Assembly: GCF_017377795.1 (NCBI RefSeq)
Contig: NZ_JAFRDR010000016.1
Span: 1-64,000 of the forward strand
DNA length: 64,000 nucleotides
Direction: 5' to 3'
Origin: Williamsia soli
Lineage (GTDB): Bacteria; Actinomycetota; Actinomycetes; Mycobacteriales; Mycobacteriaceae
Both the position numbers and the translations under genes were made by a program. Positions 1-64,000 of this stretch are shown here, in pieces. The notes under the pieces were generated by a model, which did no database searches, was not told the DNA's origin, and worked only from the letters and a program-made list of their open reading frames with translations. Each line of letters begins with the position of its first letter. Position 1 is the stretch's first letter.

Positions 1-347
1 AGGATCGTAAGCAGTTCGGGAAGTCGATCAGCTCGTTTCAGGGTGTGGAGTTCATGATCGCGGATATGGCGATGAAGATCGAGGCTGCTCGTCTGATGGT
101 GTACACCTCGGCGGCGCGGGCTGAGCGGGGGGAGAAGAATCTGGGGTTCATCTCGGCGGCGGCGAAGTGTTTTGCCTCGGATGTGGCGATGGAGGTGACC
201 ACTGATGCGGTGCAGTTGTTCGGTGGTGCCGGTTACACCCGTGATTTCCCGGTGGAACGGATGATGCGTGATGCCAAGATCACCCAGATTTACGAGGGCA
301 CCAACCAGATCCAGCGCGTCGTGATGTCACGAGCACTCCTGCGCTGA
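1..347 (+). CDS. acyl-CoA dehydrogenase, C-terminal part (5' truncated by window)
   Basis: Only the C-terminal domain is present. The frame is open from base 3 and the gene starts upstream of the window. The residues visible are the flavin-contacting helix bundle of acyl-CoA dehydrogenases, including [20 protein letters not shown] and the family's terminal [10 protein letters not shown] signature. The enzyme would oxidise an acyl-CoA to the 2-enoyl-CoA using FAD. Its last 21 bp overlap the 3' end of the convergent TetR gene. The substrate cannot be told from this fragment. Confidence 0.93.
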
Positions 348-983
348 CACCATCTCCACGTGGCGGGCCTGATCCGCCGGCGGTGTGACATCGTCGTAGG
401 GCTCCCGGGCGGAGGGCCGGAGCCCTGCGACGAAAATCGACAGAATGCGTTCGACCAGTTCGTTGGGGTCGGTCGAGACGAGAAGCATCGGAGCGGCGGC
501 GATGGCAGGCAGTGGACGCGTGATCAACGCCACCCCGGACAAGAAGTCGGTCAAGGTGATGTCGGCTGCCACCGCGCCGTGCGATTTCGCACGCTCGATG
601 ATCTCGGCCACGGTTGCGAAGTTCGCCTGACGTGCTTCGATGAGTTCCGGCGGAATGAGTTCCTGATCGCGGACGATGATCGGGATCATTGCCCCCAGTT
701 GCAGCGACATGAACAAACGCGCCAACCGGATCATCGCCGCGGATGCGTCGGTCTCTGCCAACTGCCGGAGTTCATCGAGGATCAGTCGACTGGTCTCCAG
801 TCCGTCGGTGAGGATGGCAATCTTGAGATCAAGTCGCGTGGGAAAGTTTCGATACAGAGTTGCGATTCCGACTCCCGCGGCTTCGGCCACGGCTTCGAGA
901 GATACATCGTACCCGCGCTCGGCGAACTGTTCCCGGCCGGCGACAATCAGCCGTCGCCTACGTTCGATTGCATCCGCTCTCAC
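327..983 (-). CDS. TetR/AcrR-family transcriptional regulator
   Basis: 218 residues with an N-terminal TetR helix-turn-helix at about residues 10-55 ([20 protein letters not shown]) and a divergent ligand-binding C-terminal domain. The gene is convergent with the acyl-CoA dehydrogenase and overlaps its last 21 bp. A near-perfect 23-bp palindrome sits about 50 bp upstream of the ATG (1032-1054), as expected for an autorepressor site. The ligand is not predictable. It may control genes left of the window, or only itself. Confidence 0.9.
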
Positions 984-1031
984 TGCACATCACTCATTCT
1001 GATCAAGTAACCGCTCTCAACGGACCATTCT

Positions 1032-1054
1032 ATACGGAGGAAATTCCTCGGTAT
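1032..1054. promoter_or_regulatory. 23-bp palindrome, probable TetR autoregulatory operator
   Basis: The arms are ATAC-G-GAGGAA and TTCCTC-G-GTAT around a central A. Ten of eleven positions pair. It lies 49 bp upstream of the TetR start at 983. TetR repressors often bind palindromes of this kind near their own promoter. The rest of 984-1349 (about 370 bp) has no convincing gene. It also has a 6-bp-arm inverted repeat, GTCGGC/GCCGAC, at 1312-1325 just before the GntR gene. Confidence 0.6.
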
Positions 1055-1349
1055 CGACAGAAGCCTAGCCCAGGCCGTACCACGGCCTGTGGGCCGGCAC
1101 TGATGCTTGCCGCATCCAGGCGACTATCGTTGAACCAGTGCGCGCGGCGTAATGCGGGTTGTGTGTGATCGGGTGCCGGCGAGGTGACTCATCGCTGATG
1201 GGTCGTACACCGCGACAGCGAGAGCGGTCGTCGGCAGACGGTGTGGCGGCAGGTGTGCAGTTGTGGTGGCCAAATAGCTGGCAGATGGTTCACGTGAGAT
1301 CCTGACATGGTGTCGGCACGCCGACGTTTCAGAGAGTGGAAAAGAGAGA

Positions 1350-2138
1350 ATGTTGACGGACGAGGTCGCAAGTGCCCCGCCGCTGGGGACACCTAGTTGG
1401 GATTCTGTGTCTGGCAGCACAATGGCGTCACGAATTATTTCTCAGATAAAGTCTGCGATTTTCGCCGGTGATCTACAACCGGGTCAGCGGCTGGGTACCG
1501 AGAAGAACATCGCCGATGAATTCGGCGTCAGCCGAATGGCTGCTCGAGATGCAATTCGAGGCCTCGAGGCTCTCGGTGCTGTCGACGTACGGGTGGGGCC
1601 CAAGGGCGGTGTGTACATCGGTCAGCCGAACGCCCAAAAGCTTTCTGACACCATGGCTGTGCAGTTTGCTCTCCTGGGGGTGAAACCTCAGGAGCTCATC
1701 GATGCGCAGGGCGCGATCGAAAAGGCTTCGATCAGTATGGCTGCCGGCAGCATGGCGTCGGGAAGTATCAGTCCTGACAAAATCGATGCACTGCGTGAGA
1801 GTTTGGCCGAGTTTTATAGCGACATGGAGAAAGCAACATCGCGCGTCGCAACCTTCGTGCCCCGCGTCATCGCGCTGCACGAAGAACTCGTCGAAGCCTC
1901 GGGAAACCGAGTGTTGACCAACCTTTTCAAGTCGATTCGCCTGCTGCTGGCGCCAATCTATCTTCGGGTCGCCGACAATACACCCGAAGAAGACGTCGAG
2001 AACGCCATTCGACTTGTCATGAGCTCACACGGCGATCTCCTGGATTTCCTGGCCGAGGGTAACCCGTCGTCGGCGCAACAGATCATCGGCGACCGGCTGC
2101 AGGAAATCAGAGATGCGCTCGTTCAGATGGGTGCTTGA
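1350..2138 (+). CDS. GntR-family regulator, FadR/FCD type (copy 1)
   Basis: 262 residues. A winged helix-turn-helix lies at about residues 25-95 (ADEFGVSRMAARDAIRGLEA), followed by an all-helical FCD ligand domain (FVPRVIALHEELVEASGNRV region). FadR-type regulators usually bind a carboxylated or CoA pathway intermediate and repress catabolic operons. The protein is a clear paralogue of the one at 27026-27802: the HTH and FCD cores are nearly colinear. It ends 8 bp from the convergent flavoprotein gene. The start codon follows a purine-rich stretch (AAAAGAGAGA). It is a plausible controller of the AT-rich dyads in the island, but that is inference. Confidence 0.9.
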   Translation: MLTDEVASAPPLGTPSWDSVSGSTMASRIISQIKSAIFAGDLQPGQRLGTEKNIADEFGVSRMAARDAIRGLEALGAVDVRVGPKGGVYIGQPNAQKLSDTMAVQFALLGVKPQELIDAQGAIEKASISMAAGSMASGSISPDKIDALRESLAEFYSDMEKATSRVATFVPRVIALHEELVEASGNRVLTNLFKSIRLLLAPIYLRVADNTPEEDVENAIRLVMSSHGDLLDFLAEGNPSSAQQIIGDRLQEIRDALVQMGA

Positions 2139-2146
2139 GCGTGGCC

Positions 2147-3526
2147 TTACAGATGACGAATCCTGAGATCGGCTGACGAACGAGGCGGGTGATCTCGCCG
2201 GATCTGGTCGGTGACGATTCGTGCCGATCCCACGCAGCCACTCTGGTCGGCTTGACCGTGTTCACGAGCGCCGTCGCCAACGTTCCACAGGTTCGCCACG
2301 GGCGTGGTTTGTGGCCAATCGTGACCGATGATCGCCCGTTGCGCGGGCCATACATCGCCCCCACAAATGTCCACGGAAACAATCCGAGCCCGACCGAACT
2401 CAGGATAGTTGTCCGCCAGTTCTCGCTTCAGGATCGCCACCTCCGCATCGGAATCGAAGTCCCCAGACGCAGGGTGCGGGGAACTCGCGGCCGCATACAG
2501 ATACCAACCCGGCGGAGCCAAGGTCGGCGACATCGCTGTGACCTCCATGGCATACGCCAGCCGCGTCGTCGACGCGAACAACGTCAGCCCCGTGAGTTTG
2601 CGTAGCGGAATGCGACTTGCGAAGTGGACAACGATCAGTGTGCTCGGGCGCGATGTCGCACGGACACTTTCGCCGTAGCCTTCCGGCAGATTCGCAGCGC
2701 CACACAAACCTACGGTGGCCAGCGGTCCGACGTCGCTGATCGCGAGCGATGTGCTGACGGTCACCGCCTCGCCACTGCGGTCGATCACCGCGCCGTTCAC
2801 GAGCCCTGCGCCGTCGAATGTCAGCCGGTCAACCGTACTGCTGAGCCACAGTGTCCCGCCGTCCCGTTCGAAGACGTTGGCCAGCACCTGCCATGGTCCG
2901 ATTGCCCCGTCCGGATGGACCCCGATGTTCAGCGCATCCTTCTTGGTGAAGTACTCGAAGAACATCGCGGCGTCTACATCGGTCGGCTCGGCTGCGAACA
3001 TCGCGCTCGTGAGATTGCGGATCAATCGCATCACTCTGGGTTTTCGTCCTCGGGCGGTGATCCACTCGCCGATGCTTATCCCGGTCGGTGGTCGCAGCCC
3101 GTCAAATCTGCTGCTTAACGAATTGACCAGCCGAAGAGATCCGTTGGCCAGGGCGCCGACGGGACCCTTGGTCAGCGGGACGTCCAACCGCCCGAGCCGA
3201 AGCGTCATCGGTGTGTCGGGTACCGACACCCCCATGTCCGCACCGAGCTCATCGAACAAGCGCTCGTTCTCGCCGCCGGTAGTGATGATCAGGGCGCCGG
3301 TGTGAACGGTGAATTCGCCTACCTCTTTGGTCGAAGCCCGTCCACCCACGCGATCGCGACTCTCCACCAGCAGGGTTCTGTACCCGAAGTTGCTCAGCCG
3401 TGCCGCAGCGGCCATACCTCCGGCGCCGGCACCGATGACCAGGGCATCGAAACGCAAGTCGGGGTCGTCCGGCTCACCGTCTGGTCGGGGTGCGGCGTCG
3501 TTTGACCGTGGCTGTCCGTCTGTCAT
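2147..3526 (-). CDS. FAD-dependent oxidoreductase, phytoene-dehydrogenase-like (paralogue A)
   Basis: 459 residues. An N-terminal dinucleotide-binding motif (VIGAGAGGMAAAARL, about residues 30-45) is followed by the VGGRAST motif of the phytoene desaturase/amine oxidase superfamily. A C-terminal NLWNVGDG segment closes the FAD site. The fold suits desaturation or dehydrogenation of a hydrophobic or alicyclic substrate. It shares long blocks with the protein at 8674-10011 (APPGWxLY...GDFD...RARI...NLWNVGDG), so they are paralogues. It is the last gene of the minus-strand operon after the three LEH-fold genes. GAGGAG about 9 bp upstream supports the start. The reaction is unknown. Confidence 0.85.
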   Translation of the reverse strand: MTDGQPRSNDAAPRPDGEPDDPDLRFDALVIGAGAGGMAAAARLSNFGYRTLLVESRDRVGGRASTKEVGEFTVHTGALIITTGGENERLFDELGADMGVSVPDTPMTLRLGRLDVPLTKGPVGALANGSLRLVNSLSSRFDGLRPPTGISIGEWITARGRKPRVMRLIRNLTSAMFAAEPTDVDAAMFFEYFTKKDALNIGVHPDGAIGPWQVLANVFERDGGTLWLSSTVDRLTFDGAGLVNGAVIDRSGEAVTVSTSLAISDVGPLATVGLCGAANLPEGYGESVRATSRPSTLIVVHFASRIPLRKLTGLTLFASTTRLAYAMEVTAMSPTLAPPGWYLYAAASSPHPASGDFDSDAEVAILKRELADNYPEFGRARIVSVDICGGDVWPAQRAIIGHDWPQTTPVANLWNVGDGAREHGQADQSGCVGSARIVTDQIRRDHPPRSSADLRIRHL

Positions 3527-3572
3527 GGGAAGCGATCTCCTCTGTGGGGCTGTAACCGGAGCTGCTCGAGCA

Positions 3573-4013
3573 TCAGAATTTCTTCTGCAGCGCTGGCACC
3601 AACGCTCCAGCCAGTCCGCGCGCTATGGCTCGTGCCCACGCCAGGTAATCGAAGTAGTCGCGCCACAGCGCAACCCTCCCGTCTCGGAGTTCGAGAACGC
3701 TGCACACCCACAGTTGCATGCGCACTCGCCCGACTATCCACGCGTCGGTGCGTTCGACGAGCACAGTGTCGCCATCAGCGGCGATTCGGTGGATCTTCAT
3801 GTCGATGACGAGCTGGCCCTCGCCGGCGCGCATGAACCGGACGATCCGATCGCGCCCCCGAAGGGTCGGCAGTCCTACGTTCTGCCACACCAGGTTACGG
3901 TCCGAGAGCGCTGCAACCGCGTCGAAGTCGTCGTCGCAGACCGCGCGAAGGAACGATTCGACGGTGGCGACCGAGTGTGCGGAGGTGGGTCGCAGCGGTT
4001 TGTTGTCGGTCAT
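3573..4013 (-). CDS. limonene-1,2-epoxide-hydrolase (EphG)-type protein, copy 1
   Basis: 146 residues from an ATG at 4013; longer in-frame extensions overlap the neighbouring gene and are rejected. It has the LEH/SnoaL-like cone fold. The LEH catalytic triad is visible: R88-x-D90 in ERTD and D119 in WRDYFD. N45, matching the LEH water-positioning Asn, is present in WQNVG, but the matching Tyr is a Trp. The C-terminal tail RGLAGALVPAL resembles mycobacterial EphG. Known LEHs open epoxides by direct water attack. The same fold also makes polyketide cyclases, so hydrolysis is likely but unproven. It is third of three tandem paralogues. Confidence 0.85.
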   Translation of the reverse strand: MTDNKPLRPTSAHSVATVESFLRAVCDDDFDAVAALSDRNLVWQNVGLPTLRGRDRIVRFMRAGEGQLVIDMKIHRIAADGDTVLVERTDAWIVGRVRMQLWVCSVLELRDGRVALWRDYFDYLAWARAIARGLAGALVPALQKKF

Positions 4014-4077
4014 GGTTCTCCATTGCGTTACGTGATTGTCGACCAGTGGTCTAGATAGAGGGACTGACGTGTGGTTG

Positions 4078-4548
4078 TCAAAAACTTCGACGAATCGAGG
4101 GAAGCGCAACGCCAAGCAATCCGCGCAGGGCGGCCCTGGCGAACGCCAGATAGTCGAAGTAGTCGCGCCACAACGTGATTCGACCACCACGTAACTCGAA
4201 AACGGCGCAGGCCCAGAACTGCATCCGAAGACGGCCGATGACGATCGCGTCGGTGCGTTCGACCAAGACGGTGTCGCCGGCGCCGGCGATGCGGTGAATA
4301 CAGACCTCGATGAACAAGCGTCCCTCGCAGGCACGAATGGCCCGCATCACCCGCGACCGGCCCTTGAATTTTGGCGAGCCCACGTTCTCCCACACCAGGT
4401 CGTCTGCGGCGAGCGCCTCGAGGGTGTCGAGATCTTGCACCTGGAGCGCATCCAGGAATCGCTCGACAATCCGCACGTTCTCCGTCGTCTTCGCGTCACC
4501 GGGGGAATGGTCTGTGTACGCGGCACTTGTTGTCGATGGGGCGTTCAC
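4078..4548 (-). CDS. limonene-1,2-epoxide-hydrolase (EphG)-type protein, copy 2
   Basis: 156 residues. LEH catalytic residues are R98-x-D100 (ERTD) and D129 (WRDYFD), with N55 in WENVG and Trp in place of the canonical Tyr. It overlaps copy 3 upstream by 4 bp (ATGA), which implies translational coupling. It is separated from copy 1 by 64 bp. Conserved blocks (CIHRIAGAGDTVLVERTDA, LWRDYFDYLAFARA) are shared with copy 1, pointing to tandem duplication. It probably hydrates an epoxide or related strained intermediate made by the oxygenases of the cluster. Confidence 0.86.
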   Translation of the reverse strand: MNAPSTTSAAYTDHSPGDAKTTENVRIVERFLDALQVQDLDTLEALAADDLVWENVGSPKFKGRSRVMRAIRACEGRLFIEVCIHRIAGAGDTVLVERTDAIVIGRLRMQFWACAVFELRGGRITLWRDYFDYLAFARAALRGLLGVALPSIRRSF

Positions 4549-4991
4549 AGCTTTTTCACCACAAATGGGAATACCAGTCCGACCAGGCCGCGTGCGGTCG
4601 CCCTTGCCAGGGCCAGGTAGTCGAAGTAGTCACGCCACAGGGTGACCTTTCCGTCTCTGACCTCGAATACTCCGTACACCCAGAGGACGATTCGCAAGCG
4701 TCCGATGATCCAGGCATCTGTGCGTTCCATGAGCACGCTGCCGTCGGCCGCGGTCACTCGGTGCGTCTTCAGCTCGGTTCTGAACTTTCCCTCCCCAGAA
4801 CGCAGTACCTTCATCACCCGGTCCTTGCCGCGCACCGTGGTCATGCCTGCGATGAGCCATTCCAGTTCATCCGCCGACAGGTACTCGATCGTGTCGAAAT
4901 CGTCTGCTTCCACCGCTTGCAGGAAGTGCTCGACCACCCGGATGTCTTCGTGAATTGTGCGTGGAACCGGCTGGACAGTGGGACCTGTCAT
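4545..4991 (-). CDS. limonene-1,2-epoxide-hydrolase (EphG)-type protein, copy 3, atypical water site
   Basis: 148 residues, first gene of the minus-strand operon. The R90-x-D92 pair and D121 of the LEH triad are kept. The WxN segment that positions the attacking water in the family is WLI here, with I47 replacing the Asn. That change could alter or remove hydrolase activity, or shift the protein to isomerase, cyclase or binding roles. The start lies 59 bp from the AT-rich dyad at 5050-5065, which it shares with the divergent Rieske operon. Confidence 0.83.
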   Translation of the reverse strand: MTGPTVQPVPRTIHEDIRVVEHFLQAVEADDFDTIEYLSADELEWLIAGMTTVRGKDRVMKVLRSGEGKFRTELKTHRVTAADGSVLMERTDAWIIGRLRIVLWVYGVFEVRDGKVTLWRDYFDYLALARATARGLVGLVFPFVVKKL

Positions 4992-5049
4992 CGGAGATGC
5001 CTTTCGATGGGAACTCGGATCGACTTCGCGAAGTCTCTGGACACGAGAC

Positions 5050-5065
5050 CTATATTACAATAATA
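5050..5065 (-). promoter_or_regulatory. AT-rich dyad operator candidate, site 1 (divergent LEH/Rieske promoter)
   Basis: On the minus strand this reads TATTATTGTAATATAG. It contains a perfect inverted repeat ATATTA-TTG-TAATAT (5052-5066). It matches 14 of 16 positions of the island consensus CATTATTRTAATATCG. It lies between divergent genes starting at 4991 and 5236, so one site could control both operons. Confidence 0.6.
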
Positions 5066-5235
5066 TCTATGCAGCGGGCCACAGTTTGAGTCATAGCTCG
5101 CCTGACAGCCTCAGGCGGCGATGAGAGCCGGGTTCCACAGCGCCGCGCAGACTCACCGCGCCTGCGCGAGGAGATTTGCTTCGGCAACCCGTCAGCGTCC
5201 TGCATCGGTTTGCAGCCAAACAGCGAAGGATAGAG

Positions 5236-6555
5236 ATGTCGTCCATGAACACCGACGTGCCGTCCACGTCCAGCGTCCATCCACAAGATCGTTGGAGCGT
5301 CTTGACCCGCACGGGCCCTGGCGAGCCGGCAGGCGATCTGCTCCGCCGATACTGGCAGCCCATCGGCATCGCGGCGGAGTACGCCGCGGGAGCGCCGCCT
5401 GCCCACATCAAGGTGCTGAGCGAAGATCTTGTTCTCTTCCGCGACGACTCTGGTGAACTGGGTTTGCTGGCGCTCCGGTGCCCTCACCGTAACGCCGACC
5501 TCAGCTACGGCCGCATCGAAGACGGTGGCTTGCGCTGTCCGTACCACGGATGGTTGTTCGACCGTGACGGTGCTTGCTTGGAGCAGCCGAATGTCCCCGC
5601 CGCACAGCGCACCGTCGCGAACTGGCGCCAACCCTCGTTCCCTGTGCAGGAACGTGGCGGTCTCGTGTGGGCATATCTGGGCACGGGCGAACCGCCGGTC
5701 CTGCCCAACTACCCATTCATCGACGGCCCCTCCGAGCACATCTACATCAACCGCTGGTTGTCGGAGTGCAACTACCTCCAGGCCAACGAGGGCAACATCG
5801 ACCCGAGCCACACCTCATTCGTCCACCGCATGGAGCATCCCGCGGCCGACGCGACCATGACGGGCTTCGAGGCAGACTCGGCTCCGCGGCTCTCGGTCGT
5901 CGAGACGAGCTACGGCTTCCGGCTCCTGGCCGAGCGCGACTACGTCGACGAGAAGACCTTCTTGCGATGCTCGAACTTCATCCTTCCGAATGCGGCTTCG
6001 GCCAACGGTTTCGAGGCGATGTACGGGCTGGGGGGAGCCACGATGTTGTGGCACGTCCCCATCGACGATCACACGCACTACCGCTATGAGGTCACATACC
6101 ACGCAAAGAATGAGATCGCCTCCGAAATTCTGGATGCGTCGGTCAAAGCAGAGCTCGACGAGAACGGAAAGCGACGCAGGCTGTTGGAGAACCGGTTCCT
6201 TCAGGACCGCTCAGAGATGATCGACAAGACGTTCGCCGGTGTGGGTACCGCGTTCCCGATCCACGATCTGCTGGTCACGGAGTCCATGGGCTCGATCAGC
6301 GACCGTCGTACCGAGCACCTCACCCCATCGGATCTGGGTGTCATGCGCGCGCGTCGCATGCTCCTGCAGGCCTTGGAAGACGTCTCGGCAGGCAAAGAGC
6401 CCAAGGGCGTGTGGCGTGACGCCAGCCTGGGATCTTTCCAAGATTTCGTCACCTTTTCGGACTGGATCGAAAAAAGCTCCGATCCGGCAGCGCACGCCGA
6501 GCAGATGACCAAGCGGAACATCTACGCCCGCAACGAACCGACTACCGCGAACTGA
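5236..6555 (+). CDS. Rieske aromatic ring-hydroxylating oxygenase, phthalate 4,5-dioxygenase (Pht3)-like
   Basis: 439 residues from the ATG at 5236, preceded by GAAGGA; this equals the usual Pht3 length. Rieske [2Fe-2S] ligands are C82-x-H84 and C101-x2-H104. The mononuclear iron motif is D189-x2-H192-x4-H197 (DPSHTSFVH). It belongs to the homomeric class that includes phthalate 4,5-dioxygenase and O-demethylases. It would insert dioxygen into an aromatic ring, or demethylate or hydroxylate it, with electrons from the reductase encoded just downstream. The exact substrate is not predictable. It is first gene of a five-gene operon. Confidence 0.9.
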   Translation: MSSMNTDVPSTSSVHPQDRWSVLTRTGPGEPAGDLLRRYWQPIGIAAEYAAGAPPAHIKVLSEDLVLFRDDSGELGLLALRCPHRNADLSYGRIEDGGLRCPYHGWLFDRDGACLEQPNVPAAQRTVANWRQPSFPVQERGGLVWAYLGTGEPPVLPNYPFIDGPSEHIYINRWLSECNYLQANEGNIDPSHTSFVHRMEHPAADATMTGFEADSAPRLSVVETSYGFRLLAERDYVDEKTFLRCSNFILPNAASANGFEAMYGLGGATMLWHVPIDDHTHYRYEVTYHAKNEIASEILDASVKAELDENGKRRRLLENRFLQDRSEMIDKTFAGVGTAFPIHDLLVTESMGSISDRRTEHLTPSDLGVMRARRMLLQALEDVSAGKEPKGVWRDASLGSFQDFVTFSDWIEKSSDPAAHAEQMTKRNIYARNEPTTAN

Positions 6556-6660
6556 CGACGGCAGGGCCACAGAGTCGGCGCACAGGGCAGCTACAAGTGT
6601 GCCGACTCGAAGGGTCCTGATCTCAGCTCGACAAGTCGAAGATCGACGGAGTGAATGCGA

Positions 6661-7626
6661 ATGATGAACAGAGCACCGAAACAGATCGATGTGATCGTCG
6701 CCGAGGCCACGCTCGAGGCCGAAGGGGTCGTGTCGGTGAAACTGGTCGCCGCCGACGGCGGTGATCTCCCCCCATGGGACGCCGGGTCTCATGTTGATGT
6801 CTACATCGAACCGGGGCTGATCCGGCAATACTCACTCTGCGGTGACCCCCGCGACGTGAGTTCGTACCGTCTGGGGATTCTGCTCTCAGAGCTCAGTCGC
6901 GGCGGCTCGAAGGCCATGCACGCTCTGGATGCGGGACATCGCCTCACGATCGGCGCTCCCCGTAACAACTTCGAGCTGATCGAGACGGCGCAGAAGAGCA
7001 TTCTGATCGGCGGTGGAATCGGCATCACTCCGCTCATGAGCATGGCAATCCGATTGAATCAGATCGAGCAGCCCTTCGAGTTCCACTACTGCGCGCGAAG
7101 CTACCGGCGAGCGGCGTTCCTCCAAGAACTCATGCAGGAGCCGTTCGGGTACCGGATGTGGGGCCATTTCGACGATGAGCCGCCCCAGATGTTCTCGCCC
7201 GATGTGCATCTCGCTGCGCCCGACGCCGGCACACATCTCTACGTGTGTGGACCAACGGGGTTCATGGACTTTGTGACCGGCAGCGCCCTTGCACTCGGGT
7301 GGGCCCCAGAGCGGATTCACACCGAGAGCTTCAACGCCGACGCTGTCGACGAGACCGGTGACACGTTCACAGTGCATGCCGCCAGATCCGGCATCACCGT
7401 CGAAGTTCCGTCAGGACGTTCCATCGCGGAGGTGTTGTTCGATCACAACGTCCGAATCCCGACCTCGTGCGCCCAGGGCATCTGCGGAACGTGCATCACG
7501 ACGGTGATCGACGGTGTTCCTGATCACCGCGACTCGTATCTGACCGACGCAGAGAAAGAGAGCAACACCGAGATCGCAGTGTGCTGCTCGCGTGCGAACT
7601 CGGCCAAATTGACCCTGGACGTCTGA
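6661..7626 (+). CDS. phthalate-dioxygenase-reductase-type FMN/[2Fe-2S] oxidoreductase
   Basis: About 321 residues from ATG 6661 (GGAG nine bases upstream; an ATG at 6655 is also in frame). The order is flavin-binding barrel (RQYSLCGDP), NAD-binding domain (LIGGGIGITPLMSM) and C-terminal plant-type ferredoxin with ligands in SCAQGICGTC and CC. This is the Pht2/VanB architecture, passing electrons from NAD(P)H to a Rieske oxygenase. It is the only such reductase in the window, so it may serve all three Rieske oxygenases. Confidence 0.93.
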   Translation: MMNRAPKQIDVIVAEATLEAEGVVSVKLVAADGGDLPPWDAGSHVDVYIEPGLIRQYSLCGDPRDVSSYRLGILLSELSRGGSKAMHALDAGHRLTIGAPRNNFELIETAQKSILIGGGIGITPLMSMAIRLNQIEQPFEFHYCARSYRRAAFLQELMQEPFGYRMWGHFDDEPPQMFSPDVHLAAPDAGTHLYVCGPTGFMDFVTGSALALGWAPERIHTESFNADAVDETGDTFTVHAARSGITVEVPSGRSIAEVLFDHNVRIPTSCAQGICGTCITTVIDGVPDHRDSYLTDAEKESNTEIAVCCSRANSAKLTLDV

Positions 7627-7654
7627 CGACTGTCCAAGAACTGGAAGAAGATCA

Positions 7655-8677
7655 ATGGCAAGAATCGTTCTCGGAATAGGATCCTCACACGGACCCATGT
7701 TGTCGACGCCGCCCGATCAATGGGGTCTGCGCGTCGGTGCCGACAAGTCCAACCCTGAGCAGTGGTACAAGGGGAACAGTTACACGTTCGACGAATTGGT
7801 CGATCTGCGAAGTGAATCGAACTTCGAGGCAGAGGCCAACGTCGACGTGTGGGCGCAGAAGCACCGGGCCTGCCGGGCCGCTCTGGACAAACTGGCAGAT
7901 GTGTTCGAGGCTGCGGAAGTCGACGTCGTGGTCATCTTCGGCAACGACCAGATGGAGATCTTCGCGGAGCCGTTGATTCCCGCGATCTCGGTGTGGCGCG
8001 GTGAAGAGATCCCCAATTACTTCCCAGGGGAGGAATACCTGAGCCGGTTGCCGGTCGGCATCGAGGTCTCGGTGCCCGGTCACGTAGCGCCCGAGGGCGC
8101 TACCAACCCCGGGCACCAAGAGTTGGCAGACAGCATCATCTCTCAGGCCATGAACGACAACTTCGATGTAGCCGTGCTTCGGGAGCTGCCACCGCACACC
8201 AATCACATTCCGCACGCTTTCGGATTCATCTACCGACAGATCATGCGGGACAGAATGATTCCTTCTGTCCCCGTGCTCTTCAACACCTTCTACCCACCCA
8301 ACCAGCCTACGGTGAGCCGGTGCTACTCCTTTGGAGAATCGGTGGTCAAAGCCATCGAGGAGTGGGATTCCGACGCTCGCGTCGCGCTCGTCAGCTCCGG
8401 CGGTCTCACGCACTTCGTGATCGATGAAGAAGTGGACCGGGCACTGTTCGACACATTGGAACAGCAGTCCATCGAACCATTGGCATCTCTGGGGGAAGAC
8501 ATCTACAACGCGGGAACCTCCGAGATCAAGAATTGGATCCCCGTGGCCGGCGCGATGGCCACCCTGGGATTGAAACCCACTGTCGTCGACTACGTCCCGT
8601 GCTACCGGTCTGCCGCGGGAACAGGCATCGCGATGGGGTTCGTCTACTGGACCGCCGAAGACGAGGGCAACGCATGA
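7655..8677 (+). CDS. LigB-type (class III) extradiol ring-cleavage dioxygenase
   Basis: 340 residues of the LigB superfamily. His12 in GSSHGPML matches the first Fe(II) ligand of LigB, and a central HTNHIPHAFGF segment carries further conserved histidines. No separate LigA-type small subunit is seen. Such enzymes open catecholic rings, such as protocatechuate or gallate types, next to the diol. Its place after a Rieske oxygenase and reductase fits cleavage of the hydroxylated product. It overlaps the following flavoprotein gene by 4 bp (ATGA). Confidence 0.88.
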   Translation: MARIVLGIGSSHGPMLSTPPDQWGLRVGADKSNPEQWYKGNSYTFDELVDLRSESNFEAEANVDVWAQKHRACRAALDKLADVFEAAEVDVVVIFGNDQMEIFAEPLIPAISVWRGEEIPNYFPGEEYLSRLPVGIEVSVPGHVAPEGATNPGHQELADSIISQAMNDNFDVAVLRELPPHTNHIPHAFGFIYRQIMRDRMIPSVPVLFNTFYPPNQPTVSRCYSFGESVVKAIEEWDSDARVALVSSGGLTHFVIDEEVDRALFDTLEQQSIEPLASLGEDIYNAGTSEIKNWIPVAGAMATLGLKPTVVDYVPCYRSAAGTGIAMGFVYWTAEDEGNA

Positions 8678-10011
8678 GCGGCCCCCAGGACAAGTACGAC
8701 GCTCTGGTGATCGGAGCCGGTGTGGGCGGGTTGTGCGCAGCGGCGCGACTCGTACACCGCGGGTACCGGACACTCGTGGTCGAGAGTCTGCCGTACGTCG
8801 GCGGTCGGGCCAGCACTCGGGACATCGACGGTTTCAAGATCAACAACGGTGCCATCGTCGTGGAAACCGGTGGAGTCGCCGAGGAGACGTTCCGGGAAAT
8901 CGGAGCAGAACTGAACTTGCGGTTCCCCGACGCTCCGATGATGATGCGTATCGGTGACAAAGACCTCGACATTGCCGGGGGCCGAGTGAACGCGGCCATG
9001 TCGGTGGTCGCACGCCGTGGCATGATGCTTCTCGATCGTTTCGGGGGCACCGGCGCAGGAAAGGCGAAAGCCAATCTGTCGACCGCTGATTGGGTGGCCA
9101 GGTACACCAAGAATGAGACCGTCAACGGGGCAGTTCGCAACATGTGTGCCTCGATCTTCTCGGTCGGTGCCGACGAGCTCCCCGCGGGAGTGTTCTTGGC
9201 CTATTTCGCGCGAACCAATGCGCTTGCGGCCAAAGTCGGCTTCTGCCCAGAGGGAACCATTGGTGTCTGGAAGTCGCTGGCGTCAGCGATCGTTGGGCGC
9301 GGCGGCGATGTGTGGTTGTCTGCAACCGTGACATCGCTTCGAATCGAAGATGGTGTCGTGACGGGCGCCTCCATCAAAAAGGGCAGGAAGACATTCGAGA
9401 TCGGCGCCGACGTCGTGGTGAGTAACATAGGCCCGCGGGGGACCCTGAGGCTGGTCGGCGAAGAGAACGCGACGCCGAACTATCGGGCGGGAGTCCGGGC
9501 CGGCGACAGACCCACGTCGATGATCAGTGTCAACTTCGCGAGCCAGGAAGATCTCATCTCTGCCCCTGGCGTACTGAGCTTCGCGAGAACCCAACGGCTC
9601 TGCTATGTCGCCAATTTCACCGCAACATGCCCGGAGATGGCTCCCCCCGGGTGGAATCTGTACGTCGGAGCTTCCGTACCGCGGCCCGCGCTCGGTGACT
9701 TCGATGAAAGCGCCGAGATCGAGCTACTCCACCAGGATCTCCGCGAGCAGATTCCAGGATTTGAACGTGCGCGCATCATCTCGACCGAGGTGAATCGCGG
9801 TGACTGGCCGACTCAGCGCGCGGTCGCGGGATCCGATGCTGCCAGGACCACGCCGTTTCCGAATCTGTGGAATGTCGGTGACGGAGTCAAAGAATATGCG
9901 ACCGGCGGTACTGGCGCCTGTGCGCAGACTTCAAAACTGGTGGTGGAAGAGATCGAAAGCCGTTATCCCGCATCGCTCGCGCCCCACAGAAAACAAATGT
10001 CGGAAGTCTAA
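8674..10011 (+). CDS. FAD-dependent oxidoreductase, phytoene-dehydrogenase-like (paralogue B)
   Basis: 445 residues, starting at the ATGA overlap with the dioxygenase gene; the longer in-frame ORF from 8533 is rejected. The N-terminal FAD site is VIGAGVGGLCAAARL, followed by VGGRAST, with a C-terminal NLWNVGDG. It is closely related to the protein at 2147-3526 in the operon transcribed the other way. A role in desaturating or aromatising a cyclic intermediate is plausible. No exact family member with a known reaction is recognised. Confidence 0.87.
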   Translation: MSGPQDKYDALVIGAGVGGLCAAARLVHRGYRTLVVESLPYVGGRASTRDIDGFKINNGAIVVETGGVAEETFREIGAELNLRFPDAPMMMRIGDKDLDIAGGRVNAAMSVVARRGMMLLDRFGGTGAGKAKANLSTADWVARYTKNETVNGAVRNMCASIFSVGADELPAGVFLAYFARTNALAAKVGFCPEGTIGVWKSLASAIVGRGGDVWLSATVTSLRIEDGVVTGASIKKGRKTFEIGADVVVSNIGPRGTLRLVGEENATPNYRAGVRAGDRPTSMISVNFASQEDLISAPGVLSFARTQRLCYVANFTATCPEMAPPGWNLYVGASVPRPALGDFDESAEIELLHQDLREQIPGFERARIISTEVNRGDWPTQRAVAGSDAARTTPFPNLWNVGDGVKEYATGGTGACAQTSKLVVEEIESRYPASLAPHRKQMSEV

Positions 10012-10036
10012 AAGTGTTACGAGAATGGAGATAAAC

Positions 10037-11437
10037 ATGACCAAGAGCAAACTGCCGGGTGAAGCAACACCCAACAGCGAATCCCCGCTGAAGGACCGGC
10101 ATGGCGTGGTCGTCGTCGGAGCGGGGCCTTCGGGTCTGGCCGCCGCCTACCGTCTGCAACAGGCCGGCGTCGACGTCATCGTCGTCGATCCCGGCGAGGA
10201 CGTCGGCGGGAAGATGAAGTCCCGCGAGGTCAACGGTTTCCACATCGACCTCGGCCCGACCGTTGTCCCACCCACCCATACGAATATGATCCCGATCATC
10301 AAAGAGCTCGGAATGCTCGACACCCCGGGAGGCGCAGAGGTCGCTGGATCGATCTTCGGTATCGCCCAAGGTGGGGGCAAGTTCGTGAATCTCGATACTG
10401 CGAACATCGCGCTGGCCATGGCCAAGACCAAGCTTGTCGGTCTCCGTGGCAAGCTGGCGCTCGCACGGATCGGGTTCGATGTCTTCCGCGCCCGCAAGTT
10501 CGTTCGCCATCCAAACCTGGGAAACGCTGCAGCACTGGATACTTCGAGCGCCGAAGAGTACGCGCGGCACCTCGATCCGAAGTTGTACGACAACTTGATC
10601 GACGTTCTACTACACAGCCAGGTCGGTGCTCCGGGCAGCACCCTGTCAAAGGTCGACCTGCTGCGTCTCATCTTCGTCGAGATCGGCCGGCCCGGCCCTA
10701 CACGCGCCTTCACGAACGGCGTGCAGTCGTACGCACGAAAGATTGCCGAGAACTTCCCCGTTTCGCTCAAGACCACGGTTGAAGAGCTCGTAGAGCACAA
10801 GAACGGCGTCACCGTGACCGTGAACGTCGACGGCGAGCGGAGGGTGATCGAGGCTGATTCGGCGATTGTCACCGCTGATGCACATTCGTCGGCCAAGTTC
10901 CTGACGCAGCTGTCGGAGTCCGGCAGGGCTTTCCTGAACAGCATCACGTACACGTCGATGACGAACGTTCATGTCGGACTGTCGAAACCGACCAAAGAAT
11001 CGGCCTACATGGCCCTGATTCCCGCGTCTGTGGAGCCGCGCGTGCTGGCAGTGGTGTTCGAGCGCAACCGGTCGCAGAAGTGTGTTCCGCCCGGCAAGGA
11101 GATGATCTCGATCTACTCATCGGATGCGATCGCCGAAGAGTACTGGGATGCCGACGATGAGGTCTTGACCAAGACGCTGATCGAGGCCACTGAGAACATC
11201 GTTCCGGGTTTCAGCGAGAACATCGAGTTCACATTCGTGAACCGCTGGCCGCGCGTCGTCTCCGCCAGCGCACCGGGGCGTTACAAGGAGCTCGAAAAGT
11301 TCCAGCGCGGTATCTCGCACTGGAAGCGGATTCACATCGCCAGTGATTATCTCGGAAACACCAACATGGATTCCGCGACGAGCTTGGGTGAGATCGCGGC
11401 CAAGGATGTGCTCAGTTCCAACCTCTTGTCTAAGTGA
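10037..11437 (+). CDS. FAD-dependent oxidoreductase, protoporphyrinogen-oxidase/phytoene-desaturase-like (paralogue C)
   Basis: 466 residues from ATG 10037, with GGAG six bases upstream. Features are VVVGAGPSGLAAAYRL, then DVGGKMKSREVNGFHIDLGPTV reduced to VGGKMKS plus the conserved GPTV region. The C-terminus has a SATSLGEIAAKD segment in place of the paralogues' NLWNVGDG. It is more distant from A and B than they are from each other. It is last in the Rieske-reductase-LigB operon. It probably acts on a hydrophobic or quinonoid intermediate. Confidence 0.85.
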   Translation: MTKSKLPGEATPNSESPLKDRHGVVVVGAGPSGLAAAYRLQQAGVDVIVVDPGEDVGGKMKSREVNGFHIDLGPTVVPPTHTNMIPIIKELGMLDTPGGAEVAGSIFGIAQGGGKFVNLDTANIALAMAKTKLVGLRGKLALARIGFDVFRARKFVRHPNLGNAAALDTSSAEEYARHLDPKLYDNLIDVLLHSQVGAPGSTLSKVDLLRLIFVEIGRPGPTRAFTNGVQSYARKIAENFPVSLKTTVEELVEHKNGVTVTVNVDGERRVIEADSAIVTADAHSSAKFLTQLSESGRAFLNSITYTSMTNVHVGLSKPTKESAYMALIPASVEPRVLAVVFERNRSQKCVPPGKEMISIYSSDAIAEEYWDADDEVLTKTLIEATENIVPGFSENIEFTFVNRWPRVVSASAPGRYKELEKFQRGISHWKRIHIASDYLGNTNMDSATSLGEIAAKDVLSSNLLSK

Positions 11438-11687
11438 TTCCCGAGCTGCCGGCCCATGATGGACGGCAGTGAACGGATCCGTATCGGGCAGGTCGCCCAC
11501 CGTCACATGGCTCGGACGCACTCGAGCCCAGCGGTGGTGCGTCCTGCCCGCTTGGGTTGAGCCACTACATGATCGGTCGGATCGCGTTGTCGACGACTTG
11601 CTGATGTCTGCGAGTCCGGTTCGTGCACAGCGGATTCAGACGAGGCTTGCAGGCTGATGAACAGCAGACCAGCTCTGGACAGACCAC

Positions 11688-11703
11688 CAATATTATAATA
11701 AGG
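11688..11703 (+). promoter_or_regulatory. AT-rich dyad operator candidate, site 2
   Basis: CAATATTATAATAAGG, with the perfect palindrome TATTATAATA at 11691-11700. It matches 13 of 16 consensus positions. It lies 88 bp upstream of the aldehyde dehydrogenase start. The site also contains a TATAAT-like -10 hexamer, so promoter and operator may overlap. The rest of the 354-bp gap (11438-11791) shows no gene, only a weak CTGCCG/CGGCAG hairpin at 11446-11469. Confidence 0.55.
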
Positions 11704-11791
11704 TCGAAATAGATCGACAGTGACGACCGTCACTCACCTCGCGCCACGCCGTTGGCGGCCATCTGGAAGCACTATGAAGGAGCTGGGCTTG

Positions 11792-13213
11792 ATGAGTCCT
11801 CAGGAGCCGATGCAATCGATGCTGATCGACGGAAAGTTGGTGGACGGCGATCGCGAGTTGGCTGTGATCAACCCGGCAACGGGAGAGCCGTTCACGACAG
11901 TCGCCTGTGCGTCGGCCGAACAGGTCGCCGCTGCAGTCGACGCCGCGCACAGGGCTTTTCCGGCGTGGTCGAGTACGGGCATCGACGAACGTCGGGCGAT
12001 CCTGGTGCGAATTGCAGAGGCGGTGGAGGCCAACGTCACTACCCTCGCCCAGCTCACGACAAGCGAACAGGGTAAGCCGTTTCCGATCGCGGTGGGCGAG
12101 GCGATGTTCCTGGCGCAGTTCATCAGGTACTTCGCAGAGTTGCCCTTCGAGCCCGAGATCATCGAAGACAGCGCAGAGCGTCGCGCAGTCGCCTATCGGC
12201 GGCCGCTCGGCGTCGTCGCCGCGATCGTTCCATGGAACATGCCGGTGTCGATGATCGGGACGAAGCTCCCGGCTGCGCTCCTTGCCGGTAACACCATCGT
12301 CCTCAAGCCGGCGGGGACCACACCGGCGGCCACACTGAAATTTGGTGAACTGATCGCTGACATCGTGCCCCCGGGCGTTGTCAACATCGTCTCGGACGAT
12401 AACGACCTCGGAGACGTGTTGACCGGCCATCCGAGCGTGCGAAAGGTGTCGTTCACCGGTTCGACCCCCACCGGAAAGCACATCGCAGCCCAGGCTGCGG
12501 GCACGCTGCAGCGCCTCACGCTCGAGCTCGGCGGTAACGACGCTGGCATCGTGCTGGACGACGCCGATCCGAAAGCGGTGGCGCCGGGAATCTTCATGGG
12601 CTCGTTCTTCAACAGCGGCCAGATCTGCGTGGCACTGAAGCGGCTGTACGTTCACGAATCCGTCCACGATGATCTCGTTGCAGAGCTCGCAACTCTCGCC
12701 GAGAATGCCGCCGTCGGAGATGGTTTCGATGATGGGATCATGTTCGGTCCAATTCAGAATCAAAAACAATTCGACCGGGTCAAGGACCTTCTCGAGGACA
12801 GTCGCACGAACGGGCGGATAGTCGCGGGAGGCGAGCCGAACGGGCCTGGGTTCTTCCTGCGGCCCACCATCGTCACCGACGTCACCGACGGCGACCGGAT
12901 TGTCGACGAGGAACAGTTCGGGCCGATTCTGCCCGTCATCAAATACAGCGACGTCGACGATGCGGTTCGGCGCAGCAATGCGTCGCCGTTCGGCCTCGGC
13001 GGTTCTGTGTGGTCCTCGAACCCGGAACGCGCCGCTGCGGTGGCCGGTCGACTCGAGTGCGGCACGGTGTGGGTCAACAAGCACGGTGAGCTTGCGGCGA
13101 ACATTCCGTTTGCCGGTGCCAAGGACTCGGGCGTAGGCAGCGAGCTCGGATTGCGGGCTTTGGACGAGATGACCCAACAACAGGTCGTCAGCTCGATTCC
13201 GGCAGCCGTCTAG
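11792..13213 (+). CDS. NAD(P)-dependent aldehyde dehydrogenase
   Basis: 473 residues from ATG 11792, preceded by AAGGAG; upstream in-frame starts at 11720 and 11774 lack a good ribosome site. ALDH signatures are present: LELGGND with the general-base Glu, GQICVA with the catalytic Cys, and IVPWNMP in the cofactor region. It oxidises an aldehyde to the acid. In this context a ring-cleavage semialdehyde is a reasonable substrate, because LigC-type dehydrogenation would be needed between extradiol cleavage and a LigJ-like hydratase. It is first gene of a seven-gene operon behind dyad site 2. Confidence 0.93.
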   Translation: MSPQEPMQSMLIDGKLVDGDRELAVINPATGEPFTTVACASAEQVAAAVDAAHRAFPAWSSTGIDERRAILVRIAEAVEANVTTLAQLTTSEQGKPFPIAVGEAMFLAQFIRYFAELPFEPEIIEDSAERRAVAYRRPLGVVAAIVPWNMPVSMIGTKLPAALLAGNTIVLKPAGTTPAATLKFGELIADIVPPGVVNIVSDDNDLGDVLTGHPSVRKVSFTGSTPTGKHIAAQAAGTLQRLTLELGGNDAGIVLDDADPKAVAPGIFMGSFFNSGQICVALKRLYVHESVHDDLVAELATLAENAAVGDGFDDGIMFGPIQNQKQFDRVKDLLEDSRTNGRIVAGGEPNGPGFFLRPTIVTDVTDGDRIVDEEQFGPILPVIKYSDVDDAVRRSNASPFGLGGSVWSSNPERAAAVAGRLECGTVWVNKHGELAANIPFAGAKDSGVGSELGLRALDEMTQQQVVSSIPAAV

Positions 13214-13338
13214 CGAGCGTGGGTCGGCGCAGCCCCGCCGGTCAGGACCACGTTCGGTCACGTTGTCTCCCAACGGAGATGACACATCAACTGAGCACAA
13301 GAACGCGTCGTGAGCGCGACGCGGAAGAAGGAGCACCA

Positions 13339-14646
13339 ATGTCACAGGATGCGACAGTCGACCGCCAATGGATCGATGAGGAGAAAGGCCTCGTGAATCG
13401 TGAGGTCTTCGGCAGTCCCGAAGTCCACGAGCTCGAAAAGGACAAGATTTTCCGAAAGTCATGGTTGTACCTCGGCCACGAGACCGAGATCCCGAACGCG
13501 GGAGACCACGTGACCCGCACGATGGCGGGCGACTCCGTGATCGTTGTCCGACGTCCGGACGGGACGGTCGGCGCCTACCTGAACAGCTGCGCGCACCGCG
13601 GCGTCAAGGTGTGCCGGGTCGACTCGGGTAACACCCGCCGTTTCGTGTGCCCTTACCACGGTTGGAGTTATGGGACCGACGGTGCCCTGATCAGCACCAA
13701 CTTCGACGCCTTGTATCCCGAAGGCACCGACTTCACCACCATGGGACTCGTTCCGGTGACGCGACTGGACAGCTACAAGGGAATGATCTTCGGCAACTGG
13801 AGTTCCGAAGGCGAAACGCTTGATGAGTTCCTCGGTGATTTCCGTTGGTACCTCGACGTGTTTTTCGCTCGAACCCCTGGCGGTGCAGAAGTTCTCGGCC
13901 CTCCGCAGCGCTTCATTGTCAACGCCGACTGGAAGACTGCGGCGATCAACTTCGGAACCGACAACACACACGTCATCACGACGCATATCGGTCCGATGAC
14001 ACTCAGCTCGACACCGTTCACGCCACCGGATCTGATGGCGGCAATGGGGGAGGCCGTTCAGGTCAGCACAGGCAATGGCCACAGCTGTTCGTTGGTGAGC
14101 CTGCCCGGAGATCGGTACGCGCACTACCCCAAAGAGCTGCATGACCTATACGACGAGCAACTCGACGACGATCAGGCAGGGTTGCTCGCGAACCTCGCCA
14201 TCGGTGTGTCGACGGTGTTCCCCAACCTGTCGTTCATCGAGAACACCCCCTCCGAAGTGGAGCCCGGTGTCTTCATGAAAGGGCTGCTGCTCAGGCAGTG
14301 GCACCCCATCGCGCCCGGCCAGATAGAAGTCCTGAGTTGGCAATTCGCAGAGGTCGAGGCCTCAGACGAGTACAAGCAGGCCGTTCATGTTCGAGCCGTC
14401 AACGACTTCGGCGTCGGTGGCCTGTTCGAGCAGGAGGACGTCGAGCTGTGGTCATCGGTCGGTTCGACCACCACGTCGCCGGCTGCACGCGACCACCCGT
14501 TCGTTTTCGCCACAGCGGTTCCGTTCATGGACACCCCCGTCACAGATCACGCAGGCCCGGGCAACGCTTATCGGCCATTCGTTGCAGAAATAACCCAATT
14601 CAAGTTCCTGCAGCACTGGAACAAGCTCATGACGGAAGGCGCATAA
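13339..14646 (+). CDS. aromatic ring-hydroxylating dioxygenase, alpha subunit
   Basis: 435 residues from ATG 13339, with AAGAAGGAG five bases upstream. Rieske ligands are C84-x-H86 and C104-x2-H107. Mononuclear iron ligands are D208, H211 and H216 in DNTHVITTH. It is a two-subunit (alpha-beta) benzoate/naphthalene-type oxygenase, unlike the two homomeric Rieske proteins in the window. It joins the beta-subunit gene by a TAATG overlap. No ferredoxin or reductase gene lies in its own operon. Confidence 0.93.
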   Translation: MSQDATVDRQWIDEEKGLVNREVFGSPEVHELEKDKIFRKSWLYLGHETEIPNAGDHVTRTMAGDSVIVVRRPDGTVGAYLNSCAHRGVKVCRVDSGNTRRFVCPYHGWSYGTDGALISTNFDALYPEGTDFTTMGLVPVTRLDSYKGMIFGNWSSEGETLDEFLGDFRWYLDVFFARTPGGAEVLGPPQRFIVNADWKTAAINFGTDNTHVITTHIGPMTLSSTPFTPPDLMAAMGEAVQVSTGNGHSCSLVSLPGDRYAHYPKELHDLYDEQLDDDQAGLLANLAIGVSTVFPNLSFIENTPSEVEPGVFMKGLLLRQWHPIAPGQIEVLSWQFAEVEASDEYKQAVHVRAVNDFGVGGLFEQEDVELWSSVGSTTTSPAARDHPFVFATAVPFMDTPVTDHAGPGNAYRPFVAEITQFKFLQHWNKLMTEGA

Positions 14647-15185
14647 TGACCGAAGCAACCGTATCGACAGTTCCGCCGGCCCTGACGCCGGTGTCGGCTC
14701 AGGTCCACCACGACGTCAGCCAGTTCCTCTTTCGCGAGGCGGCGCTGCTCGACGGTGATCGTTACGACGAATGGCTGGCCGTCTTGGCGCCGGACGTGCA
14801 TTACAAACTGGGAGCGCGCACCCTGCGTGCATCAGACCAGCCCGCTCGGGGATACCCGATCGTCGACAATCAGGCGAACGAGCTGCGCATTCGCGTCCAG
14901 CAGATCTCGAATGCGAAGTTGACCTACTCGGAGAATCCCCACTCGATCACAAGGCGGCACATCTCGAACATCATCGTCGAACAGGCCGCTGATTCCGGTG
15001 AACTGGCGGTCAGGAGCAATACACTGCTGTTCCGCAGCCAAGGGGTCGATGGAACACAACACACCTACTCCGGGTTGCGCGAAGACCGCCTTCTCGTCGA
15101 CGGTGACAGCTTCCTGTTGGCAGAGCGGACGGTAACACTCGACCTGTCGGTCATTCCGAGCATGAATGTCAGCGTGCTGTTTTGA
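14646..15185 (+). CDS. aromatic ring-hydroxylating dioxygenase, beta subunit
   Basis: 179 residues with the NTF2-like beta-subunit fold: an FLFREAALLDGDRYDEWL start, a central RRHISNIIV strand and a C-terminal LAERTVTLDLSV. It has no cofactor and stabilises the alpha3-beta3 oxygenase. Start and stop overlap by one base with the alpha gene. It overlaps the next gene by a TTGA. Such tight coupling points to a fixed alpha-to-beta ratio. Confidence 0.92.
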   Translation: MTEATVSTVPPALTPVSAQVHHDVSQFLFREAALLDGDRYDEWLAVLAPDVHYKLGARTLRASDQPARGYPIVDNQANELRIRVQQISNAKLTYSENPHSITRRHISNIIVEQAADSGELAVRSNTLLFRSQGVDGTQHTYSGLREDRLLVDGDSFLLAERTVTLDLSVIPSMNVSVLF

Positions 15186-15892
15186 GCTCGTCGACACCGA
15201 GTACGACGGGTCGCGGACATGGCGGCGGCGATGGCTTGCTCGAACGCCTCCGCCGGCTCGATACCTGCGCTGTGTCCGATGCTCTCGACAAGCACCACCT
15301 GGTAGGCGCGATAGTCGGCATCGGGCGTCTGTCCGCGGGCGGTGGTACGGTCGCCGGCCGCGCGACAACTGTTCAGTTGGGCACGCCGCCAACGGACTCC
15401 GAAGGACCCAAGCGTCACCTCGGTTCTGCGGCCGCCGACGCTGCCGGTCCGAGCGAGGTCATAGTGGTCGCAAACGGCGGCCGCACCGATTGCGGTAGCT
15501 GGGGCGGTCTTCTCTCTCGGGGAGCAGCAGTGCGCGGCGTCGCCGGAGTGGTGGTCGACGGTGCCGTGAGAGACGTCGATGAAGCGTCAGAGGCGGGTCT
15601 GCCGATTTTTGGCCGCGCGACCACGTGCGTGACGGCCCGCGGTCGTACCGCCGAACTGGCGTGGGGCGTGCCGGTGGAGATCGACGGGATCGAAATCAAG
15701 CCGGGCGATCTGGTACTTGCCGACTCCAATGGCTGCGTAGTCGTGCCGGAAGCGGTTGCAGATCAGGTGCTCACCACTGCAGAGGACATCGCCGACAAAG
15801 AACATTCGATGGCCCGTGCCATAGACGCCGGATCACCGGTGTCGGTGGTCATGTCGGGCGAGTACGAGGAGATGACCAATGGGACAAAGTGA
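15182..15892 (+). CDS. RraA-fold aldolase, HMG/CHA-aldolase (LigK)-like, copy 1
   Basis: 236 residues from a TTG overlapping the beta-subunit stop; no better ATG is in frame. The HMG/CHA aldolase signatures are intact: GGRTDCGSWGGLL with R101, and DGAVRD with R130-D131. These enzymes cleave 4-carboxy-4-hydroxy-2-oxoadipate or 4-hydroxy-4-methyl-2-oxoglutarate to pyruvate plus an oxo-acid, using a divalent metal. The LigJ-like hydratase three genes downstream makes this the best LigK candidate of the three copies. Confidence 0.87.
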   Translation: MSSSTPSTTGRGHGGGDGLLERLRRLDTCAVSDALDKHHLVGAIVGIGRLSAGGGTVAGRATTVQLGTPPTDSEGPKRHLGSAAADAAGPSEVIVVANGGRTDCGSWGGLLSRGAAVRGVAGVVVDGAVRDVDEASEAGLPIFGRATTCVTARGRTAELAWGVPVEIDGIEIKPGDLVLADSNGCVVVPEAVADQVLTTAEDIADKEHSMARAIDAGSPVSVVMSGEYEEMTNGTK

Positions 15893-16550
15893 TGGCGACG
15901 TTCTCGAGCGATTGGGCGGTCTTGGTACGGCAACAATCTCAGATGCGTTGGACCGATTGGGTATTGCGGGTCAGGCTCTGGGTATTGCACCGCTCGAGTC
16001 GTCGTTTCGGCTGATCGGCCGCGCCTGGACGCTCCGCTACGGTCCGGTGGGAGAGGACCGTGGGTCCGTCGGTGACTACATCGATGATCTCGGCCCAGGT
16101 GACGTGGTCGTTCTCGACAACCAGGGCCGCGTCGACGCCACGGTCTGGGGTGACCTGCTGACCACGACTGCGAGCCGCAGAGGTGTTGCCGGAACCGTCA
16201 TCGATGGTGTGTCTCGCGACAGCGATCGGAGCACCGCACTGAACTATCCGTTGTTCACCCGGGGCAACTGGATGCGAACAGGGAAAGACCGAGTGCGCGT
16301 GGAAGCCACGCAGGTGCCGGTGTCGATCGGTGGTGTGCGGGTGGAGCCGGGCGACCTGCTCATCGGGGATAGGGACGGTCTGGTGGTGGTCCCCGCAGCT
16401 CGAGCGGACGAGGTCCTCGCCGCCGCTCAGCGGATCGAGCACGCCGAGTCCTTGATTCGCGCCGCCGTCGAATCCGGCACGTCGCTTCGTGACGCGCGTG
16501 CGGAGGTCGGCTACCACGACTTGCAAACACGCCAGGAGGAGACGAAGTGA
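15879..16550 (+). CDS. RraA-fold protein, HMG/CHA-aldolase-like, copy 2
   Basis: 223 residues, overlapping copy 1 by 14 bp. The key motifs persist in altered form: NQGRVDATVWGDLL, and DGVSRD with the Arg-Asp pair. A typical GDLLIGDRDGLVVVP segment follows. It is catalytically plausible but clearly diverged from copy 1, so it may use a different 2-oxo acid, or pair with copy 1 or 3 in a mixed oligomer. A LigK-type role alone would not need it. Confidence 0.82.
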   Translation: MGQSDGDVLERLGGLGTATISDALDRLGIAGQALGIAPLESSFRLIGRAWTLRYGPVGEDRGSVGDYIDDLGPGDVVVLDNQGRVDATVWGDLLTTTASRRGVAGTVIDGVSRDSDRSTALNYPLFTRGNWMRTGKDRVRVEATQVPVSIGGVRVEPGDLLIGDRDGLVVVPAARADEVLAAAQRIEHAESLIRAAVESGTSLRDARAEVGYHDLQTRQEETK

Positions 16551-17158
16551 CCACAACGGAGAAGAAGATCCCCATCATCGGGACAGCCACAGCGCACGAG
16601 GCCGCCGGCACCATTGGGGCGATGCCGTCGGCCATCAAACCCATAGCTCCGGAGATGTACGTCGCGGGGCCGGCCTTCCCGGTGCGGGCGCCCGCAGGAG
16701 ACAACCTGTGGTTGCATCGGGCGGTCTACGCCGCGAAGGCCGGTGAAGTGCTCGTGGTCGATGTCGGCGAGGGTTTCGAGCACGGCTACTGGGGCGAGGT
16801 GCTCGCGCGGGCAGCGATGGCGCGGGGTCTGGCCGGGCTCGTCATCTATGGCGGAGTGCGTGATTCGGCCGTTCTCGCGAAGCTCGGCTGGCCGGTGTTC
16901 GCCGAACGAGTGTGCATCCGGGGAACCGCCAAAGACCCGAACGGTGACGGAGACCTCGGGGAGCCCATACACATAGGTGACGTCGAGGTCGAACTCGGAG
17001 ATCTGATCATCGGCGACGCCGACGGGGTCCTGCGCGTTCCGCGGGTACAGGCGGACGCCGTCATCGAACGCTCCGTGCAGCGCGATCGCGACGAGGTCGA
17101 CATCTTCGAACGCATCGATCAGGGAGCCACGACGCTGGATGTCTACGGCCTCCGCTAG
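16547..17158 (+). CDS. RraA-fold protein, copy 3, with altered active-site loop
   Basis: 203 residues from a GTG that overlaps the copy 2 stop (GTGA). It has the RraA core and GGVRDS with the Arg-Asp pair. The GGRTD loop is replaced by GEGFEHGYWGEVL, so the conserved Arg of that loop is missing. A GDLIIGDADGVLRVP strand is kept. It may be a decarboxylase, a non-catalytic partner or an aldolase with a new specificity. It is followed after 45 bp by the LigJ-like gene. Confidence 0.82.
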   Translation: MTTTEKKIPIIGTATAHEAAGTIGAMPSAIKPIAPEMYVAGPAFPVRAPAGDNLWLHRAVYAAKAGEVLVVDVGEGFEHGYWGEVLARAAMARGLAGLVIYGGVRDSAVLAKLGWPVFAERVCIRGTAKDPNGDGDLGEPIHIGDVEVELGDLIIGDADGVLRVPRVQADAVIERSVQRDRDEVDIFERIDQGATTLDVYGLR

Positions 17159-17203
17159 TCAGTGTCCGCACGCAACCCACAACTCAACGAAAGAAGGTTC
17201 CCG

Positions 17204-18211
17204 ATGATCATCGACATCCACGGACACGTCAGTGCGCCGCAACGCCTTTACGCGTACAAGTCAGAACTGCTCGCTGCACGTGGCAGTCACGGCCGCGGCG
17301 CTGTCGGTTCCTCGAATGACGACGTGCGGGACGCGTTGAATGCGCCGCAACCCCCGTTTGGAAACAAGTCACACATGGAGTTGCTCGACGACGCGGGCAT
17401 CGACGTGCAGATCATCTCGCCGCGCCCGTTTCACTCCATGCACAGCGAAGAGCCGGCCCGGATCGTGGACTGGTACACCCAGGCGACGAACGACGTCATC
17501 GCGCAGGCCTGCGAGGTGTTCCCCGATCGGTTCCGCGGGTTCGCTGGTCTGCCACAGGCCCCTTCGACGGGACCGGCGGCCTGGGCCGTCGAACTGCGCC
17601 GCGCGGTGACCGAACTAGGTTTTGTGGGATGCCTGCTGAACCCGGATCCGTATGAGGGAACGCAGATTCCGCCGGCGCTGGGCGATCGGTACTGGTACCC
17701 GTTGTATGAAGCCTTGTGCGAACTGGACGTGCCGGCGATGGTCCACACTGCGGGGTGTAAGCCTCCCGCTCGTGAGGACTACAGTCTCCACTTCGTGGCG
17801 GAGGAGACGATCGGCGTCCTGAGCCTGCTGACCAGTTCCGTGTTCACCGACTTCCCGGAGCTGAAGATCATCGTTCCCCATGGCGGTGGGGCTGTGCCGT
17901 ATCAGATCGGCCGGTGGCGGTCGTCCTTCAGCCGGGCTCCGGGGCCGTCGTTCGACGAGCGTATGAACAACCTGTGGTTCGATACGTGCCTCTACACGAA
18001 GGAGTCACTCGAGCTGTTGATCAAGACACTGGGGCCGGAACGGTTGATGCTCGGTACCGAGAAGCCGGGTACGGGTACCGTTGCGCGACCGGACGGCGAG
18101 GGCTGGTACGACGATGTCAATGCCATGATCACCTCCATCGAATGGCTGGCGGACGCCGACCGTGACGCGATCTTGGGTGGCAACGCCCAGAAGCTCTTCG
18201 GCATCAGGTAG
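17204..18211 (+). CDS. amidohydrolase-family 4-oxalomesaconate hydratase (LigJ)-like
   Basis: 335 residues from ATG 17204, close to LigJ length; AAGAAGG precedes the start. Metal-binding H6-x-H8 (DIHGH) opens the barrel, with a later PHGGGAVPYQIGRW segment and an LGTEKPG motif near the C-terminus that resembles the LigJ group. LigJ adds water to 4-oxalomesaconate to give the CHA aldolase substrate. Co-location with LigK-like aldolases supports a 4,5-cleavage-type lower pathway. A related decarboxylase remains possible. Confidence 0.85.
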   Translation: MIIDIHGHVSAPQRLYAYKSELLAARGSHGRGAVGSSNDDVRDALNAPQPPFGNKSHMELLDDAGIDVQIISPRPFHSMHSEEPARIVDWYTQATNDVIAQACEVFPDRFRGFAGLPQAPSTGPAAWAVELRRAVTELGFVGCLLNPDPYEGTQIPPALGDRYWYPLYEALCELDVPAMVHTAGCKPPAREDYSLHFVAEETIGVLSLLTSSVFTDFPELKIIVPHGGGAVPYQIGRWRSSFSRAPGPSFDERMNNLWFDTCLYTKESLELLIKTLGPERLMLGTEKPGTGTVARPDGEGWYDDVNAMITSIEWLADADRDAILGGNAQKLFGIR

Positions 18212-18327
18212 GCGCGGCCCGGGCGGTTCAGCTACGACAGTGTTCTCCCGAGAATAGTTGTACGGCAACGTCAATTACATCGTGTTGATCGATCTAGATC
18301 GCTGACACCTGTTTGTCATCGACCAGC

Positions 18328-18356
18328 GGCCGGTCCGGGCATGGCCCGGCCCGGCC
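18328..18356 (+). terminator. strong GC hairpin after the LigJ-like gene
   Basis: Thirteen-base arms, GGCCGGTCCGGGC and GCCCGGCCCGGCC, with one internal mismatch and a 3-base loop. It lies 117 bp after the stop of the LigJ-like gene. A second, weaker hairpin (CCGCACGC/GCGTGTGG) follows at 18371-18388. There is no U-tract. The remainder of 18212-18538 has no gene except dyad site 3. Confidence 0.5.
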
Positions 18357-18443
18357 GTCAGTTGTTGGGGCCGCACGCGAGCGTGTGGGCCTCGGCGGCG
18401 ATGAGGCCGCCATTTGCACCCATTTAGGGTCTAGCCAAGACAA

Positions 18444-18459
18444 TCATATTGTAATATCG
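18444..18459 (+). promoter_or_regulatory. AT-rich dyad operator candidate, site 3
   Basis: TCATATTGTAATATCG matches 13 of 16 positions of the island consensus, and the right half TTGTAATATCG is identical to site 4. It is 79 bp upstream of the Pht4-like gene, so it could control the dehydrogenase, Rieske and transporter operon. Confidence 0.6.
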
Positions 18460-18538
18460 TCGTGACGCGGGTCACTCTGGCTGACGCTTATGACGATCCA
18501 CACGGTGTTCGCACCGATTCGTTAACCAAGGAGACAAA

Positions 18539-19747
18539 ATGACGGGCTCATCGACACTCGGCGTGAGTGCAGAGTCGGGACGTGCGGTCATGCGCGTCGG
18601 CGTAGTTGGATTGGGCGTTGCCTTCAACTTCGTCGCGACGCGTGTATCGCCGTGGTCGCATGTCGAGTTCACAGCAGCGTGCGATCTCCGCCCTGCAGCG
18701 CTGAAAGCCTTCCGGGATGAGTTCGGTGGCGCGGTGTACGAGGACTTGGACGCCATGTGTGCCAGCGATGAGGTTGATGTGGTCTATGTGGCCACTCCCA
18801 ACAAGTTTCACCGTGAGCAGGTCCTGACCGCCATCGGCCACGGTAAACACGTGATCGTCGACAAGCCGATGGCCACCACCGTCGAAGACTGTCAGGTGAT
18901 GAACGATGCAGCCGAAGCCGCCGGCGTCGTCCTGCTGTGTGGTCACACTCATAGTTACGGACCGGCAGTACGGGAAATGCGCAGGATCATCTCCAGCGGT
19001 GAACTCGGTCGTGTGCGAATGATCAACACCTGGCACTACAACGAGTGGATGTACCGGCCCAGGGCTGCATGGGAACTCGACCCGCAAGGTGGTGGCAACC
19101 TCGTCTACAACCAAGGCGCGCATCAGATCGACATCGTCCGAGTACTCGGCGGCGGCCTGGTACGGAGTGTGCGAGCAACCACGGGCGTATGGGACTCTGC
19201 GCGCCCCGCGGCGGGTGCGTACACGGCCTTTCTGGACTTCGAGGACGACACCGTTGCGACCCTTGTCTACAACTCGTACGCGCATTTCGACACGGCCGAG
19301 TTCACCGACTGGCGCGGCGAAGGACCACGAACCCCGGATACCAATCTCAAGGCACGTGAACGTCTTTCGAGAATCTCGGGCGCCAGTGAGGACAGCGCGA
19401 AGGAAGGTTGGCGCTACGGTAGTGACACCCGCCCTCAGATCGGCGAGCCGGCATTGTCCAACTTTGGTCTGACGATTGTGAGTTGCGATCACGGCGATAT
19501 TCGTCAGTCCGCAGAAGGCCTGATCATCCACGGTGACAACGAGATACGAACCATACCGGTGAAAGCTGACCTCGATGCCAGCAGCGGTGCCTTCCAGAAC
19601 ATGTACGACGTTCTGAACTCGGGTGCACCGATCTTGCGCAGCGGACGGTGGGGGGAGGCGACCGTCGAGGTCTTGCAAGCGATCATGACCTCGTCTCAGG
19701 AGCGTCGCGAGATCACCCTGGGTCACCAGGTGGCGGGCGTTGAATAG
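18539..19747 (+). CDS. Gfo/Idh/MocA-family dehydrogenase, 4,5-dihydrodiol-phthalate dehydrogenase (Pht4)-like
   Basis: 402 residues from ATG 18539 with AAGGAG upstream, close to Pht4 length. The N-terminal Rossmann motif is VGLGVAFNFVA, and the family's catalytic Lys lies in VDKPMATT. The HTHSYGPAVREMRRIISSG and NQGAHQIDIVRVLGGGLVRS blocks strongly recall Pht4. It would rearomatise a cis-dihydrodiol made by a Rieske dioxygenase, reducing NAD(P)+. LigC-type semialdehyde dehydrogenase is an alternative within the family, but LigC is shorter. It overlaps the next Rieske gene by 8 bp. Confidence 0.87.
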   Translation: MTGSSTLGVSAESGRAVMRVGVVGLGVAFNFVATRVSPWSHVEFTAACDLRPAALKAFRDEFGGAVYEDLDAMCASDEVDVVYVATPNKFHREQVLTAIGHGKHVIVDKPMATTVEDCQVMNDAAEAAGVVLLCGHTHSYGPAVREMRRIISSGELGRVRMINTWHYNEWMYRPRAAWELDPQGGGNLVYNQGAHQIDIVRVLGGGLVRSVRATTGVWDSARPAAGAYTAFLDFEDDTVATLVYNSYAHFDTAEFTDWRGEGPRTPDTNLKARERLSRISGASEDSAKEGWRYGSDTRPQIGEPALSNFGLTIVSCDHGDIRQSAEGLIIHGDNEIRTIPVKADLDASSGAFQNMYDVLNSGAPILRSGRWGEATVEVLQAIMTSSQERREITLGHQVAGVE

Positions 19748-21116
19748 CGTCGCGCCCACGGTCTCGGGCCATTCACCGACCCGGTTCCGGGCACTCACTC
19801 CCGATGAGAACGAGTTGCTCTGCAACACCGACCGAGGTACTCCGGGTGGCGACTTCCTTCGTAGCTATTGGCAACCAGTCGCACTCGCTTCAGACGTGGA
19901 CGCAGGCGGTGCGCCGGTACCGCTGGTCGTGATGGGCGAAGAACTGGTGCTGTTTCGTGACACGGACGGAAAGTACGGACTGGTCGGTCGTTGGTGCCCT
20001 CACCGCGGAGTAGATCTTTCCTACTCCCGTGTGGAGGTCGGCGGATTGCGGTGTCTGTATCACGGCTGGTTGATCAGTGGTGACGGGCGATGCCGCGAGC
20101 AGCCCGGCGAGCTCGAGCAAGACGAATACAGCGCTGAAGTCAGCCACTCCGGTTATCCTTGCGTCGTCGCGGCCGGATGCGTCTTCGCCTACCTGGGGGA
20201 CGGTGAGCCTCCGGCGTTACCCGGGTACGACGTCTTCGCGGCGGATCCTGACCACGTCTTCGCGGCTCGACTGCTCTACACGGGCAACTACACGGCCGAC
20301 ATCGACCATGCCCTTGACCCGGGCCACGTGTCGTTCTTACATCTGCAGTTTCCCGAGTCCGAGGCCAGTGGCCGCTACGGACCGAGCGGAAGCCTGGGGA
20401 TCACCGGTACCGATATGTCGGCCAACGCCTTGTACGGGCTCGACCCGTCACCCCTGGTGGAGACCGAGCGCGTCGACTACGGCCTGCGGGTCGCCGCCAC
20501 GCGCCGCGTTGACGATGATCGATCTTTCGTGCGGGTGATGGAGTACATGTACCCCAATATCTGTACTGCTCCGGTGTTCGAAGACGGTTACACGATTCAG
20601 TACATCGTTCCCCAGGACAACGAATCGCACTGGCGGTTCGACATAAGTCTGGATCGGGCGACCGCGTTCGACAAGGAGCGGTGGGCGGCCATCTGGGGGG
20701 CTATGCAGGACGAGCACGGCCATTCCCATCGACGCGGTGACAATCGGTACCGGCAAGACCGTGACCAGATGGGGGACTGGTTTGCCGGCATGGGCCCTTT
20801 CCCGCCCGACCACGATGGTTGTGTGCTGGAGCAGACCTGGCCGCGTCGGCGCAGGGTCGAAGAACAGCTCGGTGCGCAAGACCGCGCGATCGCACAGGTC
20901 CGCGATCTGATGGTGACGGCCATCAACGATGTGGCACAGGGGAAGCCACCACCACGAGGTGTGCAACTGCCAGGCCACAGGGTGGTCGCCTTCTCTGCGG
21001 TCGTGGATCGATCCACAAAGTGGAACCAGCTCTACGACAAGCGTGAGGCGGCGCTCTCGCCTGTCACAGAATCGAATTCAACGACAACAGAAGGAGGTGG
21101 CGGACGTGAACGGTGA
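19740..21116 (+). CDS. Rieske aromatic oxygenase, Pht3-like (second homomeric copy)
   Basis: 458 residues from a TTG overlapping the end of the Pht4-like gene; the start is uncertain by some codons. Rieske ligands are C86-x-H88 and C105-x2-H108. The iron motif is D193-x2-H196-x4-H201 (DPGHVSFLH). It is similar in layout to the oxygenase at 5236 (NLLRRYWQP-type N-terminus, CPHRxxDLSY). Pairing with the Pht4-like gene suggests it yields a dihydrodiol. It needs the reductase encoded 12 kb away, or one outside the window. Confidence 0.88.
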   Translation: MNSVAPTVSGHSPTRFRALTPDENELLCNTDRGTPGGDFLRSYWQPVALASDVDAGGAPVPLVVMGEELVLFRDTDGKYGLVGRWCPHRGVDLSYSRVEVGGLRCLYHGWLISGDGRCREQPGELEQDEYSAEVSHSGYPCVVAAGCVFAYLGDGEPPALPGYDVFAADPDHVFAARLLYTGNYTADIDHALDPGHVSFLHLQFPESEASGRYGPSGSLGITGTDMSANALYGLDPSPLVETERVDYGLRVAATRRVDDDRSFVRVMEYMYPNICTAPVFEDGYTIQYIVPQDNESHWRFDISLDRATAFDKERWAAIWGAMQDEHGHSHRRGDNRYRQDRDQMGDWFAGMGPFPPDHDGCVLEQTWPRRRRVEEQLGAQDRAIAQVRDLMVTAINDVAQGKPPPRGVQLPGHRVVAFSAVVDRSTKWNQLYDKREAALSPVTESNSTTTEGGGGRER

Positions 21117-22101
21117 TGTGAGCGAAGCGAACGCAAAAAGACGCCAATTCAGAGAACTCTTGAGCCGCGACGAAATCGTGGTGATGCCAGGGGGATTCAG
21201 TCCCATGCTCGCACGTACGGCAGAACTGGCCGGCTTCGAGAGCTACTTCCTGGCGGGGTCACAGCTTTCTGCGTTCTTGTACGGATACCCTGACACCGGC
21301 GTGGTCGGGCTGCGGGACGTGGTGGACCACGCCCGGCACATCGCGGCTCGCACCACGATTCCGATCATGATCGACTTCGACACCGGTTTCGGAAATGCTG
21401 TGAATGTCTGGTACTCCACACAGGAGGCCGTCCGCAGCAACGTTGCGGCACTGCAGATCGAAGACCAAGAGGCGCCGAAGAAGTCTGGCACCACCTCGGG
21501 GCGTCGGTGCATACCGCGCGACGAGGCCGTCGGGAAACTTCGCGCCGCCGTCGCCGCCAGAGACGAGATCGACAAGGACTTCGTCATCGTCGGACGTTGT
21601 GACGCGTTGGGGGCCGAGAACGAGACGTTTGAGGATGCGCTGGACCGGTGCGTTGCATACGCCGAAGAAGGCGGCGTCGACATGGTGTGGCTGAACTCCG
21701 TCCGCAATCGCTCCGACCTCGAACGCGCCTGTGCTCGGGTACCTGTACCCATTGCGACGATCTGGGGCGGTGAAAAGCCGGCGCCGACCCCGGACGAGCT
21801 GCAAGACCTCGGTGTTCAGGTCGCGCTGTATCCCACGATCGCTGCAACCGTCGGCATGGATGCCGCCTGGTTCCTCCTTCATGACTTTCGTCGGCGCGGA
21901 CAACCCGCTCTGGACGACTGGGTTGCTCAAATGGCTGATTCGCCCTACGGCACAGCTAGTTTCGTGCAACTGACAAACACCGATCGTATCCGCGAGCTGG
22001 AGCAGAAATTCGTTCCAGCTGATCGGCAGCGTGATTACCAGTCAACCTGGGGACACGCTGAAACTTTGGGCGGCAACACCAATGGTCCGACCAAAGCCTG
22101 A
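21106..22101 (+). CDS. isocitrate lyase/PEP-mutase superfamily protein with KKSG instead of KKCG
   Basis: 331 residues from GTG 21106, with AAGGAGG eight bases upstream. It has the TIM-barrel motifs of the superfamily: MIDFDTGFGN (metal-binding Asp) and QIEDQEAPKKSG. Lyases that use a catalytic Cys carry KKCGH here; this protein has K125-K126-S127-G128-T. A Cys-dependent lyase mechanism is therefore doubtful. A mutase, hydrolase or decarboxylase of oxaloacetate-like acids is more likely. Its location between an oxygenase and a transporter suggests it handles a C3-C4 product. Confidence 0.8.
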   Translation: MNGDVSEANAKRRQFRELLSRDEIVVMPGGFSPMLARTAELAGFESYFLAGSQLSAFLYGYPDTGVVGLRDVVDHARHIAARTTIPIMIDFDTGFGNAVNVWYSTQEAVRSNVAALQIEDQEAPKKSGTTSGRRCIPRDEAVGKLRAAVAARDEIDKDFVIVGRCDALGAENETFEDALDRCVAYAEEGGVDMVWLNSVRNRSDLERACARVPVPIATIWGGEKPAPTPDELQDLGVQVALYPTIAATVGMDAAWFLLHDFRRRGQPALDDWVAQMADSPYGTASFVQLTNTDRIRELEQKFVPADRQRDYQSTWGHAETLGGNTNGPTKA

Positions 22102-22163
22102 ACCGCAGGACGTTGCCCGGCGCGCCACTGCCTAGCCCGCCGGGCAAGCATCACCGATCTTCA

Positions 22164-22198
22164 CAAGCGGGACACGAACTCCCAAGCGGGACACGAAC
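22164..22198 (+). repeat. 16-bp tandem direct repeat, period 19
   Basis: CAAGCGGGACACGAAC occurs at 22164-22179 and 22183-22198, separated by TCC, about 70 bp upstream of the solute-binding protein gene. Two copies are too few for a CRISPR. It could be a paired activator site, or a simple local duplication. Confidence 0.6.
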
Positions 22199-22265
22199 CA
22201 AACAGCCCCCCCACACACGCCGGTTACACAACGACCGGCTTCTTCGGAGAACAAGGACAACTGAC

Positions 22266-23495
22266 ATGGCTCTGCATCACAAGACCGGCTGGAAGCTCGC
22301 CGCGCTGACCTCGATTGCCGCACTCGCCTTGGCGGCGTGTAGTGACGACGAGAGCAGCGGCGGTGGCAGCGAGGGCGGATCGGGCACGATCACGCTCGGT
22401 GTGGCTGCGCCCGAGAGCAACCCGCTCGCCAGCTTTCCTGAGATCAAGGCAGGAGCAGAAGCAGCTGCGGCAAAGATCAACGCAGACGGCGGCGTCAACG
22501 GCGCTCAGATCAAGATCAATTTCTGCGACACCAACGTCGATCCCAACCAAGAGGTGAACTGCGCGCGTCAGTTCGTGAAGGACAAGGTGACCGCGGTGGT
22601 CTACCCACTGTTCCTCGTCAATCCCAGCGGTGCTCAGTTCCAGGTCCTCGAGGCTGCGAACATCCCGGCGATCGGAACCGGTGGCACCAGCCCGGCCGAA
22701 TACAACAGTCCGGTGGCATTCCCGCTGTCCAGCGGGATGGCAGGGTATATGTACGGCAACGTGTACAGCCTCGTGAACAGTGGTTCCACCAAGATCTCGG
22801 TGCTTGGCGACAATCAGGCCCAGACACAGGCGAACTTCGCCGCGGTCGAGGAAGCGATGAATACTGCCGGTCTGAAGCCGGTTCAGGTGGTGCCCGGCGA
22901 CCCGACCACCGATCCGACGTTCGCAACCGCTGCGTCCAAGGCCATAGCAGGGGGAGTAGACGGCGTGATCGCGGCCGGTTCTCCGAACAACCTGCCCAAG
23001 ATGGTGACCGCTCTGCGCCAGGCCGGTTACACCGGCACCATCACGGCCAGCTCCGGCAACGCCCCTGGAGCACTGCTCAAGGCACTGGGGAACGCGGCAG
23101 AAGGCATGCTGATCACCAGCATGCTCGCCACCCCGACCGATACCGCGAACACCGGAGTCGAGGCCTTTCTCGCAGACATGAAGCAGTACCAGCCCGATGC
23201 GCAGATCAACGAACAGTCCGAATTCGCTTGGGCAGCAACAAAACTCTTCGCTGACGTTGCCGCGGACATCGAGGACATCAACGCGCAAAAGGTCCTGGAC
23301 GCGATGAATGACCTGAGCGATCCGGTAGATCTCGGGGTCACCGCGCCGTATTCGGTTGTCGGGAAGGAGTCTCCGACCCCGATCAACGATCGCATCACCA
23401 ACCCGACCGTGTACATCAACGAGGTGAAGAACGGCGAGGTCATGGCGACCACCGGCGAGCCTGTCGACCCGTTCGCGGAATTGGCAAAGAAGTGA
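22266..23495 (+). CDS. branched-chain-type ABC transporter substrate-binding lipoprotein
   Basis: 409 residues. A lipoprotein signal with lipobox ALAAC (lipidated Cys25) is followed by a Ser/Gly-rich linker. The Peripla_BP_6 (LivJ-like) domain covers the rest (TLGVAAPESNPLASFPEIKAG onward). Such proteins bind amino acids, but in catabolic clusters they often bind aromatic or dicarboxylic acids. With the two downstream genes it forms a complete uptake system. The likely cargo is the pathway substrate. Confidence 0.92.
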   Translation: MALHHKTGWKLAALTSIAALALAACSDDESSGGGSEGGSGTITLGVAAPESNPLASFPEIKAGAEAAAAKINADGGVNGAQIKINFCDTNVDPNQEVNCARQFVKDKVTAVVYPLFLVNPSGAQFQVLEAANIPAIGTGGTSPAEYNSPVAFPLSSGMAGYMYGNVYSLVNSGSTKISVLGDNQAQTQANFAAVEEAMNTAGLKPVQVVPGDPTTDPTFATAASKAIAGGVDGVIAAGSPNNLPKMVTALRQAGYTGTITASSGNAPGALLKALGNAAEGMLITSMLATPTDTANTGVEAFLADMKQYQPDAQINEQSEFAWAATKLFADVAADIEDINAQKVLDAMNDLSDPVDLGVTAPYSVVGKESPTPINDRITNPTVYINEVKNGEVMATTGEPVDPFAELAKK

Positions 23496-23529
23496 CGACC
23501 GCCGCCTCGCGAGCCTGGAGGACACCGCT

Positions 23530-26232
23530 GTGACTGTCCTGCTGTTTGCCCTGATCGGGCTGTCGACGGGAGCCATCTACGCGATGCTCGCGTTGGGGGT
23601 GATCCTGGTCTACCGAGGATCAGGCCTGTTGAACTTCGCCCAGGGTGCCATGGCGCTGGCGGGTGGGTACGCCTACCTGCAGTTCAGTGTCCGCTGGGAC
23701 CTGCCGCTCGGGGTTTCGCTCGCGATGGCGGTGGCGTTCTGCGCGGTACTGGGGGTGGCCATTCAACTTCTGGTACTCAGGCCCATGCGTGAGTCGTCGC
23801 CTCTTGCTCGACTCATCGCGACCCTGGGCGTGGTGATGGTCTTTCAGTCTGCCGCGTTCCTGATCTACGGTCATGACACTCTTTCCGTACCGTCGTTGCT
23901 GCCGACCGACACGGTCAACGTGTTCACCGACCAACTCCCGATCGGCGTCGACCGGATTTGGATCCTGGGTATCGGTTGCGTTCTGATGATTGCTCTCACG
24001 GTGACGTACCGGCGGAGCCGATTCGGTAAAGTGACTGCGGCAGTGGCCGAGAACGAGATGGTCGCGGCGAGCTTGGGCCATTCCCCGGATGTGATCTCGT
24101 CGGTGAACTGGGCTCTGGGAAGCGCATTGGCCGGACTCGCCGGCGCGCTCATCGCGCCGTTGGTATTCCTCGAGCCCACCAGCATGGTGCTGTTGGTCAT
24201 CCCTGCGATGACCGCTGCCCTGGTGGGAGGCTTCTCCTCGTTCTCCATCACATTCGCCGCCGCGTTGGCCCTCGGTGTGGCGGAGTCACTGATCACGCGC
24301 TACGTCGAGACGCCCGGATGGTCGGTGGCAGCTCCGTTCATCGTCATCCTGGTGGTCGTGATCGTGCGGGGTAAGGCGCTGCCGCTACGCAGCTTCGTGC
24401 TGGACAGATTGCCTGCGGTCGGTTCCGGACGCATACGTCCACTGGTGGTGCTGCCACTGTTCGCCCTTGCTGTCATGGCGGTGGTCGGATCCGATCCCGA
24501 GTGGTCCTCTGCAATCGCGACCACGGCGTCGTTGTCGTTGATCTGCTTGTCGATCGTGGTGATCACCGGGTACGCCGGGCAGGTGTCCCTGGCCCAGTAT
24601 GTGTTGGCCGGACTCGGGGCCCTGATCGCGGCGAAGCTGGCCGAACACATGTCATTCGTGCCGGCACTGATCCTTGCCGCATTGATCACTGCTCTGATCG
24701 GTGCCCTCGTGGGGATGCCCGCTCTGCGGACGCGAGGGGCGACGCTGGCTGTCGTCACCCTCGGGCTTGCCAGTGCGTTGTTCCACGTTGTCCTCAACAA
24801 CGACGAGTTCAGCGGCGGCGAGGTTGGGTTGCTCGTACCGACGCCCTCGATCTTCGGTTGGGACATCGACACCTTGTTCCACGACAGGCGATACGCCTTT
24901 GTGGTTGTCGTGGTGGTCACCGTTGCCTGTCTGGCGGTGATGAACCTTCGCCGGAGCTCGGTCGGTCGCGCGCTGCTTGCCGTCCGATCGAACGAAAGGG
25001 CGGCTGCGGCGGTCGGCGTCAACGTCGCAGGAGCAAAGACATACGCCTTCAGTCTCTCAGCAGCCCTGGCGGCGACCGGAGGCGTCCTGCTCGCCTTTTC
25101 ACAGTCCAACGTGTTGCCCGCTCGTTTCGACGTGTTCACATGTATCTTGCTCGTCGGTGTGACAGTGGTAGGTGGTGTAGGCTTCGCCGGCGGAGCGATT
25201 CTCGGATCGGCATTGGTGGCCGGTGGCGTTGTGACGCAACTGTTCTCGGGTTGGTCCGAGGTCGCGGACTATCTACCTCTGTTCGGAGGGATCATCCTGA
25301 TCGTCACCCTCATCGTGGGTCCGGACGGGATGGTGGCGATGAACCGTCGCCTGGCCGATCCGCTGTTCAAACTCTGGCATGCCCGCTTCCCGGGTAAGCC
25401 TCGACCGTTTTACGACGCGGTCGATGGTTCGTCAGATGAAACCGTGGAGCCGAAGGAACTCGTGGTCGAGAACTTGACCGTACGCTTCGGCGGCGTCACC
25501 GCGGTTGACGATGTGAGCTTGACCGTGCAACCCGGGACGATCCATGGCGTGATCGGGCCGAACGGCGCAGGCAAGACGACGTTCATCGACGCAGTCAGTG
25601 GCTTTGTCGGTGCGCAAGGTCGGGTTGCCCTTGGTGCCCAAGACCTCGGACGCCTGGTGCCACGGCGACGAGTGGCTGCGGGGCTGTCCCGGTCGTTCCA
25701 GTCCCTGGAACTGTTTGCGGACTTGACGATTGCCGAAAACCTTGCCGTCGCCTCGCAATCGGTGGGCCCTGCTGCCTATCTCACCAGCATGGTCCGGCCG
25801 GGAAAACTGCGATTGACGGCAGCGGCTGCGGAGGCCATGCGTGCCTTCGAACTCGAGGATGTGGCACATCTGCTGCCAGATCAGGTGTCGTTCGGTCAGC
25901 GAAAGGCGGCCGCGATAGCCAGGGCCGTCGCAGCCCGTCCTTCGGTTCTCCTGCTCGACGAGCCGGCGGCCGGACTCGACGAGCACGAGGCCACCGAGCT
26001 GGCCGACCTCATCCGACGAATCGCGCAGGACTGGGGAGTCGGCGTACTGCTCGTCGAACACCGGATCGACATGGTGATGAGCATTTGCGATGAGATCACA
26101 GTCCTCACCCGAGGTTCGGTTCTCACGAGCGGTTCGCCCTCTGCGATTCGTGCCGACAATCGGGTTGCCGCCGTGTACCTCGGGGTGGCAGCAGATGCCG
26201 TGTCTGCCGGGCAAGGAGCTGAACATGACTGA
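23530..26232 (+). CDS. fused LivH-LivM-LivG ABC transporter (two permeases plus ATPase)
   Basis: 900 residues from GTG 23530. Residues 1 to about 285 are a LivH-type permease, and about 290-610 a LivM-type permease, both highly hydrophobic. From about 640 a LivG-type ATPase follows: Walker A NGAGKTT near 678, signature VSFGQRK near 787, Walker B LLLDEPAAGLDE near 810. These three proteins are separate in E. coli; LivM-LivG fusions are common and this triple fusion is more compact. It pairs with the downstream LivF and the upstream binding protein. Confidence 0.93.
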   Translation: MTVLLFALIGLSTGAIYAMLALGVILVYRGSGLLNFAQGAMALAGGYAYLQFSVRWDLPLGVSLAMAVAFCAVLGVAIQLLVLRPMRESSPLARLIATLGVVMVFQSAAFLIYGHDTLSVPSLLPTDTVNVFTDQLPIGVDRIWILGIGCVLMIALTVTYRRSRFGKVTAAVAENEMVAASLGHSPDVISSVNWALGSALAGLAGALIAPLVFLEPTSMVLLVIPAMTAALVGGFSSFSITFAAALALGVAESLITRYVETPGWSVAAPFIVILVVVIVRGKALPLRSFVLDRLPAVGSGRIRPLVVLPLFALAVMAVVGSDPEWSSAIATTASLSLICLSIVVITGYAGQVSLAQYVLAGLGALIAAKLAEHMSFVPALILAALITALIGALVGMPALRTRGATLAVVTLGLASALFHVVLNNDEFSGGEVGLLVPTPSIFGWDIDTLFHDRRYAFVVVVVVTVACLAVMNLRRSSVGRALLAVRSNERAAAAVGVNVAGAKTYAFSLSAALAATGGVLLAFSQSNVLPARFDVFTCILLVGVTVVGGVGFAGGAILGSALVAGGVVTQLFSGWSEVADYLPLFGGIILIVTLIVGPDGMVAMNRRLADPLFKLWHARFPGKPRPFYDAVDGSSDETVEPKELVVENLTVRFGGVTAVDDVSLTVQPGTIHGVIGPNGAGKTTFIDAVSGFVGAQGRVALGAQDLGRLVPRRRVAAGLSRSFQSLELFADLTIAENLAVASQSVGPAAYLTSMVRPGKLRLTAAAAEAMRAFELEDVAHLLPDQVSFGQRKAAAIARAVAARPSVLLLDEPAAGLDEHEATELADLIRRIAQDWGVGVLLVEHRIDMVMSICDEITVLTRGSVLTSGSPSAIRADNRVAAVYLGVAADAVSAGQGAEHD

Positions 26233-26980
26233 AAGATCGGTGGTAGCGATGGCAGACATCGAGGCAGGAAGCCAAGGCGCCTTGTTGCAGATCGGCGGCG
26301 TCACTGCGGGTTACGGAGATGTCGCGGCCATTCGAGGGATCGACATCTCGGTGGGTGAGGGTGAAGTGGTTGCCCTGTTGGGCCCCAACGGGGCCGGCAA
26401 GACAACCACGCTGCTGGCGGCCGCCGGAGTCTTGCCGTGCAGAGACGGGGCGATCCATTGGCGAGGTGCGGTGATGCGGAAGCCACTTCATCAACGCGCG
26501 AGAGCAGGATTGGCATTCGTGCCGGAAGAGCGCGGCGTTATCCGTGCTCTCACAGTTCGACAGAACCTCGAGATCGGCCGGGGTGGGGTGGACGCGACAC
26601 TCGAACACTTCCCAGAGCTGCGTCCGCTGCTGGAACGCCCCGCCGGGTTGCTCTCGGGGGGTGAGCAGCAAATGCTGGTCGTCGGCCGGGCGCTCGCGTC
26701 GCAACCGAAGGTTCTCCTGGTCGACGAGCTGTCACTCGGATTGGCGCCGTTGATAGTCGAGCGCTTGTTGGTGGCGTTACGTGCTGCGGCGGACGATCTG
26801 GGAATGGGGGTGATCGTTGTGGAACAGCAAGCCCGTCTGGCTTTGCAAACCGCAGACCGGTGGTACCTGTTCAACCGGGGCGAAGTCACGGCGTCCGGAG
26901 ACAGGACGGTCACCTACGAGGACTTCGAGACCATCTACATGGAGCACATGCTGGGAGGTTCGCACTCCGAACGTGCGTGA
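26225..26980 (+). CDS. livF: LivF-type ABC transporter ATP-binding protein
   Basis: 251 residues from ATG 26225, with AAGGAG six bases upstream; overlaps the fused permease gene by 8 bp. Walker A is GPNGAGKTT, signature LSGGEQQM, Walker B VLLVDELSLGLAP, and the switch residue lies in VEQQA. It is the second ATPase of the branched-chain-type importer and the last gene of its operon. A long hairpin follows at 27005. Confidence 0.94.
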   Translation: MTERSVVAMADIEAGSQGALLQIGGVTAGYGDVAAIRGIDISVGEGEVVALLGPNGAGKTTTLLAAAGVLPCRDGAIHWRGAVMRKPLHQRARAGLAFVPEERGVIRALTVRQNLEIGRGGVDATLEHFPELRPLLERPAGLLSGGEQQMLVVGRALASQPKVLLVDELSLGLAPLIVERLLVALRAAADDLGMGVIVVEQQARLALQTADRWYLFNRGEVTASGDRTVTYEDFETIYMEHMLGGSHSERA

Positions 26981-27004
26981 ACGCGCGAGGGGCGAACGAG
27001 ATCG

Positions 27005-27038
27005 ATTGGGCGGATGACCGACAGGTCATCCGCCCAAT
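27005..27038. terminator. perfect 15-bp-stem bidirectional terminator
   Basis: ATTGGGCGGATGACC and GGTCATCCGCCCAAT flank a GACA loop. It lies between the convergent livF and GntR genes. The hairpin covers the last codons and stop codon of the GntR gene (27026-27028). A-T pairs at the stem base give short U-runs in both directions. Confidence 0.8.
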
Positions 27039-27802
27039 GTGCCGAGTGCGTCCCGGATCTCGGTCAACCGGGTTTCGATTATCAGTTGTGCAGCGGTGTG
27101 ATCGCCCTGGGCCACCAAGTCCAAGAGTTCGCGGTGAGAACTCATCACTCGGCGGATTGCCTTGTCGACTTCCTCGGCGGGGTTGTTCTGTGCCACATGA
27201 AGATACAGCGGGGCCAAGAGGAGACGGAGCGACTGGAACAAGCTTGTCAACACGCGATTGCCCGACGCCTCGACCAGCTCTACGTGAAGGGCGATGACAC
27301 GTGGCACGAAGGCCTCGATGCGAGTTGGTGTGGAGTCCTCGGCCATATCGCGTGTGAACGAATCCAGGCCGGCCTGCAACCTGGCGATATGGACGGGAGA
27401 GATGCTACTCGTGGCCATGCTGATCGCCGCCTTCTCGATCGCGACTTGCGCGTCGAGCACCTCCTGTGGGCGCATCCCCGTGAGTGCGAATTGAATGGCC
27501 AGAGTGTCTGAGAGCTTCTGTGTCGCATGCTTTCCGATGTAAACGCCGCCTCGGGGCCCTACCCGCACGTCGACGGCCCCCAGGGCCTCGAGTCCGCGGA
27601 CGGCATCGCGCACCGCCATTCGGCTCACACCGAACTCCTCGGCGATCGTCTTTTCCGTACCGAGCCGTTGCCCGGGTTGTAGGGTTCCAGCAACAATGAC
27701 CGACGTGATCTGAGAGATGATGCGCGAGGCCATGGTGGTCCCCGAAACCGCGTCCCAGCTCAAAGTCCCCAGGGGCGGTGGACCGTCACTCACGTCCGGC
27801 AT
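27026..27802 (-). CDS. GntR-family regulator, FadR/FCD type (copy 2)
   Basis: 258 residues with the same layout as the regulator at 1350-2138: winged HTH (EEFGVSRMAVRDAVRGLEA) and FCD domain (FVPRVIALHVELVEASGNRV). The two are close paralogues across their full length. It is divergent from the amidohydrolase operon, with dyad site 4 (27888-27903) between them. That makes it the strongest candidate to bind this motif. Its 3' end forms half of a shared terminator with livF. Confidence 0.92.
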   Translation of the reverse strand: MPDVSDGPPPLGTLSWDAVSGTTMASRIISQITSVIVAGTLQPGQRLGTEKTIAEEFGVSRMAVRDAVRGLEALGAVDVRVGPRGGVYIGKHATQKLSDTLAIQFALTGMRPQEVLDAQVAIEKAAISMATSSISPVHIARLQAGLDSFTRDMAEDSTPTRIEAFVPRVIALHVELVEASGNRVLTSLFQSLRLLLAPLYLHVAQNNPAEEVDKAIRRVMSSHRELLDLVAQGDHTAAQLIIETRLTEIRDALGTLGG

Positions 27803-27887
27803 CGTGTCTTCCGCTCCTCGTTGTCCTGTAATGCACCTGTGATCGCATGACCACTTGCTGCGACCTCTTGTAGTTTCGACAGTACGG

Positions 27888-27903
27888 CATTATTGTAATA
27901 TCG
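27888..27903 (+). promoter_or_regulatory. AT-rich dyad operator candidate, site 4 (divergent GntR/amidohydrolase promoter)
   Basis: CATTATTGTAATATCG matches the consensus exactly. It is 86 bp from the GntR start and 61 bp from the amidohydrolase start, in a divergent promoter. This position next to a regulator gene is the main reason to link the motif to the GntR paralogues. Confidence 0.65.
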
Positions 27904-27963
27904 ATAAACACGGTCCGCGGGTTCTCCGTGTGATTGTCTCGACAACCTCAGAAAGAGTCTCCG

Positions 27964-28920
27964 ATGAGTAATGCCTTGAAGGGATCCATCGACGTCCACG
28001 GGCACTTCTCCTCAGGTGGTGGACCGCTGAGGGTTGACCCGAACTCGTTCGAGGCCAGCCTTTTTGCCGCCCCGCCCGCGCTGTCGTGGAGCGTTGAAGA
28101 CGCAATCACGTTCATGGATGACCGTGGCATCGCTGCCCAGATGTTGTCCAATGCGGTCGTCCTCACGCCAGAGCAGTCGCGACACGACAACGAGTTCGCC
28201 GCCGAGCTCGTCCAGCGGTATCCGCAGCGATTCGGTCATTTGGCGCATGTTCCCATGCAGGATTCATCAGCGGCGCTTGCTGAGATCAAGTATGCGGGAG
28301 ACGAACTCTCGGCCGACGGGTTTGTGATCGCCACCAACTACGACGGTCGTTACCTCGGCGATCCCTCGTTCGATGAGGTGTTCGCCGAATTGAACAGCAG
28401 GCGAGCGACTGTCTTTGTTCATCCAGTTCATCCAGCCGGCTTCCAACACGTCGCCTGTGGACGACCCGGCCCGGTCATGGAGTTCACCTTCGATACTGCG
28501 CGCACCATCGTGGACGCGATCTTCGCCGGCGTTTTCGAGAAGTACCCCGATATGCGGATCATTTTGTCGCACGCCGGCGGCGTGCTTCCTGCGGTGAGCG
28601 GGCGGGTAGCCCTCGCCGGTACGCTGCCCTTCGTCCACCACCCGGAATCCCTGACTGCTGAATCGATTCGCGCGCAGGTGAGCCGCTTCTTCTACGACAC
28701 CGCTATCGCCGCCGGACCGGAGTTGATCCGTCCGGTACTCGATGTGGCCGGCGCTGAACAACTGGTGTTCGGGACCGACTACCCACCGGCGAGTGTGGGC
28801 GTCATCGACAGCAACATCGAAACTCTGCTCACCACCGGCGTGCTGTCGGATGTGCAGATCGTGAACATGCGCGAGACGGCGCTGTCGTTGTTCCCGAACC
28901 TGGCCGCCCGTCTCGCGTAG
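27964..28920 (+). CDS. amidohydrolase family, ACMSD/resorcylate-decarboxylase-like
   Basis: 318 residues from ATG 27964. The metal motif is H12-x-H14 (DVHGHF). Later conserved features are FVHPVHPAG, a LSHAGG histidine and FGTDYPP with a metal-binding Asp. This clan contains ACMSD and aromatic-acid decarboxylases, plus some hydratases and hydrolases. Decarboxylation of a ring or ring-fission acid is likely. It is first gene of a four-gene operon with extradiol dioxygenase, flavin monooxygenase and FAH genes. The protein at 55707 is a paralogue. Confidence 0.85.
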   Translation: MSNALKGSIDVHGHFSSGGGPLRVDPNSFEASLFAAPPALSWSVEDAITFMDDRGIAAQMLSNAVVLTPEQSRHDNEFAAELVQRYPQRFGHLAHVPMQDSSAALAEIKYAGDELSADGFVIATNYDGRYLGDPSFDEVFAELNSRRATVFVHPVHPAGFQHVACGRPGPVMEFTFDTARTIVDAIFAGVFEKYPDMRIILSHAGGVLPAVSGRVALAGTLPFVHHPESLTAESIRAQVSRFFYDTAIAAGPELIRPVLDVAGAEQLVFGTDYPPASVGVIDSNIETLLTTGVLSDVQIVNMRETALSLFPNLAARLA

Positions 28921-28993
28921 CCATCACCCGGCGAGCGAACCCCACCCTGGGTACAGCTGTGGCGTCGGGTCGTATGAAGTTAGAGGAGTTCAA

Positions 28994-29893
28994 GTGGTAG
29001 CACATCGTGTGGTCTCACTGACCCGGCAAGTCCCCGATTTGGAAGCGGCAAGCCGGTTCTATACCCAGTTCGGTCTCGAGCAGACGGGTCCTGGGGTCTT
29101 CGGCACAGTTCTGGGGGGTGATCAGCTATTCCTGAAGGTCGGACCCCGGCCACTGATAGAGAACATCGTGGTCGGTGTCGACTCCGAGCAGGACATCGAG
29201 GACATCACCTCCCGTATCGAGAAGCTGGGTGTGGCGGTGACCATCGAGGGTCCGGCAAGATCCGCCATCGAGCCTGTCACGGGCCTTCTGTTCACATTCG
29301 TTGTCGCCGAGAGACTGCCGAGCGACCCGGTCGAGGAGAAGAGAACTTCGGCAGACCGCCGGGACCTCGTACCCCGGCATGCTGTTCGCCCTCTACGACT
29401 GGGACATGTCGTCATCGGATGCCACGATGTCGAAGCGGCGAAAGTATTTTTCATCGACGGTATCGGGATGCGCCTGAGCGACTACGTAACCGGCGGTCCT
29501 TTCATGCGTTTCGAGACAGATCACCACAACCTGGTACTCGTGCCGGCTCCCATGACCCTGCTGCATCACACTGCATGGAAAGTGCGAAACATCGATGAGA
29601 TCGGTTTCGGCGGCTCTCAGATGATCGAGAACCACCCGGAGCGGCACGCCTGGGGTCTGGGGCGCCACGCCGCGTCCGCCAACTACTTCTGGTACCTCAA
29701 AGATCCCGCGGGTGCATTCGCGGAGTACTACTACTCCGAGATGGACGAGCTGGCCGATGGGCCGACCTTCTGGGATCCCGTGCCCGAGAGCGAGGGGCTA
29801 CCGGTAGCTGTCTGGGCGTCACCCCCGCTGGTCGACAAGCCTCTTGTGCCGGAGGCGATGCCCGCGCCCATCCTGACGGCGGACAGCCAGTGA
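28994..29893 (+). CDS. VOC-superfamily type I extradiol dioxygenase, two-domain
   Basis: 299 residues from GTG 28994 (AGAGGAG six bases upstream). There are two VOC modules, at about residues 3-110 and 134-260. The C-terminal module carries the expected Fe(II) ligands: H138 (LGHVVIG), H191 or H192 (LLHHTAWKV) and E244 (FAEYYYSE). This is the layout of 2,3-dihydroxybiphenyl- and catechol 2,3-dioxygenases. It would open the ring hydroxylated by the flavin monooxygenase encoded next, whose GTG overlaps its stop by 4 bp. Confidence 0.88.
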   Translation: MVAHRVVSLTRQVPDLEAASRFYTQFGLEQTGPGVFGTVLGGDQLFLKVGPRPLIENIVVGVDSEQDIEDITSRIEKLGVAVTIEGPARSAIEPVTGLLFTFVVAERLPSDPVEEKRTSADRRDLVPRHAVRPLRLGHVVIGCHDVEAAKVFFIDGIGMRLSDYVTGGPFMRFETDHHNLVLVPAPMTLLHHTAWKVRNIDEIGFGGSQMIENHPERHAWGLGRHAASANYFWYLKDPAGAFAEYYYSEMDELADGPTFWDPVPESEGLPVAVWASPPLVDKPLVPEAMPAPILTADSQ

Positions 29894-31461
29894 ACAGTCC
29901 GGATGTCATAGTGATCGGCTACGGGCCGACGGGAATGTCGTTGGCGGCGTTGCTGGCTCAGAGTGGTCACGACGTGATGGTGCTCGAACGTTTCGAGGGT
30001 TTGTTCAACCTTCCTCGAGCGGCGACGTTCGATGATGAGACGATGCGGTTGTTCCAGAAGCTCGGCATTGCCGATGAGGTCATGGAGGGCACGAGGGTCC
30101 AGGTCGAGTACGACTGGGTCAACGCCGAAGGGCGGGTGCTGATCCGGCATCTGTTCGCCGAGCGCGGTGTGTCCGGATGGCCACAGGGGTTGATGATGTA
30201 TCAACCTCGACTCGAGGCATGTCTGGATCGGCTGTGTCGGGGAACCGAGCGCATCGAAGTGCTACATGGTCATCGTGTGGTCGCCGTCGAGCAAGACGAG
30301 GAGAAGGCGACCGTCACCGCAGAAACCGCCGATGGAAGTACGCGGTACTTTTCTGCGCCGCACGTCATCGCCTGCGACGGTGGGAACAGTACGGTTCGGC
30401 AATTGCTCAACATCGAACGCGACGACCTCGGATTCCACCAGCCCTGGTTGGTCTGCGACTTCGAACTCAAGCGCGACGTGGGTTTGCCCAACGCCCAGCA
30501 GCTCGGAGACCCGAAGCAACCCACGTCCATTGTGTCAATCGGCACCGACCATCATCGATTCTCTTTCATGATCGATGATCCCAAAGCGGCAGGGGAGGTT
30601 TCCGAGGAAGAGGTATGGCGCAAGGTCTCCCGTTGGATCGGACCCGATGACGCTGACCTGATACGGATCGCGCCGTATGTATTCGAGTCTCGGGTGGCGC
30701 AGTCGTGGAGTGAAGGCCGTATCCATCTCGCCGGTGACGCGGCACATCAGATGCCACCGTTTCTGGGACAAGGGATGTGTTCGGGCATTCGAGATGCTCA
30801 CAACCTCGCCTGGAAGCTTGACCTGGTGCTGACCGGCCAAGCCGACGAATCTCTGCTGACCACATACAAGTCGGAACGTGAACCGCACGTCCGCGGGATC
30901 ACGCTCAAGGCGGTGGAGCTGGGCCGCATTCAAACGATCCGAGATGAGAAAGCAGCGCAGGCCCGGGACGAACAGCTTCTGGTCGGCGACACCATGAACG
31001 TCCGACCCGCAGCATTCGTCTCTCCCGCATACGAACTCGGCTTCCTGACCGGACGGCATGGGGACGCTTCGCGCGGTGAGCTGTTCCCACAGTCGGTGGT
31101 TCGGTCACCGGATGGATCGGAGCGTTTGCTCGATGACGTGGCAGGCAACGGTTTCGTCCTCGTCGTCAGCGACGAAGAAGTCCTGGGCGACGGGTCATTC
31201 GCAGACGATTGGATCAGTGCAGGCGTACCGGTACTGTCGTTGGATTCTGCGAGGGCGACGCGAGATGGCAAGGCTTTTCCGGTGAGTGATGTCGAGAACA
31301 CGTATTCGGCGTGGTTCGCAGACCGGCATTGTTCTGCCGTCCTCGTGCGCCCTGACCACTATGTATTCGGATCCGCTGGTGGCGGTGACGAGCTGGCCGG
31401 ACTCCTGTCTGAGTTCGAGCAGACTGTACGTCCCCGGGACCTCGCCGCCACAGAGCTGTAG
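29890..31461 (+). CDS. class A FAD-dependent aromatic monooxygenase (MhpA/PHBH family)
   Basis: 523 residues from a GTG overlapping the VOC gene (GTGA). FAD-binding GYGPTGMSLAALLAQSG lies at the N-terminus. The second FAD motif GDAAHQMPPFLGQGM is central, and a thioredoxin-like C-terminal domain follows. MhpA-type enzymes ortho-hydroxylate phenols to catechols using NAD(P)H. The immediate VOC neighbour fits hydroxylation followed by meta-cleavage. A second, longer homologue is at 50000-51700. Confidence 0.92.
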   Translation: MNSPDVIVIGYGPTGMSLAALLAQSGHDVMVLERFEGLFNLPRAATFDDETMRLFQKLGIADEVMEGTRVQVEYDWVNAEGRVLIRHLFAERGVSGWPQGLMMYQPRLEACLDRLCRGTERIEVLHGHRVVAVEQDEEKATVTAETADGSTRYFSAPHVIACDGGNSTVRQLLNIERDDLGFHQPWLVCDFELKRDVGLPNAQQLGDPKQPTSIVSIGTDHHRFSFMIDDPKAAGEVSEEEVWRKVSRWIGPDDADLIRIAPYVFESRVAQSWSEGRIHLAGDAAHQMPPFLGQGMCSGIRDAHNLAWKLDLVLTGQADESLLTTYKSEREPHVRGITLKAVELGRIQTIRDEKAAQARDEQLLVGDTMNVRPAAFVSPAYELGFLTGRHGDASRGELFPQSVVRSPDGSERLLDDVAGNGFVLVVSDEEVLGDGSFADDWISAGVPVLSLDSARATRDGKAFPVSDVENTYSAWFADRHCSAVLVRPDHYVFGSAGGGDELAGLLSEFEQTVRPRDLAATEL

Positions 31462-31542
31462 ACGGCAGACCGTCGGCATCATCGGAGGCGTTTGTGCGCC
31501 CCCACCGTCCGTAACCATCCCCACCACCAAAGTAGGTTCAGT

Positions 31543-32433
31543 ATGAAAATTGCAAATAACGGCGGCAGAACGGTACTGCTGACGAAATCAGGCCCTGTCG
31601 ATGTTCACGAGGCCAGTGCCGGCAAGTTCGGCCCAGGCCCATCAGCCGTGTTCGAGCACTGGGAAGAGTTCCGCGCCTGGGCGGATGCTGAAAGCAGTGC
31701 GGTCGGCAGTATGAGCGAGGGCGACCAGTCGGCATGGCTGGACACCGTAGGTGAGCTCGGCGCACCCAGTCCACAGCCCCGGCAGGTGTTCGGCGTTGGG
31801 TTGAACTACAAGGGCCACATCGCCGAGGCCGGCATGAAGGAGCCCGCGCACCCGCTGGTTTTCACCAAATTCGCGTCGTGCATTGTCGGAGGTGACCAGA
31901 TCACCGAGCTGCCCGAGGGAGGCGTGGACTGGGAAGTCGAGCTGGCGATCGTCATAGGTGCGGATGCACACCGAGTCGAAGAAGACAAAGCGTGGGATTT
32001 CGTCGCAGGCTTGACCCTGGGTCAGGATCTTTCCGAGCGCACTCTTCAGCACTCCGGTCCGGCCCCGCAGTTCGGGCTCGCCAAATCGTTCCCCGGATTC
32101 GGCCCCATCGGACCTGTACTCGTGACACCCGACGACCTACCCGACCGAAACGACCTGGAGATCGGCTGTTCGATCAATGGCGAAACCATGCAGCTGGGCA
32201 GAACTGGCGACATGCTGTTCAGCGTGGCCAGTCTGGTGTCGTGGTTGTCCCACGCCGTCCCGCTCTATCCGGGCGATGTCATCTTCAGCGGAACGCCGTC
32301 GGGAATTGGTGCCACCCGTACACCTCCCCGCTTCCTCGATGAGGGTGACGAGCTGGTGAGCTGGCTCGAGGGCGTTGGGACGATCCGATCGAAGTTCACC
32401 GGCCCTCGGTACAAGGGGCCGAAGCTCAGCTGA
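31543..32433 (+). CDS. fumarylacetoacetate-hydrolase-family protein (copy 1)
   Basis: 296 residues from ATG 31543. FAH core motifs are GVGLNYKGH, then DWEVELAIVIG with metal-binding acidic residues, then FSGTPSGIG near the end. The family includes acylpyruvases, 2-hydroxydienoate hydratases and decarboxylases. It would process the ring-fission product of the preceding enzymes. The gene closes the operon that begins at 27964. Confidence 0.9.
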   Translation: MKIANNGGRTVLLTKSGPVDVHEASAGKFGPGPSAVFEHWEEFRAWADAESSAVGSMSEGDQSAWLDTVGELGAPSPQPRQVFGVGLNYKGHIAEAGMKEPAHPLVFTKFASCIVGGDQITELPEGGVDWEVELAIVIGADAHRVEEDKAWDFVAGLTLGQDLSERTLQHSGPAPQFGLAKSFPGFGPIGPVLVTPDDLPDRNDLEIGCSINGETMQLGRTGDMLFSVASLVSWLSHAVPLYPGDVIFSGTPSGIGATRTPPRFLDEGDELVSWLEGVGTIRSKFTGPRYKGPKLS

Positions 32434-32595
32434 GCAGTTCTATGCTCGTGCAGTAGTACAACACAACCGCGTAGCGCATGCCCGACACCGGGCCGCGCTG
32501 CGCGGTTCTGTTGTGCGACAAGGCGAGTGGATTGACTATCTTCTTGCGTGATGGATTGGCGTCCCTTCCGACATGAATCGGCTCCCCGAACCGCA

Positions 32596-32638
32596 AAGAG
32601 CCCGCTGCATCCCTGTGAAGGGGTCGCAGCGGGCTCTT
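32596..32638. terminator. 13-bp-stem hairpin between convergent operons
   Basis: AAGAGCCCGCTGC (32596-32608) pairs with GCAGCGGGCTCTT (32626-32638). The loop holds a nested CCCT/AGGG mini-hairpin. It lies between the FAH gene and the small minus-strand ORF, so it can end both transcripts. Nothing else is seen in 32434-32595. Confidence 0.7.
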
Positions 32639-32647
32639 GTTGGTCTG

Positions 32648-32875
32648 TCAGGCCTGAACACCGTCCGCAGGCTCGTTGGCATAGGCCTCGACGGCGGTGA
32701 GGTCCGTGCACTCGGTCCGGTACCACCTGGGTCGCCGGGCTTCTGGACCCTCACCAGGATCGACCGCAAGGCACATGGCCGAACCACGACCCACTTCCTC
32801 CAACCCGCGCATGATGAACCACCAGCTGACGGCGATGAGGTAAACGCAGCGCCTGTGATGCACAGTTCCGCTCAT
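32648..32875 (-). CDS. small hypothetical protein, 75 residues
   Basis: Begins at ATG 32875 with a strong GAGGAG nine bases upstream. It lies 13 bp after the stop of the DHDPS-family gene on the same strand and is followed by a terminator, so it looks like the last gene of that operon. The N-terminus is hydrophobic (VYLIAVSWWFIMRG), and the rest is polar and Pro/Glu-rich with two further Cys. It could be a small membrane-associated or binding subunit. No family recognised. It appears only inside a longer spurious frame, so automatic callers might miss it. Confidence 0.55.
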   Translation of the reverse strand: MSGTVHHRRCVYLIAVSWWFIMRGLEEVGRGSAMCLAVDPGEGPEARRPRWYRTECTDLTAVEAYANEPADGVQA

Positions 32876-32888
32876 TGGGTCTGCTCCT

Positions 32889-33905
32889 CTATCCTGCAGT
32901 GATGTTTTTTGCGAGGGCGGCAGCGATCTCTTCGTCCGACCGCACGGACAGGCCGGTGTCGAGCAGCAGCTTCTTGATCTCGATGATCTCGAACTCGTGA
33001 GGTCGCGGCATGGGCGCCCGCATGAGCGGGTTGTCGATGAAGCCGCGCAGCCAGGTGGCCACCTTGTAGCGAATGTGAAGGCGCCCGTAGTCGGCAAAGA
33101 TGAACTCGTGCAGAGCCGACAGGCCCGAGTGCCAGATCTTGGTCGCGCGCGGCACATCGCCCTCCCGCCACGCGTTGATGTGATCGATCATCGGTTCTAC
33201 TGCGTAGTTGAACCCGCCTGAGCTGGTTCCGTCGAACGCCCCGTCGGCCAGATTCTCATGCATGTTCACCGCGAGTGCTGAGTAGATTCCGACCTCACGG
33301 TCGGCTGCGCGGATGACCCGCGTGATGGCGCGATACCCGTCGTAGTTGTAGGTCATCTTCCAGCCGACGACCTGGGGCACTTCTTCGATGATCTTGCGGG
33401 TGATCCCGGCTGAGAGACCGGGACCGAACTGAAGTGTCACCCGACCCACCGGATGCAGTACTTGTGGCAGATCCACCTCTGCGGCAATGGCTTGGAGGAT
33501 GTCGATGAAGACCTCTGGGTACGCGTCCGGGTTCCATGCCAGGGTGATGTCGCCGGCGCCGATGGGAGGGAAGACGAACAAGCCGTCGACGCCGAGTTCA
33601 GCTGCATCCTTTGCACATTGGACATACCCAGCCGTGGTGACGTGTACCACGCCCGCGAGGACGGGCGTACGGCCGGCGACCTCGTCGAGTACGACCCGGA
33701 CTGCTTCGTTGCGTTCATCGCGGTCGAGGGTGAAGAGTTCTCCGGCTTCGGGATTGGCGATGATCGCAACCCCGGCCTCGATGTTCTCCGGCGTCAGGAA
33801 GACGCGTAGAAGGCGACGGTAACCGTCCCAATCGACTGTGCCGTCCTCGAGGAAGGGGAGGACCGGAGTGATGAACAGATTTTTGAACGGGACGTGCGTA
33901 GGCAT
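32889..33905 (-). CDS. DHDPS/NAL-family aldolase or lyase
   Basis: 338 residues from ATG 33905 (GGAG upstream). TIM-barrel features are FITPVLPFLEDG, the ANPEAGELFTLDRDER loop and the Schiff-base Lys near residue 183 in VGWKM. The Tyr usual at the end of the preceding strand (YNxP type) is replaced by LHP, so proton relay may differ. Relatives include trans-o-hydroxybenzylidenepyruvate hydratase-aldolase and dehydratases of sugar acids. A retro-aldol step on a ring-fission product is a fair guess. It is divergent from a LysR gene. Confidence 0.85.
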   Translation of the reverse strand: MPTHVPFKNLFITPVLPFLEDGTVDWDGYRRLLRVFLTPENIEAGVAIIANPEAGELFTLDRDERNEAVRVVLDEVAGRTPVLAGVVHVTTAGYVQCAKDAAELGVDGLFVFPPIGAGDITLAWNPDAYPEVFIDILQAIAAEVDLPQVLHPVGRVTLQFGPGLSAGITRKIIEEVPQVVGWKMTYNYDGYRAITRVIRAADREVGIYSALAVNMHENLADGAFDGTSSGGFNYAVEPMIDHINAWREGDVPRATKIWHSGLSALHEFIFADYGRLHIRYKVATWLRGFIDNPLMRAPMPRPHEFEIIEIKKLLLDTGLSVRSDEEIAAALAKNITAG

Positions 33906-34008
33906 GAAATCTCCATCGAGCATAGGATTCGAGTGTCGTGGATCACATGGAACAGCAGGTAGGGCCCAGTAGTCCAACACATAGTTGAGATGACTCGCCA
34001 TTCACAAC

Positions 34009-34923
34009 ATGTATGATCCGTTGGTGGACGGACGGCTTGCGAACCTCGACCTCAATCTGCTGGTGCCTCTACAAGCGCTGCTGCAGGAACGGCACATCAC
34101 GCGGGCGGCCGCTCTTATCGGCATCACGCAGCCCGCGATGAGCAACGCGCTACGTCGAGCGAGGGCTGCCCTCGGTGATGAGCTCCTCGTCCGTTCAAAA
34201 TCGGGCTATGCGTTGACACCTCGTGCCGAGATGGTGCGTGAGACCCTCAACGAAGTACTCCACACCATCGACGACCGAATTTTTCAAAGCCCGCAGTTCG
34301 ACCCTGAGTCGAGTGTCCGGCGATTCGTTGTCGGCGCATCAGGTGCAACCGTGTACGCCGCGCTACGCCCGATCGTCGCCCAGGCGACTGCGCGAAACCG
34401 GCGCGTCTCTTTCTCGTTCGTCGATGTGACCCGGGCGGTTGCCTCGCTGTTGGACCGGCCTGATGTGGATCTGATCCTGCTCCCCGAAGTCATTCCCACC
34501 GAGCACGCGCGCGAACGCCTCTACGACGAGACGTGGTCGCTGGTCGTCTGCGCCGAGAATCGACAGGTCGGCGATCGGGTGTCCGAACATCAGCTCGCCA
34601 CGCTGCCGCGAGTTGTGTTCGAGTCCGATGGCTTGCGCACCCACGCGGAGTTGGCTCTCGCGTCCTTGGGTGGGCTGGCGCCATCGACTGTGGTCAGTGG
34701 CGACTTCTGGTCGCTCTTTCATCTCATTGCGGGCACGCCCTTGATCGGCTGCGTTCAAACGACGATCGCCAGGAATCTCGCCGCGAACAACGGACTACGC
34801 ATTGTCGAACCACCGACGCCCCTTCCAGGGTTCGGCATCGACATCGTGCGAAATCCCCTCAGGCGCACCGATCCCGCGGTCGACTGGCTGATCGGCGAGC
34901 TGAAGAGGGCGACGCGGGACTGA
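34009..34923 (+). CDS. LysR-family transcriptional regulator
   Basis: 304 residues. The N-terminal winged HTH lies at about residues 10-70 (HITRAAALIGITQPAMSNALRRAR) and is followed by a periplasmic-binding-like effector domain. It is divergent from the DHDPS-family gene with about 100 bp between. That is the classical layout for a LysR activator of the neighbouring operon. Its overall form resembles NodD/PcpR-type regulators of aromatic catabolism. The effector is unknown. Confidence 0.92.
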   Translation: MYDPLVDGRLANLDLNLLVPLQALLQERHITRAAALIGITQPAMSNALRRARAALGDELLVRSKSGYALTPRAEMVRETLNEVLHTIDDRIFQSPQFDPESSVRRFVVGASGATVYAALRPIVAQATARNRRVSFSFVDVTRAVASLLDRPDVDLILLPEVIPTEHARERLYDETWSLVVCAENRQVGDRVSEHQLATLPRVVFESDGLRTHAELALASLGGLAPSTVVSGDFWSLFHLIAGTPLIGCVQTTIARNLAANNGLRIVEPPTPLPGFGIDIVRNPLRRTDPAVDWLIGELKRATRD

Positions 34924-35050
34924 GGTTGCAAGTCCGAACTTTGTTCGATCACCTGCTCCCTCCGGCGAGGCCCGCCTCTCTGCGATTTCACGGCGGCGTG
35001 ACTTGACAGATGACGAACGAGGCTCGATCATTCAGTGATCGGCGTCACCA

Positions 35051-35066
35051 CATTATTATAATATCG
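35051..35066 (+). promoter_or_regulatory. AT-rich dyad operator candidate, site 5
   Basis: CATTATTATAATATCG fits the consensus fully (R = A) and is 18 bp upstream of the SDR ATG. It contains TATAAT, so it may overlap the -10 element and act by steric exclusion. Confidence 0.6.
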
Positions 35067-35084
35067 TCTAGTATCGGAGTTATC

Positions 35085-35918
35085 ATGAGTCGTCTCGCAG
35101 GCAAAGTAGCGTTCATCACCGGGGTTGCCCGAGGGCAGGGCAGATCGCACGCGATCCGGATGGCCGAAGAAGGCGCATCGATCATCGGCGTCGACAGCCT
35201 CGCTGATGTGACGTCAGCGCCGTATTCACTTGCAACGCAGGAAGATCTGGATGAGACGGTCGTCTTGGTCGAGAAGGCCGGCGGGAAGATCGTGGTCAAG
35301 CAGGCCGATGTTCGAGATCAGAACGCACTCGACGCTGCAGTGGCTGAGGGACTCGATACCTTCGGATCGTTGGACATCGTCTGTGCGAACGCCGGCATCA
35401 TGCCGTCAATCGTTCCCTCGTGGGAGTGGTCGGAAGCCGATTGGCAGGAGACTCTCGATGTGGACCTCGGGGGCGTATGGCGAACCACCAAAGCCGCCAT
35501 TCCGGCAATGCTGGCAGGAGGCCGGGGTGGATCGATCATCCTCACGAGCTCCGCGCTAGGCCTCAAGGCCGCTCCGGGTCTGGTCGGATACGTCGCGGCA
35601 AAGACGGGAATCGTAGGCGTGATGCGCACGCTTGCACTGGAATTGGGCGGTTCGGGTATCCGGGTCAACTCGGTTCATCCGACAACCGTGAGCACTGACA
35701 TGATCCTCCACGACAACTTGTACAAGGCCTTCCGACCTGACCTGGAGGCTCCCACCAGGGAAGATGTCGAGCCAATTTTGCAGACCACCACAGTGCTGGG
35801 CATCCCTTGGGTTGAGGCGGGAGATGTCACCGACGCAGTGGTGTGGCTTGCCTCGGATGAGTCGCGGTACGTCACCGGTGTCACCCTCCCGATCGACGCA
35901 GGCAACGGCGTCAAGTAG
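35085..35918 (+). CDS. SDR-family oxidoreductase, mycofactocin-coupled type
   Basis: 277 residues from ATG 35085; the frame extends upstream across the dyad but that part is unlikely to be translated. The cofactor motif is TGVARGQGRSHA, typical of mycofactocin-dependent SDRs with bound, non-exchangeable nicotinamide. The catalytic segment is SSALGLKAAPG-x-YVAAKTG, with Ser, Tyr and Lys. It likely oxidises an alcohol of the pathway. It stands alone behind dyad site 5 and is followed by an IS insertion. Confidence 0.88.
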   Translation: MSRLAGKVAFITGVARGQGRSHAIRMAEEGASIIGVDSLADVTSAPYSLATQEDLDETVVLVEKAGGKIVVKQADVRDQNALDAAVAEGLDTFGSLDIVCANAGIMPSIVPSWEWSEADWQETLDVDLGGVWRTTKAAIPAMLAGGRGGSIILTSSALGLKAAPGLVGYVAAKTGIVGVMRTLALELGGSGIRVNSVHPTTVSTDMILHDNLYKAFRPDLEAPTREDVEPILQTTTVLGIPWVEAGDVTDAVVWLASDESRYVTGVTLPIDAGNGVK

Positions 35919-36138
35919 GGACTCCAACGAAGGACTCCATGGCCACCGAATCCGTACCCGCCGCTGGCAGTGCACCTCTATCCGTCTTTGGTACCGAACG
36001 ATAGAGACCTCGGGGTCCGGTGGTGGTGGCAGGGCATACGGCGCGGCTGATTCCGCAGTTGCTCTCGGAGAGGCCTGGGCGGGGGTAACACGTAGCGTTG
36101 CGGTTGGTGACGTGGCCCTCGCCCCGGTCGGCATCGAT
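35919..36138. other. non-coding or degenerate stretch left of the IS
   Basis: No intact gene is seen. A plus-strand ATG at 35939 gives about 21 codons before a stop. A minus-strand frame (35911-36150) reads toward the SDR end. Joined across the IS target site, it continues in frame with a minus-strand ATG at 37459 that has a GGAGGG ribosome site. A small gene split by the insertion is possible but weak. Confidence 0.3.
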
Positions 36139-36144
36139 GCCGAC
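36139..36144. repeat. left target-site duplication GCCGAC
   Basis: Identical to 37380-37385 immediately outside the other IS end. Six bases fits the 4-8 bp duplications of the IS21 family. Confidence 0.75.
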
Positions 36145-36275
36145 TGTCAACGGTCATCGGGAACTGCCCATGTGCGGACTTGAAAACTGCCCGTAGGCGG
36201 CCAATAAGAACTGCCCGGTGGCGGACATGAATCTGCCCATGCGGCGGTGCCCGCTACCGGTAGGTCGCGGTAAGC

Positions 36276-36482
36276 TCAAGGCTTTGACCCCCTGTCCGTG
36301 CAGGGCTTGGGCGAGGCGGTCGCGGTCGCCAACGTTTTAGGCATCAGCTCGTCGAAACCGCTCGGGTGCAGGTTCGAGGAGATCGCCACCGACCGGCGTT
36401 CGTAGGCCGCTTCCACGATCCGATAGAGCCCCTCGGCGGCGTCAGCAACGACGGGCAAGAGCCCGACGTCATCAACAATCGC
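36276..36482 (-). pseudogene. istB: IstB-like ATPase remnant
   Basis: Two IstB pieces are left. VDDVGLLPV with AAYERRSVAISSNLHPSGF and the ELMPKTLATAT segment come from the C-terminal half. The family's end, LAQALHGQGVKAL, follows in another frame after a deletion that removed the intervening DRLLHH-type region. The N-terminal half, including Walker A, is absent: the sequence is fused directly to IstA residues. It cannot be functional. Confidence 0.82.
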
Positions 36483-37210
36483 GTACTGCGGTTGCAGGTT
36501 CGTCTCGGTAGGCACGATGTCAGCTTTGGCGAGTTTGACGGCGTTCTCCACCCCGCCTTTGGAGGCCGGCTCGCACGTCAGCACCGAAATGCCGTAGTAG
36601 CGGCCGAACGTCACCGCGTGCCGATTACGGACCGGAACCCCAGCGACGTGCCCGGTCATAACGGTCTTCTCGTTGTCGGTCAGCAGCTACGTCGGGGCGC
36701 CGCCGACGATCCGTAAGGCGCGGTCCAGGCCGGCGAACACGCTCGGCCCGGTCCGGTCATGCAGAGCGATGACGATCCGAAAGCGGCACCACGCCAACCA
36801 CGCCACCAGCAGTACCACTTTGCGGCCACCCACGACTGGCCCGTCACCGAAGTCATACTGCAGCCACAATCCGGGTTCGGTGACCCACGGCCGGTGCACT
36901 CGCGTATTACCCAGGCGCCATTGAGCTTTGATCTCCGCCAAGGCTCGGCGGGTGGTGCGTTCGGTGCCGGTGTAGCCCAACGCGGTCAACCGTTCGTGGG
37001 CTTTGTCGCCGAGGATCTTGCCACGCGAGTCCTGCACCCACTTCTCGAGGTTCGGTATGAGTTCGTCGATCAGACGGGCACGGCGGACCTGCGGTTCGAG
37101 GCCGGCGTCGCGGTCTTGACCGCCTTCTTGACTGTGTGATGCGAGCAGCCGCACAGCTCGGCCGCCGCGCGATACGACCCGGTTAGATCGTAGGCCTTGA
37201 GTATTTCCAT
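36483..37210 (-). pseudogene. istA: IstA-like transposase remnant
   Basis: Starts at ATG 37210 with an HTH region (LTGSYRAAAELCGCSHHTVK). A frameshift near 37140-37155 moves to the frame carrying RARLIDELIPNLEKWVQDS and the LQYDFGDGP catalytic-core segment. A TAG at 36687-36689 replaces the Tyr codon expected in GGAPTY-type sequence. Reading resumes with LLTDNEKTV and SKGGVENAVKLAKAD, then breaks off at TETNLQPQ where istB sequence begins. It is inactive through several independent lesions. Confidence 0.85.
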
Positions 37211-37379
37211 GACTTCTCCGTCAGACTTCAATGTGGTCTCTCCCGTGGGATTCGATACGACTAGGCATCGACATCGAAACCTCGGGAGAGGCCCCCACGG
37301 CGCAGACGCGCCGCACAGGGATCAACAGGTCTGGGCAGATTCATGACCGCCTACGGGCAGTTTTTCATGTCCGCCGACA

Positions 37380-37385
37380 GCCGAC
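37380..37385. repeat. right target-site duplication GCCGAC
   Basis: Matches 36139-36144 and defines the right IS boundary. Confidence 0.75.
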
Positions 37386-37701
37386 CCCGCCGAGTCGAAG
37401 CCGAACCCGCTCTTCCATGGCTTGCAACGTCGTCCTGTCACCGTCTTCGACCGTGCCATCACTGCCCTCCTATCGGTCGTATCAACGCATATCCATCACA
37501 CCTCACCAGCAGGTGCACGGAGGAGACCTCGTCCTCGTACTTGCCGCAGTCGAGGCCGCTCTACTTGCCTGACCGTGTTCACTCTCTTCAGCACCCGCCT
37601 CACCTGGGTGCGCCGTGGGCTGGGGGCGGGTGTGTCACGTTGCCCGCCAGGCGTGACCTTCCTCTCTACAGGGCACTCCGGGGTTGACGCCGATCTCTAA
37701 A
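37386..37701. other. non-coding stretch right of the IS
   Basis: No convincing gene on either strand. The only feature is a minus-strand ATG at 37459 with a good ribosome site, reading 25 codons into the IS target site. Base composition remains GC-rich. The next feature is the operator pair at 37702. Confidence 0.35.
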
Positions 37702-37745
37702 TGGAGCAATATCCTCCACATGAGTTAGTGGAGAAAAATCCTCCA
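37702..37745 (+). promoter_or_regulatory. twin TGGAG-N7-CTCCA operators
   Basis: Two inverted repeats, TGGAG-N7-CTCCA at 37702-37718 and 37729-37745, lie 27 bp apart centre to centre. The second ends 24 bp before the membrane protein ATG. The region is AT-rich compared with its surroundings. A dimeric repressor binding on two faces of a promoter is likely. No regulator gene is adjacent. Confidence 0.6.
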
Positions 37746-37768
37746 CTACAACGTGAGGGGAGTTTCTC

Positions 37769-38752
37769 ATGAACCGCAAATTGATCGGCACCCTGCTCGG
37801 GTTGGCCGCGGTCGTGGTGCTGATGGCGATGGCGTTTGTTCTACCGCTCAAAGCATCCGGTGCCGACGGACTGCCTGTCGGCATTGCCGGGTCCGCGGAG
37901 GCGACAACGCAGGTGGAACAGTCACTGGCGACTGCTGCTCCCGGCGACTACGACTTCCGTTCGTACGGATCGGCCGACGAGCTGCGTGCAGCCATCGAGG
38001 ACCGGGAGATCGTCGGCGCGATTGCCGTCGCTCCTGAGAATCCCACCGTGATGGTGACCTCGGCCGGAGGTCAGCAGATCGCGCAGAATCTTCGCGGTGT
38101 CGGCACGGTGATGTCAGCGCAAACGGGGACTGAGTTCGTTGTCGAGGACGTCGTTCCGACCACGTCGGACGACCCCACGGCCGCTGGTATCTCGGGCCTG
38201 GCCTTGCCCCTGGTGCTGGGTGGCATGCTCCCTGCGGTTGTGTTGGGACAGTTGCTGCCCCGTAAGCCGCTGAGTCAGGCGCTCTATGCCGGTGGCTTCG
38301 CGATGATCGCCGGGTTTGCGCTGGGGGCGATCCTGCGGTTCGGCATTGGCACCTACGACGGCAATTTCGTGCTGGTCTCGCTGGGATTGGCGCTGGGCAT
38401 GTGGGCAATCAGTTTGCCGTTGATCGGCCTGAAGGCGAACTTCGGGTTCGCAGGTTTCGGTGCGGGCGCGGCGACGATGATGATGGTCGGCCAGCCGTTG
38501 TCGGGGATCGCATCCAGCGCGTACTGGTTGCCGTCGGGATGGGCCGGGTTCGGTCAGCTCCTCCCGCCGGGAGCGTCGGCGACGCTGCTGAGGTCGCTGG
38601 CATTCTTTGATGGCAACGGCGGCGGTGTCGCACTCGTGACCATGCTCTGCTGGGTGGTCGTCGGTGCGGGCCTGGTGCTGGTCGCTCGCAAACGCACACC
38701 CGCCGACGAAGACAGTGACACCACGCCACAGCAGGAGCCCGTCCTGGTTTGA
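37769..38752 (+). CDS. integral membrane protein, ABC-2/YhgE-like
   Basis: 327 residues from ATG 37769 with GAGGGGAG upstream. One N-terminal membrane helix (about 7-27) is followed by an external domain to about residue 135. Five or six further helices come next, with a short charged C-terminus. One long N-terminal helix, an extracytoplasmic domain and a C-terminal bundle are seen in YhgE/Pip and ABC-2-type permeases. It may take part in export or cell-envelope stress. No ATPase gene is next to it. It is controlled by the twin operators. Confidence 0.6.
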   Translation: MNRKLIGTLLGLAAVVVLMAMAFVLPLKASGADGLPVGIAGSAEATTQVEQSLATAAPGDYDFRSYGSADELRAAIEDREIVGAIAVAPENPTVMVTSAGGQQIAQNLRGVGTVMSAQTGTEFVVEDVVPTTSDDPTAAGISGLALPLVLGGMLPAVVLGQLLPRKPLSQALYAGGFAMIAGFALGAILRFGIGTYDGNFVLVSLGLALGMWAISLPLIGLKANFGFAGFGAGAATMMMVGQPLSGIASSAYWLPSGWAGFGQLLPPGASATLLRSLAFFDGNGGGVALVTMLCWVVVGAGLVLVARKRTPADEDSDTTPQQEPVLV

Positions 38753-38777
38753 CGGTTCCCGCTCGAACAGAACCCAT

Positions 38778-38810
38778 CCGCCCTCCCCGGTCACCGACCG
38801 GGGAGGGCGG
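38778..38810 (+). terminator. perfect 15-bp-stem hairpin
   Basis: CCGCCCTCCCCGGTC pairs fully with GACCGGGGAGGGCGG across an ACC loop, 25 bp after the membrane protein stop. It is very stable and has no U-tract, as is common for actinobacterial terminators. Confidence 0.75.
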
Positions 38811-38891
38811 GCGTGTGAGATACAAGAATGCGGGCTGGTCAAAAGCGCGGCATTGCCCGGCGCGGGGCCCACGCGATGGGAGGATCATGTG

Positions 38892-39467
38892 GTGAGGTCA
38901 TCGACGGCGGCCGCGTGGCCACAGGTTCTTTCGCGTCGGCTTCGGCAAAGGGCGAGCGGGCCGTTGCCGCCGCGCCGCGCCGCGAATAGGTTGACGGCGT
39001 ACGTCTACGGCAACATTTTGACGTTGGCCTCCGTCGCGGTGGTGACTCCGCACGGCATCGAGGACGGTACCGCCGCCGTCATCGTTGTCGGTGCCGCCGT
39101 GACAACGTTCATTGCCCACGTATTCGCCGAACTCGTTGCGCACTCGAACATCCCCGACGCCGATGGTCTGTCGAGCACGAGCGCCCGCGCGATTCACATG
39201 GGGGAAAATTTGAGAGATGCGGTGCCGATCGCGTCGTCGGCGTTCCTGCCGGCGACCTTTCTGGCACTCGGGTGGGCGGACGTGATGTCGACGCAGTGGG
39301 CGCAGCTGCTGGGCAGCGCTGTGGTCATCGCGCGAATCGCCGGCGTGCAGTTGGCGACCCAACGCATCCGCGGTAACGGTCTATCGCTGCGCTTGGTGGT
39401 CGCAGCTGTGGTCAGCGCGATCGTTGCGGCGGCCATCGTGCTGGTGAAGGTGTTGGTGACGCACTGA
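38892..39467 (+). CDS. small integral membrane protein of unknown function
   Basis: About 191 residues from GTG 38892; GTG 38889 is also possible, with GGGAGG upstream. It has a basic N-terminal 30 residues, then about five hydrophobic helices (ILTLASVAVVTPHG, AAVIVVGAAVTTFIAHVFAEL, FLPATFLALGW, LGSAVVIARIAG, VVAAVVSAIVAAAIVLVKVL). It is a membrane protein of a type often found in actinobacteria without known role. It has no link to the catabolic genes. Confidence 0.7.
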   Translation: MRSSTAAAWPQVLSRRLRQRASGPLPPRRAANRLTAYVYGNILTLASVAVVTPHGIEDGTAAVIVVGAAVTTFIAHVFAELVAHSNIPDADGLSSTSARAIHMGENLRDAVPIASSAFLPATFLALGWADVMSTQWAQLLGSAVVIARIAGVQLATQRIRGNGLSLRLVVAAVVSAIVAAAIVLVKVLVTH

Positions 39468-39479
39468 GTCGCGGAAGAC

Positions 39480-40085
39480 TCAGGCGAACTCGAGGACGAC
39501 GTCATCGTCGAGTCGGGGTAACCGGTCCATCCACGGGTTATCGCCGGGGTGCCCGATGTTCACCACCAGAACGGACTTCCACCGACCATCGGCAAAGAAC
39601 TCCGAATCCACACCGGCCGAATCGAACCCAGCCATGGGCCCGGCGTGCAGGCCTACCGATCGCACCGCGAGGATGAAGTACCCGGCCTGCAGGGTGCTGC
39701 TGAAGGTGCCCATAGACGTTCGCATCGCATCGTTCTCTGCGAGAACGTCTTTCATCTCAGGCCGGAAGGGCAACACGGTGGGTATGTGTTCGTGGAAAGA
39801 CGAATCCATTGCAAGTACCGCGGTGACCGGCGCAGAACGGACTTTGTCCACGTTGCCTTCGTTGACGTGGGCGAGCAAACGCTCCTTCGCGTGGTCGGTG
39901 CGAACGAACAGCACGCGCAGCGGCTGGACATTCGCGGCAGTGGGAGGCCATTTGGCAAGCTGCCAGATCTCCCTGAGATCGTCGTCGCTGACCGGTTCGT
40001 CGCTGAACGAAGTGACGGTTCGTGCGTCGTGGAAGAGCAGGGATCGCGCAGGGTCGTCGAGAGCGGTAAACGGACTGCTGGACAT
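39480..40085 (-). CDS. nitroreductase-family protein, RutE/HadB (malonic semialdehyde reductase) type
   Basis: 201 residues from ATG 40085 (GGGAG upstream), the usual length of RutE/HadB. Features are LFHDARTVTSFSDEPVSDDDL at the N-terminus (shared start shown), WPPTAANVQPLRVLFVR, and a C-terminal NIGHPGDNPWMDRLPR. It is an FMN flavoprotein that reduces malonic semialdehyde or nitro/quinone compounds with NAD(P)H. It is divergent from an HxlR gene, with an operator overlapping its start. Inducible detoxification is likely. Confidence 0.87.
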   Translation of the reverse strand: MSSSPFTALDDPARSLLFHDARTVTSFSDEPVSDDDLREIWQLAKWPPTAANVQPLRVLFVRTDHAKERLLAHVNEGNVDKVRSAPVTAVLAMDSSFHEHIPTVLPFRPEMKDVLAENDAMRTSMGTFSSTLQAGYFILAVRSVGLHAGPMAGFDSAGVDSEFFADGRWKSVLVVNIGHPGDNPWMDRLPRLDDDVVLEFA

Positions 40086-40102
40086 AGTTACTCCCATTTG
40101 GT

Positions 40103-40129
40103 TAGTTACTAGTAAAAACATAGCAACTA
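40103..40129. promoter_or_regulatory. HxlR operator candidate between divergent genes
   Basis: TAGTTACTA (40103-40111) and TAGCAACTA (40121-40129) form an inverted repeat with 8 of 9 pairs and a 9-base spacer. An additional direct TAGTTACT copy lies at 40085-40092 over the nitroreductase start. HxlR dimers bind GTA-rich inverted repeats near such promoters. Confidence 0.55.
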
Positions 40130-40160
40130 CAGCAGCGCACACGACTTGTACGATGTGGCC

Positions 40161-40517
40161 ATGTCCGTCAAACCGAAACCGGTTCACGAACCGCGCGCGT
40201 GCGATGGCGCCTTACGGCGAGCTTTCGACTTCCTCGGGAAGCGATGGAATGGTGTTCTGCTCGGCACCCTGATGCGCGGACCGGCCGGGTTCGCGGAATT
40301 ACGATTTGCCATCGATGGCATCAGCGATTCTGTGCTGTCCGGCAGGCTGACGGAGCTTTCCGACGCCGGCCTGGTGACCCGATCGGTGGACCCGGGGCCT
40401 CCCGTTGCGGTCTCCTATCGGCTGACCGAGTCGGGGCAGGCGCTGCTTCCGGCGCTGACCGCGCTCACGAAATGGGCGTCGGAAAACCTGCCGTCGCCGG
40501 GTGGCGAGGCGGCATAG
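40161..40517 (+). CDS. HxlR-family transcriptional regulator
   Basis: 118 residues from ATG 40161. It has a winged HTH with the family N-terminus around CDGALRRAFDFLGKRWNG (Cys present, as in redox or aldehyde-sensing members) and the FAELRFAIDGISDSVLSGRLTEL recognition region. It is divergent from the nitroreductase, which it probably controls in response to an electrophile. It is short, as usual for the family. Confidence 0.92.
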   Translation: MSVKPKPVHEPRACDGALRRAFDFLGKRWNGVLLGTLMRGPAGFAELRFAIDGISDSVLSGRLTELSDAGLVTRSVDPGPPVAVSYRLTESGQALLPALTALTKWASENLPSPGGEAA

Positions 40518-40548
40518 CGGGGAGCGGGCCGGCGAGGGTCTGGGGCTT

Positions 40549-41226
40549 TCAGTCGCCGCTGGACGAGAGCCGACGGTGCGCCGCATCGTTGATTTCACGT
40601 TCATCGACCGCGGCCGGCGCCGAGATGTCGGTGGGTACCGTTGAATCGCTCCGCATACCGTTGATCAGCAGATAGAGGGTGCGGCGCCACAGATCCGGAT
40701 GTTCGGCCCCGCCGAAGTCTCGAACTGCGCCGAGAGCTATCAACAGAACCGGAAAGTCGCTGGGCTCCACGAACGTTCTGAGCCACCCACCATCCTGGGC
40801 GGCGCCGACCATTTTGGCGATCAATGGGTTGAGGCGTTCGAGAGCGTGGACGCCGTGCTCGCCTGGCGTGTGTGCGCCCTCCAAGATCAGTTGCCGCAGC
40901 CCCTTGTTCGCCGCCATACTCTCAGCGCCCTCGATCACGAATTGCAGTAGAGCGTCCGCAGGATCGCGCGTAGCCAGTGCCCGTTGAGCCACCTCGATGA
41001 CTTCGTCCGTCTTTTCGACGAACAGCGCATCGATGAGTCCATCCTTGTCACCGAAGCGCCGGTAGACCGTGCCGACACCGACCCCGGCTCGGTTCGCCAC
41101 GTCGGCCATCGTCGTCTCGAGGCCCTTCTCGGCGAACACCTCCATCGCGACGGCCGAGATCTTCTCGGCATTGCGAACGGCGTCACGGCGCAACGGGCGA
41201 GCCTCCGGGGCTCCGATTGTTGTCAT
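40549..41226 (-). CDS. TetR-family regulator divergent from MFS exporter
   Basis: 225 residues from ATG 41226. The HTH is at about residues 25-60 (MADVANRAGVGVGTVYRRFGDKD). It is followed by a SBI-like C-terminal domain. It is divergent from the MFS gene with two inverted repeats between them, the standard layout of a drug-exporter repressor. Confidence 0.92.
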   Translation of the reverse strand: MTTIGAPEARPLRRDAVRNAEKISAVAMEVFAEKGLETTMADVANRAGVGVGTVYRRFGDKDGLIDALFVEKTDEVIEVAQRALATRDPADALLQFVIEGAESMAANKGLRQLILEGAHTPGEHGVHALERLNPLIAKMVGAAQDGGWLRTFVEPSDFPVLLIALGAVRDFGGAEHPDLWRRTLYLLINGMRSDSTVPTDISAPAAVDEREINDAAHRRLSSSGD

Positions 41227-41272
41227 GGTCACTCTCACTTCGATCCGGCGTTGTGCTCACACTCTACCTGAT

Positions 41273-41338
41273 GCGGAATGCAATGTTCCGCTTTGTCCGC
41301 TACTGTACGACATGAAAGCGGATTTACTGATTCCGTTT
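41273..41338. promoter_or_regulatory. two inverted repeats between TetR and MFS genes
   Basis: GCGGAA-N7-TTCCGC lies at 41273-41291 and AAgCGGA-N9-TCCGtTT at 41316-41338. Both share a CGGA...TCCG core, so they are likely two sites for the same TetR dimer. The second is 25 bp before the MFS ATG. Confidence 0.6.
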
Positions 41339-41362
41339 ATAGGCGAGTAGGGAGGAACTGAC

Positions 41363-42874
41363 ATGACGGTTACATCGCCCGACAAGCCGGCGTCGCGCGC
41401 CGGAACCAAGGTGGGCAATAAATGGTTGATCTTGGCCGTGCTGGCCGTGGCCCAGCTGATGGTCGTGCTCGACGCGACGATTGTGAACATTGCACTGCCG
41501 GTCGCTCAGGAGGATCTGGGCTTCAGCGACGATTCCCGCCAGTGGGTGGTGACCGCGTACTCACTCACCTTTGGTGGACTACTTCTCCTGGGCGGTCGGA
41601 TCAACGACCTGTTCGGGCGAAAGCGAACGTTTCTGGTCGGACTGATCGGTTTCGCAGCAGCCTCCGCGCTAGGCGGTTGGAGCCCGAGTTTCGAGGTGCT
41701 CGTGGCCGCACGTGGCCTGCAGGGCGTGTTCGGTGCGCTGCTTGCTCCGGCTGCGCTGTCCTTGATGACCGTCACCTTCTCGGGTGATCCAGATCGGGGG
41801 CGGGCGTTCGGAATCTACGGCGCGATCTCCGGTGCGGGAGGCGCTATCGGTTTGTTGCTCGGCGGGGTCCTGACCGAGTACGTGTCGTGGAACTGGACTC
41901 TCTACGTGAACGTGGTGTTCGCGGCGCTCGCGGTGGCCGGCGCGCTGCTGTGGCTACCGAACCGTGAAGCGTCGGACGCGAAGTCTCCTCGACTGGACCT
42001 GATCGGCACGGCGTTCGTCACGACCGGTTTGTTCGCTGTTGTCTATGGACTGGCCAATTCCGAGGTCAACGGGTGGTCGGACACCTGGACCATCGCATTC
42101 ATCCTCATCGGGTTGGCTCTGTTGGCAGTCTTCGTGGTTGTCGAGACGAAGGTCGACAACCCCTTGCTCCCGATGCGGGTGGTGATGGATCGAGTGCGTG
42201 GGACGTCGTACCTGATCATGCTTATTTCGGCGATCGGGATGTTCGGTGTGTTCTTGTTCCTCACGTACTACATGCAGTCGAGCCTGGGCTACAGCCCGGT
42301 CACCACCGGTGTGGCCTTTTTGCCCATGGTCGGTGCGCTGGCCGGGGTCGCCTCGGTGATGGGCGGCCTGGTCAAGCGGCTCAGCCCCAAGTTGATCGTC
42401 GGCGGCGGATTGGCGGTCGCAGGGGTTGGAATGGTCCTGCTGACGGGAATCGACGTCGCGAGCGACTATCTGACCGAGATCATGCCTGGCCTGCTGTTGG
42501 TGGGCGCCGGTCTCGGCGCGGTCTTCGCCACGGCGATGGGCTTCTCGACCGCGGGCCTGCAGAACGAGGACTCCGGAGTGGCTTCTGCCATGGTCAACAC
42601 CGCCCAGCAGGTCGGCGGTTCCATCGGGATCTCGTTACTGTCGAGCTTCGCGGCCACCGCCGCCACCAACTACATCTCCGACAACACCCCGACCGGACCG
42701 GTGACCGAGGCCGGTATGGCGGCAATTGCGCAGAGTGCTGAAATAGCCAGCTACACAACAGCATTCTGGTGGGCCGCCGGGTTCTTCTTCGTCGGAGCGG
42801 TGCTGGCTGCTGTGCTCTATCCACGCGAGGCCCCGGAAACAGATCCGAATGCGGCGCCGGTGATGGCTCACTAG
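41363..42874 (+). CDS. MFS transporter, DHA2 (EmrB/QacA) family
   Basis: 503 residues from ATG 41363 with GGAGGA upstream; 14 membrane helices expected. Motif A is GGRINDLFGRKRTFLVG. Helix 1 region LMVVLDATIVNIALP is the DHA2 hallmark (D of motif D1). It is a proton-driven drug exporter, likely repressed by the divergent TetR protein. Confidence 0.94.
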   Translation: MTVTSPDKPASRAGTKVGNKWLILAVLAVAQLMVVLDATIVNIALPVAQEDLGFSDDSRQWVVTAYSLTFGGLLLLGGRINDLFGRKRTFLVGLIGFAAASALGGWSPSFEVLVAARGLQGVFGALLAPAALSLMTVTFSGDPDRGRAFGIYGAISGAGGAIGLLLGGVLTEYVSWNWTLYVNVVFAALAVAGALLWLPNREASDAKSPRLDLIGTAFVTTGLFAVVYGLANSEVNGWSDTWTIAFILIGLALLAVFVVVETKVDNPLLPMRVVMDRVRGTSYLIMLISAIGMFGVFLFLTYYMQSSLGYSPVTTGVAFLPMVGALAGVASVMGGLVKRLSPKLIVGGGLAVAGVGMVLLTGIDVASDYLTEIMPGLLLVGAGLGAVFATAMGFSTAGLQNEDSGVASAMVNTAQQVGGSIGISLLSSFAATAATNYISDNTPTGPVTEAGMAAIAQSAEIASYTTAFWWAAGFFFVGAVLAAVLYPREAPETDPNAAPVMAH

Positions 42875-42893
42875 CCGTCGCTACGGATGACAG

Positions 42894-42934
42894 AACAGTT
42901 CGGCACTCACCTCGAGGGTGGGTGCCGGACTGTT
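42894..42934 (+). terminator. long hairpin after MFS gene
   Basis: AACAGTTCGGCACTCACC pairs with the complementary GGGTGGGTGCCGGACTGTT side. There is one mismatch and one wobble pair, with a small central loop. It ends with TTT, 20 bp after the MFS stop. Confidence 0.75.
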
Positions 42935-42989
42935 TGGTGGCGTCGGCTGCCGAAACCAGTGTTTGGTGAGTGACAACCCACTCTTTCAA

Positions 42990-43005
42990 CATTATAGTAA
43001 TACTG
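42990..43005 (+). promoter_or_regulatory. AT-rich dyad operator candidate, site 6, at the BASS start
   Basis: CATTATAGTAATACTG matches 13 of 16 consensus positions and holds the perfect repeat ATTA-TAG-TAAT. Its last base is the G of the likely GTG start. TATAGT inside it may be the -10 hexamer, which would give a leaderless transcript. Confidence 0.5.
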
Positions 43006-43868
43006 TGGACTCCCCCCTTGTAACGGTCGGCCTTCCCATCGCACTCGGAATCATCATGTTCGGCCTGGGGCTGTCCCTGACGATCGACGACTTCAGACGT
43101 GTGAGAGAACACCCGCGGGCTGTCGTCATCGCGCTTGTATGTCAACTACTGCTGCTACCTGCAATCTGCTTCGGACTCGTTGTGGCACTGGATCTACCGC
43201 CGCTGCTGGGAATCGGGATGATGCTGCTTGCTGCGTCGCCGGGTGGCACCGCGGCAAACTTGTTCAGCCATCTGTTCCGTGGCGACGTGGCGCTCAACGT
43301 CGCACTCACGGCGGTCAATTCGGTCTTGGCGATATTCACGCTGCCGATCATCACCAACCTCGCCATCAGCTACTTTGACAGCCCGGATTCGGTTTCCCTG
43401 CAGTTGCGAAAAGTGGTCGAGGTCTTCGTGGTGGTGCTTGTGCCGGTACTGCTCGGAATGTTGGTGAAGTCGAAGAGGCCGTCTTTTGCAGCGCGGGCCG
43501 ACAAGCCGGTCAGGATAGGTTCGGCCGTGATTTTGGCACTGCTCGTGATAGTCATCCTCATCGACCAGCGCGAGGACTTGGGCGGCTACTTCGCCGACGT
43601 CGGCTTGGCCACTGCGCTGTTCTGCGCCGCGAGTCTGGTGATCGGTTACGCGGTGCCCAAGGCATTCGGCGTCACCGAGAAGCAGGCCATTGCATCGTCG
43701 ATGGAGATCGGGGTGCACAACGGGACCCTGGCGATCTACATTGCCGTCGAGGTGTTGGACAGCACGGAGATCTCCGTTCCCGCGGCGGTGTATTCGCTGA
43801 TCATGGTCGTATTCGCAACAGTATGGGGTTATGTGCTGACCCGGCCGCGGATCGCCGTGCTGAGATGA
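43005..43868 (+). CDS. bile acid:sodium symporter (BASS)-family transporter
   Basis: 287 residues from GTG 43005; GTG 42966 would add 13 residues but would span dyad site 6. About nine membrane helices are expected. Conserved BASS features are MFGLGLSLTIDDFRR, ASPGGTAANLFSHL and EIGVHNGTLA. It carries organic acids, sulfonates or pantothenate-type anions with sodium. Dyad site 6 suggests it belongs to the catabolic regulon 7 kb to its left, and could import a carboxylated substrate. Confidence 0.88.
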   Translation: MDSPLVTVGLPIALGIIMFGLGLSLTIDDFRRVREHPRAVVIALVCQLLLLPAICFGLVVALDLPPLLGIGMMLLAASPGGTAANLFSHLFRGDVALNVALTAVNSVLAIFTLPIITNLAISYFDSPDSVSLQLRKVVEVFVVVLVPVLLGMLVKSKRPSFAARADKPVRIGSAVILALLVIVILIDQREDLGGYFADVGLATALFCAASLVIGYAVPKAFGVTEKQAIASSMEIGVHNGTLAIYIAVEVLDSTEISVPAAVYSLIMVVFATVWGYVLTRPRIAVLR

Positions 43869-43910
43869 TTCCACCATCTGCCACAGGCTTCGAATACACC
43901 GCCGGCGACC

Positions 43911-45080
43911 TCAGGAATGGATCCCTTCGAGCTTTGTGATCACCTGAAGCATGATTTCGTCGGCACCGCCACCGATGGATGTCAAGGCCATGTCGCGATA
44001 GAAACGGGCGGTCCAGGTCTCCTCCATGTATCCGACACCTCCGTGGAACTGCAGACAGGCCGCCGCGACGTCGTTGGAGAGCTGACCGATGGTGAGCTTT
44101 GCGACGGTGGCATAGCGGGTTGTGTCCTCACCCCGCATGTGCGCTGCCGCGCAGGCGTAGTTGTAGTGGCGAAGCATGTCGAGCCGTGCGTAGAGATCAG
44201 CGAGGCGAAATGCGATGTGCTGCCGGTCGATCAGCGGGGTACCAAAGGTCTTGCGCGTCTTGAGGTAGTCGGTTGTTCGGTCGAGCGCACGCTGAATGCG
44301 TCCGACGCGGTCGTAGGCGCCACTCATGCGTTCGGCTTGGAATTGGTGCATTTGCTGCTGGAACCCGCGACCGACCTCGCCGATCGTATTCGCGATGGGT
44401 ACGCGGCAGTTGTCGAAGCTGAGTTCGGCAGTATCTGAGCTCCGCATCCCGAGTTTGTCGAGTTTTCGCGAGACGGTGAACCCAGGAGTGTCGGTGGGCA
44501 CGACTATTTGGGTGAAGCCGCGCTTGTTGTCAGACGACGTGCGGGCAAGCAGACACACCCAATCTGCCTGCACCCCATTGGTGATGTACAACTTCGAGCC
44601 GTTGATCACCCAGTGGTCGTCTTCTTGGACTGCGCGCGTGCGCAACCCGGCGACGTCGGAACCGGCATCTGATTCGGTCACCGCAATCGAGCACACCATG
44701 TCTCCTGCGAGGGCCGGCGCGAGATAGCGACGTTTGAGCTCGTCGGAACCGTATTCGTGCAGCGAAGGTGTCGCCATGTCGGTTTGAACCCCGATGGCCA
44801 TCGCTATGCCCGCTGCGTCGATGCGGCCGAGTTCTTCATGGAGCACCGCGGTGAACAGATGGTCGGCGCCCTGTCCACCGAACTCGGGGTCGTATTCGAG
44901 TCCGAGCACCCCGAGCTGTGCGAGCTTGGGGAATAGTTCGTGAGCGGGAAACGCCCCCTGGGCCTCCCAGGTGTCGACGTTCGGCTGTATCTCTCGATCT
45001 ACGAAGTCCCGAACCATCTTGCGAAATGAGTGGTGTTCTTCAGTGAACATTGGTGCTCTGCTTTCGATTGGCTGCGACAT
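43911..45080 (-). CDS. acyl-CoA dehydrogenase
   Basis: 389 residues, the normal family length. Features are the VTESDAGSDVAGLRTRA strand, the central helix of the flavin site and the C-terminal QFHGGVGYMEETWTARFYRD. It oxidises an acyl-CoA. It lies 13 bp after the stop of the ferredoxin oxidoreductase gene on the same strand, so the two are probably co-transcribed. Together they suggest oxidation of a 2-oxo acid to its acyl-CoA and onward. The start may be the internal ATG at 45050. Confidence 0.93.
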   Translation of the reverse strand: MSQPIESRAPMFTEEHHSFRKMVRDFVDREIQPNVDTWEAQGAFPAHELFPKLAQLGVLGLEYDPEFGGQGADHLFTAVLHEELGRIDAAGIAMAIGVQTDMATPSLHEYGSDELKRRYLAPALAGDMVCSIAVTESDAGSDVAGLRTRAVQEDDHWVINGSKLYITNGVQADWVCLLARTSSDNKRGFTQIVVPTDTPGFTVSRKLDKLGMRSSDTAELSFDNCRVPIANTIGEVGRGFQQQMHQFQAERMSGAYDRVGRIQRALDRTTDYLKTRKTFGTPLIDRQHIAFRLADLYARLDMLRHYNYACAAAHMRGEDTTRYATVAKLTIGQLSNDVAAACLQFHGGVGYMEETWTARFYRDMALTSIGGGADEIMLQVITKLEGIHS

Positions 45081-45093
45081 ACCTCAAGCGAGG

Positions 45094-48000
45094 TCACGCA
45101 GCAGGTGCGTTGGTCTTGCCGGTGATGTAACGCTCGCTCAGTTCGGACATGGTGGTTCGATACGTGCTCACGTTGTCGAGCTTGACTTGCTCGTAGCCGC
45201 GGACCATGTCGGGAAGCTGTGCAATCTCTACTGCGAGTTCGTAGTTTCCGGATGTGAGCTGGGCCAGTAGGAGATCGATTGAGTTTGCGTACTCTTCCAC
45301 CAGGGACCGCTCGGTCTTCCGGACGTGGCTGTACCCGAACAGGTCCAGTGGTGTTCCCCGAAGGAACTTGGCCCACCGGAGTACGACGTATGCCGGTGTG
45401 AACCACCGACCGAGTGAGATCTTCCGACGGAGCCCCATCTCTCGGAGCATCGGGGGGAACAGCTTCCACACGACTTTTGCGCCCTCGCCGAACTGCGCGA
45501 CGATCTTTGCTTGTTCCGCCGGGCTCAGTGCCAACCGGGCGACCTCGTACTCGTCCTTGTAGGCCATCAATTTGTAGAGGCTCTCTGCCACAGCCACGCT
45601 GAGCGCTGACCGGCCGGGCGCGACGCGTTGCTCACTCCGGCGCACCGCGGACACCACCTTCGCGTAGCGGCGGGCGTACCGGACGCTCTGATAGTCGATC
45701 AGATCCGGTACCCGCGAGGCCAACACACGTGCCAAGTCGTCATCAGCTGGTGCGTCGATGAGTGATATCAGATCGGTGGAGTCCGCCGAAAGCTGCGCCG
45801 GGCCCGTTGTGACAGTCGACCGTGGTTCCGCTAGTGCCTCTACGCCGGCGGGGTCGACGATCGACTTGCGGCCATAGCGAAATGCCTGGATGTTCTTCTC
45901 GACAGCCACCCCGTTCAACTCGATGGCGCGCTCCATCGACTCAGAAGAGAGGGGCAACGCCCCGATCTGGAATGCTGCTCCGACGAGCAACATATTCGCA
46001 AATTGGTTGGTGCCGAACAGGACCTGGCTGATCCGGTCCGAGTTGAGATGGGGATTGTCTTCCCGCCGGGTTGCGCTGTCGATCTGGGCGATCACCGGGT
46101 CCAAGTCTGACAGAGCGGTGTTCGGTCGCCTGATCATCGCGCCTGTGGGCACCCCGGCGGTGTTGATCACTGCCATTGTGCGCTGCGGACTGATGACCGC
46201 GAGATTGGTCGGTGCTGATCCGACCAGCGCGTCACAGCACAGAAAGAGATCGCAGTCCGCACTGCTGATCTTCGGGGAGATGAGATCGGCCGACCGCTGG
46301 ATCTTGATGTCGCTGACCACCGGTCCAGCCTTTTGCGACAGACCTGTCTGGTCGAGGCCACTGGTATGGAAGCCGTCCAGGAATGCGGCGGTCCCGATGA
46401 TCTGGGCAACCGTGACAATTCCGGTGCCTCCGATGCCGGTCAGGCGAATGTTGAACCCGTCGCCGGTGAACGAGCACTGCGGCTCCGGCACATCGCCTGC
46501 ACTGATCGCGGGTGCCTGGCGATGTTCGGCCTTCTTACCGGGCGTCACCTCCATGAACGAAGGGCAGTCTCCCTGGAGGCATGAGAAATCCAGGTTGCAC
46601 GAGGCCTGGTGAATCTGGGTCTTGCGGCCGAACTCGGTGTCGACGGGCATGACCGACAGGCAATTCGACTTGCGACCGCAGTCTCCGCAACCCTCGCAGA
46701 TGCTCTCGTTGATGACGATGCGCTTCGTAGGGGTCGGTGCTTTGCCGCGCTTGCGCATACGTCGTAGCTCAGCAGCACAGGCTTGATCATGAATCAGCAC
46801 GGTGGTACCAGGTAAGGCGCTCAGTTCGGCTTGGATCGACTCCGATTCCAGGCGGTCTTTAACGGTAGCGTTCTTCGCGAGCTTCTTGCCGCGGTAACGG
46901 CTCAAGTCCTCGGTCGTCACGTAGATTCGGCGAACTCCCTCAGCGGCAAGGGTTTCGGTGAGCTGCGGAACGTTGTAGCCGCCGATGGCGTCCTGGCCGC
47001 CGGTCATTGCGACTGTGGAATTGAACAAGATCTTGTAGGTGATGTTGGTGCCGGCTGCTACAGATGCCCGGATTGCCAGTAGGCCTGAATGCGAAAGGGT
47101 TCCGTCGCCGATGTTCTGGAAGATGTGATCGGCGTGAACGTAATCGTTCTGGCCGATCCACTGTGATCCCTCGCCGCCCATCTGCGTGAAGCCCGTGACT
47201 CGGCCGACGTGCTCGGGGTCCATCGACGCGGCCATCCCGTGGCACCCGATCCCGGCGCCCACCAATGAACCCTCGGGCACCTTCACCGAGCTGTTGTGGG
47301 GGCAACCGGAGCAGAAGTACGGCGTTCGACTGGCTACGGTCAGGGTGAGGGGTATCCGGACCGGGCTCGAGCTGCGCTCCCGGTTGGGAGGCGCCTGCAA
47401 CACTGCCGAATGACTCTGCAAGATCGGCTCAATGGCGCGCCCCAGCCCATCTGCGTCTATGCCGCCGAATGCGGGGAGCAAGGGTTTGCCGTTGCGGTCC
47501 GTGCTGCCGACCACGGCGGCACGAACGTCGGAGTTGTACAGCACGTCCTTGACCAACAGCTCGAGGTACGGGCCCTTCTCCTCCACGACGACGATCTCAT
47601 CGAGGCCGGCGGCGAACTCCGTAACGATCTGGGGCTCGAGCGGCCACACAAGTCCGAGCTTGAGCAATCGAATCCCCGCAACCTCGTAGTCGCGGGCACT
47701 GCGAATACCGTAGTTGGCCAGCGCTTGTCGAACCTCCGCGTAGGCTTGGCCGGCGGCGATGATGCCTACCCGGTCCTTGTCGCCGCGTGCGGTGATCGCA
47801 TTGAGCCCGTTGAGTCGCGCGTACTCCAGGACCAGTGGCAACCGGACCTGATGAAAGGTCTGCTCGGCGGCGACCGCGCTGGCAGCAGCCAATGCGGTGG
47901 TGATCTTGTGGTCGTAGGGCGTGCCGTTCACAAGCGGTAGCGCCGGGTCGAAGGGCTCGGATGAGAGTGGAACGATCCCGTACGCGTCGGCAACGTTGGT

Positions 48001-48624
48001 TGCGATCTTCAGTGCCGCCCAGGTGCCGCTCGCTCGCGACATCGAGACGCCGTGCATCCCGAGGTGCAACACATCCGCTGGATCGGCTGCCGCCAGCGTC
48101 GGTATCAGGGCGGCCCGCAGGACCGTCTCCGAGCCTCCCGGAACCGTGGAGGACTTGGCCGAGGGGTCGTCGCCGCAGAAGGCCAGCACCCCGCCGTGTC
48201 GACTGGTGCCCATGAGATTGCCGTGGCGGATCGCGTCGAGCGCTTGATCTACGCCGGGGGTCTTTCCGTACCAATATCCGGTGACGCCCTGCAGGTCTGA
48301 GCCGAGGTCGGGGACCGACTGGGTGCCTTGGACTGCGGTGGCAGCGAGCATCTCATTCATCCCCGGCTTGAAATCCACTCCCCACTGATCCAGCAAGGGG
48401 GCGATGTCGCGCATCGTGAAGTCGACGGTACCGAGCGGCGACCCCTGGTAACCGGTGACGAGACCGCGTGTTGCCAGATCGCGATGGGCATCGGCTCGGC
48501 GGACGTCGAGGGGGACCCGGCACACGGCCTGGACCCCGGTCATCAGCACTTCCCCAGCGGTGGCGTCATAGCGGTCCTGGAGGCGATAGGCAGTACGTGG
48601 GGTTGTGAATGGTGAAGACTTCAT
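45094..48624 (-). CDS. indolepyruvate ferredoxin oxidoreductase, fused subunits
   Basis: 1176 residues. The alpha-type TPP/pyrimidine domain (GYQGSPLGTVDFTM) is followed by a TPP-binding GCHGMAASMDPEHV and GGEGSQWIGQ region. Fe-S motifs CEGCGDCGRKSNC and CNLDFSCLQGDC come next, then a gamma-type domain (LTGIGGTGIVTVAQI). It converts aryl or branched 2-oxo acids to acyl-CoA and CO2, reducing ferredoxin. The fused form is usual in aerobic actinobacteria and proteobacteria. Next to it is an acyl-CoA dehydrogenase gene. Confidence 0.94.
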   Translation of the reverse strand: MKSSPFTTPRTAYRLQDRYDATAGEVLMTGVQAVCRVPLDVRRADAHRDLATRGLVTGYQGSPLGTVDFTMRDIAPLLDQWGVDFKPGMNEMLAATAVQGTQSVPDLGSDLQGVTGYWYGKTPGVDQALDAIRHGNLMGTSRHGGVLAFCGDDPSAKSSTVPGGSETVLRAALIPTLAAADPADVLHLGMHGVSMSRASGTWAALKIATNVADAYGIVPLSSEPFDPALPLVNGTPYDHKITTALAAASAVAAEQTFHQVRLPLVLEYARLNGLNAITARGDKDRVGIIAAGQAYAEVRQALANYGIRSARDYEVAGIRLLKLGLVWPLEPQIVTEFAAGLDEIVVVEEKGPYLELLVKDVLYNSDVRAAVVGSTDRNGKPLLPAFGGIDADGLGRAIEPILQSHSAVLQAPPNRERSSSPVRIPLTLTVASRTPYFCSGCPHNSSVKVPEGSLVGAGIGCHGMAASMDPEHVGRVTGFTQMGGEGSQWIGQNDYVHADHIFQNIGDGTLSHSGLLAIRASVAAGTNITYKILFNSTVAMTGGQDAIGGYNVPQLTETLAAEGVRRIYVTTEDLSRYRGKKLAKNATVKDRLESESIQAELSALPGTTVLIHDQACAAELRRMRKRGKAPTPTKRIVINESICEGCGDCGRKSNCLSVMPVDTEFGRKTQIHQASCNLDFSCLQGDCPSFMEVTPGKKAEHRQAPAISAGDVPEPQCSFTGDGFNIRLTGIGGTGIVTVAQIIGTAAFLDGFHTSGLDQTGLSQKAGPVVSDIKIQRSADLISPKISSADCDLFLCCDALVGSAPTNLAVISPQRTMAVINTAGVPTGAMIRRPNTALSDLDPVIAQIDSATRREDNPHLNSDRISQVLFGTNQFANMLLVGAAFQIGALPLSSESMERAIELNGVAVEKNIQAFRYGRKSIVDPAGVEALAEPRSTVTTGPAQLSADSTDLISLIDAPADDDLARVLASRVPDLIDYQSVRYARRYAKVVSAVRRSEQRVAPGRSALSVAVAESLYKLMAYKDEYEVARLALSPAEQAKIVAQFGEGAKVVWKLFPPMLREMGLRRKISLGRWFTPAYVVLRWAKFLRGTPLDLFGYSHVRKTERSLVEEYANSIDLLLAQLTSGNYELAVEIAQLPDMVRGYEQVKLDNVSTYRTTMSELSERYITGKTNAPAA

Positions 48625-48796
48625 TGCTCAATTGTGTCCCCGTCGCGGCCCCTGGAACCACGTGCAATATGACGAACATCATAGGCGTGCCTTGTGTGAT
48701 TCCACGAAGTGGTAGTCCCTGGTCAAGGTCAGATGTCGGGTGTCGCGCGCTCGAGCTGGGGTTGTGTGGAAGAGTGACGGCAGAGACACTTGTGCC

Positions 48797-49936
48797 ATGC
48801 CACGAGAAGCTGCTGAGTGGGCGTCCAACGCCACAGGCAATTTGTTGGGGGACATGAGCGAGATCGCCCGGCAGGTCACCTCCACCATTCGCGACGAGTT
48901 GCCCGCCTACGAGGCGATCCCGGTTGAGGAACATCGCACTGCCGTTGCCGGCCAGCTCTCTGTCATCCTTCTGGGTATCCGAGACCTCCGGGGACCGCGC
49001 CCTTCGGATCTCCTCACCGCAGAGCGGCTCGGCCGCCGCCGAGCAGAGCAGGGCATCGCCGTGGCGGCACTGCTCCAGGCATACGAGCTACCGCTGCAGG
49101 AGTTGTGGCGGCGATACGAACGGCTGGTTCAAGACGGCGCTCAGGCCCGCCAACTCATTGCTCTTGCGCCTCTGCTGCTGGGATGGCTGCACCAGGTCAG
49201 CGGCGCAGCCGCCACCGGGCATCAGATCGTGACAGCGAGCCAGTTGGCGAACGATGTGCGACTGCACACCGAATTGTTGGAACGCATACATCAAGACCCT
49301 TCCGGAGCCGAAAGCATCTCGCTCGCGGAGCAGCTGTCGCTGCAACCGCAGGGCTCATTTCAAGCGGTGTGCTTCATTCCCGCCAGCGATGCCGAGCAGC
49401 TCGAACGACTACACATGGGTCTGAGTATCACCGCCGGGCCGGTTGTGGCAGGAATCCTCGAGGGGATCTTCGTCGTTCTGCAACAACAGGATCGCACTGA
49501 CATCGTCTCGCGTATGTGTCGCCCCCATGCGCGGGGGCGTGTCATGGGCACGGGTCAGCGTCGCGAGGGTCTGTCGGGCGCCGGATTGTCCATTGGCGAT
49601 GCCCGGCGCGCAGCCGACTTGGCAGTCCTGCTCGGGCGAGATGTGGTGTTCGCACAGCAGTGGCTGTTGGCATCGGTGCTCGCATCGGCGGAGCACCTCG
49701 ATCACCTCGACGACGGGGTGTTGACGGCCTCTGCGAATCCGCATCTCACGGAGGCGGTGCTCGCGTTTGCGAACAACAGCTACTCCACAGCGGCCGCGGC
49801 ACGCGCGTTGAATCTGCACCCGAACACCGTCTCGTACCGACTCGACCGTTGGACGTCGCTGACAGGCTGGGACCTGAGGGTTTTCGATGGCCTGGCGCGA
49901 TCGGTGGTATCGATACTCCTCTCGGCGCGAGGGTAG
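48797..49936 (+). CDS. PucR/CdaR-family transcriptional regulator
   Basis: 379 residues from ATG 48797; the frame opens at 48740 but those codons look non-native. It has an N-terminal RsbR-like helical sensor region, a central GGDEF-like domain and the C-terminal PucR HTH (FANNSYSTAAAARALNLHPNTVSYRLDR). It is divergent from the ferredoxin oxidoreductase and acyl-CoA dehydrogenase pair, which it likely regulates in response to a metabolite. Confidence 0.92.
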   Translation: MPREAAEWASNATGNLLGDMSEIARQVTSTIRDELPAYEAIPVEEHRTAVAGQLSVILLGIRDLRGPRPSDLLTAERLGRRRAEQGIAVAALLQAYELPLQELWRRYERLVQDGAQARQLIALAPLLLGWLHQVSGAAATGHQIVTASQLANDVRLHTELLERIHQDPSGAESISLAEQLSLQPQGSFQAVCFIPASDAEQLERLHMGLSITAGPVVAGILEGIFVVLQQQDRTDIVSRMCRPHARGRVMGTGQRREGLSGAGLSIGDARRAADLAVLLGRDVVFAQQWLLASVLASAEHLDHLDDGVLTASANPHLTEAVLAFANNSYSTAAAARALNLHPNTVSYRLDRWTSLTGWDLRVFDGLARSVVSILLSARG

Positions 49937-49999
49937 CGGGACAACGAGCCCACCGCGAGAACGGATTCCGTGATGGGCCTGTGGGGCCGACCAGATGTC

Positions 50000-51700
50000 T
50001 CAGATCGCCGCGTTGGTGACCACGGACTCTGCGGAGGTGACGGTCAGGGTCGTTGGGGCAGCGAACACCGCGTCATCGGGATGCCCCGCAGCGTACAGAT
50101 ACCGGTCGGGACGAATGCACACGACGCGTGCGTCGTTCTCGGAGAACCAATCCCACAGAACACCGGCGGGATCACTGATCTCGCCCGGGTCCGTCGATCG
50201 TCGCCCCACTCGTAGAGTCAAGAAGCGCGGGTTCGCCGGCTCCCACCCTTTGCGCACAGCATCGGGAAGCGCGGTCGCGGGATCGACCTCCAGGCCGATG
50301 AACACGAACCCGGAACCGAGGAAGGTGTCGATCGGGGCTTTGACGCCATCAGGACCGAATACTTCGAACTCAGGCAGGATTTGACCGGCCGACTTGTCCT
50401 TCGCGTGCCGGCGTGCGACGACGCCGTTCACGATGGGGACCTGTCGAAACGCCGCCCCGTTGATGAATGTCTGGAAGATCTTCGCTCGCGAGACGGCACG
50501 AAGGGCCGCGTTGCGAAATCGGATGGCCAACGGATTGCGCACTTGAATGAGTGCCTGGACTCGCTTGGCCATGTTGTTGTATTCCTCGACGTGAGGCGCC
50601 CGCTCCTCGTAATAGGTATCGAGAATATCGGCAGATGCGCTCCCGCGGAGGACCATGATCAATTTCCACGCGAGATTGTTGGCGTCGCGCATCCCGGACG
50701 ACACACCCTGGCCGATCGTGGGGAGGGTGACGTGAGCGGCGTCTCCCAGCAGGAAGGTTCGCCCCATTCGCCACTGTTTCGCTTTCCGGACGTGGAACGT
50801 GAAGGTCCAGAAGTGAAGGATCTCGAAGTCATCGGGTCCGATTCCGAAGCCGTTGAGGAGCTTCCAGACGTTCGCCTCGTCCTCGAAAATCGACGGATCC
50901 TCGTCTTCACTGACCTCGATCTCGAAGCGGTATTCGTTTCCCGTCAACTTGATCTCGGCATACGGCCTCACCGGATCGCATACGAACCTGAAGTGGGGGC
51001 CGCGACCAAAGAGCGGGCCGCAGTCGGGATCGGCCGTTGTCCCGTCGAAGCGCTTCATCGCCCCGTGAACCGTCAGGCATTTGCGGTCATAGCTCATGCC
51101 GTCGTACGTCGCTCCCATCTTCTTTCGGATGACAGAGGAAGCTCCGTCGCATCCGAGCAGATAACGCGCACGTATTTCTTGACCGCGAGACCCCATGATC
51201 GTCACGAAATCAGCCCCGTTGTCCAGGTCGACGACCTCAAAATCCGTGTCCAGCAGTACCGTTGGGAATCGCATGGCACCTTTTCGCATGACAGACTCAA
51301 AACTTGGCTGGTGTACGAAATTGGACTGCAGGACGCCCCGCGCACTATGGGTGGATTGAATACGTGCCATTTCGCCGCCAGCGCTGTCGCAGAAGATCAG
51401 CGTGACGCCTTGGTGAATTGTCTTGGCCACATCGTCTTGCAAACCGAGCGACGAAGCCACCCGTATGGCTTCCACGTCGAGGTTGACGGCGCGAGCGCGG
51501 TTGAAGACGTCGGGATTGCGCTCCAGTACCAGAACGCTCAATCCCGCCTGTCCGAGGAGGTTGGCGCATGTCACTCCGGTAGGACCATACCCGGCGATCA
51601 CGACGTCAAAGATTTCTGTGTCGCCCCCGTGCCCTGCATCTGTAGAGGGTGCGACGGGCACCGAGTCAACTGAGTGGCCGAGGGAGTCTCGGAGTGACAT
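50000..51700 (-). CDS. class A FAD-dependent aromatic monooxygenase (MhpA/PHBH family), long form
   Basis: 566 residues from ATG 51700 with GGAGG upstream. FAD-binding IAGYGPTGVTCANLLGQAG opens the protein, GDAAHVTLPTIGQGVSSGM is the second FAD motif, and a thioredoxin-like end follows. It hydroxylates a phenol, using NAD(P)H and oxygen. It is controlled by a TGACTnnnAGTCA site 71 bp upstream that is shared with the VOC dioxygenase operon beyond the TetR gene. That pairs it functionally with the dioxygenase at 53494. Confidence 0.92.
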   Translation of the reverse strand: MSLRDSLGHSVDSVPVAPSTDAGHGGDTEIFDVVIAGYGPTGVTCANLLGQAGLSVLVLERNPDVFNRARAVNLDVEAIRVASSLGLQDDVAKTIHQGVTLIFCDSAGGEMARIQSTHSARGVLQSNFVHQPSFESVMRKGAMRFPTVLLDTDFEVVDLDNGADFVTIMGSRGQEIRARYLLGCDGASSVIRKKMGATYDGMSYDRKCLTVHGAMKRFDGTTADPDCGPLFGRGPHFRFVCDPVRPYAEIKLTGNEYRFEIEVSEDEDPSIFEDEANVWKLLNGFGIGPDDFEILHFWTFTFHVRKAKQWRMGRTFLLGDAAHVTLPTIGQGVSSGMRDANNLAWKLIMVLRGSASADILDTYYEERAPHVEEYNNMAKRVQALIQVRNPLAIRFRNAALRAVSRAKIFQTFINGAAFRQVPIVNGVVARRHAKDKSAGQILPEFEVFGPDGVKAPIDTFLGSGFVFIGLEVDPATALPDAVRKGWEPANPRFLTLRVGRRSTDPGEISDPAGVLWDWFSENDARVVCIRPDRYLYAAGHPDDAVFAAPTTLTVTSAESVVTNAAI

Positions 51701-51770
51701 CTATAGCCTCCATCACTGCGCGGGCCTGGGTGGCCCACATCACATCCAGTGGTTCAAGCTACCCCCATTC

Positions 51771-51783
51771 TGACTAGCAGTCA
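51771..51783. promoter_or_regulatory. TGACTnnnAGTCA site A, upstream of the flavin monooxygenase
   Basis: TGACTAGCAGTCA is a perfect 5-bp-arm inverted repeat 71 bp upstream of the monooxygenase start. It shares arms and spacing with site B at 52892-52904. The two lie on either side of the TetR gene. The remainder of 51701-51976 shows no gene. Confidence 0.6.
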
Positions 51784-51976
51784 AGAATCCGCGGATCAGC
51801 GAACATCGTTCCGGGAATCCGGGGGCGTTCATGGGAGGTGCTCCGAAAACCGTTCTTACCGATAGGATTTAGGATTTCAGGAAAGATTGCCCAGTCGGAC
51901 TCCGGTTCGAACATGCCCTGTCGGGCGCACGCGGTTCCGTGCCCTGTTCGGTTCGCGTCGGACTGGGGCGGTTGCG

Positions 51977-52681
51977 CTACGGAGCAAGACGGGCGATGGC
52001 GTCCGTGAGTCGGACGTCATGCCGGTTCTTCGCTTGGACGCGCGTGGGAGCGGAAATGGCGGTGAACAACGCATCGATGCAGAGTTCGGCCAATACGTCG
52101 GTAGAGAGTTCGCCGGTCGAGAGCCATTCCATGGTGATCTCATGGGTGAAACCCACCCAGCCCATGAGTGCCGCACGCAGATATGGGTCGTCGGAGATGT
52201 TCAGGCCGAGTACCTCGCACGTCCAGCGTACGCCGGCCATCTGCGATCGCCTGATCAGTTCTTCGTTCTCGGGAAACGCGCGCACGGCGCCCACAGTGAG
52301 CAGGAACCAGTCCCGATGCTCTTCGATGTAGGCGAAGTGCCGTTGCATGGATCCGCGTACCCGATCGTCGGGAGTCGTGTCCTCTGGGTCCCAGAGCTGA
52401 AACTTCGCCATGTCGTTCCAGACCCATTCCACGGCCGCCGTCAGGAGGCCGCGCTTGCCTTTGAAGTGGTAGGAAACAAGGCCGTGTGCAACCCCGGCGC
52501 GCTCACAGACGGCGTCGACCGACACGTCCTCGTATGCGTTGGCGGCGAACAACTCCACAGCGGCGCGGACGATGAGATCTCGCCGACTGCCATTGCGGGC
52601 CCGCGAGTCTGTGTTCTGGGCCTGGCGAACCTTGGCGGAGCGCCGCTTCGACGATGGTGGCCCTGCTTTGGCGGAGGTCAT
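51977..52681 (-). CDS. TetR-family regulator of the second catabolic module
   Basis: 234 residues from ATG 52681. It begins with a basic tail (PSSKRRSAKVRQ), then the TetR HTH (DAVCERAGVAHGLVSYHFKGK) and a FadR/TetR-C-type helical domain. It sits between the monooxygenase and the NTF2/VOC operon, each with a TGACTnnnAGTCA site, so it likely represses both. The effector is unknown. Confidence 0.92.
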   Translation of the reverse strand: MTSAKAGPPSSKRRSAKVRQAQNTDSRARNGSRRDLIVRAAVELFAANAYEDVSVDAVCERAGVAHGLVSYHFKGKRGLLTAAVEWVWNDMAKFQLWDPEDTTPDDRVRGSMQRHFAYIEEHRDWFLLTVGAVRAFPENEELIRRSQMAGVRWTCEVLGLNISDDPYLRAALMGWVGFTHEITMEWLSTGELSTDVLAELCIDALFTAISAPTRVQAKNRHDVRLTDAIARLAP

Positions 52682-52891
52682 GCAAAGCATCCTAGGTTGC
52701 ATACCGTCAACAGGGCCACCCATGACGTCGGGGCGCGACGCCGGTCGTACCTAGCACACGTCTTCGTTGTCCTTTTGGGTTTTCGTCGAATCTACTCTGG
52801 GGACGTGACTGCCCGTAAACGTTTGCAACGCTGACTGATTCGAGAACCAGGTGATCTCGAAAGTTCGTACGCCTCCGTATGCGCAAGACCT

Positions 52892-52904
52892 TGACTGTCA
52901 GTCA
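52892..52904. promoter_or_regulatory. TGACTnnnAGTCA site B, upstream of the NTF2/VOC operon
   Basis: TGACTGTCAGTCA is the core of TTGACTGTCAGTCAA (52891-52905), a perfect 7-bp-arm inverted repeat. It lies 65 bp before the NTF2-like start. Its TTGACT could serve as a -35 hexamer, so repressor and polymerase would compete. No other feature is seen in 52682-52969. Confidence 0.62.
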
Positions 52905-52969
52905 AATTCTCCTTACGCTGCCAAAGACATCGCAACTCTTAATCCGCAGACATCAGCTAGGGGAACTTT

Positions 52970-53413
52970 GTGACCGACGGAAGCAACGCACTCGAAGCCG
53001 CACTTGCTCGCCTCGAGTGTGAACAGATCATGATGCGCTCTATGACCAACATCGACGGCCGACGTTCCGATCTGAATCTCGAGTACTTCACCGAGGATGC
53101 ACATTTCGGTGCCCGCGGGGCCGCGAACGCCGACGTGACCGGGCTCGAGGCGCTTCGCGTCGTCTCGGAGAAGCGCGACGCAAGGCCCGAACGCAACACG
53201 CTCAGCGTGGTCGCGGGCTTCGACTTCCAGTGGATCAGCAGCGACGAAGCCGAAGCGCGTGGCAACTTTGTGCGGTGGGTCGGAGAGAATCCGGCACCCG
53301 AATTGGAGCGTTGGCTCGGACGTTTTGTTCGAGTCGACGGTTCATGGAAGTTGCGGGAGATGCTGACCGAGCCGTTTCCCCCCGCTGCGCCGTTTTCGGA
53401 TGACGCGACATAG
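52970..53413 (+). CDS. SnoaL/NTF2-like protein (copy 1)
   Basis: 147 residues from GTG 52970 with AGGGGAA upstream. The NTF2-like cone fold is indicated by LECEQIMMRSMTNIDGRR, YFTEDAHFG and VAGFDFQW segments. This lineage differs from the LEH proteins at 3.5-5 kb. Members act as small-molecule isomerases, dehydratases or cyclases. It is paralogous to the protein at 55182-55592. It is first gene of the second-module operon. Confidence 0.82.
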   Translation: MTDGSNALEAALARLECEQIMMRSMTNIDGRRSDLNLEYFTEDAHFGARGAANADVTGLEALRVVSEKRDARPERNTLSVVAGFDFQWISSDEAEARGNFVRWVGENPAPELERWLGRFVRVDGSWKLREMLTEPFPPAAPFSDDAT

Positions 53414-53493
53414 GCCGAAGGCCGTATACGCGACGCACAACCGGCAATCAGTCATACACAGTCGGCGCACCGACACCAACAGGAGGAATACAA

Positions 53494-54150
53494 ATGTCAG
53501 TTGAAGAGAGCAACGAGCGTTACGTGGGCGAGACGCGTCCGCGGGGAACTGCCATCCTGCACCACGTCAACCTCAAGACCACGCGCAAAGAAGCAATGGT
53601 CGAGTGGTATGTGAAAGTGCTGAACATGCGCGTCAACGTAGACGTCGGCTTGGCAGCATTCCTGAGCAACGACCGCGCCAACCACAGGCTTGCGCTGACA
53701 ACCATCCCGGGTATCACCTTCAATGAAAACAAGCGCTTTCACGATGGTGTGCACCATACGGCCTACGAGTACGCGACATTCGACGAACTCAACGAGTTGT
53801 ACCTCCGCCTCCGTGATGAGGGAATCTTGCCCAAGGTTTGTATCGACCATCGCACCTCATGGTCGTACTACTACGAGGATCCGGACGGCAACATGCTCGA
53901 AATGCAGGTCGACGACCTGGGTGACTGGGACCTGTCCACCCAGATCATGCGAGAGACGACCTCCATCGAGAATGCGCCGGCCCACTTCTTCGGCATATCG
54001 GTCGACCCAGAGCAGATCGCCGCTGCGCGCGCAGCTGGTGCGAGCTTCGAAGAGATCAAGGAACGAACAGCCGCTTTCGAGTTCTCCACCGGGGAAGCGA
54101 AAGATTACAACACGCCCGAGATCCTCCCGGACTTCGCGGTGAAGTGGTAA
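53494..54150 (+). CDS. VOC-superfamily extradiol dioxygenase, single-module
   Basis: 218 residues from ATG 53494 with AGGAGG upstream. One VOC module is preserved. Candidate metal ligands are H23 or H24 (ILHHVNL), H87 or H88 (VHHTAYEY) and E136 (MLEMQVD). It resembles small 2,3-dihydroxybiphenyl-dioxygenase-type enzymes. It would open the ring of the catechol made by the monooxygenase at 50000. Its stop overlaps the next start (TAATG). Confidence 0.87.
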   Translation: MSVEESNERYVGETRPRGTAILHHVNLKTTRKEAMVEWYVKVLNMRVNVDVGLAAFLSNDRANHRLALTTIPGITFNENKRFHDGVHHTAYEYATFDELNELYLRLRDEGILPKVCIDHRTSWSYYYEDPDGNMLEMQVDDLGDWDLSTQIMRETTSIENAPAHFFGISVDPEQIAAARAAGASFEEIKERTAAFEFSTGEAKDYNTPEILPDFAVKW

Positions 54151-55145
54151 TGGCCGACACCATACGAGCCGCGGTGGTCGTCGCCCACGGCGGGCCGGAA
54201 GTTCTCGAACTGCAGAACATACCCGCGCCGGAACCCGCTGAGGGCGAACTCGTTGTCGAGACCACTCGCGCCGGCGTGAACTTCCGCGACATCGTCGACC
54301 GCAGGGGTGACCCGCCGGTACTGTTCTCGCCGCCTTACGTCGGTGGTCTCGAAGGAATGGGACGCGTACTCAAGATCGGTGCGGGCGTGAGCGGATACTC
54401 GGTAGGCGATCGGGTCGCGTGGGGCACGAACCCCGGGAGTTACACCGAACATGCGCTCATAAAAGCAATCAACGCTGTTCCTGTGCCGGAATCAGTGTCG
54501 GACGATCAGGCCGCGGGCGTGCTGGCCCAAGGGTTGACCGCGCACTACCTGACCACCAGTGTGCATTCCATAGCCGAGGGCGAGACGATTCTGGTCCACG
54601 CGGGCGCCGGGGGCGTGGGTGGCCTGCTGATCCAGATCGCAAAACACCGTGGGGCCACAGTGATTGCGACGGTGTCGTCACCTGACAAAGCCGAACGGGC
54701 TCGGCGCTCGGGCGCCGACGTGGTGGCGGACTACGAGAACTTCGTGCAAGTGGTTTCGGACGAGACCGACGGACGCGGTGTGCAAGTGGCGTACGACGGC
54801 GTCGGTGCGCCAACGCTCGATGGTACGCTGTCGAGTCTCGGCGTGAGAGGTCTCGGGGTCTTCTTCGGCGGATCTGGCGGCAGTCCTGAGACCCTCGATT
54901 TCAACAAACTTGCGCCTAAATCGCTCACGATCTGTCGGCCCGTACTGCCGCATTTCGTTGCGTCTGGTGAGGAACTTCGCACCCGGGCGGCGCAGCTCTT
55001 CGAGTGGATCCAATCGGGCGTGCTCGAGATTCCGATAGGCGCCACTTTCTCGTTGGCCGAGGCGGCCGAGGCGCACCGAATGGTCGAGAGTCGCACGACA
55101 ACCGGCAAGGTTCTGCTCAATACGGTCGGCTCGACCGAGCGCTGA
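54150..55145 (+). CDS. zinc-independent MDR oxidoreductase, quinone-oxidoreductase-like
   Basis: 331 residues from ATG 54150. The N-terminal GroES-like domain lacks the zinc-ligand pattern of alcohol dehydrogenases. The NADPH-binding segment is HAGAGGVGGLLIQIAKHRGA. QOR-type enzymes reduce quinones or enones with NADPH. In this operon it could reduce an unsaturated ring-fission product or recycle an oxidised catechol. Confidence 0.9.
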   Translation: MADTIRAAVVVAHGGPEVLELQNIPAPEPAEGELVVETTRAGVNFRDIVDRRGDPPVLFSPPYVGGLEGMGRVLKIGAGVSGYSVGDRVAWGTNPGSYTEHALIKAINAVPVPESVSDDQAAGVLAQGLTAHYLTTSVHSIAEGETILVHAGAGGVGGLLIQIAKHRGATVIATVSSPDKAERARRSGADVVADYENFVQVVSDETDGRGVQVAYDGVGAPTLDGTLSSLGVRGLGVFFGGSGGSPETLDFNKLAPKSLTICRPVLPHFVASGEELRTRAAQLFEWIQSGVLEIPIGATFSLAEAAEAHRMVESRTTTGKVLLNTVGSTER

Positions 55146-55181
55146 TTCGGTAGGCAAGAAGAACACTGTGAAAGGTATCCC

Positions 55182-55592
55182 ATGAGTTCTGAAACACAAG
55201 TCGTTGACGGGCTGGTATCGAGGGTGGAGTGCGAGCAGATTCTCCATCGGCTGATGATGAACATCGACCGATTCCAGTCACTGGAAAATCTCGACTATTT
55301 CACCGAGGACGTCTCCTACAAAGCCGCGGGTTGGGGTGAAGCACACGGGCATGAAGAGCTTCGGGGGGGCCTGGTGGCCCGCGACGCCATGAAGGATCGA
55401 CACACGATGAATGTGGTTGCCGGATTCGACTTCACGCTGCAGTCAGCAGACGAAGCGTCCGCAGTCGGGAACTACCTCCGGTGGGTCGCCGGCGAGTCCG
55501 AGCCGGCTGTCATGCGGTACAAAGCGATCTTCGTTCGCAAGGGCGGAACTTGGAAAGTGCGGGACTGGCTGGCAACAGGCTTTCCGGCCTGA
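55182..55592 (+). CDS. SnoaL/NTF2-like protein (copy 2)
   Basis: 136 residues from ATG 55182. It shares VECEQILHRLMMNIDR, YFTEDVSY and VVAGFDFTL with the protein at 52970, so the two are paralogues within one operon. No catalytic residue set is recognisable. They may form a heteromer or act on successive intermediates. Confidence 0.82.
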   Translation: MSSETQVVDGLVSRVECEQILHRLMMNIDRFQSLENLDYFTEDVSYKAAGWGEAHGHEELRGGLVARDAMKDRHTMNVVAGFDFTLQSADEASAVGNYLRWVAGESEPAVMRYKAIFVRKGGTWKVRDWLATGFPA

Positions 55593-55706
55593 CCCTGTGC
55601 TTTCCGGTTACACGGAACTCGAACCATCAGTTCCGCAATGGGCGACGAGGTAGTGGTCGAATCAGCGGTCACTACTTACATTTCATGATTTTAGAGAAGG
55701 TTTCAC

Positions 55707-56666
55707 ATGAGCCACCGAATCGACGTTCACAATCACTATATGGGGGAGGTCGTGTTCGACTTCTTCGCACCCTTCGTTCCGAAGGGGTTTCCGATGACAA
55801 AGTGGACCCCCGAGGCTGCGATAGAATTCATGGATCGCCACGATATCTCTACTCAGATCCTGTCGCTGCCGTTCGCGCTCATGGCGGATCCTTCGGACTT
55901 TGGTCCCACCAATTTGATACGCGACTTGAACGAAGCCTATGCCGGGCTCATCCGGGATTACCCCGGACGGTTCGGTGCCTTTGCGAGCCTGCCCTTCGGG
56001 TCCACCGACAACTCACTTGCAGAGGTGGCCTACGCGCTGGACGAGTTGAAGCTCGACGGCGTCGTCCTGACGTCGAACGTCGGAGGAAATTACTTCGGTC
56101 AGCCCTTCTATGAGCCCATCCTGGCTGAACTGGCGGACCGTGAGGTCCCAGTGTTCGTGCACCCCAACGTCTGTCCCAATTATGGGGCTGTCGGGTTCGG
56201 TCGCGTCCCATCCATCATCGAGTTCCCCCTCGACACCGCACGGAACATCACCAACGCGATCTTCAGTGGCGTGTTCAAGCGCCATCCTGGCCTCAAGCTC
56301 ATCGTCGCCCACTGCGGAGGAGCTCTCCCCACCCTGGGTTGGCGGATCGAGCAGCACGTCGGCATCGGCCACGCTCCCGATGACGCGGACATAGATGCAC
56401 AGCACGTCGCAGACGTGCTGCGCAGTCTGTACTACGAGACAGCCTTGTCCGGCAGCCCGAACTCGTTGCTACCCACGCTCGAGGTCACCGGATTCGAGAA
56501 CATTCTGTTCGGCACAGATTATGGCGCTGCGCCGGAAACCTTCATCAGCCGCAATATCGATGCGCTCACGTCCTCGTCAGCGTTGAACCCGTCGCAACTT
56601 CGCGGTGTGGAATGCGGCAACGCGCAAAAAATGTTTCCGCGTTTGAGCTCCGAAAGTCGCGTGTGA
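55707..56666 (+). CDS. amidohydrolase family, ACMSD/resorcylate-decarboxylase-like (second copy)
   Basis: 319 residues. Metal motif H8-x-H10 (DVHNHY), then FVHPNVCPNYGAVGFG, AHCGGALPTLGWR and FGTDYGAAPE with a metal Asp. It is homologous to the protein at 27964 and more distantly to the LigJ-like one. Likely a decarboxylase or hydrolase of a ring or ring-fission acid. It keeps the same partners (VOC, flavin monooxygenase, FAH) as the first copy. Confidence 0.86.
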   Translation: MSHRIDVHNHYMGEVVFDFFAPFVPKGFPMTKWTPEAAIEFMDRHDISTQILSLPFALMADPSDFGPTNLIRDLNEAYAGLIRDYPGRFGAFASLPFGSTDNSLAEVAYALDELKLDGVVLTSNVGGNYFGQPFYEPILAELADREVPVFVHPNVCPNYGAVGFGRVPSIIEFPLDTARNITNAIFSGVFKRHPGLKLIVAHCGGALPTLGWRIEQHVGIGHAPDDADIDAQHVADVLRSLYYETALSGSPNSLLPTLEVTGFENILFGTDYGAAPETFISRNIDALTSSSALNPSQLRGVECGNAQKMFPRLSSESRV

Positions 56667-56768
56667 GCCTGTATTGGCTGGATTGCTCTGCGGAAGTTTT
56701 CGTTTTCAATTTCAACCATCAACGGGGCCGGTGCCTGCCGGACCCACGACACGGAACAGGATGGATCG

Positions 56769-57632
56769 ATGCGTCTCTACAGCACCGCCGTCGGCATCGC
56801 ACGTGAAGACAGCCCCGGGCTGCTGTCCGTGCTGGATCTGGAACACAGCGACGTGGGGGACCTCCTGCGGCGGGGCGAACTGGAGGTTGCGCGGAACGCC
56901 GAGGTGAAGTCGATACACCCACTTGGGGAGTTGACCCTGCGCGCACCGGTGGCCTCGCCCGGGCAGATGTTCATCGCCGGTCTGAACTACCTCAGCCACG
57001 CCGAAGAAGCGCGGGCCATGCTCGCGGAAATGGGTAGAGAGTTTCCCGCCGTGCCGACCACACCCACGTTCGAGTTGTTGCCGACAACTACTGCGGATGG
57101 TCCGGAGTCCACCATCGAATTCCCGAACGAAGCACCCGCCCAGGTCGACTATGAGGGGGAGCTGACGGTGGTCATCGGGCGGACAGCGTCAGACGTGCCT
57201 CCAGAGCATGCGTGGGACCATGTGGCAGGCCTGACCATCGCCAATGATCTGACCGCCCGCGATGTGCAGATGCGGGCACTCACCGGCGATTCCACCGTGA
57301 CCGTGGCCGAATCGAAGAGCTACGCGACATTCAAGCCCATGGGTCCGTGCCTGGTGACTGCGGACGAGTTCAGTCTGCCGATCGACCTACGACTGCGGAC
57401 TCGGGTGAACGGCGATGTCCGACAAGACGACCGAACGAGCAACGTGCTTTTCGACTGCGCGGCATTGGTGTCGGCGCTGTCGGCTCAGCATCGGCTCGAG
57501 CCGGGCGACGTCATTCTCACCGGCACCCCGAGTGGGGCCGGAGTGTTCTCGAAGGTGTTCCTGACCGAGGGAGACGTCATCGAGATCGAGATCGACCGAA
57601 TCGGCACCCTGCGCAATCAAGTCGCGCGGTGA
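56769..57632 (+). CDS. fumarylacetoacetate-hydrolase-family protein (copy 2)
   Basis: 287 residues. FAH motifs are IAGLNYLSHAEE, DYEGELTVVIG with the metal-binding Glu pair, NDLTARDVQ and LTGTPSGAGVF. It hydrolyses or decarboxylates a 2-oxo or acylpyruvate product of ring cleavage. It is more like the classical YcgM/acylpyruvase form than the copy at 31543. Confidence 0.9.
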   Translation: MRLYSTAVGIAREDSPGLLSVLDLEHSDVGDLLRRGELEVARNAEVKSIHPLGELTLRAPVASPGQMFIAGLNYLSHAEEARAMLAEMGREFPAVPTTPTFELLPTTTADGPESTIEFPNEAPAQVDYEGELTVVIGRTASDVPPEHAWDHVAGLTIANDLTARDVQMRALTGDSTVTVAESKSYATFKPMGPCLVTADEFSLPIDLRLRTRVNGDVRQDDRTSNVLFDCAALVSALSAQHRLEPGDVILTGTPSGAGVFSKVFLTEGDVIEIEIDRIGTLRNQVAR

Positions 57633-57688
57633 TCTCTTCATGGTTCCTTTTCACGCGAGACCAACCATGAAGAAAGAAGCGTCGCACA

Positions 57689-58549
57689 ATGGTTGAAGCA
57701 AACTTCTCCGGGAAACTGTCCGGTCAAACCCTTCTGATGTCTGGCGGGAGCCGCGGAATCGGGCTGGCCATCGCCGTGCGCGCGGCCCGGGAGGGGGCCA
57801 ACATCGTATTCATGGCCAAGACCGATACCGCGGACCCCAGACTGCCGGGTACGGTTCACACCGCCGCCGCACAGATCGAGGCTGCGGGAGGACGAGTTCT
57901 GCCGATCGTCGGCGACATCCGCGACGACTCGTCGGTGACGGCAGCGGTTGAGAAGGCCGCCGAACACTTCGGCGGCGTCGACATCGTCGTCAACAATGCA
58001 TCGGCGATCTCGCTCGACGGTTTCGGAGCGCTATCGCTCAAGCGCTATGACTTGATGTCGGAGATCAATGCTCGGGGAACGTTTTCGCTGATCTCTGCGG
58101 CGTTGCCCCACCTTCTGGAGTCGCGGAGCCCCCGGGTGCTGTCGCTATCTCCGCCATTGAACCTCGACCCGAGTTGGTTCGGTGCTCATGCGCCCTACAC
58201 CGTCAGCAAATACGCCATGACGATGTTGACGCTCGGAGTGGCTGAGCAGTTCCGCGAGCAGGGAGTTCTGGCCAACTGCCTCTGGCCGGCCACGCTCATC
58301 GACACGGCAGCCGTCCGTAACGTGGTGGCGGGCGCCGGCCGGATTGCCGGTGCGCGGCGTCCGGACATCATGGCCGATGCGGCGCTCATCGTGCTGTCCG
58401 GAGGGACAGAAGAGACCACCGGTCAGTGCTACCTGGACGAAGAAGTTGTCCGGGCTACCGGGGTGGACGACCTGTCGGTGTATCTGGCCGAAGGCGTGCA
58501 GGAAGATCAGCTCGAACCGGATCTCTTCCTGGGGCGTGCCGGGGACTGA
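57689..58549 (+). CDS. SDR-family oxidoreductase, HSDL2/citronellol-dehydrogenase (AtuB)-like
   Basis: 286 residues from ATG 57689. The cofactor motif is SGGSRGIGLAIA. The active-site segment LSLSPPLNLDPSWFGAHAPYTVSKYAM has the Tyr-x3-Lys pair, and its layout recalls HSDL2/AtuB-type SDRs. It may oxidise a terpenoid or aliphatic alcohol. Carboxylase and AtuA-like genes follow, as in acyclic terpene utilisation clusters, but the whole Atu set is not present here. Confidence 0.85.
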   Translation: MVEANFSGKLSGQTLLMSGGSRGIGLAIAVRAAREGANIVFMAKTDTADPRLPGTVHTAAAQIEAAGGRVLPIVGDIRDDSSVTAAVEKAAEHFGGVDIVVNNASAISLDGFGALSLKRYDLMSEINARGTFSLISAALPHLLESRSPRVLSLSPPLNLDPSWFGAHAPYTVSKYAMTMLTLGVAEQFREQGVLANCLWPATLIDTAAVRNVVAGAGRIAGARRPDIMADAALIVLSGGTEETTGQCYLDEEVVRATGVDDLSVYLAEGVQEDQLEPDLFLGRAGD

Positions 58550-58715
58550 GCTCTGACATCGGGAGGCCCTCGAGCGGGAAGACTCTCGATGCCCTGACGT
58601 CTGGACCAGCTGGCGGTAACGCGAGACATGGGTTTCTCGGCGTTGACCAAGACGTCGAAAAGCGGTGCCGTGGCCGTTCATGGTGGGCGACAACGACAAT
58701 GATCGGAGAAAGTAC

Positions 58716-60314
58716 GTGCCAGTGATCGAATCGAGGATCGACCGCGATTCCGCCGATTTCCAGCAAGACCGGGATGCGATGCTCGCAGCCCTCCGCCCGT
58801 TCGAGGCACTGGCCGCTGCCGTTCTCGAGGCGGGCGGACCGAAGTCCGTCGACCGGCACCGAGGGCGCGGCAAGTTGATCGCGCGGGAGCGTGTCGACCT
58901 GCTCTTGGATGAGGACGCTCCTTTCCTCGAACTGTCGACCTATGCGGGGGCGCACGATCCCGAATCGCAACCGGGCGGTCGTCTCATCACGGGTATCGGG
59001 CCCATCAACGGTGTCGAATGCATGATCGTGGCAAATCAGCCTACGGTCAAAGGTGGATCCCTGAACCCCGATGCGGTAGCGAAACAGTTGCGTGCGTTCG
59101 ACATTGCGCATCGCAACCGTCTCCCGCTGGTGACCCTTGTCGAATCCGGCGGAGCAGACCTGCCGCGCCAGGCAGATACGTTCGCCTTCGGTGGCCGGAT
59201 ATTTCGGGACATCTCACGGCTGTCGGCCGCGGGGATTCCAACGATCTCCCTCGTATTCGGAAGCTCGACGGCCGGCGGTGCATACCTACCCGGAATGAGC
59301 GAGTACACCGTACTCGTGAAGAATGCCGCACACGTCTACCTGGGCGGGCCGCCATTGGTGAAGATGGCGATCAACGAGGACATCGAGGACGAGGCACTCG
59401 GCGGAGCGGAGATGCACTCCAGAACATCGGGGCTCGCCGACTATCTCGCCGATGACGAGCGGCACGCGATCCGGCTGGGACGCCAGATCGTCGGCGATCT
59501 GGGATGGCGAAAGAGTGGCCCGCCCCCCTCGTCGAGGGCTGACGAACCGATCTACGACCGCAGCGAACTGCTCGGATGCGCGCCCTCGGATTCGAAGCGG
59601 TCTGTTGAAGTCCGTGAGATTCTCGCTCGAGTCCTGGACGGTTCGCGCTTCGACGAGTTCAAGGCCGGGTACGGCACGCAGCTGGTCACGGGGTGGGGGT
59701 CCATCGCCGGGTATCCGGTGGGGGTCATCGCGAACAACGGCATATTGTTCTCCGCGGAGGCCAACAAGGGGGCTCACTTCATACAACTCGCGAATGCGCG
59801 AGACATTCCGCTCTTGTTCGTGCAGAACATCACCGGCTTCATGGTCGGTTCGGCTGCGGAGCACGGTGGGATCATCAAGGACGGCGCGAAGATGATCAAC
59901 GCGGTGTCGAACTCCACCGTCCCGCATCTGACGTTGATGGTCGGTGCATCTTACGGCGCCGGCAACTACGCCATGTCCGGGCGAGCGTATGACCCTCGGT
60001 TCGTGTTCACGTGGCCCAACCACAGGATTGCAGTCATGGGCGGCCCGCAGTTGGGCGGTGTCATGTCTATCATCCGACGGGCCGCGGCGCAGAGATCCGG
60101 CGCAGAGTACGACGAGGCGCAGGATGCCCGCGTGCGGGCCGAGATCGAGGACATGATCGACAAGCAGTCTCACGCCGCCTACGCCACTGGACGCCAATGG
60201 GATGACGGGGTCATCGACCCTCGGAACACCAGGACGATTCTCGGTCTGGCACTATCTGCGACCCATTCCGCCCCGGTGGTCGGGGCCACCCGCTTTGCAC
60301 CCTTCCGCATGTGA
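58716..60314 (+). CDS. acyl-CoA carboxylase, carboxyltransferase (beta) subunit
   Basis: 532 residues from GTG 58716 with GGAGAAAG upstream. Two crotonase-like halves are present: GSSTAGGAYLPGMSEY in the first and NITGFMVGSAAEHGGIIKDG in the second. These match methylcrotonyl- and geranyl-CoA carboxylase subunits. It transfers carboxyl from biotin to a 3-methyl-2-enoyl-CoA or similar. Operon with the biotin subunit. Confidence 0.93.
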   Translation: MPVIESRIDRDSADFQQDRDAMLAALRPFEALAAAVLEAGGPKSVDRHRGRGKLIARERVDLLLDEDAPFLELSTYAGAHDPESQPGGRLITGIGPINGVECMIVANQPTVKGGSLNPDAVAKQLRAFDIAHRNRLPLVTLVESGGADLPRQADTFAFGGRIFRDISRLSAAGIPTISLVFGSSTAGGAYLPGMSEYTVLVKNAAHVYLGGPPLVKMAINEDIEDEALGGAEMHSRTSGLADYLADDERHAIRLGRQIVGDLGWRKSGPPPSSRADEPIYDRSELLGCAPSDSKRSVEVREILARVLDGSRFDEFKAGYGTQLVTGWGSIAGYPVGVIANNGILFSAEANKGAHFIQLANARDIPLLFVQNITGFMVGSAAEHGGIIKDGAKMINAVSNSTVPHLTLMVGASYGAGNYAMSGRAYDPRFVFTWPNHRIAVMGGPQLGGVMSIIRRAAAQRSGAEYDEAQDARVRAEIEDMIDKQSHAAYATGRQWDDGVIDPRNTRTILGLALSATHSAPVVGATRFAPFRM

Positions 60315-60324
60315 GGACGACTCT

Positions 60325-62334
60325 GTGAACACCGCTCAAATCACTTCGCTACTCGTTGCCAACCGTGGGGAGATCGCCCGTAGGGTCATCCGAACGGCCC
60401 GGGGAATGGGAATTCGCACCGTCGCTGTCTACTCGGACGCCGACGCCAGAGCTCCTCACGTGTACGACGCCGACCTGGCAGTCGGGCTCGGCGGCACCAC
60501 CAGCGCCGATTCGTATCTTCGCGCCGACAAGATCATCGACGCTGCCCGTCGAACAAATGTCGATGCCATCCATCCCGGTTACGGATTTCTGTCCGAGAAC
60601 GCAGAATTCGCCGAGGAATGTGTCGCCGCCGGCATCATCTTCGTCGGACCCTCGCCGGATTCGATCCGGAGGATGGGGCTGAAGGATCAGGCCAAGACCA
60701 TCGCTCGCGAAGCAGGAGTGCCGGTTCTGCCCGACGCCGAGATCACCGGAGACGACTCCGACGAGTGGGTGGCCGCAGCGCAGAGCGTGGGGTATCCATT
60801 GCTGGTCAAGGCAATTGCGGGCGGTGGCGGAAAAGGTATGCGTCGCGTCGAGGTGGCGGACGACCTGGTTGACGCGATCAATGGCGCCCGGCGTGAGGCA
60901 ACGAGCTCCTTCGGCAATCCCAAGGTCTTCATCGAGCGCTATTTGGAGAAATCACGGCATGTCGAAGTGCAGGTCTTCGGCGATCAGCACGGCGGAGCAA
61001 TTCACCTCGGAGAGCGGGAGTGCTCAGTCCAGCGCAGACACCAGAAAGTTCTCGAGGAGGCGCCGTCACCGGTGGTCGGTCCCGAACTGCGCGAGCACAT
61101 GGGAGCCACTGCTGTGGCGTTGGTCCGGAGGCTCGGATACCTGGGGGCCGGGACGGTGGAGTACCTCCTCGATGACACCACAGGTGACTTCTACTTTCTC
61201 GAGATGAACACCCGACTCCAGGTGGAACATCCGGTGACGGAGGAAGTGACCGGCCTCGATCTTGTTGCGATGCAGTTGAGAGTCGCGCGTGGGCTACCGC
61301 TCGGGTTGAGCCAATCGGAGGTGCGCAGGAGCGGGCACGCCATCGAGGTCAGGCTCTACGCGGAGGATCCCGCGCGGGACTTCTTGCCGACGCCCGGGAG
61401 GTTGCACCTGCTCGAGTTCCCGGACACGCCGGGCCTACGGGTGGAGAACGGAGTCGCCCCCTCTGGAGAAGTTTCCGCGCACTACGACCCGATGATCGCA
61501 AAAATCATTGTGCACGCGGAAAATCGGGAAGAATCTGCGATCGCCCTCGCGGCGGCGCTCGACGCGACAAGAATTCACGGCATCGTCACCAACCGCGATT
61601 TCCTGTCGGCAGTCTTGCGTAATCGTGATTTCCTGAGCGGGGAGACGACCACCGACTTCCTCGACCGTCACGCCGAATTGTTCGACCCGCCCCGGTCGAC
61701 GCCTCAAGTTGTCCATGTGGCGGCGGCTGTTTCGGTGTCGGTGGCGATTCGTCGCCGAAACGACACCGTCACCGGGTTCGCCTCCCCGGGATTCCGGGAC
61801 ATCGCTGCACCGTTGACGACGTCAGCTGTCTGGGAGGCGATCGGCAACGACCCCGTGGTCGTCGACTACACGTTGTCGTCGGGCGCCGGAGATGCCGATC
61901 TGTTCCTGCGTGTCGACGGCGTCGAGCACACAGTGCAGCTGGTGGATCTGACGGAATCCGCTGTGCGCGTGCGATTCGAAGGAGTCGATCATCCGTGTGC
62001 GGTGACCACACACGATGATGGATCGGTGTGGGTCGACTCTCCGGCATCCAGTTCGGGCTGGCGTCCTCGCCCCAGGCTGCCCGAGACGACGTCACTCGCG
62101 GCTTCGGCTGCCGGGCCGATCAGTGAGATCCCGGGCACAGTGGTCGACGTCCTGGTCAGCGCCGGCGATACCGTCGAAGCCGGTCAGAAGCTCGTGGTGC
62201 TCGAGGCGATGAAGATGGAGCATGCCGCACTCGCGGGAGTCGGCGGCGTCGTCGAGAGTGTCAATGTCGCTGTCGGACAATACGTAGAGGCGCAGGTCGA
62301 ACTGGTGACGATCTGCGAGGGGGGACCGTCGTGA
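60325..62334 (+). CDS. acyl-CoA carboxylase, biotin carboxylase and BCCP (alpha) subunit
   Basis: 669 residues from GTG 60325 with GAGGA upstream. Biotin carboxylase domain (VANRGEIARRVIRTARGMG; ATP-grasp loop GGGGKGMRRV; EMNTRLQVEHPVTE) is followed by a linker and a C-terminal biotinyl domain with the EAMKMEH biotin site. It pairs with the beta subunit 10 bp upstream and overlaps the AtuA-like gene by 4 bp (GTGA). Confidence 0.94.
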   Translation: MNTAQITSLLVANRGEIARRVIRTARGMGIRTVAVYSDADARAPHVYDADLAVGLGGTTSADSYLRADKIIDAARRTNVDAIHPGYGFLSENAEFAEECVAAGIIFVGPSPDSIRRMGLKDQAKTIAREAGVPVLPDAEITGDDSDEWVAAAQSVGYPLLVKAIAGGGGKGMRRVEVADDLVDAINGARREATSSFGNPKVFIERYLEKSRHVEVQVFGDQHGGAIHLGERECSVQRRHQKVLEEAPSPVVGPELREHMGATAVALVRRLGYLGAGTVEYLLDDTTGDFYFLEMNTRLQVEHPVTEEVTGLDLVAMQLRVARGLPLGLSQSEVRRSGHAIEVRLYAEDPARDFLPTPGRLHLLEFPDTPGLRVENGVAPSGEVSAHYDPMIAKIIVHAENREESAIALAAALDATRIHGIVTNRDFLSAVLRNRDFLSGETTTDFLDRHAELFDPPRSTPQVVHVAAAVSVSVAIRRRNDTVTGFASPGFRDIAAPLTTSAVWEAIGNDPVVVDYTLSSGAGDADLFLRVDGVEHTVQLVDLTESAVRVRFEGVDHPCAVTTHDDGSVWVDSPASSSGWRPRPRLPETTSLAASAAGPISEIPGTVVDVLVSAGDTVEAGQKLVVLEAMKMEHAALAGVGGVVESVNVAVGQYVEAQVELVTICEGGPS

Positions 62335-64000
62335 CCACTGGTTCACCATTGCGGGTCGCGAACTGTTCGGGGTTCTTCGGCGATCGACTCTCCGCGGCCC
62401 GTGAGATGGTCGACGGCGGATCAATCGACGTACTCACCGGCGACTGGTTGGCTGAATTGACGATGGGGCTGCTGGCGCGGCAACGCCGACGAGATGCCGA
62501 CGCCGGATTCGCAGGAACTTTCGTGACTCAACTCGAGGACGTACTCGGAGACTGCCTCGACCGCGGGATCAAGATCGTTTCCAACGCGGGGGGCCTCAAC
62601 CCGCACGGATGTGCTGAACAGGTCCGAGCCATCGCCGAACGTTCAGGGCGCACGGTCAACGTGGCGGTGGTGTACGGGGACGACGTCGCCGACACTTTCG
62701 CCGAGGCCAGGACAAACGGCTGGAGCGCGCCCCATCTGGACACAGGGGAGGAGCTCGGGGCAGAGGTCGAACCAGAGGTTGTCAGCGCGTATCTCGGCGC
62801 GTGGGGCATTGTCGAGGCCTTGGACGCAGGTGCAGATGTGGTCGTGACCGGGCGTGTCACCGATGCTGCGATCATCGTCGGTCCCGCTGCATGGCACCAT
62901 CGATGGAAACGCAATGACTGGGACGCGCTGGCGGGGGCCGTGGCGGCCGGGCATGTCATCGAGTGCGGAGCCCATGCAACCGGGGGTAATTTCTCTTTCT
63001 TCCGGGAGGTACCCGACATGCGGTTGGCGGGATTTCCGCTCGCCGAGATCTTCCCGGACGGATCGTCGGTCATCACGAAACACGCACGTACGGCAGGTGC
63101 GGTCACCATCGACACGGTGACGGCACAACTGCTGTACGAGATCGACGGGCCGCGGTATCTCAATCCTGACGTGATCACCCGGCTCGACACCATTCAGTTG
63201 TCTGATGACGGTCCCGACCGGGTGCGCCTGTCGGGTGCGCGCGGAGAACCGGCTCCCAGGACGGTAAAGGTGGGTGCGCTGGTTGCGGGCGGATGGCGGA
63301 ATGAGACGACCTTTGTGTTGACGGGGCTGAACGTGGAGGAGAAAGCAGAGCTGGCCGAAGAGTTGCTGTGGTTGCAGATGTACTGCGGCCGTGAGGACTT
63401 CGACAGCGTCACGACGCGGTTACTCCGAGCCGACCGTCCGAATCCTGCGACCATGAACGATGCGGTTTCCCTGTTCACGATCACAGTGACCGGCAAGGAC
63501 AGGCGCCTGGTCGGCAGCCTGTCCCGCGCCGCGGTGGAAACGGGACTCGCGACCTATCCTGGCGCGTACTTCACAACCCCGCCAGGGGCGGGCAGCGAGT
63601 TCACCGTTTTCTGGCCCACACTTCTCCCGGTCGAGGCCGTGCAGCAGCACGTAGAACTGGGGGGAACCACGTGGACGATTCCGTCGCCGCCAACGGACGA
63701 CAATGCGGAAAGCATTGCGCCGCACTTCGATTATCCTTCGATTCCGTCGGGACCCTTCAGCGAAGCCGCCCTCGGAACCGTTCTCGGCGCGCGGTCAGGG
63801 GACAAAGGTGGCAACGCCACGCTCGGGGTGTGGGCCCGAACCGAAGACGCGCACGCCTGGTTGCGGTCATGGTGGAATGCGACGGAGATACATCAGCTCA
63901 TTCCTGAAGCCGCCGACTGCGAGCTGCGGCTGTGGGAGCTCCCGCAGCTACGTGCTTGTGGGGTGACGATCGTCGGGCTTCTCGGCCGGGGAGTCGCCGC
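62331..64000 (+). CDS. AtuA-like (DUF1446) protein, 3' truncated by window
   Basis: At least 556 residues, from a GTG that overlaps the carboxylase stop, open to the window edge. The N-terminal DUF1446 domain starts LRVANCSGFFGDRLSAAREM and includes VSNAGGLNPHGCAEQ and VTGRVTDAA. A C-terminal AtuA_C-like part begins about residue 480 (LGARSGDKGGNATLGVWAR). AtuA is essential in acyclic terpene utilisation, probably as a hydratase of the carboxylated enoyl-CoA. The link to a carboxylase is the usual one. Confidence 0.9.
   Translation, partial: MTTGSPLRVANCSGFFGDRLSAAREMVDGGSIDVLTGDWLAELTMGLLARQRRRDADAGFAGTFVTQLEDVLGDCLDRGIKIVSNAGGLNPHGCAEQVRAIAERSGRTVNVAVVYGDDVADTFAEARTNGWSAPHLDTGEELGAEVEPEVVSAYLGAWGIVEALDAGADVVVTGRVTDAAIIVGPAAWHHRWKRNDWDALAGAVAAGHVIECGAHATGGNFSFFREVPDMRLAGFPLAEIFPDGSSVITKHARTAGAVTIDTVTAQLLYEIDGPRYLNPDVITRLDTIQLSDDGPDRVRLSGARGEPAPRTVKVGALVAGGWRNETTFVLTGLNVEEKAELAEELLWLQMYCGREDFDSVTTRLLRADRPNPATMNDAVSLFTITVTGKDRRLVGSLSRAAVETGLATYPGAYFTTPPGAGSEFTVFWPTLLPVEAVQQHVELGGTTWTIPSPPTDDNAESIAPHFDYPSIPSGPFSEAALGTVLGARSGDKGGNATLGVWARTEDAHAWLRSWWNATEIHQLIPEAADCELRLWELPQLRACGVTIVGLLGRGVA

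Follow-up and report, generated by a model that had tools for sequence, protein, structure and literature searches.

Regulators of the FadR (FCD) subfamily of GntR proteins are described as binding operators of the form TNGT-N2/3-ACNA, and in divergons the site usually lies nearer to the structural operon than to the regulator gene (PMC4494728). In the same account, position 28 of the helix-turn-helix (HTH) correlates with the G/C pair of the operator: Arg strongly prefers G/C and avoids A/T (Suvorova et al. 2015, PMC4494728). BioR (PMC4494728, PMC4554459) belongs to the FadR subfamily as well, but its palindrome, TTATMKATAA, is box-less, and it is listed as an exception to the TKGT/ACMA boxes (PMC4494728). 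In Corynebacterium glutamicum, the FCD-type paralogues GntR1 and GntR2 are reported to be redundant and to act on shared sites (PMC2230225). The palindrome of AlkR from P. aeruginosa SJTD-1 covers -10 regions (PMC12042122), and for VanR2 of Pseudomonas sp. NGC7 the critical repeat lies directly after the -10, VanR2 being released by syringate or 3-O-methylgallate (PMC12314914).

The window analysed here, the whole stretch of DNA under study, is the first 64 kb of the 82.6-kb contig C7 in a genome of 6.07 Mb (25 contigs). A preliminary description had reported one AT-rich 16-mer at six places in a GC-rich setting; the window is indeed 62% GC, and all six coordinates were confirmed, since a search with CATTATTRTAATATCG at up to 3 mismatches returned 7 rows at 6 places, with 13-16 of 16 letters matching (11688-11703 is matched on either strand, hence the additional row). 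By chance a mean of 0.06 rows is expected over 100 shuffles, and 0/100 attained 7. The sites are as follows.

Site 1: 5050-5065, minus strand, 2 mismatches, exact core at 5053-5062; between LEH-like genes (minus strand) and a Rieske-LigB operon (plus strand)
Site 2: 11688-11703, both strands match, 2 mismatches on the minus strand; upstream of ALDH/Rieske/RraA/amidohydrolase genes; core TATTATAATA
Site 3: 18444-18459, plus strand, 3 mismatches, exact core; upstream of GFO/IDH/MocA, Rieske, PEP-mutase-like and ABC transporter genes
Site 4: 27888-27903, plus strand, 0 mismatches; between GntR2 (minus strand) and an amidohydrolase/dioxygenase-like/hydroxylase/FAH operon (plus strand)
Site 5: 35051-35066, plus strand, 0 mismatches; upstream of a mycofactocin-type SDR; core is the perfect palindrome TATTATAATA
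Site 6: 42990-43005, plus strand, 3 mismatches; on the predicted -10 of a BASS transporter gene, ending on its GTG

Two genes of the window encode candidate regulators, which are 69% identical to each other and both exceed the Pfam cut-offs for PF00392 (GntR wHTH) and PF07729 (FCD).

GntR1: 1350-2138, plus strand, paralogue of GntR2; Lys at HTH position 28; no dyad upstream
GntR2: 27026-27802, minus strand, GntR and FCD domains; Lys51 at HTH position 28; candidate reader of the dyad

This locus has in common with the FadR subfamily a short palindrome in the promoters of neighbouring operons, one copy of it between regulator and target, and a regulator with GntR and FCD domains; it differs in that TT/AA replaces the GT/AC boxes (right arm in 7/7 sites, left arm in 5, counting a further copy on contig C8) and in that position 28 is Lys, not Arg. 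With BioR it shares a FadR-subfamily regulator (a candidate here) and a 10-bp palindrome without GT/AC boxes, whereas BioR belongs to biotin genes of alphaproteobacteria and its sequence is another one. Two FCD-type paralogues in an actinobacterium also recall C. glutamicum, but there the regulon is that of gluconate and the sites agree with TNGTNNNACNA (PMC2230225). VanR2 and AlkR, GntR repressors of aromatic and alkane catabolism with palindromes at the -10 and release by pathway compounds, parallel the model proposed below, although they act in another phylum on other sites (GGGATCCC and ATTGTCAGACAAT, respectively; PMC12314914, PMC12042122) and six or more operons share one site here.

Every one of the six dyads stands upstream of catabolic or transport genes. 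The predicted targets, with operon limits drawn from gene order, are listed below.

Site 1: 2147-4991, minus strand, putative operon of three LEH-like genes, then a flavin amine-oxidase-like gene
Site 1: 5236-11437, plus strand, putative operon of Rieske, reductase, LigB-like and two flavin amine-oxidase-like genes
Site 2: 11774-18211, plus strand, putative operon of ALDH, Rieske alpha/beta, three RraA-type and amidohydrolase genes
Site 3: 18539-26980, plus strand, putative operon of GFO/IDH/MocA, Rieske, PEP-mutase-like and ABC transporter genes
Site 4: 27964-32433, plus strand, putative operon of amidohydrolase, glyoxalase-fold extradiol dioxygenase-like, FAD hydroxylase and FAH genes
Site 5: 35085-35918, plus strand, SDR gene
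Site 6: 43005-43868, plus strand, BASS-family transporter gene

The dyads had all been called intergenic, which is correct for 5/6, lying wholly between genes, and slightly off for 42990-43005, the last base of which is the first base of the likely BASS GTG; by the gene list made in this analysis, the non-coding share of 1-44000 is 11.3%. The distances of 0 to about 170 bp to a start are also right, 170 bases separating site 1 from the Rieske ATG at 5236. Within the window, no dyad accompanies GntR1, the DHDPS-like/LysR pair, the IstB-like remnant region or the nitroreductase, TetR and MFS genes. The gene at 18539-19747, earlier named Pht4, could be assigned no further than the GFO/IDH/MocA family; that name and an exact pathway substrate were dropped. 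Of 20 proteins scanned, only 2 passed NCBIfam cut-offs, one being the hydroxylase (MhpA-like) and the other the SDR of mycofactocin type.

LigB-like, amidohydrolase, three RraA and ALDH genes form a block that recurs at other loci, as seen in a comparison of 8 loci that leaves out the second amine oxidase. The block is complete in L050, L052, L061 and L062, ALDH alone is without a match in the stretch examined in L053, L063 and L065, and L064 has no RraA genes of the block. Since the block recurs elsewhere, co-regulation of the site-1 and site-2 operons would be expected. An FCD regulator related to GntR1 and GntR2 adjoins the block in Aminobacter (L050) and lies about 10 kb from it in Polymorphobacter (L052); at the other six of the 8 loci no FCD relative was found at E 1e-10.

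Across the 6.07 Mb of the genome, exact matches to the core TATTRTAATA were obtained at 5 places, every one of them inside the cluster (window 5053-35063), the chance that five random places share one 64-kb stretch being about 1e-8 by our own arithmetic, as an order of magnitude. The preliminary description had named hits at many unrelated genes as an outcome that would speak against it; this was checked genome-wide with the patterns themselves, and such hits did not appear. At up to 3 mismatches the 16-mer is found at 8 places in the whole genome: the six sites, C8:4326-4341 (2 mismatches; this count includes an overlapping opposite-strand match at 4323) and C19:272214 (3 mismatches), a single stray 16-mer match. 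The reversed 16-mer, as a control at the same threshold, gave 0 places. When 1 mismatch was allowed in the 10-mer core, 13 places were obtained, comprising the six sites, the C8 copy and six scattered ones (two on C11, one each on C18, C19, C21 and C23); the scattered places are at background, because the reversed 10-mer control yields 8 rows genome-wide. With a symmetric matrix built from the seven sites, the six sites score 22.4-28.1, against a maximum of 5.8 in the rest of the window and of 8.2 in the remainder of C7 plus C8 (overlapping offsets of the same sites aside in both cases), and the top score on 20 block-shuffled windows was 15.2. The dyad is a cluster-specific element and no generic -10.

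The near-exclusive occurrence of the dyads in this cluster, upstream of catabolic and transport operons, supports the regulon idea of the preliminary description. In our reading, the dyads are probably operators of one local regulon, read by a GntR/FCD regulator that would control the catabolic operons together.

The symmetry of the dyad differs in part from what had been described. Perfect repeats of the type ATATTA-nnn-TAATAT had been reported at several sites; this odd-centred form holds for site 1 and for none of the others. In an even-centred register sites 2 and 5 are perfect, with TATTATAATA, and at sites 3, 4 and 6 the inverted repeat is imperfect and contains mismatches. Arm pairing over the seven sites (six plus C8) is a near tie, 26/28 cells in the even register vs 25/28 in the odd one, which reads ATTA-N3-TAAT and does not fit the FadR frame. 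We favour the even register, because its arm pairs 4-13, 5-12 and 6-11 are invariant in 7/7 sites.

Another explanation is that no dedicated protein reads the dyad, which would be only an AT-rich promoter element, perhaps the -10 for one kind of sigma factor. Either TATAAT or TATAGT can be read within sites 2, 5, 6 and the C8 copy. At site 6 and C8 a promoter GTGACA-17-TATAGT (10/12 letters) is predicted, whose -10 coincides with the dyad, and the BASS gene, with its GTG at 43005, would have a leaderless start. Read in the direction of the downstream gene, a TTGACA-like hexamer also stands 12 to 7 bases ahead of the 16-mer, with 5/6 letters at site 1 on the plus strand (TGGACA), site 2 (TGGACA) and site 4 (TCGACA) and 4/6 at site 3 (TAGCCA), and is weaker at site 5 (3/6) and absent at site 6. 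Its summed score or count was attained by 0/5000 sets of six random intergenic 60-mers from the same window, in an alignment test that is post hoc, devised after the sequences had been seen and with the plus orientation picked at site 1. When the upstream sequence was randomised and the dyad kept, only site 6 and C8 were individually unusual (0.5 and 0.6%), and the other seven tests gave 14 to 80%, so that those -35 matches are individually unremarkable. A general -10, however, would not stay within one cluster, and three arm pairs among the ten core positions are invariant in 7/7 sites. The predicted -35 does not stand at a fixed distance from the dyad either: by prediction there are two offsets, one at sites 1, 2 and 4, where the dyad lies in the spacer between -35 and -10, and one at site 6 and C8, where it lies on the -10. 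Such variation is easier to reconcile with an operator than with a promoter element of fixed position. The objection that every site is only a -10 element is thus weakened by rarity and, through the post hoc alignment, by the spacer position at sites 1, 2 and 4, although by prediction the dyad does lie on the -10 at site 6 and in the C8 copy; as an account of the dyad as a whole we regard it as quite improbable.

A further copy of the dyad is found in a diverged promoter segment on contig C8, where C8:4234-4338 and window 42898-43002 (plus strand) are 84.8% identical over 105 bp. The shared segment also contains a hairpin (window 42894-42934) that has a terminator-like score on C8 and none in the window; the genes downstream of the segment on C8 encode an AMP-binding acyl-CoA synthetase and a biotin-dependent carboxylase. 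Since the C8 site has diverged from the same promoter as site 6 by copying, these two sites are not independent. This raises the question whether all sites are alike merely through copied promoters and not through selection for a binding site, for which one could also cite 9 consecutive bases that two upstream regions share at one offset (sites 1 and 2 by eye; 9/2000 random sets, p 0.0045). Self-comparison of the window, however, shows no other pair of sites, and the flanks of the remaining sites are unalignable by eye, which makes this the least probable of the explanations, and a very remote one.

Returning to the operators proposed above, we asked which protein might read them. In the even frame the dyad, TATT-RT-AATA, equals the FadR-subfamily form TNGT-NN-ACNA save for the G/C pair (sites 6 and C8 also differ in one T), and the TKGT/ACMA boxes of the FadR/FCD subfamily are absent from its core. 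HTH position 28 corresponds to Arg35 of E. coli FadR, and the residue of GntR2 aligned with it is Lys51. In 21 aligned relatives (of 23 relative loci, L033 and L042 being left out) this position is Arg in 17, Pro in 2, Val in 1, Ala in 1 and Lys in 0, the Aminobacter FCD regulator being the one with Ala noted here. Strict canonical TKGT-N2/3-ACMA sites stand upstream of 5/19 relatives vs 0.27 expected (19 of the 21 rows counted, again without L033 and L042), and 5/5 of these have Arg. Upstream of GntR2 there is no canonical TKGT-N2/3-ACMA site, strict or loose; upstream of GntR1 there is no strict one and one loose one, TCGTTGAACCA at 1127; the window as a whole holds 11 strict canonical sites, spread out.

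Several observations weaken the argument from this residue. Among the 25 GntR-family proteins found in the genome, placed in one alignment of mixed subfamilies, Lys is found at position 28 in 3 and Arg in only 6, and the odd register, at which a FadR-type frame does not fit, is almost as well paired as the even one. Near L076 (C11:42611), the remaining regulator with Lys28, the core is not matched at up to 1 mismatch; a string T.TT-N3-AA.A about 260 bases before its HTH was given no weight, as about 0.4 such strings are expected by chance by our own estimate.

The assignment of the dyad to GntR proteins in the preliminary description is thus plausible and unproven: site 4 sits between GntR2 and a catabolic operon, beside the gene start at 27802 as had been noted, and both proteins carry the unusual specificity residue, but GntR1 has no site. 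The centre of site 4 is 68.5 bases from the start of the catabolic operon vs 93.5 from GntR2, which follows the usual FadR-subfamily divergon layout as published. From these sequence features we regard a GntR protein as the likely reader of the dyad. The dyad might instead be the operator of another regulator, which could be an SbtR-like TetR protein, a LysR protein or one encoded outside the window, and genes of the first two kinds are encoded within or beside the cluster.

SbtR-like TetR protein: 330-983, minus strand
SbtR-like TetR protein: 40552-41238, minus strand
LysR protein: 34009-34920, plus strand

A 13-base T-N11-A can be read by eye in some of the dyad sites, as for a LysR protein, and the lack of a dyad at GntR1 also speaks for such a regulator. 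Against it, no dyad lies upstream of TetR 330-983, TetR 40552-41238 or LysR 34009-34920, a different inverted repeat (1029-1057) stands beside TetR 330-983, and neither TetR nor LysR has a tested counterpart to the fit of the FadR frame and residue 28. We consider this alternative unlikely, if less so than a promoter element.

Under the GntR/FCD model, of which binding, repression, inducer, transcription starts and operon limits are the inferred parts, GntR2, probably with its paralogue GntR1, would bind the AT-rich palindrome as a dimer; redundancy of the two proteins here is a guess by analogy. Repression rather than activation is suggested by the location of the sites within predicted promoters (over the -10 at site 6, in the -35/-10 spacer at sites 1, 2 and 4), where the bound regulator would block RNA polymerase. 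A pathway substrate or intermediate, which we would guess to be an acid of the pathway, may bind the FCD domain and free the repressor from DNA, and its release would allow joint expression of the operons for dioxygenases, aldolase, hydrolases, dehydrogenases and transporters. Through site 4, GntR2 would in addition control its own gene.

At E 1e-25 or better, GntR2 has no relative in 396 other genomes of the order draw, and at E 1e-18 a phylum draw (396 genomes including this one) gave 18 others, 27-36% identical. Relatives of GntR2 at 35% are found on Aminobacter plasmids, and two Actinomadura loci (29-32%) were confirmed in a GTDB contig scan. The 396 other order-draw genomes contain no relative of the site-1 Rieske protein at E 1e-80, and a plasmid DNA search with 5001-29000 gave no match. 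No orthologous cluster for footprinting was found in the order draw, the phylum draw, the plasmids or the GTDB contigs; the Aminobacter stretch contains no TATTRTAATA and four 2-mismatch matches vs 2.25 expected. At up to 2 mismatches the 16-mer is present in 0/8 other genomes of the same genus, and in 151 genomes including this one it occurs at 8 places in 7 others, none of the same genus, with 2 for the reversed control. Because the dyad is found in none of those eight genomes, the aromatic-degradation cluster looks accessory. No description of this operator was found among the matches listed in a literature search; a string search led to PMC7783346, where the string stands in an oligonucleotide list.

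Local catabolic regulons under GntR/FCD regulators are an ordinary kind of system; what is unusual here is that an operator lacking the GT/AC boxes of the family coincides with an altered specificity residue in the two candidate regulators. We tentatively raise the possibility, which we do not hold to be the more probable one, that a change of Arg to Lys at HTH position 28 accompanied a change of G/C to T/A in TNGT-NN-ACNA, a natural specificity switch within the FadR subfamily that would have produced an AT-only operator nearly absent elsewhere and wired six units and the C8 copy to one sensor. The result is a regulon map for an aromatic-degradation cluster, which names the operons expected to respond together, and the dyad and residue 28 offer a simple test of protein-DNA recognition within the FadR subfamily. 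In laboratory strains, an AT-only operator that is rare in its GC-rich host could also be put to use as a clean inducible switch.

The 105-bp segment in front of the BASS transporter gene (43005-43868, +) has a counterpart on another contig of the same genome (C8), with 84.8% identity between window 42898-43002 and positions 4234-4338 of the C8 locus L010. Both the hairpin and the promoter lie inside this common segment, and its two copies belong to catabolic loci on different contigs with unlike downstream genes. The mRNA of the BASS gene may be leaderless: 6 bases upstream of the GTG at 43005 is the end of a predicted -10 element, TATAGT.

A block that recurs in alphaproteobacterial and actinobacterial DNA combines genes for an amidohydrolase and a LigB-like protein with three RraA-type genes that differ from one another, and often includes an ALDH as well (L050 from Aminobacter; L052 from Polymorphobacter; and the further loci L053, L061, L062, L063 and L065); a limited literature search found no paper on this block.

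Further features of the window are:

1029-1057, inverted repeat with arms of 14 bases (86% complementary), in the gap that separates the TetR gene (330-983, -) from GntR1 (from 1350, +)
3573-4991, three limonene-epoxide-hydrolase-like genes in tandem
36193-37378, region with an imperfect 47-base inverted repeat on both sides of the IstB-like fragment
36279-36659, IstB-like (IS21-type) fragment

The repeat at 1029-1057 is a candidate TetR operator. The three hydrolase-like genes share about 70% pairwise DNA identity over part of their length. The IstB-like fragment, flanked as it is by the 47-base repeat, points to a past insertion within the aromatic-degradation cluster.
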